64,000 nucleotides of DNA from Agelas oroides. Taxonomy: Eukaryota; Porifera; Demospongiae; Agelasida; Agelasidae. A program made the translations under genes and the position numbers. Positions 1 to 64,000 of this stretch are shown here, piece by piece (the first letter of the stretch is position 1; the number at the start of each line of letters is the position of its first letter). Location of the stretch: assembly GCA_949130485.1 (NCBI GenBank), contig OX422194.1, positions 4,166,699 through 4,230,698 on the forward strand. The letters are read 5' to 3'. The notes beneath the pieces were generated by a model. It did not search any database. It saw only the letters and a program-made list of their open reading frames with translations, and was not told the DNA's origin.

Positions 1-1168
1 CTGTTCTTTTCTACACTGAAATACCCTCCATCATAGGTGCCAACTAGTGACTTACACACTGGATGGTCGATACTTTGATGGCAGAAACAGGCACTGAACT
101 TAGCTACATCGATCGCTAGTTTCCGTGGATCAATAATACACTTCCGTAATCTTCTCCGCATTACGTAAAACCATTTAGTCACGCCTTAACGCACCTGACA
201 TTGAAAAGAGTCGAGTAACGAGCTTGGTGTATTAGGGTACGTAGTAAGGACCCATTCTTGTTCGGTTTAAAAATAAAGCCTGTTGGGTGGGTTATGTTTG
301 CAGTGCTGGTTACTAGCCTGTATTGGAGCTAGACACTGCAATACCGTAAGATGTTTACCAAGGTAGATCATCATCTACATGCTATGTGTGTGTGTGTATG
401 CCATGCGGAGTTAATAACTGTTATCTGTTTTTCATGCCTTAAATCACTCCATGTTGTACTCAATAGAATACATTGAGCTGTTGTGCCTAAGTGTGCATTA
501 TTTGAATATTTAAAAGCAGGCAGATGGCTAAATACTAAAGTGCAGATTGGTTGAAAATCATGCATTACTTTAGGATATTAGGTCGTGCAAAGTTAACCGT
601 TTTCTGTTGCACCTGTCAAATATGTATGTGCAAACTGACACTAACGCGATGGACGCATCTGCTAGCTAGCAATAGTTGTCATGCCAAAACTTGTGTCTGT
701 TCAGATACTGCATGAGGTCAAGGTGTAGCAGTATTGAAACATTGTCACAGTAGAGAAGTTGTGGATCTTACGAAGAGTGTAGGGCTAGCTGACAAAACTG
801 TAGGTCACCAGCATAACACCTTGTGGATGCTAGACACAACTCTCTGTGACTTACCGCTCATGTGCAAGATGGAGACATTGAGAAAGGGAGGCTTTCAATG
901 AACCCTTTTGTCATTGGCGGTCAGCAATGAGTTAAACTTGGAAAGTACTTTGTGCTTATCCTGCAATGGGTGGAGACAGGGGCGGCATAGCTTCTTACTC
1001 TCTTGCTGTGCAAAGTACAGCAGCTGATATTTGTGGTATAGCGTGACTATGCTTCCAATTACTAAGATCTGTAGTTAACTTTGTATCGCCTTAACAGTTT
1101 AAAGTATTCACTACATTGAGTCACTAAATGACATAATGAATGCTATGCTACCATTTCTATAACTTTAG
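1..1168. other. Intronic/upstream non-coding DNA with dispersed repeats
   Basis: No coding exon is visible. The splice acceptor at 1168 must belong to an intron whose 5' end lies before the window, because the first exon starts in mid-codon. About 25-205 is a diverged copy of 18030-18205. From about 728 the sequence is nearly identical to the DNA before 8512, so it is the left flank of the duplicated unit. About 890-1060 also resembles 63175-63360. Confidence 0.7.
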
Positions 1169-2453
1169 GGTGGTCAAAAGACTTATCTCCCACTACAAAC
1201 GCAACGGAATAGAGATAAAATCTGGAAAGTCAACTCCAATGCATCTTGCATGTGAGAATGGTCAAGTGGAAGTTGTTAAGACAATTGCCACAATGGCACC
1301 ACAGTGGATCAATTCCAGCGATGAAGATAATGATATGAAAACACCACTTCATGTTGCATTGGAGAAAAACTACATAGGTATTGTCAAAGTATTAGTGATA
1401 CAAAAAGCTAAACTGTGTTCTACAAGAAATGGAATCACTCCAATTCATATGGCTGTTCAGAAAAGGAACATTGAGGTGGTGAAAACTCTTCTGTCAGCAT
1501 ACCCTAATGAGATAAATTGCACTGACAACAAAGGGCAAACACCATTGCATTATGCTGCACAACATTGTGGAGATCATCCAGAGATTGTTACAGAACTTAT
1601 TAAAAGGTAAGCACTCACATTCTGAATTGTGCGAGATGGTAATCTGATGTACAGCACATTCCTGTTTTAGTGGAGCTGACATAGGTGCATTGGATAAAAA
1701 GAACTACACACCACTGATGGTAGCAGCAGCTTGGGACAAAGATGATTTATTCAGAAGAATGATGGATGAAGACAGTGCATCTGTGCATAAAACACTATTC
1801 CAAGCTGCAAAGTTGCCTGATCTTAATACTATAAGGGTAAGTGAATATCTATAGTCTGTATATGTTTTCTGCACCATTTTACTAACTTAATGTCATGATT
1901 TATAATTATGCTCCCTTAACAACCACCAGTTGATTTTAAGAACAGCCCCTGGAAGACGTCTGTGTTATGAATGCAAAGATGAAGAGGGCAACACTGTGTT
2001 ACACATAGCTGCAAGTGCTGGTACAGCTAGAGTGATCGAGCACATATTAGAATGGAAGGATGAGATCAAATGCGATGTGAAAAACAACGAAGGGAAAACA
2101 CCGATGCACTTGGCTGCTGAAAATGGACATCATGAGTAAGTTGTTACCACTAGTTATTGTACGTGTTTCTTTCAGAGTTCTATATATGACATCTGTTTTC
2201 CTATAGGATACTGACACAATTGATAATGTGGGATGCTGCAGTTGTAGAAGCTAGAGATAGCAAGGGATTCACTCCACTACATCATGCATGTGAAAAAGGA
2301 GTCTTGGCTGTTGTGGAAGCTTTCAAATCGCAGTTGGAAGTTGAAGATATACGTGAGATCCAAACTTCTGATACTGAAAATACTCCACTGCACATTGCAT
2401 GCATGAGTGGAGACAGTTCTCTTGACATAGTGAAATATCTAATTGAACAGAAT
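728..2453 (+). repeat. Tandem duplicate, left copy (homogenised tract)
   Basis: This stretch matches 8051-9795 almost base for base, through exons and introns. The offset is 7,323 at the start and 7,343 after a 20-bp length difference near 990/8312 (AGGAAGTAGTAGTCCCACTC is present only on the right); one more base differs near 2161. Exon A1 differs from A3 by one residue (Asp to Asn). Identity stops abruptly inside exon A2 after 2453, and beyond that the copies are only paralogous. Confidence 0.85.
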
Positions 2454-4651
2454 GCCAATGTCAATGCTACAAACATGAATGGAGAGACTCCACTACATGT
2501 CAGTGCTAGTAATGGTTTCACAAAGCTCACACAAGAACTGCTGAGAAGAAAAGTGAATGTTGATGTTCAGAATACTTGGGGACGCACTCCTCTTATCTGT
2601 GCTGCTATGAATAACCAAGAGCCAGTGATTTTATTACTGCTTCCAAGGTAAATTTACATAAAATGTTTTGTACAGTATTTTCTCGATCAGACGTTACAGC
2701 TACTATTCAAGGGCAGTATCTATTTGAGGGTGGCATTTATTAACCCTTGGCGCGCATGCGCGAGGGTTACAGTAGTTGTCCTGTGTGTCTGTGTGTCTGT
2801 TTGTCCGTTTTCTCTATTCTGCCTTCTCGCGCTTTTAGGCATCCAACGAGAGGTATCAGCAGCTACAGCGTGGAAAATGCAGTAAAATTAAAAAGCCGTT
2901 TTCTCTAAAACTGCTTGGTTCAAAAGTTAGAAGCGTTAACTTATAAACTTACGGCGACTAAGTCAGCCATTTTCTTCACGTGCAATGTTTCCGTATACCT
3001 CTCCGTAACACGTACGTAGCGGTAATGTGTGATCACGTGACTTGGAGCACGTGGTATAGTGTTTTCCGTCGAACGTTTGTGACTGTCTTTTACGAGAGGT
3101 TCAGAAAGGTATGCCCACAGTGTAATACCGTAGTGCATGCAATGGAATGCAATAGGTATATGCATCTGAGAAAGGTATGCACACAGTGTAATACCGTGGT
3201 GCACGTGAAGAGATCAGTTTGTGACTGTGGCCATGCCTTCGCATTGAAGAAAGGAAAGCACAGTGTACTGCTGTTGGGGACCCTGAGAACGCAATGAAAC
3301 GTAGAAAAGCCTTACTGTCTGAGGAAGGGTTATTAGTGGGGAAAGAGAGAGACAAAGTCCGCAAAACGAGTAAGACAGCTTCTGAAACACGTGAGCAGAC
3401 TTTGCACAGCCTGTGCCACAGGTAAGAACAGAACCAAACACATCTGGCAAGCATGACAGCCTCTATTGTTCACGAGACAGTGATCGATTCTAGTCAACAC
3501 ACAAGTACAATCACATGCACTGCTGCGCTGAGGGTTTGGCACTTCAGTGCCTTTCATTCCTTTGGCGTTCCATGGATAACATTAATTAAGTACTATTGCA
3601 TACGTATGAAAGTGGCCAAGACACAGCATTGCCATAATGTGAAAACTGCTTAGAGGCTCATAGGCTGGAAGTAGTACGTACAACCTTACTGGCAGTCCCG
3701 CTCAGAAGTGGCAGCAACTTGTCGTGGAACACAAATGGCTTTAGTGCTAGCTTGGTGACTGTTGTCAATATTGTTTGTAGACTTGTTCAAATAGTCTTGT
3801 CCCAGGCCTTTCCCAGATTTTATCTAGCAACCATGCAGAAAAACAGCTGCGAGAGAAAATCTGAGGGGTGGCCTAGGCACAGAGCTAGTGTTCATGTATG
3901 TGGTTCCAGCTACTATTTGAGGGTGGGAATTAATTATTTTAGCACTCCTGATTGTGCAGCTACTGTTTGCAGGGAGCAAGGGCAGCATCTGATTAAGATA
4001 ATACAGTATTTAATTGATCGCTACATATCTATCCAGATCAAGTTTGAGGAAGTCTGTAGTCAGTGCAGTGAAGCTAGCACAGACTGAAGTGGTGTCTAGA
4101 CTTCTTAAAGCAAGCAGTGACAGTATTATGAAGAAAGAAGTGTTCGCAGCTATCTGGGACAATGATATTGAATTTATACAGGTACCACAATTGTTATGAA
4201 GTCTTGATTCAACAGTTTATTAAAATACATCTTGCTACAGTGTGTATTATAGCCAGTCTTAATGATATGCTTGAGACAACTATTACTGGTTCACCCTGCT
4301 AGATTGTAGCTGACCAGACAGGAACCAAGTACCTTGCCAAGCCCATTAGTGATGATGGCAACACTCCACTCCACTATGCTGCTTTCCATGGACGTGTTGA
4401 AGCTGTTAAAATTCTTCTTGGAACTAGACCTAAACCAAAGGTAAATTAGCTGAAAGCCTGTTTTATTGATCAAACTGTATTTGTTGTTTTCTCTGCCTCT
4501 TCAGCCTTGTCTCATTATTATGTGTACTTGCCCTGTTTCATAATCACTAGAGCTCATGGTGGTCAACTAGAAACCAAGAAATCAAAGTTGATGCTGAGAA
4601 TAAACATTGTCATACTCCATTATGCCTGGCTGCTGCGAATGGACATGCTGA
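1169..4651 (+). CDS. TRPA-like gene, ankyrin block I (exons A1-B1-C1-A2-B2-C2a-C2b)
   Basis: Exons 1169-1606, 1671-1836, 1930-2135, 2207-2647, 4037-4181, 4303-4440 and 4551-4651. A-type exons carry four clear ankyrin motifs (for example STPMHLACENG, KTPLHVALEKN, ITPIHMAVQKR, QTPLHYAAQHC). B-type exons carry one degenerate repeat ending in an 'LFQAAK..' helix. C-type exons carry two (NTVLHIAASAG, KTPMHLAAENGHH). The intron before 4037 is 1.39 kb, against 62 bp in the duplicate, and holds a decayed transposon-type reading frame. About 14 repeats in total. The block ends in phase 2 (GHA-E), which fits the acceptor at 8511. Confidence 0.82.
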
Positions 4652-7600
4652 GTAAGATTCACATTACTGCTGCATGAAGGCGATATCTCAATGGAGTTAG
4701 ATGTCTTCTTACCCTGGTACATGTGTTACAGATCTGATCAGAGAGCATGGTACATTGCACGTGAGGCTGTTCTTGTGCAATTTTTCGTACTGTGTGATAT
4801 CTCCTAAATGGTGCTGACGTGCACATGGGTTAAGATTTGTCAGCATTGATGCAGTATGAATATCAAAGGGCCATGAATATGATTTAGGCAACCCTGAGTG
4901 AGCCCACACTAGGGAGTTGAACGACGGATTCTCTCTCTCTCTCTATCTCTCTCTTCTCTCTCTCTCTATCTCTCTCAATATAGTATCTCATACTGATTCT
5001 GTAAGTTGGTTTAGACTGTAATTTAATGCAACCACACACTCTGCAAGCTACTAATACCAGCATGAGCAGTGTGGGTGAAGATGGCTACAAGAGACGCTTG
5101 GGAGGAGTAGCTGGAGCATGAGCATCTAGTGTACAAGGGCTGAAAGTTGTGGAAATAAACCTGGGTACTTAGAGTAAGTTAGCAATCATCAGACGACAGG
5201 TATATTCGGACACTCAAACGCAGAGGGAAAACTGCATAAACATTCGGCGATACCACAAGGCTGTAGTGGAGGTACGCGGTACCTGGTGTACCAAAAATGA
5301 CGCCCGCGCATTGTTTCCTGTTGGCGCTAGAAGCGATAGAATGGCCGTCCAAAAAACATCAATATTCGGAGAAGTGCATCTATTTTCAGACACTGTTGTT
5401 TGTGCCTTCTCTGCAGCTGCTTTTGGAGAGATTTTAGCATCGATACGATGCCCCTAGACCTCCCCAATTCGCAATATATTTTGGTAGCGGTAGCTGCTTT
5501 GAACACTCAGGCTACATGCTGGTAGTTGTCCGGTGTTTGTGCGTTGAGTAGTTCTCGAGATATTGCACGATATCGTTTGAACTCACCTATTTATACTGCA
5601 CATAAATCAACCAGCGTACTTTATGAAAAGAAACATGAAATATATTTATATCTCGAGAACTACTCAACACACAAACACAAGTACAAGCATGTAGCCAAGA
5701 GCCTGTAGATTCTACTGATACTTCAACTTGTTTGAAGACAACACGGTAAGAAACGACAAATTTCACTGTCTGATTATTGATCGAATCGGACTGGCCCATG
5801 TTCAGCTGCGCCCCTGAGTGTTCAAAGCAGCTACCGCTACCAAAATATATTGCGAATTGGGGAGGTCTTGGGGCATCGTATCGATGCTAAAATCTCTCCA
5901 AAAGCAGCTTCAGAGAAGGCACAAACAACAGTGTCTGAAAGTACATACACTTATCCGAATATTGATGTTTTTTTGGACGGCCATATTATCGCTTCTAGCG
6001 CCAACAGGAAACAATGCACGGGCGTCATTTTTGGTACACCAGGTACCACGTACCTCAGCTACAGTCTTGTGGTATCGCCGAATTTTTACACAGTTTTCCC
6101 TCCGCGTTTGAGCGTCCGAATATAGCTGTCGTCCGATAATTGCTAACTTACTCTACAGAACATAAAAGATGGGAGAGATTGATCTGAATAGGTCATGGTG
6201 TATTTAGCATTGGCATGGTGACTTTCAATGCCTCTCCTATTTGTGTAAAAACTGCATGACAAGCCAACTAGTGTGTTCAGAGTCACAGCAATCAGCAGGA
6301 GACCAGACTTAATCCCTGTTATCTACAGACATGCATGATTTGTATGCTGTAATCTGGTAATGCACTGATGAAGCCTTAGCTAGCCAAACAATGCTGCTCT
6401 GTATTGCTCATTCAGGCTCACCCCACAGTGTTCTACAAAAACCTACGGTGGCCCAGAAGTACACAAAACGCGTTTTTGAAATCCGGGTTTGACGACGTTT
6501 CGTTTAATTCGACGTTCGCAAAAATGAAGTTTACGGTATCATTTACGGTCGCATGGTGCGGTCACCGATCACTCAGTGCGCTCACCGATCTGCCCCGTGC
6601 GGTAACCGATCACTCAGTGCGCTCACCGATCTGCCCTGTGCGGTCACCGATCTTAGCGTGCGGTCACCGATCTGCCCCGTGCGGTCACCGATCTGCCCTG
6701 TGCGGTGACCGATCACTCAGTGCGGTCACCGATCTGCCCTGTGCGGTGACCGATCACTCAGTGCAGTCACCGATCTGTGCGGTGACCGCACAGGGCAGAC
6801 AGGGCAGATAGGTGACCGCACTGAGTGATCGGTGACGGCACAGGGCAGATCGGTTAGCGCACGGTAAGATCGGTGACCGCACAGGGCAGATCGGTGATCG
6901 CACTGAGTGATCGGTGACCGCACAGGGCAGATCAGTGATCGCACTGAGTGATCGGTCACCGCACAGGGCAGATCGGTGATCGCACTGAGTGATCGGTCAC
7001 CGCACAGGGCAGATCGGTGAGCGCACGCTAAGATCGGTGACCGCACAGAGTGATCAGTGACCGCACGGGGCAGATCGGTGAGCGCACTGAGTGATCGGTG
7101 ACCGCACCATGCGACCATAATAATACCGTAAACATCATTTTTGCGAACGTCGAATTAAACGAAACGTCGTCTAATCCAGATTTCAAAAACGCGTTTTTTG
7201 TACTTCTGGGCCACCGTAAAAACCTCATTGCATGTTTTTCCACAAATAGACATAAGTTTTGTAGGACTATACATGTATGGTTACTTGTTACAGTGTAAAC
7301 TGGCTGTTAACTAAGAGGCTTCATTCCTGGTTTAAATCAACCACAATATTAGTTGATACTGACCTTGTGCTTAGTTAGAGCCACAAATATATTCTCAAAA
7401 AATTGAATTTTGGCACTGAATTACATCATACTACATTAGCCTATGTATGGTGGACAATTTTCATGAGAAAGTGTTAGTCCAAATTTAGCTGTATTGTTGC
7501 TGTGGCTTCCATATATATGTACCAAGAACCTCATTTCCTGACTATAAGAAATCTGATCGATGATGGTGACCTTAAATATTTCCTTTGAAAAGCCACCACA

Positions 7601-10600
7601 CTAACAAACGAGATTATTATTACAACACATGATCTATCTAATGCATGAATTTCAATTCATGGGTGGGTCTAACTTAATTTGATACATGCCTACTAATCTT
7701 TTTGCAAGTTTTCCACACTACTTGTGGTACAGCAGATTGCAAAAGTCTTGCAACACGCAAGCGGAACAGTGGAAAACCACAATTGATTTACCACGAATGA
7801 ATCTGATTATCTTTCCCCCCTCAGCATGCCCTTCCTCTCTGTCAAGCACAATAAGTGGTTTTCCACTGTTCAGCTTGCTTGCTGCAAGACTTTTGCAATC
7901 TGCTGTACAGATACAGACTGTATCACTGCAAAAGCACTTAGGTTACTTCAACCACATTTTAGGTTGTCTCAGTTGCATCAGTGTGACCAAGGAATGCTAC
8001 CAAATAGGTTTCTTGAAAATTCATCAAGGAGCTTCTTCTTTAGTTACATTGCAGTATTGAAACATTGTCACAGTGGACAAGTTGTGGATCTTACGAAGAG
8101 TGTAGGGCTAGCTGACAAAACTGTAGGTCACCAGCATAACACCTTGTGGATGCTAGACACAACTCTCTGTGACTTACCGCTCGTGTGCAAGATGGAGAGA
8201 TTGAGAAAGGGAGGCTTTCAATGAACCCTTTTGTCATTGGCGGTCAGCAATGAGTTAAATTTGAAAAGTACATTGTGCTTATCCTGCAATGGGTGGAGAC
8301 AGGGGCGGCATAGCTTCAGGAAGTAGTAGTCCCACTCTTACTCTCTTGCTGTGCAAAGTACAGCAGCTGATATTTGTGGTATAGCGTGACTATGCTTCCA
8401 ATTACTAAGATCTGTAGTTAACTTTGTATCGCCTTAACAGTTTAAAGTATTCACTACATTGAGTCACTAAATGACATAATGAATGCTATGCTACCATTTC
8501 TATAACTTTAGGGTGGTCAAAAGACTTATCTCCCACTACAAACGCAACGGAATAGAGATAAAATCTGGAAAGTCAACTCCAATGCATCTTGCATGTGAGA
8601 ATGGTCAAGTGGAAGTTGTTAAGACAATTGCCACAATGGCACCACAGTGGATCAATTCCAGCGATGAAGATAATAATATGAAAACACCACTTCATGTTGC
8701 ATTGGAGAAAAACTACATAGGTATTGTCAAAGTATTAGTGATACAAAAAGCTAAACTGTGTTCTACAAGAAATGGAATCACTCCAATTCATATGGCTGTT
8801 CAGAAAAGGAACATTGAGGTGGTGAAAACTCTTCTGTCAGCATACCCTAATGAGATAAATTGCACTGACAACAAAGGGCAAACACCATTGCATTATGCTG
8901 CACAACATTGTGGAGATCATCCAGAGATTGTTACAGAACTTATTAAAAGGTAAGCACTCACATTCTGAATTGTGCGAGATGGTAATCTGATGTACAGCAC
9001 ATTCCTGTTTTAGTGGAGCTGACATAGGTGCATTGGATAAAAAGAACTACACACCACTGATGGTAGCAGCAGCTTGGGACAAAGATGATTTATTCAGAAG
9101 AATGATGGATGAAGACAGTGCATCTGTGCATAAAACACTATTCCAAGCTGCAAAGTTGCCTGATCTTAATACTATAAGGGTAAGTGAATATCTATAGTCT
9201 GTATATGTTTTCTGCACCATTTTACTAACTTAATGTCATGATTTATAATTATGCTCCCTTAACAACCACCAGTTGATTTTAAGAACAGCCCCTGGAAGAC
9301 GTCTGTGTTATGAATGCAAAGATGAAGAGGGCAACACTGTGTTACACATAGCTGCAAGTGCTGGTACAGCTAGAGTGATCGAGCACATATTAGAATGGAA
9401 GGATGAGATCAAATGCGATGTGAAAAACAACGAAGGGAAAACACCGATGCACTTGGCTGCTGAGAATGGACATCATGAGTAAGTTGTTACCACTAGTTAT
9501 TGACGTGTTTCTTTCAGAGTTCTATATATGACATCTATTTTCCTATAGGATACTGACACAATTGATAATGTGGGATGCTGCAGTTGTAGAAGCTAGAGAT
9601 AGCAAGGGATTCACTCCACTACATCATGCATGTGAAAAAGGAGTCTTGGCTGTTGTGGAAGCTTTCAAATCGCAGTTGGAAGTTGAAGATATACGTGAGA
9701 TCCAAACTTCTGATACTGAAAATACTCCACTGCACATTGCATGCATGAGTGGAGACAGTTCTCTTGACATAGTGAAATATCTAATTGAACAGAATACCAA
9801 TGTTGATGCTACGAACCAGAATGGAGAGAATCCTATACATATCTGTGCCAGTAAAGGTTTCATGCAGCTTACACAAGAACTGCTGAAGAGAGGAGCAAAT
9901 GTTGATGTTCAGGATACTTGGGGACGCACTCCACTAATCTGTGCTGCAATGAGTGACCAAGAGCCAATGATTTCGTTGCTGCTTCCAACGTAAGTTTAAT
10001 TTAATGTATTTCATTGATAACGACATTATTATTATAATATCTGCTGCCCAGGTCAGGTTTGAGGAAGTCTGTAGTCATTGCAAAGAAGCTAGCGCAGACA
10101 GAAGTTGTGTCTAAACTTTTTAAAGCAATCAGTGACCATCTTATGAAGAAAGATGTGATCGCAGCTATCGTGGACAATGATGTTAAATTTATACAGGTAG
10201 CAAAATTATAATTATAGTTCTACTAATTACCTATTACTAATTACAAATTGACAAAAATAATCAAAATGATTGTGCGAAAATTGTTGTTAATTTTAACATT
10301 TGATTCCAGCATATGTCCTGTTGAAGAATGTTTAGGCAGAGTAGTAATGTGTTTTAGAGTAGTGATTGAAGGTGGTTATGAAAACTGACTTTTTTACGTA
10401 GATTAGAGCTGTAAAGACTTAGTAGCTGGTATTCATATGAAACTTTATAAACACTCTTTACCACAACAGATTAAATTCTTTTATTAGATTCTAGCAGACC
10501 AGACAGGGACCAAGTTCCTTGCCAAACCTGTTGATGATGATGGTAACACTCCGCTACATTTGGCTGCTATCTATGGACACCTAGAAACTGTTAAGACTCT

Positions 10601-13600
10601 TCTTGGAATCAGACCTAAACCAAAGGTGAATATTCTGAATTCAGAACATTTCCATATTTTGTTATGATACAAACATCAGCATAGCGATCTTATCACTCTA
10701 GAAACTATGGCAATTTAAAGACCCAGAAATCCTAGTTGATGCTGAAAATAAACATCATGAAACTCCTTTACGCCTGGCTGCCAAGAATGGACATTTGCAG
10801 TAAGTTAATTGATGATTTAGATGTAATAAACATGTTTGTTGATACCAAAATAGACTGTCCATGAGGATCACTAAAATGCCTAGCTATTATGTTTATGGCG
10901 GGGACTAAGCAATGAAGAGCACAAATTTTTCCAAAGGGAGAAGATATAGTAAGATCTTGTGTATCTTAACTGTGTTCAGATACAAGTGTTGAAAGATAAC
11001 GTGCTAATCAAATGCAGGATTGCTTGTTAAAAAATGGCTTGCTTTGCATTTGGCTGCATTTTTTACCTCATTTATGTGATATTCCTGAATAGAAACGAAA
11101 TAATGTTCTTTTGTGTAATTGATTGCATCACCACATTCAAAGTTCACACTTCCATTTAAGGGCTGGGCTCATACACTTCTTGATGCGTGAATATCTGATG
11201 AGTGTATATGAGCCCCAACTTAATGCCAATTAAACTCTGTACGGGTTATTTTACATAATTGTTTGAAGGGTTCTGGAAACTTCCTTAGCTGTGCTGTGGT
11301 TGCTATATGAAAACATATAATGGCACTGGCTATGTGTTAGATGTTAGTTTTTAGCAATGCTATTTTATGGCACCTAGGGCAGTGATCATTCTAGTTAACT
11401 ATCAGTGTGATTCTGAAGTTGAGAATGGTGATGATCCTTTGAAAAGTGCGCTGTTCCAAGCTGCCAAGAAGCCAGAAAACATCCAAGCATTGAAGGTAAT
11501 GATAAAAATGCATATTCATTCAAATTCTTATTTCCCTTTTGCTCAACTGTCTTTCACTACTTTTATCCCTCAAACACCACAAACATAATACAAGCTTATA
11601 AGTGAGCTCTGTGAGTTCTCAGTTTGTTATCATTCACGGGATGATCATGGCAATACTCCGCTACATACTTCTGCTTCCTATGGTAATCTACAAGCTGTAG
11701 AGGTGTTTTTGGAGTGGCAACACAGGTATCATGGAGACAAGAAAGCTGAATTGATTTGCAACAATGAGGGTAAAACATCTGCTCACCTTGCCGCTGAATT
11801 TGACAACTCTAGGTAAGAATGAGTATTAATTAACATTGTAAGTAAAAGTAACAGCATTTTTGCTTATGTCATTTATCTAGGATTTTGGAAGTTCACATTA
11901 AGTATAACCTGAATGTTTTAATGGTGAAAGATGGAAATGGAAGGACTGTTCTGCACCTTGCATGCCAAAAGGGACACCTGAACATTGTGCAGGTGATCGA
12001 ATCTCAGTTGGACTCTGAAAAACTGCAAGAAATATATAAGGTTTGTGACAATGAAGGTAATACCGTACTGCATTTGGCATGTCAGTCCCAAAAGAAGACT
12101 GTTGTCAGACATTTGGTTGATAAGAGGAGAACCCACATTGATGCCAGAAACAACTCAAAAGATGAGGAAGCACCCATTCATGTGGCTGCACAGTTTCAGT
12201 CTACTGATATTATTGATATTCTGTTAGACCAAAGAGCAGATATTGAAACCAAAGATGCTAATGAGTGTACTCCACTTCACCATGCTGCAAGATGTAATCA
12301 GAAAGATATGGTTCGGCATCTATTTGAAAGGTAACCTTATTGTTGGTCACACAAAAATTCTAATGCTTGTGTCATGTGTACTTATTTTTGGTACTTTAGA
12401 CATGGAGCAAATCTCACTGCTGAAAATCGAGACCACATCACTCCGCTAGTTTTGGCAGCTCAGAATGAATGCACTGGTACCTTTCAGTTACTGATGCAGC
12501 TCATGGATCAACCAATCAAAACCATTTTTAAAATGATGGATTTAATGGTTGACCATGCTCAAATGTTGACAGTAAGCGTTTGGAAGTTTTACTTTTGTGG
12601 AAACTACTTTTACTATTTAATTTAAGGGCATAGTGCGCTCCTCACACAATAAGTTATGAGCAATAATTTTTCAAAAAATAAGTTCTTTCAGTGTGTTTGT
12701 GTGTTTACATTCTACTGGGGTCATTTAACAAATAGATTGTCATGTATCAATTCGTGATACATAATACCAAGCTTCCTATTAACGTTTTAACACTTCATAA
12801 ATTGCTTATTGTATGCCTTCATGTACTGAATCTAGTTTATGCTCAGAGATGGTTCTTGCGGAAGGAGGATTTGTGATGCAAGGAATGACTGTAAGAATAC
12901 CTTACTTCATGTGGCTGCTCTCCATGGAAATACTGAAGCTCTAATAGCTCTATTGGATGAAGGAGTTCCACCTGCAAGCAAGAATGATGAGCATAAAACA
13001 CCTATGCATTTAGCTGCTGTAAATGGACATGCTAGGTAAGGGAATAGTACACAATATGGTTGTATCATTATGACAGCTTTCCTTTAATTGACATTTAGCA
13101 TTGTAAAGGAGATGATTTCACGTGAACCTTCCTTGGCGAAGAATATAGATCTTGAAGGAATGACTCCTCTCCACTGTGCTTGTCAACAAGGACACTTAAA
13201 TGTTGTTAAAGCTCATGAGTCACTGCTAGAAATGAAGGAAATATGGGCTGCTCGAAATAATGACTCTGACACCCCACTCCATCTCAGTTGTGCAAGTTTG
13301 AGTGTGCAGATTGTCTGTTATCTCATTTCAAATGGAGTAAATATTAATGCTAAAAATAACAAATCACTGACTCCACTTCACATTGCTACACAAAACAGTC
13401 ATGTGGGTATTGCAGAAATGTTGTTGAACGAGAGAGCTAAAGCCAACTGCCAAGACATGAAAAGGTACACTCCTCTTCACTACGCTGCAGAAAGGAACTC
13501 CAAAGATTTAGTTCATTTATTGTGCACAAAGTAAGTTTTTTCTGTTTTTCAGTACACTTTTACAATTTTAAGAATTCATCTGTGTAATTTCTTTGCATTT

Positions 13601-16600
13601 CTTAGGGGTGCTAATCTTTCTGCTGAAGATTTCGATTTCTTTACCCCAATTTTAAGAGCAGCAGCTAACAAGCATAGAGAAACATTTGAATGTCTCATGA
13701 AGTATGTTGACTTAAGGAGCATGACTGAAAATCCTGCTTTCAAAGTCTTAGCTATACCAAGCTATAATTCAGACATTTTAAAGGTAAGGCATTCAACAGT
13801 GATTTGGTGATGTAGGCGAAAATTTCTATATTGTATGTACAGTAAAAGTGAATCACTTCTAATGTGTAATTATTCATTTTTACAGTTTCTTCTTGATGAT
13901 TGCAACTATGGTGAAAAGCTTTGCCATGCTACCAATCAGACTGGACACACCTCATTACACATTGCTTCTGAACATGGAAATCTAGAAGCCGTAAAGATTT
14001 TGCTGGACCATGGTGCAAATGATAATGCTCAAAATTGTGAATTTGAAACACCTATGCATCTGGCATCAGCAAAGGGAATGGAACGGTAAGAATAGGACAT
14101 GTGACTATCACAATACTAAATGTACTAGCCACCTCAACATTAGAGCTGGGTTTTAAGTGCTGAATCCTCTTTTGATTTTAGTGTTGTGCAGCATTTGATT
14201 GGCCACAATCCTCAACTGATGCTTTGTAAAGATAGTAGAGGAAGAACTCCACTGCACACTGCTTGTCAACATGGACAAGCAGAAGTTGTGAAGATTCATA
14301 TGGAAACAGCTACTGATACAAAATTACTTGAGGTCACTGATTCAATTGGAAACACCCCTCTACACCTTGCCTGTAAGACAGGAAGCAAAGCTGTGGTGAA
14401 ACTGTTGGCTGATAATGGTGCAAGTATTACTGCAACGAACGATAAAGGAGAGACTCCCGTACACACTGCTGCTCAACACGAGTCAGTTGAGATTATGGAA
14501 CTGCTTCTGGAAAAAGGAAACAAAACAGTGATTGAACTGACAGACAGTCGTGGATACACTCCTCTTCACCATGCTGCAGAGAACAACCAGACAAAAATAA
14601 TCACATTTCTGGATCAGTGGTGAGCTTATATGTTCCTGATTATACAGTTTAGCCACCATATATGGGATTTTCTTGCAGTTTGTACAAGCTTATGGCGAAC
14701 TAATGCATGTTACAGATGTAGAGGTTTTTTTTACTGTTGTGTTGCCCTGCTTCCAATGCTAATTAGCAGTGCTTGTATTTAGTGGAGCGCCAGTTAACTT
14801 TCTAGAGTATCTGCAAGTCTATTTCCTCGTACATTGCCTATATGAAGAGGAATAATTTTTGTAACGGAGTCCACCTAATGCCACTGCAAGCTACTAACAA
14901 TTTTTATATTTCACAGTGGGGCAAATATCTATGCAGAAGATCAAACTTTGTGCACACCAGTTCTGACTGCTGCAGCTCACAACAAAAAAAAAGCCTTCCT
15001 CCGCCTAATGCAGCTAATGGATCTTGATGACAGCCAGAGGAATCCAATATTTAAAGTACTGCATGTAAAAAAGCACCGAGCAGAGACATTAAAAGTAAGT
15101 TGTTGTGATCTTAAGATTAGCGTGACTTGGTTGTTAATATCTCTCAATCTGTCTTTCAACAGTTTCTTATTACTGACTCGAAGTGGGGATCCAAATTGGT
15201 CAAATCCACTGACAGCCAGAAGAACAGTGTGCTGCATGTCACTGCAAGGGAGAATTACCTATCAGCCATGGCAGTCCTGATGGAACACAAAGTTGAATGT
15301 TACATTAAAAATGTAGATGGAAAAACCCCCATGCACCTAGCTGCAGAAATGGGCCATCATGAGTAAGTAACTCTCATATTTGAGCACTGAAGTTTGGTAT
15401 ATCCATAAAACTGACTGCATTATGGATTATGTGTCATGAAATATAACTGTCTCCGTACAGTTCTGTCCTGCAACTGATGAAATATGATGCTTTACTTTGT
15501 TCACAGTATCGTACAGAAACTACTCAAGTTAAATCCATCATTGCTAAACGAAGTAGACAATGAAAAGAAGAATCCACTTCATCTGGCTTGCCAACAAAAA
15601 CACCTCACAGTTGTCAATTGCATTTTTGAGTCACAGCAGTATTCAAAGGACATATTGGAGGCTTGTGATAAGAAAGGAAACACTCCGCTACATCTTGCCT
15701 GCATGGGAGGAAACACTGATATTGTACAAAAGCTCATTAAAAAGGGGGCGAAAATGAATGCTACAAATGAGGAAAAGAGTACTCCAGTTCACACCGCGGC
15801 CAAGTATGGATCTGTGGATGTTGTCAAACTTCTGGTCCAACAGCACAACATGCCTATTAAATGCTGGGATCGTAATAACCGTACTCCACTCCATCTTGCT
15901 GCTGAGTGTAACGAAGTAAAAGTGATTGAATTTCTTCATCAATGGTGAGTTTAACCTGGACTCGTCCACTTTTTGAACTCGTCCACTTTTCGAACTCTTA
16001 CATTTTTCTATCTCTTGTAGTCACTTGCAGCAAACAATGAAGACGAACATACCCACAGATGCTGATCTACATGCTGAAGATCACAAGAGCTATACTCCTG
16101 TTGTGCTTGCAGCAGAAGCTGGTAGTAGGGAGTCTAATTGTCAAGCATTTGAGTCTCTTATGAAATTTATTGGTGATGACATTCATGATGTAAACAAGAA
16201 TCCTCTGTTTCAAGCACTGAAAGTGGGGGATAAAGCATTACCAGCAGTGAAGGTAAGTTGTATTTGCATTAACAGTGTACCAGGACTATGGGCTGTTAGG
16301 TTCTAATTGTAAACTAATGACCTCTCCTTGACGTTATGAGACCATGAAGCCCTCACATATACACTGCACATGGTACTGAATTCACACACCTGAGTCATTT
16401 GGTATGTGCCATACATGATTTTAAGCACTGATAGTTGTTAGGTTGTTGTAGCTCAGTGATATGGTAGAATGCTGGCATTTTAAGGTAGGCCTGATTTAAC
16501 TGAAAATAGTTCTCTTTCCAACTCTGCCTTCTACATTCTGCACACATGTGATTATATGCAGTTTATGATTAATGACGAAAACTGGGGAGAAAAGCTATAT

Positions 16601-19600
16601 AAAGTAACTGATGACCTCCAACATAATCTTTTGCATATGGCTGCAAAGAAAGGATTGCCAATGTATGTTTACTACAACATAACTATAATAGCTTTTCAGT
16701 GTATGAAAACAGTACATTCTGATTGTGTAGTATTGCGAAAGAACTCCTCGACCACCGAGAAACAAAGAGAATGCTGAAAGATGGCAACATTCGGGATATG
16801 ACTCCACTGCACCTTGCTTGTCAGGATGGGCAACTTGAAGTTGTAAAGCGACTTAGGTATCACTTGATTGAAGATGATATAAAAGCAAAAGACAAAGAGG
16901 AAAATACAGCCCTGCATCTTGCTTGTGAAGGTGGAGTAGAGGAAATTGTGGCACTGCTTTTGGAATTTGGAAAAACGTTTAGAATTGAAGGGCTAATAAA
17001 CATAAGAAATGTGGCGGGTGAAGCTCCTATTCATTTTGCTGCCCGTTATGGTCGAAAAGATATAGTCCATTTACTTCTGAGGGATGGAGCTAAAGATGAC
17101 GAAAGGGATAATCATAGGTGTACTCCACTTCACCATGCTGCCAGAAATGACCAGGAGAAAGTGATTCAATTTCTTTGCGAGAGGTGAGCTGAGACATTAA
17201 TGTATGAATGAATTACTTTGGTTGCTACAGACTCTATTTTTATCTCAACACAGCAACGAAAAACTGATTACTCTGAAGGATAATGATTCCTACACACCCA
17301 TTCTTACAGCAGCAGCAAGGTCAAAAGTGAAAGCATTCCAGCGTCTGATGAATTTTCGGCAATGTAACAGTGAGAACCCAGTGTTCAGTGCCTTGGAGTC
17401 AAAAGAAAATCCAGTTGCCATTTTGAAGGTACATAAATCCCTAGAAGCTTTTGAATGACCCATTGAGCTAGTGTCTACTCAGGTCAATTAAGACATTATT
17501 AATGTACTTAAAAATTTGTATTTTGGATTCACACTTTGGACTTGATATTTTATCCACACTTATTTTTCATCAAGCAACAAATATTGATGACATTATTTGT
17601 GGTTACACCCACATCTTCCCCTTTCAATGGAGAGAAAAATGTGGTCACGCATTACCAATGAGCAGTTCCCCCCTACTGCTAGGGTCTCAGCCTTTGCTAC
17701 AGCCAAGGACAACATTATTAGTAATTAGATCTTTTTGGGAATCCAGAAATTCCTAGTTGTACCAGAAACACCAGGGTAGCTATAAGCAGTTAGATCTTAC
17801 TGATTCAGATAATGAAATGTTATTAATGTACCATAGTTCTTTCAAATCTTTATCTTTAACCATCCCAGCGAGATTCTGTAAGACCATGAAATTGGGAAAC
17901 TATCTAGCATAGTAATCTTAGATTTTTCAGTATGAAATGTCTCCCTCTACGTTCACTTTCACAAACAGTTGTACTGAACTTGGTAGTTTTATTACAACCC
18001 AGGCACATGACACAAAAATATGTCTTCGATCATAGATGCCAACAGGCTATTAGCATCGTTGAAGGTTGCTACTTTTTGACAACAGAAACAGGCACTACAC
18101 TTTGCTATCTCACATTGCAGGCACAAAGTAGTTTTCACAGAACAATAATACATCTATGTAATCCTGTCTGTGTTATGTCACATCATGCCTTAATGCACCT
18201 GAGTAGCAATTACTGATTGCAATCACAATTAGCTAAACTGCCCTTCCCTCATTTCTATTTAGCTGATGGTCACAGATTCTAAGTGGGGTTCTCAACTTTG
18301 CCGAGAAAGTGATCATGATGGCAACATCCCATTGCACATTGCAGCAAAACATGGAAATCTTGCTGCCATCAAGGTTCTGCTGGAAGGAGATTTCTTTACA
18401 TCTGAGATGTATCTTAGGAACAACAGTAGCAAAACTCCATTGCATATGGCTGCAGAGGGAGGACACATATCGTGAGTAATATAGCACAGACCTTCCCTGC
18501 TGTGTTTTTAGCTAAATATTTGATTCTTCTCCTTTATAGTGTTGTTGGTGAGCTGATTTATCACCAGTCAAAAACACAGGAGTTCCGAGATCAAGATGAG
18601 AACACTCCCCTCCACTTGGCTTGTAGGAATGGACACCTTGAAGTTGCCAAAAAGCTTCTCACTCGTCGCCTATTATTGACAGAGTATGCAAACACGATCC
18701 GTCATGACACTTAATCCATACTGTGGAAATCATTATAGTTGGGGAGTGAGTGAGCCCACACTAGTTATGAAATTGGCTGAATTGTATAGGTATAGTACAT
18801 TTGTATTCTGTAGCCTTGTTCCCAACCCCAATTGAGCCTGAGAATGAGAATACTTAGCTTCACATCAATTGGCTAAGTATTCGGCATATTCGTGCACAAT
18901 GCTTTGTTTTCACGAATGATGTTGGCTAGCCAGTAGTCATACAGGACCAATACGAACAGAGAAAGTCTGAGAACTGTCTTTCCTCTGCTTTACTCCTTGA
19001 AGTTGTGAGCTGGCATCAATGCTGCTCTGCAACAAATTTACTCAAGCTTCAAATGTTGCAGCTTACTCAGGCTTTACCCGCAATGTCTCTATTCACTATA
19101 ATGGTGCATTTGTGGCCAATCAAAGTGCTACAGTGTAAGACAATCCGTATGTACCTGTGGGTGGTCTGAGTTTGATCATCTTTTTCCCCTGTATAGAAAT
19201 AAAGACAGAAATACCCCACTTCATTTGGCCTGCATGAGAAACGGGAACATTGGAATAGTGAAAGAGCTGATTGCTGCAGCCAGTTCTAAATCAGTCAGTT
19301 CTGATGAAGTGCAAGTCACGGTTATAGATCTCCTGGAAGCAAAGTATGTTGCTAAGGCTAGAAATTGTTTTATGGTTACTGACTTCAATGAGTATGAATT
19401 TCAATTCTTACCTTCCTATGGTGTCTGTAATTTTTTAATTTGAGGGTGTGATCTAATGGCCATTTGTTATTGTGCACTTAATTTAGGAATGCAGGAGACC
19501 AGACTCCTCTTGATCTGGCCTACCAGGAGAAAGACCCTGATATCAGTATTGTTCTGTACCTAATTGGACAGGGAGCCAATGTTGGCTTGAAACCAGCATT

Positions 19601-22600
19601 TGAAGCTCGCCCTGACTTTAACTTCCTTGACTGTGCCATTGAAAGGAAAGACAGGTAACTTTTACTTTTAAGTTAGCCTTTGTTTACATAGCATTGCGCT
19701 TCTGGTACATCAGTGCACTAATGCTTAAATATATACTACACAATGCATTTTGGAGATAAGAGCAATGGATGGGATGGGGGAAGGTGGGCAGCTTTAGGCA
19801 CAGGGTGGAATGTACATGGCAATTGTTTGTGATTGGCTGTAGAAGGCTCTTGTTGGCACTGGGTTGGCCATTACTGTTCTTGGTAGAAGCAGGCTTAAAA
19901 AATGCTCTTCCACCTTGGGGAGTTCCGTTTCTAGTTAACATTCTCCCCCATCAGAACCTTTGTAGATTACACAGTCATCATTGCTGTGAACAAGATTGTG
20001 AGAAACGCACCTGCTGCCCAGAAAATAACTCAGTGACACCAAAATCTCACGAGAACACAAGGCAGAGATTGCTAGTGTCAAGATGTATATGTTAACACAA
20101 ACAGGCATGCATATACATAATACTAGAAAATGTGGAACATTGTGGGGGCGAGCCTGAGCAAGCTGATACAGGCTGTCTCCTGAAATGGGTGCCAGGAGAA
20201 GGCTTCTATGTCCTCTGTGTAGTCTGTCCCCTGGTACTGGGGTGCCAGGGGAAGGCTTGTTTGTCTACATGTTGTCTGTCTCCTGGAGAGGCTCCAGGGG
20301 AAGGCATGTCAGTGGAGTGTGGCTACATATGCATGGACTAAGCTTTACACTAAAATCATGAGCTGAATTTCTGGTGTTTATAGCCCCTACCTGAAGCGAC
20401 CTCAACCACTGTGCTCGAAATTTGTACTGCCTGTGGGCAGCCTGCCGTTCATGATCTGTAGCAGCACATACAAACAAAGAGTAAGTTGCCATGCGTGGTT
20501 CAACTTCAGTCGTCTCCGCTCCGGGTCACCGACGCTGCACTCTGGCAATAGCCCTGGCCCTTCACCTACGGCGAGTGCATGAGCTTGATCTTCGTAATAT
20601 TAAAATTTAACCGCGCTCATTAAAACATTTACGGTATATGGCCGCAAGCAAGCAAGTAAGCAAGCAAACATACACATGCACGTGCGCAATGCAGTCCCGC
20701 TAGTGTGGGGCTCGCTCAGGCTTGCCCCAATAAAGTACCAGTGGGTTACTTTCCTCCATATGCATGCATGTGCTACGAAATTTAAAGATTGAAATATTTT
20801 TTGGTCATCCACAAAATGTAACATTTCCGCTATACTTAAATATACTACAGACATATAGCAGGTACATATAGCAGATACACATTTGTAAATTCGAACTACA
20901 AGGTAATATTACCATTACAGATTTTGTGCCTTCACTAGGGATATTGCAATGAAGATCATTGAGAGTAAATACTGGAGAAAGGCTCTAAGAAGTTGGCATA
21001 TTGTGGAGAGTCCTCCTCTTGCACTCAACCAAGGTCATTCTATTGAAACCACTCCTATGAGGGAACTGATTAAGGAAATGCCAGGTACAATGTTTGAGTA
21101 TGAATGGTATAGAAAATTGTATTATCAGTTCTGCGAATTTTTTCCTGTTACTTTCACTCCTCAACTTGTATGAATCAATAGCCCAGGTGGCAATAAAAAC
21201 CAGTGGCTTGGTCTGCTAGTGTTGTCTTTTGCTTAGTTTAGTAATGTTTTTCCTATGGAAATTTTTACTGTAATTAGTTTGAAAGTGTATTTCTAGGTTA
21301 AGTATCCTGTGCTGTCACTGCTCAAATAATTCACCACATATTACACTCCAAGTGGTAAGTAAAAATAGGAGAGCTCAAGGAAGATGCGAATGAATGAGAG
21401 AAAAGTGTATATACGTACTATTTTAGTCTTTCTCTCTCAGCCTAAGGTGAATTAGTCAAGTTTGATCTCACATCTGTCATTGAAGTATCTGCAATCAAGC
21501 ACAATGGCTTAAAGTTAAACCATGGCAACTTCATAGGGCCAAATATTTGACAATAGGACCTTACGGTTTTACAGTGGCCAAACTATCTATCTTTACGTGA
21601 AGGTACTTCTATTTGCAAAACCTACCTTAACAATTACTGTACTTTTATTTGAAAAACCTGTGATTTTTTTTTACCACTGCTGACCTGAACTAGAGGTCTT
21701 CAGAGGAGACATAGCCCGCACATTTTTTTTTAGATTGCCACGTTAAACAGTCACTGTAAACGGGATTAAGCCAGTAAATGTGCTGAGTTCAAATTTTTCA
21801 CTAGACAAACTGACTGAAAGACAGACAAAACCGATTGCTTAACCCCTTCACGGATGCATGCACGGGGTAATTATGACCGAGAGCATTGATACTTCTGTGA
21901 CCACACACACATCATCCCAACTTGCAGCTCTGCATGGACCCTTGTATTTAATATCTAAGGTAGGTACATTGTTACCTAGCTCTGTCTTATTGCTATAAGG
22001 CCGTAACTGGATTGTGTCCACACTCTAGGATTGATAACTGTGTGTGTGTATGTGTGCATATGTAGCCTGTGTTGTTTGTGGTACTTTGTCATGCGCTCAG
22101 ACTCAGGGTAAGCTTCAAACTTTGGGCTGCAGCTAGTGTATATCTGAGTGTGGTGCTAACATAAAAGTAGATAGTGCTACCTATGTACTTACCAGTTGTT
22201 AATGGGTATAACAGTGTGACTAAGTACCATACATGTCAGGCAAATTATGAGTGACGAGGGCTGAATTCACCACAATCTTTGTTGTCTGTATTATCATGCC
22301 TTTGTTTAAGATGAACCCTCCCATGCTTGCTTACTGTACCTTTCATTAGGGATTCAAAATTTTCACATAAAACACCAGCTGCATGCAGTCATTGCCAAAC
22401 TTAATAGATTCTATATAAATACTAAACGATAGCATTTGACGAAATCTATTGAATGTTGCCACTTTCCTGTTGTGCAACATGGAAGTTACACCCACTTTAA
22501 ATTTTCCCCAGAAGTAAATGAAATAACAAAAAAAAAGTGTTTCACTTGTACATGTACTGCACTGATGTGTATGATAAATACATCTGTGTAAAGACCAGCC

Positions 22601-25600
22601 AATGAGGCAAACTGTGGTATGACCTTCCAGTTGTTACTAGTTAATTTGGAGAACAAGCTGTTTTTGTTGGGGGGGGGGGGGGGTTATATCAATCTTCCAG
22701 AATTGCTACCTTCATATCCATGGCCTCCCTTTGGTTGAAGTTTGTGCCTACTCACCACCTGGATTTATATTGCCATAGTGGCTCTACCTAATGGTTTCTT
22801 ATTAGCAGGATAAGGTGTGCTGTCTACCTGCACTCAATCCCACTGTTTTGTTTGTTTGTTTGTTTTCCACTTAGGGTGCAGTTTCCACTTTATCTTGGCA
22901 AATTTTATTAGAGCAGAAATATTACAGAATTGAAGGCACATGTTACAAAGCCGCTTATTGGAGACTGTATTCCAAGTTGAACAGCTAGCATCATGGGCAG
23001 ACAAGCATGTCTAACCAGTTATTTTAAGCCTATTCTACAAATGCGATGGAATATCAACAAGAAACTTTCCTGAGTTTTCTGTCAAGATCAACACTATTGC
23101 CTCCACTGAGTCCTCATTCAATAGTACATGCAGCAGGCTATTTCTCCAGCGGTACATTGACATGTGTTACTAATCATGACCTGCATGACATTACTATGCA
23201 TGAAACCTTTTGCAGGTGAACCATTAGAAACACTAGTATTAAGTTGTGGTGGCAAATTTAAGTGTTAGTTATTGTATGGCAACAAGGGCTTTACATCATA
23301 ACTGTGCCAATATCTCCCACTTTGCCACACAGTAACTTATTTCTTGTGTGGATTTCATTGGCTAAAATTCAGATGATGCCACAGCATATACTTCCTAAGG
23401 CTGCTATTGTTGGCTAGTTTGTTATGACCTGAACAAGTTTTTGAGTGATGAATCTGATCATTTTACTGCTGAAAAACTGGTGAACTAGTGTTGTAAAACT
23501 GAAGATCTTGGTGTTTGGTTTAGCATTCAATGTATGAGTGAGATTTGTTATTTAGTAAGGAGAATCGGCAATAAAGAGCCTCTGCATAAATCAGTTAATA
23601 ACTGATGGGAAAGCAGCAAGCAAGAAAGAATTTCAGGCACTCGCAAAAGGATTTGTCATTAAAGCCAGTACTGGCTGTGCTGTGTGCTATTTCTTTGTTT
23701 GGAGGTTGTGGTGACTGATAACAATGCGAGATGAAGAGCTTTTCAAGCAGTGTGATACCATTGCACTGTTAAAAGGTAAGGTCAATTGCTTGCTCTGGCA
23801 CTAGCCTTCAAGGATGTCAGAACTGTATAGTCCAGCCAGTACCGTCAATTGGGCAATACACTTGATATTGGCACACCTGGTGCACTTGATTTACCCATGC
23901 ACCATACAAGAATACCATATACCGAATTATTGAAATGATGACACTTTTTAGCACAATGATGGTACAACTTATTTGATAATATTTTTATTTGTAGATGTAG
24001 CTGAGAAAGTCTTGGACAGGTGTACAGAGAGCAAGGAGTACAGTTATGAATTTCTGGAGGACTTTAAACCGATGTCATGGCCCTGTTTCAAAAGATGTAA
24101 GAAAGGTGACACTGAAAGGGGCTCTCAAGATGGGAATGACCATTGGGGCCCAAAGAATTTCGCCCGTTCTAATCATCCTCTAGCCATCATGGTGAGTTGT
24201 GATGACTGTGCATTAGCAAATGTTTTGCAAAAGGTAATGAGAGCCCCCCCCCCCCCCCCCCCCCCCCCAAGGGATCAAGGAACACAGGTGATAGTAAAAC
24301 TCTACAAGCAGGACTCTTGACTTTCAAGAAAAGAAATGAGATGAGCTTATTCTTAAGACAGTACTTAAAGAACAACTGACAGTAGATAATGGCAAAAAGA
24401 TCCAGCACTTACAAAAACAATTTATCAGCCAGCTGACTGAACAACACTTGAACTGAGGAGACTGCTACTATAAGAGTTTTGACATATCCAGTGTTTCCTC
24501 TTCTAATTTTGTTTCCCTTCCTTACCATTGCCTTCATTATTCTTATAATGTCTATTGCATCTCCACACTCACTTCAATTCTCATAAGACTACTGTACGAG
24601 CCACGCCATCTTCAAATAATAATTTTAGCAGCTAATGTCTTCAGTACATTGTGTGGGGCCCAGACAATGCTACAGTAGGCAGCAAGTGGAGTGCAGTTGA
24701 TTGTATACCATCATTATTTTAATACAGTGCCCCAAGGTAGCCTCGTTCCCAGGCCCCGCCCACCCTTCCGTCGCTTGCAGTACGGAAAAACAAGCACACA
24801 CGGGGAGAGCCTTGGAACGAGGCTACCCAAGGTAAAAGAGGGAAACTTTTGAATACTTCAAATTTTATAGTACAACCCTTCTGTCACGTTGTTTACACAT
24901 GTAAATGGTACAAATTGCCTTTATTATTCATGTGAATGGCTTGCACTGGGGTTTCAGCTTCCCTATATATTTGCCATACTTAAGCAAAGCCACTGTGTCA
25001 TCACAGATAATTTTGTGATGCCATAGATGTGCACAACGATGCTGAAATCATCAGCCAGCTAGAATTTCACAGAGTGGAACTACTCCTTAGCTAGAATTCT
25101 ATTGACTTGGCTTCATGGATAACATAGCAAGTCAAACTACAGCTGTTTTTTCTAGCTAGCTTACAGTTTCCTTGACCATCCCTTGTAACCAGGATGCCAG
25201 CTAGCCCTCAAGGTCAAACAGCACCACCAAGATAATCTGTAAGGCTTCACACCCTGCACCTAGAGCCACTGGCGATTCTAGGGTAAATAAGCAGGGGGTA
25301 CCCACAACCTACCCTAAGGGGTATGGAGGGCATGCTTCCCAAGGAAAAATTTTACATTTTTGAGTGCAAGAGTAATGATTTGATGCCACTTTCAACTGAA
25401 TATGCACTACAGAGTACTCCAATTCGGGATGGATAAATTTGGGGTATTTTGCGAGTTAATTGGTCTGCACTCATCACAAAAGTAAAATTAAGTGTGCTAC
25501 ACGTGTTAGTAGGCAGCGTGCACACCTCGCTATAGTGAATCGCAAAATATCTCCGCAAAATAAAAATTCAACGTATATGCCATATAATACACAAATATAC

Positions 25601-28600
25601 TAGCTCAGAGTCTTGGTCATCCTGGGGTGCCTTGCTAGTAAATTCTTTGACACTTAGAGTAAGTTAGCAATCATCGGACGACAGGTATATTCGGACACTC
25701 AAACGCGGAGGGAAAACTGCGTAAACATTCAGCGATACCATAAGACTGTAGCTGAGGTACGTGGTACCTGGTGTACCAAAAATGACGTCCGCGCATTGTT
25801 TCCTGTTGGCGCTAGAAGCAATAAAATGGCCATCCGAAAAACATCAATATTCGGAAAAGTGTATGTATTTTCAGACACTGTTGTTTGTGCCTTCTCTGAA
25901 GCTGCTTTTGGAGAGATTTTAGCATCGATACATTGCCCCAAGACCTCCCCAATTCGCAATATGTTTTGGTAGCGGTAGCTGCTTTGAACACTCAGGGGCG
26001 CAGCTGAGCAAGGACCAGTCCGATTCGATCGATATCGGACGGTGAAATTTGTCATTTCTTGCTGTGTTGTCTCCAAACAAGTTGAAGTCTCCACCATATT
26101 AGCATCAGTAGAATCTACAGGCTCTTGGCTACATGCTGGTATTTGTCCGGTGTTTGTGCGTTGAGTAGTTCTCGAGATATTGCATGATATCGTTTGAACT
26201 CACCTATTTATGCTGCACATAAATCAACCAGCGTAGTTTATGGAAAGAAACATGAAATATATTTATATCTCGAGAACTACTCAACGCACAAACTCCGGAC
26301 AAGTACCAGCATGTAGCCAAGAGCCTGTAGATTCTACTGATGCTAATATGGTGGAGACTTCAATTTGTTTGGAGACAACACAGCAAGAAATGACAAATTT
26401 CACCGTCCGATGACAAATTTCACCGTCCGATATCGATCGAATCGGACTGGTCCATGTTCAGCTGCGCCCCTGAGTGTTCAAAGCAGCTACCGCTACCAAA
26501 ATATATTGCGAATTGGGGAGGTCTTGGAGCATCGTATCGATGCTAAAATCTCTCCAAAAGCAGCTTCAGAGAAGGCACAAACAACAGTGTCTGAAAATAC
26601 ATACACTTTTCCGAATATTGATGTTTTTCGGACGGCCATTTTATCGCTTCTAGCGCCAACAGGAAACAATGCACGGGCGTCATTTTTGGTACACCAGGTA
26701 CCACGTACCTCAGCTACAGTCTTGTGGTATCGCCGAATGTTTACGCAGTTTTCACTCCGCGTTTGAGTGTCCGAATATACCTGTCGTCCGATGATTGCTA
26801 ACTTACTCTAACTATGCAAAGAGTGCATCAATGAAAATTACACATGACTTACTCATAAGTTACACAATCTTGTTTGAAACAGGGGGGCCTATGCCCCCCA
26901 GGCCCTCCTTTAAAATTGCCAGCACCTAGAGCTAATACACACAGGAAACAAAGATGGCAGCCATTTTGTTCTCCTGGCCGTGAATTGTGCTTGCATGATG
27001 ACATCATAAAGGAATGCCTGCCCATGACACATCATTAAAATGGCCAGAAATTACTGTTTCCATGCTAAAATGCTCCCATTACACCCCAAGAAGGTTTTCT
27101 TATTTCAAGAAAAGAACAATTTTAACCTATCTCAAATGGAGAGTAAATCCCGTTAACTTCATGATTTGTGGCTAAACTTATCTTTGCACTTTTGCCCCTG
27201 AAAAAAACACATTTTCCTGGCAATGCTGGGGAATCCAGCCTGTTCACTTTGCTGATGATTAACTATCAAGCAGCATACCGCATTTGGACTTTTAACTTCA
27301 AGTAACTTATCCGAACACTTTTTCTGAATAAGATGACTGTTGGCAGCCATATTCTGAAGCCACATCACGTGATGCTTAAATAATTTAGGAGAAGCACAAC
27401 AAGTTACAAGTTTTGAGTCTCTCCTATGTATTTTAATGTTCATATCAAGCACTACAGCTAAATGTTTCCAAAATCACAAGTTTTGCTCTCTTGCTTTGCA
27501 ACACTGTAGCTAGAACAGTATGAAATTAAATGATATCAAATCTGGCTTCTGCTAGATTAGATCCATGAGAAATTCCAGGAACTGAAGTTCTGATGAGAAT
27601 AGATCCATCAATGTAATGTAAGCACTTTTTCCAAAAAAGCACTAGCAATGCTTGGGAGGCCCACTCACCCCAGCATTTGATGCTTCAACTTGCTTGCAGC
27701 ACTAAGGCTTTCTCAGAAGTGTGCAGGTGCAGGAAACTTCTGCTGGCTGATCATCTGTTGGTCCGACAACCACTTTTGCTCGTACTTGTATTGATATAAA
27801 CACTGTTAGGATGCACTAAAACACCTCTGCCAGTGACTTCACAACTATTGTTTTGAAGCGTACCGTAGCATAGGTATCTAACCTAAGTATGTGCTAAAAC
27901 AGTGAGAGCCCACTCAGGTAAGAAAGACACTATGTATGGATTAGGTTCGCATGTCAATGTTTTCATACCCATTGCACTTTTCAGGAAGTTGTAAGTCCCC
28001 AAAAATGAGCACGTGACGAAAAACGTAAGTTTGCCGTAACAGGTAGAAATTACCTTATCCCCACTGTCAACATGACTACCTTAACATGGATTGGTGTAGT
28101 GCCAGGGCCCACATCTCAGGACTTTACCACTTCTGGAAAAGTGTAGTGATCCCTGGGTGGTCTCTTGTGAAAGTCACTGTTTGAAATCAGTACAGTTTGA
28201 ATGTGTACAGTTTCATAATTCAGCTTGTATACAGTTTTGATAAGAATGCTTCCTAGTGCACTGAAAAGCCTCTTTCTGGCTGACTTTGCATTTTGTTTTT
28301 CCAAGAATGCCTCATACTACCTACCCTTCCACTAAATTGGATTCACTCAAAATAATGAGTGCAGCAGCCTTCTGCATATTTGGATTAGCAAAGATTCCAA
28401 GAATTGACTAGAATGGATATACTATAAAGTAGTTGAGTGAGTGTAGGTGGCCTGCATGATGCAAAATGCAATAGGTGTAATTGAGCTTTTGTGCGGCAGC
28501 TCCAATTTAAGGTGGCTGTGATTTGATTCTTATAAATTGCTGCATAGAGAGAAGAATGTCCCTCAAGCACAAAACAACCTGTTTCGATTAAACAAGTAGC

Positions 28601-31600
28601 TGTCAAACTAACTCAGCAATAAGCCAGAAGGTGCCAGTTCATGAAGCAATAGATGATGTGGGACTACTTCAGAAATTACAATAGCCATACTCAATACTCT
28701 GTCTAGAATCCTGAGCCAGTCATTTATGGCTGACAAGAAGCCAAACTGGAAGCAGGATAGGCAAAAGAGGGTTGGTGTTTTGAGACCAGAGCTGGATCAT
28801 CTTTTTTAAATGCAGGGGTAATATTCAATAGAAACAGTTGTCCAACAGTGATTGATGACAGGAGTTGGAAATGGTAGCTGCAGTATGTTGCTGGATATTG
28901 AGTGTGAGCCTTTTGCCACACCAGGACACAAGGTTTTGAGCAGGTGTTTAATCAGTGATTCATATTTGTGTTGGGTGTTATTACATTGCACATACTGGGA
29001 GAAGAAGTTTTAAAACAGGGGCTTATCTTGGTATGAGGACCAACCCTTGTGTCACTAGCTGTATGCTCAGAGACATTTTTTTGGCGTAATGAAAGAGAGG
29101 AATAAAGGGACCAGAGTCTTTCAGAGAGTTGGCAAAATTTCTGAAGTTAGTAGACTTGGATACCTGAAGTCAGCTGTTCCTAGCTTTTTTTCTGTATGTA
29201 CGGGTTAGACGAAACTAGAAACTGCTCCTTCCTCATAATGACTTTTTGTTAATCATGCATATTTGTGATGTATTCTAACAGTGTGTATTGTAGTTACAAA
29301 TATAGCTTATCCCACCCACTTTTTGCAGGTAAAGAATCGGCGTTCTGAGCTACTGAAGCATGAACTGGTGTCCACACTCCTGAGGCACAAATTTACCAAG
29401 TTTGGGGCAATATTTTATTTTGCTGATGTTTTTCTCTATTCCCTTTTTCTGATGTTTTTGACATCGTACGCTCTCATTGTCTCAACACCTTTGGATGATA
29501 TCTGTGAGTTTACAAATACAGCAAAGAAGAAACTAGGTGTAATGCTTTACATGATATTTTTATGCACAAATAATGTGAATACTAAACTTATTTTATGCAC
29601 AGGCACAATGAATACTTCTGACCATCCTTCCAATGTCACACAGTTCATGTGTCCAGGTTGTTATTTATTCTTAGCTTATTTCTCTATGATCATTAACTGC
29701 TATATTCTATATGGTTCTTGCAGATTGGAGGCAGTATTCTTCAACTTACATTCTTGCTACTTTCACAATCATATTTGCTGCTATTAGACACTTACTGCAG
29801 TTTGGAGAACTCTGTATGTTAATAATACGATACTACAGTCGCTTGAAGGACTGCAAGTGGCATAACAGTTGGAAGGAATTTCTTTCTCGATCATTCTTTG
29901 GAACAGTCAGATTCCTCATGTTTGTGTTTGCTATTGCCTTTGCTGCTGTCTTCCATTTCCCATGCCCTTGTGTTACAAATGGCCAATGGCAAGTTGGAGT
30001 GCTAGCTGTGTTTCTTGGCTGGATTAACATGATCTCTTATATCAGATTGGTGCCACGGCTAGGAGTGTACGTCCTGATGTTCCAAAATGTCATCTACTCC
30101 TTTCTCAAGATGTTACTCTTGGCAGTATTTCTGATTATAGCATTCGGACTGGCTTTCTACATGCTCTTCAAAACCCCTTCACAAGTGGTATGCAATCCCC
30201 CCCCCCTCCACTTTTAGGAGGTAGTGTGACAATGTAGATACTTGCTTTGTGTTTCCTTCCAGCGCACTCCCTTTGCCACCCCTGCACGTGCTCTTATCAA
30301 AACCATGACAATGCCACTTGCAAACTTCGACTTTGACGGGTTGTTTCACCTGAGTGACGATGATAATGAAATTGCATATGTGGGGGCCTCCTACTTGATG
30401 TGGATTGTATTTGTGATCATCCTGGCAATCCTCTTTCAAAATCTACTTGTAAGTCTCTTCAATGGAGATTGACTTTGTGTTAAATTTTCTGTAAGCAGCT
30501 TATACATTTAATTGCCTTAATTTACAGACTAGTGTGGCTGTTGGTGACATCCAACAAGTTCGACAAAATGCTTTGCTCAAGCAGCGTGAACTCCATGTGA
30601 GTGTCTTGACCTATAGGGTGTAATTGTAACTCAACTCATGAAATTAACAATCACTCTTTGATATTGTGTGTTAAAGATATACCACAGGCTAGCGTGGTTA
30701 CAGTATATACACGAGGCAGTTATTCAATTAGAATAATTGCCTCGTGTATATCCTGTAAGCAGCAGTTCCACCTGTATGTCTCATGACTATACATGTTGCC
30801 TGTACTATCTCTGAAGAGGTCTCTGATTATGCAGGCGATATATAGTGTCATCGCACCTATCATGGCCCATAAAAGTTAAATGCCACAATATTTGAGACTC
30901 TTCTTCACTTTCCAATTAGTTCAGTTTTTGCAGTACTTACGGTATTAGTATTGCTGAGTTCCAACAGTTGCAAACATGCTGTTAGATGTACCGTAATTAT
31001 TCTAATACTACATATGATCCATAAGAAATTCAATTTCAGGAATTTATCATGAATCTAATTCTGCGTAAGCCGGAGTCTTAATTTATTTACACTGCTCCAA
31101 TTTAGTGTAAGATAATGACTGCAGCCATAGATAGTAGAGTGACACCACTCTACTATCTATGCTGAAGTTAACCTCCAACCTTCGTGGCCTTCCTACCAGT
31201 CTCACAAACAGGTGTACTATACTGTCTTCATAGTTTCCAGGAAAGAACAGCTATACACTCATCTAGCCACACTTGGTGCTGCCTTCATCGGTCGCTGAGT
31301 TTGGCGATATGTACACAATTCAAGGAAAAGCCAGCTATACACTTATAAGGCTTGCAAAAGCACACCTTTGTGTTTCCACGTATTGTAATTCTGCACACAA
31401 TTCTAGGAAAAAATAGCTATCCACTTAGCTTACAAAAACAGGCCTTTGCGTTTTCCCGTATTGTGATTCTGCACACAATTCTAGGAAAAACAGCTATACA
31501 CTTACCTAACTTACGAGAGCAGGCCTTCACTTTTTCACGTATTGTGATTCTTATGCAACGTAAAATCTAAGAAATTCAATTTCAGGACTTTTTTTATGAT

Positions 31601-32771
31601 GAATCCAATCTAACGTAAGGTCACAACCTAATCATTTTTTAAGCTTACATACAATGAGAATAATTATGGTAGTTATCATTTATTTTAGCCTCATTCTCAC
31701 TTCCATTTTTGATCTCTCCCTAAGTGAGTATATAAACTGGATCTAGAATGTCTACTAGATTCATGTGAGTGATGTCAACTTCTACACACCCTCTCTCCAG
31801 GCTGAAAAAAGATGAATATGGCCTTCATGTAGTTGAAATGGAGTGTAGCATTACGTTATTCTTGTTTGCAGGTGGAACTGCTGCTGAACCTTGAAGAACT
31901 GGGAGTGGGTGATTCAGATGAGCAACAAAAACCTCACCAGACATATAGAATCCTTGAATGGTTATGGGAACTTACTAGTGGTGCAAGTGTAGTGGTAAGT
32001 TATGCATTAAAGCCGGAGCTAACATTTTTATTTATAATAATACTTCTGTAATTTTGGCCAGCTTAAAATTGTATGCATTAAGTGGAGCATTCCTGGTTAA
32101 CTCTACGTATATACCATCTGATGGCACTATGGTTGCTGATACTTTCCTAACATCCTTTTCTTTTCTCCCAACATGCCATTAGGAGCAAGTGCATCCACTC
32201 GAACACAAAATTGAACAAGCACTTAGTGAAATTGATGGTGTCAAGCGCGTACAGAGTGAGCATTCCAGAAAACATGAGGAGACAGAAAGCCTTGTCAAGC
32301 AGGTGGTAGGCCAGCATGAAGTAAATGGAAGCAAACTTGACAATATCAAAGAACAGCTTGAAAAATTAACCACCGATAAGAGTGAGAATAAAATGCAAAG
32401 TCACAGTAAGGTGGAAGGAAGCAAGGAGGGACAATACAGCTCTCACTCAGGGATTGGAGACCAGCTTGGAAAAGGAAATGAAGAAGGGGAAGAGATGGAG
32501 ACAGAAACTGACAATGAGGATCAAGGAAACCAGGAAGAAGAGCTCAGCTCCCAATCAGTAAGTTTGTTCAGTAACAGTACATACTGTGCATCTCCCTATC
32601 CTTGCCCAGTCATAACACACTATTCATTCAACACAGGAACGGATACATCCAAAACTGGAAAGCTTCATTCAACAGACATTAGTAAGGCTTGCTAACATTG
32701 AACGAAAACTTAATGCTAAATTCCAACATTTTCCTGCTGCTGCTCATACAGATGACAATGCACCTAAATAA
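1169..32771 (+). CDS. TRPA: TRPA-like cation channel with giant ankyrin array (5' partial, 44 exons)
   Basis: A transient receptor potential channel of the ankyrin (TRPA) type, a plasma-membrane cation channel with a cytosolic ankyrin spring. I chained 44 exons whose GT-AG boundaries and phases all agree and which contain no stop; they sum to 10,060 nt (3,353 residues plus stop TAA at 32769-32771). About 65 TPLHxAA-type ankyrin repeats are followed by the TRPA linker (NHPLAIM at the S1 border), six membrane segments, and the sequence NLLTSVAVGDIQQV after S6, which matches the TRPA family post-S6 motif. Ordinary TRPA1 proteins have about 1,100 residues and 14-17 ankyrin repeats, so this is about three times larger even though it is incomplete. 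Each exon group is described separately. The start codon and promoter are outside the window. The alternative, two genes with a truncated first copy, is less likely because the last exon of copy 1 (4651) is in phase with the exon at 8512. Confidence 0.85.
2740..2790 (+). repeat. Short GC-rich inverted motif in TRPA intron
   Basis: A palindromic motif, AACCCTTGGCGCGCATGCGC followed by GAGGGTTAC, opens a different sequence composition inside the enlarged intron 2648-4036 and may mark the edge of an inserted element. A loosely similar AACCCCTTCACGGATGCATG occurs at about 21841. Function unknown. Confidence 0.35.
3100..3530 (+). pseudogene. Decayed zinc-ribbon / 'ASET-EQTLH' repeat protein fragment
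   Basis: The reading frame shows two near copies of a KVCxQCNTVVH motif (at about 3102 and 3171), the second followed by CDCGHAFALKK, a four-cysteine zinc-ribbon pattern. After a one-base frame change come AMKRRKALLSEEGLLVGKER and KTASETREQTLHSLCHR, then a stop at about 3422 and, in the same frame, EQNQTHLASMTAS. This order (zinc ribbon, then basic A-S-E-T-x-E-Q-T repeats) recalls large mobile-element-associated protein families I remember from sponge genomes; that link is from memory. It lies inside TRPA intron 2648-4036 and is broken, so it is not a functional gene. Confidence 0.5.
4885..5050 (+). repeat. Dispersed repeat with internal microsatellite (copy 1)
   Basis: Begins GAGTGAGCCCACACTAGGGA, passes through a (CT)n tract at 4931-4977 and ends near GTAATTTAATGCAACC. 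The same layout, with a different microsatellite, occurs at 60345-60490 ((ATT)n) and, reversed, at about 20590-20730 (GCAA-rich). The shared ends around a variable simple repeat suggest one non-autonomous repeat family. Confidence 0.5.
5172..6153. mobile_element. TA-flanked fold-back DNA element, copy 1
   Basis: Termini are inverted copies of (TA)GAGTAAGTTAGCAATCATC and both ends are bounded by TA (5170-5171, 6154-6155). Arms of about 450 bp mirror each other around an AT-rich centre near 5640. Runs of open frame in it are the arms read through, not a transposase. A second copy is at 25667-26808. The TA duplication suggests a Tc1/mariner-type non-autonomous element; no transposase was seen. 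Confidence 0.75.
6445..7217. mobile_element. Fold-back element with inverted minisatellite arms, 8-bp TSD
   Basis: Starts ACGGTGGCCCAGAAGTAC and ends with the inverse (GTACTTCTGGGCCACCGT). It is flanked by a perfect 8-bp duplication AAAAACCT (6437-6444 and 7218-7225). Terminal arms of about 115 bp give way to tandem units of about 20 bp (GCGGTCACCGATCTGCCCTG and GCGGTCACCGATCACTCAGT) that switch orientation near 6785. The 8-bp duplication fits hAT or P-type insertion, and the tandem-repeat arms resemble fold-back elements. No coding capacity. Confidence 0.85.
7728..7908. mobile_element. Small fold-back (MITE-like) element
   Basis: Arms of about 54 bp, starting GTACAGCAGATTGCAAAAGT and ending with its inverse, are separated by about 75 bp. 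No clear target duplication was found, so this could also be a simple inverted duplication. Confidence 0.5.
8051..9795 (+). repeat. Tandem duplicate, right copy (homogenised tract)
   Basis: Counterpart of 728-2453. It contains the 3' end of the intron between blocks I and II, exons A3, B3 and C3, and the 5' part of A4. Its right limit falls inside exon A4, where the sequence starts to diverge from A2 (NTNVDATNQNGEN here, NANVNATNMNGET in A2). Confidence 0.85.
8512..10799 (+). CDS. TRPA-like gene, ankyrin block II (A3-B3-C3-A4-B4-C4a-C4b)
   Basis: Exons 8512-8949, 9014-9179, 9273-9478, 9549-9989, 10052-10196, 10488-10625 and 10702-10799. They correspond one to one with block I. A3, B3, C3 and the first half of A4 are nearly identical to their counterparts, while B4 and C4 are clearly diverged (SGLRKSVVIAKKLAQTEVV against SSLRKSVVSAVKLAQTEVV). 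So the duplication is older than its 5' part looks. All phases match and there is no stop. About 14 ankyrin-type repeats. Confidence 0.82.
11378..12330 (+). CDS. TRPA-like gene, ankyrin block III (B5-C5-A5)
   Basis: Exons 11378-11495, 11595-11812 and 11881-12330. The first is a shortened B-type exon (ending LKSALFQAAKKPENIQALK) that joins in phase straight onto C4b, so an A-type exon is missing from the regular order. C5 has two repeats (NTPLHTSASYGN, KTSAHLAAEFDN). A5 has four (RTVLHLACQKGH, NTVLHLACQSQK, EAPIHVAAQFQS, CTPLHHAARCNQ). Introns are 70-580 bp. Confidence 0.8.
12400..13530 (+). CDS. TRPA-like gene, ankyrin block IV (B6-C6-A6)
   Basis: Exons 12400-12571, 12836-13035 and 13099-13530. 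B6 begins HGANLTAENRDHITPLVLAA, the standard B-type repeat. C6 carries NTLLHVAALHGN and KTPMHLAAVNGHA. A6 carries MTPLHCACQQGH, DTPLHLSCASLS, LTPLHIATQNSH and YTPLHYAAERNS. This is the regular module of seven repeats in three exons. Confidence 0.82.
13606..14619 (+). CDS. TRPA-like gene, ankyrin block V (B7-C7-A7)
   Basis: Exons 13606-13783, 13886-14085 and 14182-14619. B7: GANLSAEDFDFFTPILRAAA and a conserved 'ENPAFKVL' tail. C7: HTSLHIASEHGN and ETPMHLASAKGM. A7: RTPLHTACQHGQ, NTPLHLACKTGS, ETPVHTAAQHES, YTPLHHAAENNQ. Exon sizes (178, 200, 438) equal those of block VI, showing descent from one amplified exon triplet. Confidence 0.83.
14917..15944 (+). CDS. TRPA-like gene, ankyrin block VI (B8-C8-A8)
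   Basis: Exons 14917-15094, 15163-15362 and 15507-15944. B8: GANIYAEDQTLCTPVLTAAA. C8: KNSVLHVTAREN and KTPMHLAAEMGHH, opening with the recurrent FLITDSKWGSKL motif that marks C-type exons. A8: KNPLHLACQQKH, NTPLHLACMGGN, STPVHTAAKYGS, RTPLHLAAECNE. Confidence 0.83.
16021..17183 (+). CDS. TRPA-like gene, ankyrin block VII (B9-C9-A9)
   Basis: Exons 16021-16252, 16562-16662 and 16731-17183. B9 is enlarged (232 nt against the usual 178). C9 is only 101 nt and keeps one ankyrin repeat (FMINDENWGEKL..HNLLHMAAKKG) where its relatives have two; its donor at 16663 is GTATGT. A9: MTPLHLACQDGQ, NTALHLACEGGV, EAPIHFAARYGR, CTPLHHAARNDQ. Phases agree. Confidence 0.8.
17254..19654 (+). CDS. TRPA-like gene, ankyrin block VIII (B10-C10-A10a-c)
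   Basis: Exons 17254-17428, 18263-18471, 18540-18683, 19197-19343 and 19487-19654. B10 and C10 (LMVTDSKWGSQL, NIPLHIAAKHGN, KTPLHMAAEGGH) are typical. The last A unit is split into three exons, with NTPLHLACRNGH, NTPLHLACMRNG and QTPLDLAYQEKD plus LIGQGANVG. The split form probably keeps the ancestral exon layout next to the channel domain, while the intronless A exons upstream are the amplified form (inference). Confidence 0.8.
18030..18205. repeat. Dispersed repeat shared with window start
   Basis: Diverged copy of about 25-205 (shared words include CATAGATGCCAAC/CATAGGTGCCAAC, CAGAAACAGGCACT and ATGCCTTAATGCACCTGA). It lies in the intron before exon C10. Identity of the element is unknown. 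Confidence 0.5.
19655..20920. other. TRPA intron (1.3 kb)
   Basis: No coding exon recognised. It holds a reversed copy of the dispersed repeat of 4885-5050 at about 20590-20730 (CTAGTGTGGGGCTCGCTCAG) with a GCAA-rich simple tract at 20641-20670. Short near-repeated GTGCCAGG(A/G)GAAGGCTT words occur at 20189-20260. Confidence 0.55.
20921..24191 (+). CDS. TRPA-like gene, post-ankyrin linker exons
   Basis: Exons 20921-21084 and 23995-24191. They encode FCAFTRDIAMKIIESKYWRK..TTPMRELIKEMPG and DVAEKVLDRCTESKEYSYEF..NHPLAIM. The pattern 'LI..MP.VAE.VLD.C' followed by a beta-rich stretch and 'NHPL.IM' is the conserved pre-S1 region of TRPA channels, which couples the ankyrin spring to the pore. The separating intron (2.9 kb) has no exon that I recognise. 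Confidence 0.82.
21085..23994. other. TRPA intron (2.9 kb), low complexity only
   Basis: I see no coding exon. It contains a poly-G run at about 22669-22683 and a short TTTG repeat near 22849-22864. The rest looks like unique AT-rich DNA. Confidence 0.6.
24740..24823. mobile_element. 84-bp miniature inverted-repeat element
   Basis: Bounded by TA on both sides (24738-24739, 24824-24825). It begins GCCTCGTTCCCAGGC and ends GCCTTGGAACGAGGC. The terminus is shared with the 569-bp element at 48971-49539, so both belong to one family. Confidence 0.7.
25667..26808. mobile_element. TA-flanked fold-back DNA element, copy 2
   Basis: Same termini and arms as 5172-6153, bounded by TA (25665-25666, 26809-26810). 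It is somewhat longer and includes a 17-bp tandem duplication of GACAAATTTCACCGTCCGAT-type sequence at about 26393-26430. It has no transposase. Open frames over 120 residues on both strands are the mirrored arms, not separate genes. Confidence 0.75.
29329..30448 (+). CDS. TRPA-like gene, channel domain exons (S1-S6 and pore)
   Basis: Exons 29329-29503, 29603-29656, 29724-30187 and 30263-30448, all in phase. S1 covers FGAIFYFADVFLYSLF; a short external loop exon follows with NTSDHPSNVTQF (N-glycosylation-type NVT). S2 begins YILATFTIIFAAIRHLL; S3 FFGTVRFLMFVFAIAF; S4-S5 linker around WINMISYIRLVPRLGVY; S5 LKMLLLAVFLIIAFG. The pore loop reads ALIKTMTMPLANFDFDGLF and S6 is ASYLMWIVFVIILAILFQ. 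Where TRPA relatives usually show a Gly-Asp or Gly-Glu pair in the filter, this protein appears to have Ala-Asn. Confidence 0.85.
30528..32771 (+). CDS. TRPA-like gene, TRP helix and C-terminal coiled coil
   Basis: Exons 30528-30596, 31872-31994, 32183-32557 and 32637-32771. The first encodes TSVAVGDIQQVRQNALLKQR, matching the helix after S6 in TRPA channels. Then comes VELLLNLEELGVGDSDEQQ, a charged heptad-rich stretch (EHKIEQALSEIDGVKRV, KLDNIKEQLEKL) likely to form the tetramer coiled coil, an acidic segment (EEGEEMETETDNEDQ), and a short end APK-stop at 32769. No AATAAA was seen directly downstream. Confidence 0.83.
30705..30750. repeat. Short near-perfect hairpin
   Basis: TATACACGAGGCAGTTATTC is followed after 6 bp by its inverse with one mismatch, inside TRPA intron 30597-31871. 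It may be a tiny MITE or a structural relic. Confidence 0.5.
31127..31161. repeat. Short hairpin
   Basis: GATAGTAGAGTG and its inverse CACTCTACTATC flank a short loop in the same TRPA intron. Confidence 0.45.
31235..31555 (+). repeat. Tandem repeat, unit about 80 bp, three to four copies
   Basis: Successive units start at about 31311, 31393 and 31472, each with CACACAATTCTAGGAAAAA followed by AGCTATACACTTA and TCACGTATTGTGATTC. A partial unit precedes at about 31235. Intronic and non-coding. Confidence 0.6.
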
Positions 32772-33989
32772 CTTTTGCTGCTATGAAAGAATAATTAGAA
32801 TACATATTTTTGTGCTGTAATCTAGACAATACTTCTGATTATTGTATAATTACTACCGTGCTGTTAGCTAACCCATATGCCTGTGCTCTGTATTCTTGTC
32901 ATACATGCTTTTCATAGACATACTAGTAGATCTACTTTGATTGTGGGAGGTAACTGTTTTTCAATTAGCCAATCAAGCCTTGTACTCAGGTTTCCTCAAT
33001 GCTGCCACAAAAAATGATTTTGTTTTGTTTTTATTTTCTTTTTTCTTCGTGTGTGGCTGAGATCGGTCATTCTAAAACAGCTAGCCTGTTTGAAACTCTT
33101 AGACATACTTCGCTATTAGAATTTGTAGCTAGTAGATGTAGCTTGTTAGCAGTGTATCTACCGAAGGTTTTACATATATAAAGTTCTGGAGCTGCAAGAG
33201 CAGAAGAGACGTGCATGGTCAGTGAAGGTCGACACTTTTGGTCATAACTCAGGTAAGCAGTAGTTTTTAAAACTTAAATTCAATTTTTAAAAAGTTATGA
33301 AATACAATTATTTTCATGCTAAGATAGGTAGTTTGGCTACTGTAAAATCCTATGTCACCATATGTCTAATTCATTGATGGCAAATGTTTGGCCCATGCAA
33401 TCGCCTTGGATTCGCTCTCAACCTTAGCGCTTCCACAGTAGATACTTCAATAACTGCTTCAACCTGTGGTGTCAAACTTCAGTAAGTCCTCTCAGGCTGT
33501 GAAAAAAATGCTAAAACATAAGGCATAAACATGCACTTTTGTGGCTTTTTATTCATTACTATATATTTTTTTCCTTTCCACTTGGGGTATAATTATCAAG
33601 CCTAACCACACCCCAAGTGGAAAGAAAACAGTGACTTGAATGCATGCAGGTGGATTGAATGCAGGTGGACAAATCAGCTTGTCCTGCCACAAATAAGTCA
33701 TTAAGCTAACCCACTACCTACACATAGTGTGAAAGTTTGGCCCGAGCAGGGCGAAATGGTGCACAATCCAGCTTCTAACAATAAGCATAGACATTGCATG
33801 TAGAGTGAAGTGATGCTATTGCATGAACAGTGAAGCTATTGCATAAACACTGTATGTCTATGACCTAAGATGGTGCTAATTGGTGGCAATTGAAGCCATG
33901 TGGTAGTGAGATTCTACAAAGGCAGCCATCTTGCTGGGCAGAACATAGCCATATGTTTAGTCTCACAAGCCAGACCCAACCAAACCCAG
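32772..33989. other. Interval between TRPA stop and first dynein exon
   Basis: No full gene seen. A hairpin lies at 33567-33628 (CCTTTCCACTTGGGG and its inverse). A reading frame ending LELQEQKRRAWSVKVDTFGHNS at about 33251, followed by a GGTAAG donor, could be a stray exon, but I cannot place it. The missing dynein exons (AAA1, AAA2 P-loop) are not here. Confidence 0.5.
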
Positions 33990-48249
<14,260 letters not shown>

Positions 48250-48573
48250 ACTTAGTCATGTACATCTGGGATTATGATTTGTAGGTACATACAGCTCATG
48301 AAGTGTATATATAACTGTAGCTACTTCACTTATCCTAAAGCTGCCAGCATGTATAGTACTGAGATATGAAACTGGGCGTGCTGAAGGGACCCTATTGCTT
48401 AACATTAGCAGCCCACCAACATTAGAATGCATGCAGTGGAAAAATAATCAGTTCTGGGTTTCAAGTAGAGCTTAGTTAGTTAGGAATGACTAGAGGTAAC
48501 TGCTTGGTGTTGCAGTACACTAATATATTGCCACTACCCACCCTAACACTGACACAGCCTCTGAACTAGGTAG
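48250..48573. other. 3' flank of dynein gene up to fold-back element
   Basis: About 320 bp between the dynein stop and the target duplication of the large composite element. I see no gene or clear AATAAA signal. Confidence 0.5.
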
Positions 48574-48582
48574 CCATTTAAG

Positions 48583-48660
48583 GGTGGTTCTCCATGTCAC
48601 CATTGCCTAGATTACATCATCTTTACATCATAATTGCATCATGTTTACAACATAATTAGT
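48583..48660 (+). repeat. Left terminal inverted repeat of composite element
   Basis: Unique terminal portion, starting GGTGGTTCTCC and running into the satellite at about 48660. Its mirror is 58670-58747, with differences only near the ACATCAT/ATATGAT words. Confidence 0.85.
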
Positions 48661-51320
48661 AGTCTCTGCTGGTTTCTAGTGGTCTCCAGTAGTCTCCAGT
48701 GGTCCCTGCAGGTCTCCAGTGGTCTCTACTGGTCTCCAGTGGTCTCTGCTGGTCTCCAGGGGTCTCTGCTGGTATCCAGTGGTCTCCAGTGGTCCCTGCA
48801 GGTCTCCAGTGCTCTCTACTGGTCTCTGCTGGTCTCCACTGGTCTCCAGGGGTCTCTGCTGGTCTCCAGTAGTCTCCAGTGGTCTCTGCAGGTCTCCAGT
48901 GGTCTCTACCAGTCTCTGCTGGTCTCCAGGGGTCTCTGCTGGTCTCCAGTGGTCTCTGCTGGTCTCTGTAGCCTCGTTCCCAGGCCCTGCGCGCGTTTGT
49001 CGCTTTAATACAGTACGAAATTCGCGCAGAGGGCCTGGGCTCGTTCATCACGTGATGTGTGCCGCAGGACGCGCGTTTGTACGTCACACCAGATACATAG
49101 GCCGCGCCGTGTTGGTTGTAGAGATAACCACAAATGGAGTTGGAAGAACCTGGAACAGGTCACGCGCGTACGATAGACTACAATAGTAAACTCGAGCTGA
49201 AGAAGACGAGGAGCCGAAATCCAGGGTCGACCTACTAACACGATGTGGCAAGGTATCTGAATATAGATGTCTACTATCCAGCTAAACATGGCAGCTTGTG
49301 CTCTTTCGCTGCCGAGACTTTTAGCATTTAGGTAAGTTCGCACACGAACCATTACTGTGATCTATGTGGGCCTCTTTCAACGCTAAACTGGGCGCTAGCT
49401 CATCTATGACATCATTGATTCCAGTATAATGGACGTGACGTAAGCTGCGGCACATCACGTGATGAACGAGCCCAGGCCCGGGCCCTCTGCGCGAATTTCG
49501 TACTGCAAGCGACGAACGCGCAGGGCCTGGGAACGAGGCTAGGTCTCTGCCGGTATCTAATGGTCTCTGCCGGTATCTAATGGTCTCTGCCGGTCTGTGC
49601 TGGTCTCTGCTGGTCTCTGCTGGTCTCTGCTGGTCTCTGCTGGTCTCTGCTAGTCTCTGCTGGTCTCTGCTGGTCTCTGCCCGTCTCTGCTGCTCTCTGC
49701 TGCTCTCTGCCCGTCTCTGCCGGTCTCTGCTGGTCTCTGCCCGTCTCTGCCGGTCTCTGCTGGTCTCTGCCGGTCTCTGCTGGTCTCTGCTGGTCTCTGC
49801 TGGTCTCCAGTGGTCTCCACTGGTCTCTGTTGGTCTCCAGTAGTCTACAGTGGTCTCTGCAGGTCTCCAGCGGTCTCTACTGGTCTCTGCCGGTCTCCAG
49901 GGGTCTCTGCTGGTCTCCAGTTGTCTCTGCCAGTCTCTGCTGGTCTCTGCTGGTCTCTGTCGCGGTCTCCACTGGTCTCTGCTGGTATCCAGTGGTCTCT
50001 GCTGGTCTCCAGTGATCACCAGTGGTCTCTGCCGGTCTCTACAGGTCTCTGCTGGTCTCCAGGGGTCTCTGCCGGTCTCTGCTTGTCTCTACTGGTCTCT
50101 CCTGGTCTCTAGTGGTCTCTAGTGGTCTCTGTTGGTCTCTGTTTGTCTCTGCTGGTCTCCAGTGGTCTCTGCAGCTCTCCAGTGGTCTCTTTTGGTCTCT
50201 GCCGGTCTCTACTGGTCTCTGCTGGTCTCCAGGGGTCTCTGCCGGTCTCTCCTGTTCTCTGCTTGTCTCTACTGGTCTCTGCTGGTCTCTAGTGGTCTCT
50301 GTTGTCTCTGCTGGTCTCCAGTGGTCTCTGCAGGTCTCCATGCAGTGGTCTCTTTTGGTCTCTGCTTGTCTCTACTGGTCTCTGCTGGTCTCTAGTGGTC
50401 TCTGTTGTCTCTGCTGGTCTCCAGTGGTCTCTGCAGGTCTCCATGCAGTGGTCTCTTTTGGTCTCTGCTGGTCTCCAGTGGTCTCTGCATGCTAGTCTCC
50501 AGGGGTCTCTGCTGGTCTCCAGTGCTCTCCAGTGCTCTCTGCTGGTCTCCAGGGGTCTCTGCTGGTCTCTACTGGTCTCGGCTGGTCTCCAGGGGTCTCT
50601 GCCAGTCTCTGCTGGTCTCTACTGGTCTCTGCTCGTCTCCAGTGGTCTCTGCTGGTCTCCAGGGGTCTCTACTGGTCTCTAGTGGTCTCCAGTAGTCTCT
50701 GCTGGTCGCCAGTGGTCTCCAGTGGTCTCTGCTGGTTTCCAGGGGTCTCTGCCATTCTCTACTGGTCTCCAGGGGTCTCTGCCAATCTCTGCTGGTCTCT
50801 GCAGGTCTCCAGTGGTCTCTGTTGGTCTCTGCTGGTTTTCTGCTGGTCTCTACTGGTCTCTGCTGGTCTCCAGTGGTCTCTACTGGTCTCTGCCGGTCTC
50901 TGCCGGTCTCTGCTGGTCTCCAGGGGTCTCTGCTGGTCTCTAGTGGTCTCCAGTGGTCTCTGCTGGTATCCAGTGGTCTCTGCTGGTCTCCAGTGATCGC
51001 CAGTGGTCTCTGCCGGTCTCTGCTGGTCTCTGCTGGTCTCTACTGGTCTCTGCTGGTCTCTACTTGTCTCTACTCGTCTCCAGTGGTCTCTGCTGGTCTC
51101 CAGTGGTCTCTGCCTGTCTCTGCTGGTCTCTGCTGGTCTCTAGTGGTCTCCAGTGCTCTCCAGTTGTCTCTGCTGGTCTCTGCCTTTCTCTCCCGGTCTC
51201 TGCCAGTCTCTGCTGGTTTCCAGTGGTCTCCACTGCTCATCATGCAGTGGTCTCTGCTAATCTCTGCTAATCTCTGCTAGTCTCTGCTGCATGGTCTCTG
51301 CTAGTTTCTACTGGTCTCTG
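48661..51320 (+). repeat. 10-bp satellite array, left arm
   Basis: Alternating decamers GGTCTCTGCT and GGTCTCCAGT (with variants such as GGTCTCTACT and GGTCTCTGCC), interrupted by the 569-bp MITE at 48971-49539. Because 10 is not a multiple of three, every frame stays open and repeats the same ten-residue motif, so the apparent proteins are not evidence of genes. Confidence 0.92.
48971..49539. mobile_element. 569-bp MITE nested in satellite arm
   Basis: Bounded by TA (48969-48970, 49540-49541). It begins GCCTCGTTCCCAGGCCCTGC and ends with the inverse, with terminal repeats over 100 bp long including CATCACGTGATG near each inner end. The centre has an ATG-started stretch (about 49288) reading MAACALSLPRLLAF and ending at AG|GTAAGTTCG, a consensus splice donor. 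Confidence 0.8.
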
Positions 51321-51733
51321 TAGAGACCACTAGCGAGGAGAGGAGGCCAGCAGAGACCACTGCGTGCATGATGACCAGTGGAAACCAGGAGAGACAACTA
51401 CAGACTGACAGAGACCGGCAGAGAGCAGCAAAGACCAGTATAGAGACCAACAGAGACCAGTAGAGACCAGCAGAGACCGGCAGAGACCATGCACTGGAGA
51501 CCAGCAGAGACGACTGGAGACCAGCAGAGGCCAGTAGAGACCAGCGGAGACCACTGGAGACCAGCAGAGACCAGTATAGAGATCAGCAGAGACCACTGGA
51601 GACCAGCAGAGACCAGTGGAGATCAGCAGAGACCGCTGGAGACCAGCAGAGACCACTGGAGACTACTGGAGAGACTGGAGACTAGCAGAGACCAGCAGAG
51701 ACCACTGGAGACCAGCAGAGACCCCTGGAGACA
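51321..51733 (-). repeat. 10-bp satellite array, right arm (proximal part)
   Basis: Same decamers in opposite orientation (GAGACCAGCA/GAGACCACTG). The turn is a small palindrome GGTCTCTGTAGAGACC at 51313-51328. The array is cut at about 51733 by the nested retrotransposon and resumes at about 56545. Confidence 0.9.
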
Positions 51734-51800
51734 GATGTTTTCTGTCGTTTGAATGTAATGAATTAGACGGAAAACAAGCTCCTATATTGTTGGCATTGCC

Positions 51801-51918
51801 GCATGCACTAGTGCAACAATACTACATTCGCATGCACTAGTGCAACAATACTACATTCCTATCCTCACATTCATGCACTATGCATGAATGTGAGGATAGG
51901 AATGTAGTATTGTTGCAC
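51801..51918. repeat. Direct repeat and 38-bp perfect hairpin at 5' end of YR element
   Basis: A 29-bp unit (GCATGCACTAGTGCAACAAT..) is repeated back to back at 51801-51829 and 51830-51858. Overlapping it, 51840-51877 is a perfect inverse of 51881-51918 around a 3-nt loop. Such structured ends are plausible recombination or replication substrates of a YR element. Confidence 0.8.
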
Positions 51919-51965
51919 GATGGTAACATAGGAATGCTAGGTTGAGGCAACAGTGGCATGCAAGC

Positions 51966-51978
51966 TGGGGTATTTAAA
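51966..51978 (+). promoter_or_regulatory. TATA-like motif upstream of gag ORF
   Basis: GGTATTTAAAGC lies about 125 bp before the ATG at 52099. A possible promoter of the retrotransposon, by motif only. Confidence 0.3.
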
Positions 51979-52098
51979 GCTGCAAGGTTGGGGATGCTGC
52001 TGTTCTCTCAGCAACTATACTGACTGCCACAGTTTGAAGTTCGCGACTCCTTCATCTCACTCCATCTCCGAAGCGCTCCATCTCCGAGGCGACCCGTC

Positions 52099-52818
52099 AT
52101 GACGGAAGACGAGGATACTAGCGCGCCGGTGACAAAGGCGGAATTCAATCGACCGCTCGCAGCAATGGAAGGAGTACAGGATCAAATACAGACAATGAAA
52201 CGTGAACTGTCGTCGGAGAGAGAGGCAGCTAGCGAGAGCCTGGCGAAAAGAATCCGGCTAGACCGCGGCCTGGTTTTCAAGAGGAAGACGCACGAAAAAC
52301 AACATTGTTTCAACGAAGAGGTTCGAGAAAAAATCTCGTCAGCCGCAAATTCCCTCGATTCCGCGCCTCCTGCAGTGGAACGAGCAAAAGAGGCATTGAG
52401 GGAAGGTGAGCGCCTTCTGGTTGCACGGCAGAAGGCCATTAGAATAGCCGATCGATCTGAGTTCGGCTGGGCTACCGTGGACGAGTACGAGGAGGACGAG
52501 CTGGCCGAAAACTCGGACGATGAGAAGCGTTTATATAGGGCCGAGATGCGAGCCGGCCGTATAAAACTTAAGGCTGCAGCAGCCAAGAATAGGAAGAGAA
52601 AAGAGCTCCTCAGGAAGGACTGGAGGTCTAAAGTCCAGCTGCAGACTGGCAGCCCTACTACCAGCGATGCTGGTTTAGTGAGTTCACAGCGGTCCTCCTC
52701 TAGCTCGTCCGGGTCTATCCCCGTTGTCCATGGTCTTGGGCCCTGTTTCTTGTGTGGAAAGATGGGCCATTTTAGGAAATCATGCCCTCTTGTTATGTCC
52801 CAAACTATGTCTAAGTGA
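52099..52818 (+). CDS. Gag-like nucleocapsid ORF of YR retrotransposon
   Basis: A 239-residue intact frame starting MTEDEDTSAPVTKAEFN. The N-terminal half is a charged, probably coiled-coil region (ESLAKRIRLDRG, VERAKEALREGERLL). An acidic patch (DEYEEDELAENSDDEKR) and a basic stretch follow. The end carries the zinc knuckle CFLCGKMGHFRKSC (C-x2-C-x4-H-x4-C), typical of Gag RNA-binding proteins. It would package element RNA. It is the least damaged ORF of the element. No family-specific name can be given. Confidence 0.75.
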   Translation: MTEDEDTSAPVTKAEFNRPLAAMEGVQDQIQTMKRELSSEREAASESLAKRIRLDRGLVFKRKTHEKQHCFNEEVREKISSAANSLDSAPPAVERAKEALREGERLLVARQKAIRIADRSEFGWATVDEYEEDELAENSDDEKRLYRAEMRAGRIKLKAAAAKNRKRKELLRKDWRSKVQLQTGSPTTSDAGLVSSQRSSSSSSGSIPVVHGLGPCFLCGKMGHFRKSCPLVMSQTMSK

Positions 52819-52859
52819 TTGATGCACTTGCATAGTACTTGTCATCTATGATGCACTTG

Positions 52860-55038
52860 CATAACTTATGGTAGATGCATAAATGTTTCTTCTCTGGATG
52901 TGCAGATTGTAATCCTGGCACCATCACTGATTACAACTTTGATCTGGATGATTCAGACTTCCTGACTTTCACAAGCCAGCATGAATTCCAAGCACATGAG
53001 GCTGTGAGCCTAAGTGAGTCCACACCTGTAAATGTCCAAGGGAGATTGAGGAAGCATTCCTCATTTTGGACCGGGGACTTAGAAGCCTCTGATTTTGTAA
53101 GAGAAATTGTGCTCTACAGATACCGTATCCCCTTTCTTGCAAACCCTGCCCCTGTTTTTCGTTATAACCACCAGTCTGCTCTGCAGAATGAGCAGTTTGT
53201 CTCTGAAGCAATTGACGAGCTTGTTACAGGGTTGTGTTCTACCTCAATTTGAGTGCCCACTTGTATGTAGCCCCTTATCGGTTGTCCAGAGTAGTAAAGG
53301 GAAACGTAGACTGGTAACTGACCTGCGTTATCTTAACCAGTACCTCCCAGAGCAGAAGTTCAAATATGAAGGTCTAAACCTAGTGCCACACATGTTTGTT
53401 CAAGGGGACTGGTTTTTTACATTTGACCTAAAATCTGGATACCACCATATTGATATTCACGAGGATTACTGGAGGTACCTTGGGTTTTCATGGGGCAATC
53501 GTGATCCCCGGAAGTTTTATGCATTTCGAGTGCTTCCATTTGGCCTTGCATCAGCTTGCTATGTATTCACTAAGCTGCTCTGGCCTTTGGTAAAATGCTG
53601 GAGAGCCAGAGGCATTAGAGCAATTGTTTACATTGATGATGGTATCATCACCTCTAGCTCAAAGTCACTGAGTATTGAGCATAGGGATTTAGTGTTGGAT
53701 GACCTGAAGCGAGCGGGTTTCGTTCTTAATGTAGCCAAGTGTTGTTTAGAGCCTAGCCAGGTTGGAAAGTGGCTTGGATTCATCATTGACTTATATTAAG
53801 TAGAGGGTAAGTTCGAAGTACCCGAGGAGAAACTGACTAAACTTCGTGCATTCATACAGTCAATTTATGGGCTTGAAAGAGCTCCAGCCCGTATCTTGGC
53901 TAGTATTATTATTTCCATGGCCTTAGCAATTGGCTCGGTCTCTAGACTGAGAACAAGAGCCTTATATTCTGTACTTAACACGAGGAGGTCATGGGCTGAT
54001 AAGCTGTATCTGTCTAAGGAAGCTTGGGAGGAACTCCAGTTTTGGCTAGAGAGTGTTGAACTTTTCAACAGAAACCCAATTTGGTTCAGTTCAGGCACTG
54101 CCAGACTTGTGCATTCAGATGCTAGTGGCAGTGGATACGGCGGGTATGTTGTGGAGCTCAGCAATGATGTTGCACAAGGCCACTGGACACGAGAAGAGGT
54201 GGCATTGAGTTCTACTTGGAGAGAGCTCAAGGCTGTTTACCTGGTTCTCCTCTCATTTGCGCAGCGATTGGCAGGACATACAGTGAAATGGTTCACGGAC
54301 AACCAAGGTGTGGTGTCCATCATCACCTCTGGTTCTAGAAGACAACACCTACAGGATGGCGCAATGGCCATCTTTGAGGTATGCCTACAGTATAGCATCA
54401 AACTAGAGACGGAATGGATCCCACGCAGTTCAAACAAGCGGGCGGACCACATCAGTAGAATTGTAGACTACGATGACTGGAGTGTGGACCCACATGTTTT
54501 GCAAGCACTGGATGCTAGATGGGGGCCACATACCATAGACTGTTTTACCTCAGGCTATAATGCACTTTTGCCTCAGTTTCATAGTAGGTTCTGGTCACCT
54601 GGAGCTGAGGCTGTGGACACATTCACTACCAACTGGGGAGGCGAGGTAAATTGGTGGGTGCCCTCTTTACACCTTGTTTCTTGGACCATACGCCATGCAG
54701 CCCACTGTAAAGCTAAGGGCACCTTATTAATAAATATACCAAGATGGAAGTCTGCCCCATTTTGGCCAATCCTTTGCCCGGACGGTCGGCACCTTGCTGC
54801 ATTTGTACAGCAATGGTGGCCAATTAACTATTACCCCTCGTTATTTTGGGAAGGTCGTAGTGGTAACAACTTGGGAAACTCAATGAACTCAGATTCTGTA
54901 GTACTAGCTTTATTTATACAGTACCACTCAGACTCAGTAAATGTGGTTTTTGTACTCTGTATGGTTGTGAAATGTGTAACTAGGTTATGCTTGTATATTA
55001 TTGGTTACGTCAACCAGCGAAGTCACAATTCAGTTTAG
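52860..55038 (+). pseudogene. RT-RNase H polyprotein of YR retrotransposon (frameshifted)
   Basis: The frame from about 52875 (HKCFFSGCADCNPG..) shifts at about 53225 into the RT core, with RRLVTDLRYLNQ, FTFDLKSGYHHIDI, LPFGLASACYVFTKLL and the catalytic YIDDGI. A TAA at 53797-53799 interrupts the connection. The same frame continues with RNase H: VHSDASGSGYGGYV, TDNQGVVSII and NKRADHISR. It ends in a domain (CFTSGYNALLPQFHSRFWSP, AVDTFTTNW) that follows RNase H in DIRS/Ngaro elements. RT copies element RNA and RNase H removes it. With one shift and one stop it is inactive as read. Confidence 0.8.
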
Positions 55039-55490
55039 TGGAGTCTTGTGCAATGTTATGGACCACAGTGGTCTAAGAGAGAAAGATTGGGGCTTGCGGG
55101 CCATCAGTTAGAATGCCATGGATGGACGTATCGTGGGCCATCAGTTAGAAGGTCATTGATGGACATATCGCATAGGCCTAAGGGGCTTGAGTCGGGGTTT
55201 GTGGGCCCTTAACTGAGACACTGCCGTTGGTGGGTACATGGATAGACCAGTGGGGTCATGAACTAGGCCTTGGGCCCTCAGTTCAAATACTTTCGTGTCG
55301 TCACTAGGAGCTGTGAGTACAGATCTGAGGAGATCTACAAGCTTGTGCACTGAGTACCCTCGCAAGTGTTAGTCTTGTGGGGTTTATGTTGACTGCTGAC
55401 CCTCACTATTCACATATACCTGTGATGGATACTATTATTTTAAGCGTAATTAATGCACAGCAGCAACAACAAATCCACTGATAGCATCCA
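55039..55490. other. Non-coding linker in YR element
   Basis: Between the RT-RNase H frame and the recombinase. Contains short repeated words (GGGCCATCAGTTAGAA twice, GGGCCCTTAACTGAG and related). No gene seen. Confidence 0.5.
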
Positions 55491-55492
55491 TT

Positions 55493-56222
55493 ATGCCTTC
55501 TCTTTCCTGTTCAGACGTTTTCATGCAGGCTACCTGGCAGGAGCTTGCATCTTTACAAGACCCTGACCTGTGTGAGTTAGCCAGGTTCCTGCCTGAAGTA
55601 GTTCTTAGGAGTAAAGCTCCTTCTACAGTTAGGAAGTATAATGTAGTGGTGCCTTCCTGCGTTGGAAACAGTGGGCTCAGAAAAAGAATGCTAAAATTCG
55701 TATACTCCCGGCCAGTCCACTACATGTAGCTCTATACCTTGCCTTCCTTATCTGTAAGTCAGCTACCAGTGCCCCAGTAGTGGAAGCATCAAACGCATTG
55801 TCCTGGGCACACCAGTTAGCTTGTGTCGAGGATGTCTTCTTGTTAAGCAAGTGCTTGCAGGTGCAAAACGCATCTTAGCCCATAGAACTCAGAAGAAGGA
55901 GCCAATTACACCAGCAATTTTGGAACAGCTTGTCAGTAAATTCGCGGGTAAAGAGGCACCCCTTTCAGATATCCGTATTGTGACTGTCTGTTTGATTGGT
56001 TTTGCTGGTTTTCTGAGGTTTAACGAGATAGCCAACCTTAAAGAAGGTTATGTCCAGGTTTTTGATGAACACATGGACAATACCGTGATGGAGCCTGGGT
56101 AACCATTGCACGTTCTAGTTCTCCAACATGCCCAGTCCAGATGCTGGAACGATACAGCAAACTGGGTAACATTGGGAGTTCCCCAGACATGCTCCTATTT
56201 AGAGGCATTGTCCACACTGGGA
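55493..56222 (+). pseudogene. Tyrosine recombinase of YR retrotransposon (frameshifted, incomplete)
   Basis: N-terminal core-binding half: LARFLPEVVLRSKAPSTVRK, then in another frame GAFLRWKQWAQKKNAK and HVALYLAFL. Catalytic half: TPAILEQLVSKFAGK and CLIGFAGFLRFNEIANL, where the Arg after FL is the first catalytic arginine. A further frame change leads to WVTIARSSSPTCPVQMLERY. The H-x-x-R block and the catalytic Tyr were not found before two poly-T runs (56258-56272, 56286-56301). This enzyme would integrate circular element DNA without target duplication; here it is dead. Confidence 0.7.
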
Positions 56223-56544
56223 CGTTTCGGTGATAATGGGTTTTTTCCTCCTTCACTGTTTTTTTTTTTTTTCCTTGTACCAAAGGTTTTTTTTTTTTTT
56301 TTGGAGTGTTTGGAGGTTTTTTCCCCTGAGTGCACTGGCCATGCACTCTAAATTAACTGTTCTATGCCTGCCCACTATTATGCGGCCCATCCCAGTTGTT
56401 GTCTTGTACATTTGTATTAGTACTGGGTTTTTGTACCGTCACCACCTGTGCAGTCTCATTACAGTTGCCTGACTACACAGTTGCCTGACTACCCCATGGA
56501 GGGTCAAGTGTTGTGTTGTGTATGAAGGGCTTAAATAGGAGCGG
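56223..56544. other. 3' region of YR element with poly-T runs
   Basis: Two T runs, then AT/GC-mixed sequence, with a short tandem GTTGCCTGACTACACA duplication near 56464-56492. No gene. Confidence 0.5.
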
Positions 56545-58669
56545 CAGAGACCAGCAGAGATCGGCATGCAGAGACCGGCAGAGAACTGCAGAGATCACTG
56601 GAGACCAGCAGAGACCAGTAGAGACCAGCAGAGACCAGCAGAGACCGGCAGAGACCAACAGAGACCACTGGAGAACGGCAGAGACCACTGGAGACCTGCA
56701 GAGACCACTGGAGACCTGCAGAGACCACTGGAGACCACTGGAGACCTGCAGAGACCACTGGAGACCTGCAGAGACCACTGGAGACCACTGGAGACCACTG
56801 GAGACCAACAGAGACAAGTGGAGACCAGCAGAGACCAGCAGAGACCGGCAGAGACCACTGGAGACCTGCAGAGACCACTGGAGACCAGCAGAGACCACTG
56901 GAGACCACTGGAGACCACTGGAGACCAACAGAGACCAGTGGAGACCAGCAGAGACCGGCAGAGACCAGTAGAGACCACTAGAGACCAGCAGAGACCACTG
57001 GCTGGAGACCAGGAGAGACCCCTGGATACCAGCAGACACCAGTGGAGACCAGCAGAGACCAGCAGAGACCGGCAGAGACCAGTAGAGACCACTGGAGACC
57101 AGCAGAGACCAGCAGAGACCGGCAGAGACCAGTAGAGACCACTGGAGACCAGCAGAGACCAGCAGAGACCAGCAGAGACCAGCAGAGACCAGCAGAGACC
57201 AGCAGAGACCACTGGAGACCAGTGGAGACCAGCAGAGACCAGTGGAGACCAGCAGAGACCAGCAGAGACCGGCAGAGACCACTAGAGATCAGCAGAGACC
57301 ACTGGAAACCTGCAGAGACCACTGGAGACCTGCAGAGACCACTGGAGACTACTGGAGACCAGCAGAGACTACTGGAGACCAGGAGAGACCAGCAGAGACC
57401 AGCAGAGACCGGCAGAGACCAGTAGAGACCACTGGAGACCAGCAGAGACCAGCAGAGACCAGCAGAGACCAGCAGAGACCAGCAGAGACCAGCAGAGACC
57501 AGCAGAGACCAGCAGAGACCAGCAGAGACTGGTAGAGACCACTTGAGACCTGCAGAGACCACTGGAGACTACTGGAGACCAGCAGAGACCCCTGGAGACC
57601 AGCAGAGGGAGACCAGCAGAGAGCAGCAGAGAGCAGCAGAGAGCAGCAGAGACCAGCAGAGACCGGCAGAGACCACTAGAGAGCACTGGAGACCTGCAGG
57701 GACCACTGGAGACTTACTGGATACCAGCAGAGACCCCTGGAGACCAGCAGAGACCACTGGAGACCACTGGAGACCAGCGGAGACCAGCAGAGACCAGTGG
57801 AGACCAGCAGAGACCAGCACAGACCGGCAGAGACCAGTAGAGACCATTAGAGACCGGCAGAGACCAGCAGAGACCACTGGAGACCAGCAGAGACCGGCAG
57901 AGACCAGTAGAGACCACTGGAGACCAGCAGAGACCAACAGAGACCCCTGGAGACCAGCAGAGACCACTGGAGACCAGCAGAGACCAGCAGAGACCAGCAG
58001 AGACCGGCAGAGACCAGTAGAGACCACTAGAGACCAGCAGACACCACTGGAGACCAGGAGAGACCTCTGGAGACCAGCAGAGACCAGTGGAGACCAGCAG
58101 AGACCGGCAGAGACCAGTAGAGACCACTGGAGACCAGCATGCAGAGACCAACAGAGACCACTGGAGACCACTGGAGACCAGCAGAGACCACTGGAGACTA
58201 CTGGAAACCAGCAGAGACCCCTGGAGACCAGGAGAGACCAGCAGAGACCAGCAGAGACCGGCAGAGACCAGTAGAGACCACTAGAGACCAGCAGAGACCA
58301 CTAGAGACCAGCAGAGACCACTGGAGACCTGCAGAGACCACTGGAGACCAGGAGAGACCCCTGGAGACCAGCAGAGACCAGTGGAGACCAGCAGAGACCA
58401 GCAGAGACCGGCAGAGACCAGTAGAGACCACTGGAGACCAGCAGAGACCAGCAGAGACCACTGGAGACCAGCAGAGACCAGCAGAGACCGGCAGAGACCA
58501 GTAGAGACCACTGGAGACCAGCAGAGACCAACAGAGACCACTGGAGACCAGCAGAGACCAGTAGAGACCACTGGAGACCAGCAGAGACCAACAGAGACCA
58601 CCGGAGACCTGCAGAGACCACTGGAGACCACTGGAGACTACTGGAGACCACTAGAAACCAGCAGAGACT
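56545..58669 (-). repeat. 10-bp satellite array, right arm (distal part)
   Basis: Decamers GAGACCAGCA, GAGACCACTG, GAGACCGGCA and GAGACCAGTA in many combinations. Higher-order blocks of 100-150 bp recur. Continues from the array at 51321-51733 across the nested retrotransposon. Confidence 0.92.
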
Positions 58670-58747
58670 ACTAATTATGTTGTAAACATGATGCAATTAT
58701 CATATAAAGATGATGTAATCTAGGCAATGGTGACATGGAGAACCACC
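58670..58747 (-). repeat. Right terminal inverted repeat of composite element
   Basis: Mirror of 48583-48660, ending GGAGAACCACC before the 9-bp target duplication CCATTTAAG at 58748-58756. Confidence 0.85.
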
Positions 58748-58851
58748 CCATTTAAGAGCCGAATGGTTGGGGACGGCCCAGGGAAATCCCCGTATTGGCT
58801 TGCGTTCACCATAGATTTCGACGGTCCAGTTGACACCCATAGTGGACCAAG

Positions 58852-59268
58852 ATGGATCAAGAACAGTACGATGAAATCTGTAGCGATCTAAACACTGGAA
58901 AGTTGCAATACTCGCTAAGAAGCTATCCCCGGTACGTAGTGAAAGAGGGGCAACTGTGCTACAAGCTGAGTTGGAGAACTTGGCCGCCACGAAAAGTATG
59001 TAGCACAGTCTGTACATGCATGTATAAGCATCGATCATGATGATTGTGTGCAGGTACATGTGTCTGTGTTGAGTTATGAGAGCCTTTTTCAGGTTGTTAC
59101 TGTGAGCAACAAGAAACGGGTCCTGGAAAACTGCCACTCACAGGGAAGAAAACACCTTGACACAAACGAGACACTGGCCAAGGTGTCAGAGCGGTACTAT
59201 TGGCCTGGGATGAAGGTTGATGTGGAAGAGTTTTGCCAATGTTGTGAGCAATGCCAGAGAACTAACAG
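58852..59268 (+). CDS. Small integrase-H2C2-type zinc-binding gene (two exons)
   Basis: Exon 1 (58852-58998) starts MDQEQYDEICSDLNTGKLQY and ends KLSWRTWPPRK at a GTATGT donor. Exon 2 (about 59093-59268) reads VVTVSNKKRVLENCHSQG..HLDTNETLAKVSERYYWPGM and ends CCEQCQRTNR at a GTTAGC donor-like site. The pattern H-x(5)-H...YYWPGM...C-x2-C is the integrase H2C2 zinc-binding domain found before retroviral-type integrase cores and in domesticated single-domain genes. No integrase core is seen downstream, so it may be a partial gene, a domesticated domain or a retroelement remnant. Its ATG is 96 bp from the target duplication of the composite element. Confidence 0.65.
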
Positions 59269-60900
59269 GTTAGCTGTACTGCCATTATACGTTTCATGCA
59301 GTATGCCTGCAGATTGATTCAGTTTGGTGCCTTAGTTTACAATTTAGCATCAAACATTAGCCTACTTTATACAGCTCTTTGTTTAATAAGGCCAGGTAAA
59401 CTAGATTTATTGTTTCGCATCAGCCACTCAATTTGCATGTGGGTGGGCAGTCATTATTCATTATTCATTACTATATACATGTACACTCGGCAAATCTACG
59501 GTGCTACGGCCATTAAAAGCGGGCATGTCGTTGCTTGGAAGTGATAATGACAGTTGAGGTGGCAGATCTCAGAGGAAGCAGGCACTGATGTGAAACAATA
59601 AATGTAGTTTGCCTGGCCTAAATGCTGGTGTCACTTGACTCACTTCTACTACCTGAAAAACATGTAAACAGACATGAATATTGCAACCTCTATATTTGGA
59701 CCTATGTGGCAAAATTCTGACATCACAAGAATGTAATGATATGGCAAATTGTTAAAATACTGGTAAGGTATGAATAAGGTTCTTGTGGTTTCAGCTAGTT
59801 GCAGCCTGTATGCAAAATGGAGAGAGGAACCCTGGTGAGTCTTGCCAAATGGTTCATGGCACAAATGATATCACAGAAACACAAGTTACAGTAGAGCGAC
59901 AGGTCATAGTGCTTCTAAAACAGATCCAGGTAAAACTGCTGAGGGATTGCTGTGATATAAGTATTGCAATTCTAAAAGTGACTTCTTTTCACTATGTTAG
60001 CTAGAGTTTGTCACAGCAAAAAATTGTGTACATTATAAAAATTAATGGCATCCTACACAAAAGGCAGCAGCCCCAGTGTGCTGAGAATAGCTTCATCTGA
60101 CCATTGTGAATTTGAAGTTAATTATGAAGACACTGAGTGGTGATGAAACTACGTCTTTGATAAGCATCAGTTTCACACTAAAATCTTCAGAATTAGTATT
60201 GTTAAACCAAGTGGTCTGAAAGATTAAAATAGGCTCTTTTGTTACTGCGCACCTTTGTGTTTAACTGTCTTTGCAATGTAGAGACAACTTTATTAGTCTT
60301 GCTGGTTATAGGCTGAGTGCTTATATAAGACTATAACATAATTGCGCAAGCGTGAGCGAGCCCCACACTTGTGAGTTGAACCGAGATTTTTCATCAAATA
60401 TTATTATTATTATTATTATTATTATCTGTCGTACGTCGTTCCGTATGTTTTGTGACACTGTAATTTAATGCGATGGCCGTGGGCCACGTGCAGACCGTAA
60501 GTAAGATTTTCGTACAACTTGGCAGCCAGCTACATGTACAATGATGAAGCAACTAAGGCTAGCTACAGGGTGAGCTTGAATGATGATACTTATGAAAGAT
60601 ATATAGCCAGGAAGGACAGTCGGAGCTTGCGTACCTGTTTTGCATTAGCGACACTCAGAATAGGCAGCTGGAGCGTGACTCCGTGAGTACCTACCATATG
60701 TCTATGTGTAGCATACAAGTGCTAGCAGTTGTGTAGACAGACTGAACACAGAAGGAGGCATGCAGAGACCCTGCTTCACGGCTGATGCATGGCAACCCCC
60801 ATCTGCTGTTTCTCTAAGATGCCTCAAGTAAGCACTACGCATGACAAGCCAGGCTGTGTTCAGACATAGCCTAGAGTTAGCCAGACTGAGTAGCTGCTTA
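59269..60900. other. Non-coding interval with dispersed repeats
   Basis: No further exon of the H2C2 gene was recognised; an AATAAA lies at about 59597. 60118-60325 resembles 37425-37710, and 60345-60490 is a copy of the repeat at 4885-5050 with an (ATT)n tract at 60399-60424. Confidence 0.5.
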
Positions 60901-60953
60901 TAGGTAGAACAAATAGCTCCATTGTGCTATCCCATTTAACAAGTGTACCTGCT

Positions 60954-61172
60954 ATGGAAGATTTGCCAGTGTCTGTCCCAGAGGGTATTGACACACTAGG
61001 ATACCTCCGGACTCTCTACATAACCCTCAATAAGGTACTGCATGTCTGTCCTAGAGGTGTCGAGCCAAAAATTTTGGACCAGGGTAGGCAAATAATACGT
61101 AATCTAGAGGGGATACCCTTATGGTACAGCCCATTGTATGGTGCCACCCCACAACAAGCTCCGCAACCATGA
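60954..61172 (+). CDS. Short uncharacterised ORF
   Basis: Frame of about 72 residues from ATG 60954: MEDLPVSVPEGIDTLGYLRT, then LNKVLHVCPRGVEPKIL..GRQIIRNLEGIPLWYSPLYG, with a Gln/Pro end. I do not recognise it. Composition is balanced rather than repeat-like, but no homology, domain or splice evidence supports it. Confidence 0.25.
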   Translation: MEDLPVSVPEGIDTLGYLRTLYITLNKVLHVCPRGVEPKILDQGRQIIRNLEGIPLWYSPLYGATPQQAPQP

Positions 61173-63174
61173 CAGTTTTCTCTAAGCTGTTACACATACT
61201 TGTGACAGTAGAGTGATGAATCTTGTTTAGCTACATGCCACAGCCTGTGTGCTGTGACCTGATACTTCACTGGTAAAGCTATAACTATACAATGCCGCTT
61301 GCTCACACTCGCCCCACAATGTTCTACATTCGCCTAGTATTTTTGTGGTTTGCATAAGTACTACCCATGTTCATTATGGAGAGTCCCTGATAACAGCCTG
61401 CAAGGATAGCCATTTTGTTGTAAAGAGATACTTATTCGGATCTAGTATGAGTACAAATTGGTATGTAATGCTATACACAGCTTGCTCCTGCATACTCAGC
61501 ACATTAAGTAGGAGAAAGTCTGATAGTGAAGGTCCTAAATCATAGACAATGCATATGTGTCTACCCCATTCCCAAGCTTGCTCATATTTGTTGTTGTTGT
61601 TGCTGGTGAATTTTCAGTGTCTCTAATCGCTGGAGTGGATAGTGAATGTACCATGGTTACAGCTACTTTGTGTAACTGGCACTGCTCAGTCTAGGTTTAG
61701 CTATACCTACTACATGTATATCTAGTGCTCTTGTCTCACCACAGAGTATGAGCAAATCCAGTGTTGCCGACATGCTTTTGCATCCATGCATGGTATAGCT
61801 AGCTCGTTATCAGGTACTGTAGGTCTCACATAGTCGCGTGAAGCCAACTTTCACGTGAATCTGGGTTTGGGAGACTACTTACAGTCGGACACCATTGTTC
61901 TACAATTTACTTGCCCGGTTCCAGCAGGATCACTAGCCACTGATTGGCTCAGCTGTTCTTCATGATTCCAAGTGTTAGCATATGGTGTGTTCCAGTCGTG
62001 ACAACATTGTTATGTTCTTCCTGGAAGCACCCAAGCTACTTTTCACGCCCAGGAAAAACTTGTGACAAATCTGGTATGTAGTAATGTAATGCAGTAGAAC
62101 ATTTTTTCCTGCTAATTTATTATTGTGAACCCCCACCTACTAACTTGTGTATGGTGCTCAAAACCACAGAAGGAATTCGCTAATTTGTGGACATGTTTGG
62201 CCTGAGCTACACCTGCTTTTTATCCTGTGTGTCTATAGCTTACTGGAGATAAAGAGGCAAAATTTAATCATTGCATTCGGAAGACACAGATGCACATGAA
62301 GATAATGACTTTCCCCGGTTAAATTTTCAACACTTAAAGTGACTGGTTAAAATTTACCCCTGGCAACAATTTCCTGATATACAAAAACTGTATTAAAACA
62401 TCAAATGGAAATGCTTTAGGTTTCAGTCTTGTTCACTCTGAACTATGAAAGAGTATGTAGCAGAAAGTCTTTAAACAGTGTGTACATAGTTATTATGTAA
62501 GTGCATAGGCATGTCACTATTCTGGTGGACATAGGGCATGTGTAGTCACTGTAATGGGACTAATATAGAATCCTATATTCAGAAGGATACTTTCTGTGGG
62601 TGATACATGTAATGTAGAAGATTGAAAATGAAACCATCAATTACTGTCATTGTAATAACATCTGGTACAGTTGACAGTCTCCAGTGGTTACCGTGTGTAT
62701 ATTGCATCATCAGTAGCAGACATACAATACTCATTACATTGGCATGTATTCGAGCATCATTGTTCAGTTGGCAGACTGCAACTTGCAGAAATGTAAATAA
62801 TTTACTACAACTTAGCCTCATACCCAGGCCGTTAATTAGCCGAACGGCCTGATGATTTGGTTCTTTATCATAACCTGTGATCCACCATAAAAAAGTCTGC
62901 CCAGTCCAGATTTAACAAGGGCCAAATTTTCGCAGACTGACCCGCTTTGCACCAAAAAATGACCGGAGGTGGAAATTGATGATGTATCATAAATGCGTGT
63001 ACGGGGATACGACCAAGTACCTGTGTGAATGAGATAGCTCTACAGCCTCTAAATGGCCACTCTAGAGCAGAATCAGCCAGCTACTATAAAGGATACTGTA
63101 TACTAGCTGGCCACACCTGTCCTGTACCATGGAACAAGCTGACATTAGCTAGGTACTGCTTGATGTAGCGAGAC
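61173..63174. other. Non-coding interval, nothing recognised
   Basis: Two kilobases of AT-rich sequence. I see no exon, RNA gene or clear repeat. Confidence 0.45.
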
Positions 63175-63360
63175 TTCCCATGAATCCTTTTGTCACTGGC
63201 AGTCACCAATGCATTGGAATTTGGTCAATACTTGTGTTTATCTTGGAAGAGGGTGGAGAAAGGATTGGTATGGATTTTAGGAAGTATAGTGGTCCCACTC
63301 AAACTCTTGTTGTTCAGCAGCTGATGTTCGTTTTAATATGCTTCACATTGCCAAGGTTAG
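63175..63360 (+). repeat. Dispersed repeat related to 890-1060 and 8213-8410
   Basis: Shares colinear words with the other two copies: CAATGAA(C/T)CCTTTTGTCA(T/C)TGGC(G/A)GTCA near the start, GGTGGAGA, AGGAAGTA(G/T)TAG(T)..CCCACTC, and CAGCAGCTGAT(A/G)TT. The AGGAAGTA block is present here and at 8312 but missing at 990. Confidence 0.55.
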
Positions 63361-63919
63361 TAATGAAGTTGACAATTATTTTGATTAAATATTACAATGT
63401 CTTTTTAAAAATATTTTTGTGGTTCGCGTAAACCATGAGAATAAAAGACACGAAATACATTCAGCACATATTGCACACACAGTTTCACAGCACAGCTAGC
63501 TACTTGTTTTGTGCGAGATGGCTCTTATGTCATACCTGCAGATAACTCACAGAAAATGCATGACAATCTTCACAGTGTCTGATAGTTGTCCATCTTTACT
63601 GCCACAGTACCTTTTTCAGCATTCCTTGGTTCTTATTTGCTCGTGAGTAGTTCAGAAATAGCTGCCATGGTAGTAACAAACACAGCAAGCATTTTCTTTC
63701 AATGTGCATAGTTTCATTCCAGAACACTAAACCTGGGAATGTAGAATCAATTTACAGTTTTCATGGGTATCCTAGAACATGAAAGTACTTTAACACAAAA
63801 TAATAAAACAAATTTACAACACGAAAATTTCCAGATCTGTGGCAGTTATTAACTTTCCCTAGAAAAATATGCTGGGAGTAAAGATGTTTTGCGGCGAAAA
63901 TACAGGAAAGTGAAAAGGT

Positions 63920-63992
63920 CAGTAGCCGCCTGGAATCGAACCCAGGACACCTGGCTTGTGCAGCCAGTGCTCTGCCACTGAGGGGAACATAG
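63920..63992 (-). tRNA. Degenerate tRNA-like sequence (tRNA pseudogene or SINE head)
   Basis: On the minus strand it reads CTCAGTGGCAGAGC (D-arm-like), CTGGC-TGCACAA-GCCAG (anticodon-arm-like, CAC in the loop but G instead of U before it) and CCTGGGTTCGATTCCAGG (T-arm-like). The flanking acceptor strands do not pair. So it looks tRNA-derived rather than functional. Confidence 0.4.
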
Positions 63993-64000
63993 TGGTTTAA

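Follow-up and report, generated by a model that had tools for sequence, protein, structure and literature searches.

How long an ankyrin array can be carried by a TRP channel is the question that this locus raises. Published counts give NOMPC 29 repeats and Drosophila TRPA1 17 (PMC10073219), contrary to an account in which TRPA1 has the longest array of the superfamily (PMC9582847); in the excerpts that our literature search returned, no TRP channel was described as carrying over 29 ankyrin repeats. The preliminary description of the DNA analysed here, a stretch of 64,000 nucleotides from the sponge Agelas oroides that we refer to as the window, had proposed a TRPA-type channel with about 65 ankyrin motifs and a missing 5′ end, which would be the longest such array known on a TRP channel. 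We consider it likely that the locus is one gene, encoding a TRPA channel with at least 66 canonical repeats in the window and probably 81 overall. It lies in a cluster of sister genes with arrays of unequal length, and its own array contains a tandem duplication of modules.

Exon chain and ankyrin repeat count

We rebuilt the gene model exon by exon and checked it by script. The resulting chain of 44 exons (1169–32771, forward strand; 10,060 nt) reads as a single open frame; it counts 3,353 codons, including an incomplete one at the start, and closes with a TAA at 32769–32771, which reproduces the start, end and length first given for a single phase-consistent chain. All internal junctions have intact AG...GT splice sites and there are no internal stops, compared with 141–235 stops in each of 200 random joins of matching lengths. 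The joins A11c–L1, L1–L2 and L2–S1, which span introns of 1.3, 2.9 and 5.1 kb, are continuous when compared with the TRPA of a Geodia sponge, as judged in an alignment for L1–L2 and by eye for the other two. The chain, with the ankyrin cores assigned to each part, is as follows.

A1 1169–1606, B1 1671–1836, C1 1930–2135 (+): module 1, 7 cores
A2 2207–2647, B2 4037–4181, C2a 4303–4440, C2b 4551–4651 (+): module 2, 6 cores
4652–8511 (+): intron between modules 2 and 3, 3,860 bases, with foldback-type repeats
A3 8512–8949, B3 9014–9179, C3 9273–9478 (+): module 3, 7 cores, near-identical to module 1
A4 9549–9989, B4 10052–10196, C4a 10488–10625, C4b 10702–10799 (+): module 4, 6 cores, paralogue of module 2
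B5 11378–11495, C5 11595–11812 (+): module 5, without an A exon, 2 cores
A6 11881–12330, B6 12400–12571, C6 12836–13035 (+): module 6, 7 cores
A7 13099–13530, B7 13606–13783, C7 13886–14085 (+): module 7, 7 cores
A8 14182–14619, B8 14917–15094, C8 15163–15362 (+): module 8, 7 cores
A9 15507–15944, B9 16021–16252, short C9 16562–16662 (+): module 9, 6 cores
A10 16731–17183, B10 17254–17428, C10 18263–18471 (+): module 10, 7 cores
A11a 18540–18683, A11b 19197–19343, A11c 19487–19654 (+): module 11, the last ankyrin block, A exon in three parts, 4 cores
L1 20921–21084, L2 23995–24191 (+): TRPA linker
S1 29329–29503, S2 29603–29656, S3 29724–30187, S4 30263–30448 (+): channel exons, six hydrophobic regions, filter L-A-N
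T1 30528–30596, T2 31872–31994, T3 32183–32557, T4 32637–32771 (+): post-S6 region and C-terminal tail, TAA stop

The array in the window comprises 66 ankyrin cores, in line with the roughly 65 motifs first proposed; 59 were found by a fixed pattern and seven by eye (at residues 90, 397, 635, 942, 1298, 2372 and 2695, the last being weak). The same pattern yielded 1–16 cores in shuffled arrays (mean 5.8, n = 200) and one core in the 652-residue channel part. A degenerate repeat, additional to the 66, lies at most B/C junctions. We also trained an HMM on 66 strict cores from 25 other TRPAs, which is stricter than the pattern and identified 44, 46, 51 and 57 domains in the 44-exon model at 10, 5, 0 and −3 bits, respectively. 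TRPA1 proteins are described with 14–17 ankyrin repeats, and as the HMM finds 0–15 domains at 0 bits in the 25 TRPAs from which it was trained (12–15 in 15 of them), it probably undercounts. A profile search of the joined model, proposed at the outset as a check, recovered the channel domain as well (PF00520, 25.3 bits, barely over the cut-off of 25).

A six-frame scan of the first 33 kb with the same HMM, using thresholds of 6 and 10 bits, returned 46 domains at 10 bits, while 19 of 20 shuffles (of single bases inside 200-base blocks) gave none and the remaining one gave a single domain; a threshold of 0 bits was useless, with 70–102 domains in 10 shuffles. No ankyrin match above 5.2 bits was found outside the exons in the window-wide scan, and a search for missed ankyrin exons in positions 1–1168, the 3.9-kb intron and the two large linker introns found none.

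The remainder of the window holds other features. A dynein heavy chain gene lies downstream on the same strand (34006–43530), with matches to AAA_8, AAA_9 and the microtubule-binding stalk in the three frames scanned and an AAA_5 match just below its own cut-off. A retrotransposon-like unit at 52024–56102 has a reverse transcriptase match (53101–53796), a weak RNase-H-like match (53800–55038) and, by eye, a frame resembling gag at 52024 that has a CCHC-type motif; a domain scan of its 55454–55729 segment gave no match. Minisatellites with units of about 10 bases in up to 211 copies flank this unit (48658–51320 and 56544–58668), and their open reading frames were rejected as genes because these tracts lack stops in several frames of each strand.

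Module structure, upstream exons and sister genes

The array is composed of recurring A, B and C exons. A exons (about 440 nt) are of phase 2-2 in 12 of 12 cases, B exons of phase 2-0 in 10 of 10 and the last C exons of phase 0-2 in 10 of 10, and two further C exons, C2a and C4a, are of phase 0-0. The three-exon module is phase-neutral, with the same phase at its start and end, so its copying or loss costs no frame. All ten last C exons, four of which come from duplicated blocks, end 11 residues past a core start, such that splicing from C to A completes an ankyrin repeat. Given that A1 begins mid-repeat, as A3 also does, this rule predicted a C-type exon upstream of the chain, which was later found.

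The genome searched comprises 259 Mb in 141 contigs, and the window corresponds to C12:4166699–4230698, window base 1 being C12:4166699. Upstream of it lie 11 further in-frame exons (C12:4141871–4154954): nine of these, u1a–u8 (C12:4151418–4154954), fit in frame and phase, the last of them ending in TPLHLAAEEGHVE as other C exons do, and n1 (4141871–4142267) and n2 (4142332–4142454) are located 9 kb further upstream. Extension in the assembly thus bore out the earlier view that the 5′ end was missing, and since n1 starts mid-codon, at least one more exon is still missing 5′ of it. The extended chain has 55 exons (12,131 nt) and runs through 4,042 complete residues to its stop codon, uninterrupted by any earlier stop. 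It contains 81 cores, 71 by pattern and 10 by eye; this share of by-eye cores, together with HMM counts of 54, 57, 65 and 73 domains at 10, 5, 0 and −3 bits, is a counter-point to our reading.

Introns of 12.9 kb (u8–A1), 9.0 kb (n2–u1a) and 5.1 kb could split this chain into separate transcripts. The preliminary description had allowed that modules 1 and 2 might be a separate truncated gene, in which case they, with or without the upstream exons, would be a truncated gene or relic and the channel gene would begin at module 3 or later, with about 53 cores or fewer. The 12.9-kb intron before module 1 and the 3.9-kb intron between modules 2 and 3 would suit this account, as would the recurrence, at 98% identity before module 3, of the 441 bases that precede module 1; moreover, a long related array at C12:4016302–4081574 (a channel-less gene, a relic or part of another gene) has no channel match nearby, suggesting that channel-less arrays may exist. 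Against it, modules 1 and 2 and the 11 upstream exons that run in frame into module 1 have intact splice sites and neither stops nor frameshifts, A1 and A3 both start within a repeat, and a search of positions 1–1168, ahead of A1, for a start exon (an ATG, a GTRAG donor and a matching phase) found none. Two sister loci, at 4.0141 and 4.2469 Mb, keep n1, the u exons and a stretch like module 1 in this order; the whole set occupies about 7.5 kb, the u exons being separated from the last element by 2.6 kb, and this compact arrangement supports one gene. Four sister loci preserve the order of n1 and the u exons. A separate truncated gene accordingly appears improbable on sequence grounds, and a single gene remains our preferred reading.

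Modules 1–2 and 3–4 form a tandem duplication that includes two near-identical tracts.

728–2453 (+): tract copy 1, comprising sequence ahead of module 1, module 1 itself and 247 nt of A2, exons and introns alike
8051–9795 (+): tract copy 2

The two copies are identical at 1,715 of 1,725 aligned bases, with 21 additional gap columns, introns included. The match stops at base 248 of both A2 and A4; past this point the exons are 79–86% identical and the introns of modules 2 and 4 differ in length by up to 22-fold (1389 vs 62, 121 vs 291 and 110 vs 76 bases). Identity that extends through introns is what two alleles would show, and one may postulate that two alleles or loci were joined end to end in the assembly. 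We regard such an error as very unlikely: it does not account for the divergence of exons and intron lengths past the tract, and a second tandem of both duplicated blocks is present at C12:3907680–3916394 with 94–99% identity. As the nearest channel to this second tandem (3959190) has only 78% protein identity to the present one, the second tandem is not simply the other allele. We read the tandem copy instead as an old two-module duplication that was later partly homogenised. A tree of the modules, with the incomplete modules 5 and 11 left out, supports only the pairs 1 + 3 and 2 + 4.

In the older part of modules 2 and 4, dN/dS is 0.55 (NG86, bootstrap 0.35–0.84), based on 186 codons with 24 synonymous and 53 non-synonymous codon differences after leaving out 18 nt of C2b and 15 nt of C4b; other methods and spans gave 0.48–0.62. 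This value for the array is only moderate, a further counter-point to our reading. Several other repeats occur in and around the gene. Foldback elements with inverted arms that are 92–98% complementary occupy two introns (5170–6155 and 25654–26811), the second having dozens of copies genome-wide at 95–97% identity, and at 6444–7218 inverted ends of 100 nt (94%) surround a 41-base tandem array (6535–7146) that reverses orientation. Dispersed short similarities link the region ahead of module 1 with other parts of the window, 885–980 with 63167–63263 (77%) and 27–198 with 18026–18202 (64%).

A channel query returned 126 matches genome-wide, many of them distant. Six are close copies grouped in about 421 kb of C12: this gene, at 4196421, and five others, at 3959190, 4309995, 4316889, 4352251 and 4380346, which are 74–87% identical to the present channel. 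When DNA of the linker and channel was used to search the genome, the only matches belonged to a repeat family in an intron. Sister array blocks identified by array DNA span C12 3.889–4.378 Mb, all on the forward strand, giving a cluster of about 490 kb, with sister genes at 3.889–3.960, 4.247–4.311, 4.335–4.353 and 4.367–4.382 Mb. The locus that ends in channel 3959190 matches modules 1–4 at 94–99% and modules 5–8 at 96%, and then continues into extra modules, three of which lie in tandem about 5.5 kb apart (3926448, 3931969 and 3937479). Its covered parts contain 98 ankyrin matches of at least 6 bits, all on the forward strand (2 + 11 + 14 + 71), a count that leaves out sequence before 3892000, 3900000–3906179, 3910677–3912619 and 3944895–3957689; 71 of them fall within the 27 kb of C12:3917895–3944894, which includes the tandem units of about 5.5 kb. 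The locus at 4.367–4.378 Mb has 23 ankyrin matches. Judged by these matches, which are counted in DNA and not as spliced exons, array length differs among the sister genes by whole modules, and one of the sisters may have a longer array than this gene. Elsewhere in the genome, distant TRPA-type channel exons occur on C1, C2, C3, C5, C6, C8, C10, C20 and other contigs, and on C3 there are ankyrin matches inside open frames of 5,246 and 5,971 residues.

Channel family and pore

By sequence similarity, the channel belongs to the TRPA family, as had first been proposed, and the other TRP families are more distant. A PDB search placed TRPA1 first (Drosophila, 7ykr, 5.5e-33) and TRPV next (7.8e-5); NOMPC, to which a TRPN channel would be most similar, was absent among the 24 matches at 0.01 or better. 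The N-terminal ankyrin array that marks TRPA channels is present, the pre-S1 linker aligns by eye with TRPA relatives, Geodia being the closest, and a C-terminal tail follows (exons T1–T4). Hydrophobic windows, which we grouped into six regions, are confined to residues 2851–3127 with none before. Drosophila TRPA1 aligns with this protein in the linker, the six hydrophobic regions and the post-S6 region; it differs in its 17 repeats (PMC10073219) and its L-G-E filter, compared with 66–81 repeats and L-A-N here.

We searched 5.8 billion proteins with the channel region, scoring the 8,000 candidates that shared the most words, and recovered 25 TRPA-like hits of 668–1340 residues. Names were attached to 21 of them: 14 of TRPA1 type, three pyrexia, one 'ankyrin repeat protein' and three 'hypothetical protein'. 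The closest relative outside this genome is a TRPA of Geodia barretti (1.7e-63, 30% identity), which is sister to the present channel with support of 98/94 in a tree whose branches are long and in which a single sponge is named; on this one gene, a sponge is the likely source. The 668-residue Geodia gene model starts, by eye, in the last ankyrin repeat, and its filter is T-G-E as opposed to L-A-N. Among long candidates (about 1,844–5,866 residues), 0 of 2,422 reached an E value of 0.001; the search thus found no long TRPA array outside this genome, which is another counter-point to our reading. The proposal that this is the longest ankyrin array on a TRP channel holds against NOMPC, TRPA1 and these long candidates, although the possibly longer sister gene qualifies it within the genome itself. 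When modules 7–10 were used as the query, 7,498 of 8,000 scored candidates matched at 1e-20 or better; ordinary ankyrin proteins with 22–30% identity make up the 120 matches listed. Ankyrin-1 and other long ankyrin proteins have arrays of many repeats but no channel.

The pore differs from that of relatives. In an alignment of 25 relatives, two of which are identical in the channel, 24 carry E at the filter position and one carries D, compared with N in this channel; we did not count this acidic residue, a common TRPA feature, as defining. The preceding residue is A here, G in 20 of 25 and absent in five, and the S6 motif is NLLTS here compared with NLL(I/V)G in 20 of 25. The corresponding filter in Drosophila TRPA1 is L980-G981-E982 (PMC10073219). 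Within the cluster, four of six copies (this gene and three sisters) have L-A-N, and the other two have A-D and are three residues shorter at this point; elsewhere in the genome, two more distant copies retain G-D and G-E. The change was thus inherited within the cluster and does not reflect recent decay. Exon S3 compared with copy 4380346 gives a dN/dS of 0.20, indicating constraint on the channel; this could be computed for one of the five sisters, the others aligning with gaps or differing in length. A decaying pseudogene might be suspected from the lost filter acid, the altered S6 motif and the intronic repeats, but it is extremely unlikely given 4,042 residues without a stop or frameshift, the low dN/dS of S3 and the presence of the altered filter in three sisters. 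By analogy with work on mammalian TRPA1, we infer that a functional pore of this kind would have an altered, weaker calcium preference.

Possible role of the long array

Our favoured explanation for the structure of this locus is that arrays lengthen and shorten through tandem copying, conversion and loss of the three-exon module of about eight repeats. The encoded channel would form a tetramer in which four very long ankyrin superhelices are suspended from the TRPA linker, and these could act as elastic tether and lever, so that force or torque would reach the TRP domain in a manner resembling NOMPC. If NOMPC-type geometry were kept, about 80 repeats would amount to more than two turns of the superhelix. 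NOMPC/TRPN likewise has a TRP pore preceded by a very long ankyrin array at the N terminus, through which it is force-gated, but it has 29 repeats and belongs to another family; it opens upon compression or twist of the array, which turns the TRP domain (PMC8186909; PMC12539804). As a counter-argument, the 17 repeats of Drosophila TRPA1 diverge from the NOMPC path (PMC10073219). A mechanical role for the array is a tentative suggestion to which we give slightly less than even odds.

The long array could instead serve as a chemical or heat sensor or as a docking scaffold that bears no force, roles that have been proposed for TRPA1; we give this possibility about the same odds as the mechanical role. 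The channel family is TRPA, in which heat and chemical sensing are the main known functions of the array and whose ankyrin repeats reviews link to such responses (PMC11526382); variable, converting clustered arrays would suit diversified binding surfaces, and long channel-less ankyrin arrays are common. TRPA sensing is described at 14–17 repeats, however, which gives no reason for about 80, although this is a weak argument.

Sponges have no nerves. They are reported to have lost TRPN and to possess many TRPAs (PMC7385117); another account confines TRPN to Eumetazoa (PMC11526382). Cation-channel blockers stop sponge contractions, as does removal of the oscular cilia (PMC3890488). A broader scenario, which we offer as speculation and think rather unlikely, extends the tether reading to this setting: in the absence of the TRPN lineage, TRPA channels would have been independently built into tethered force sensors with an evolvable tether length. 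Modules would still be duplicated, converted and exchanged between sisters, arrays in one genome would range from a few dozen to more than 100 repeats, individuals may differ, and the pore would no longer be tuned to calcium. Regardless of the role of the array, a TRPA channel with 66–81 repeats, and a sister perhaps longer, would remove the ceiling on array length, and the copying of a phase-neutral exon module would provide a route past it. A cluster of near-identical channels with unequal tethers would then offer a natural experiment for asking if stiffness and gating depend on the length of the array.
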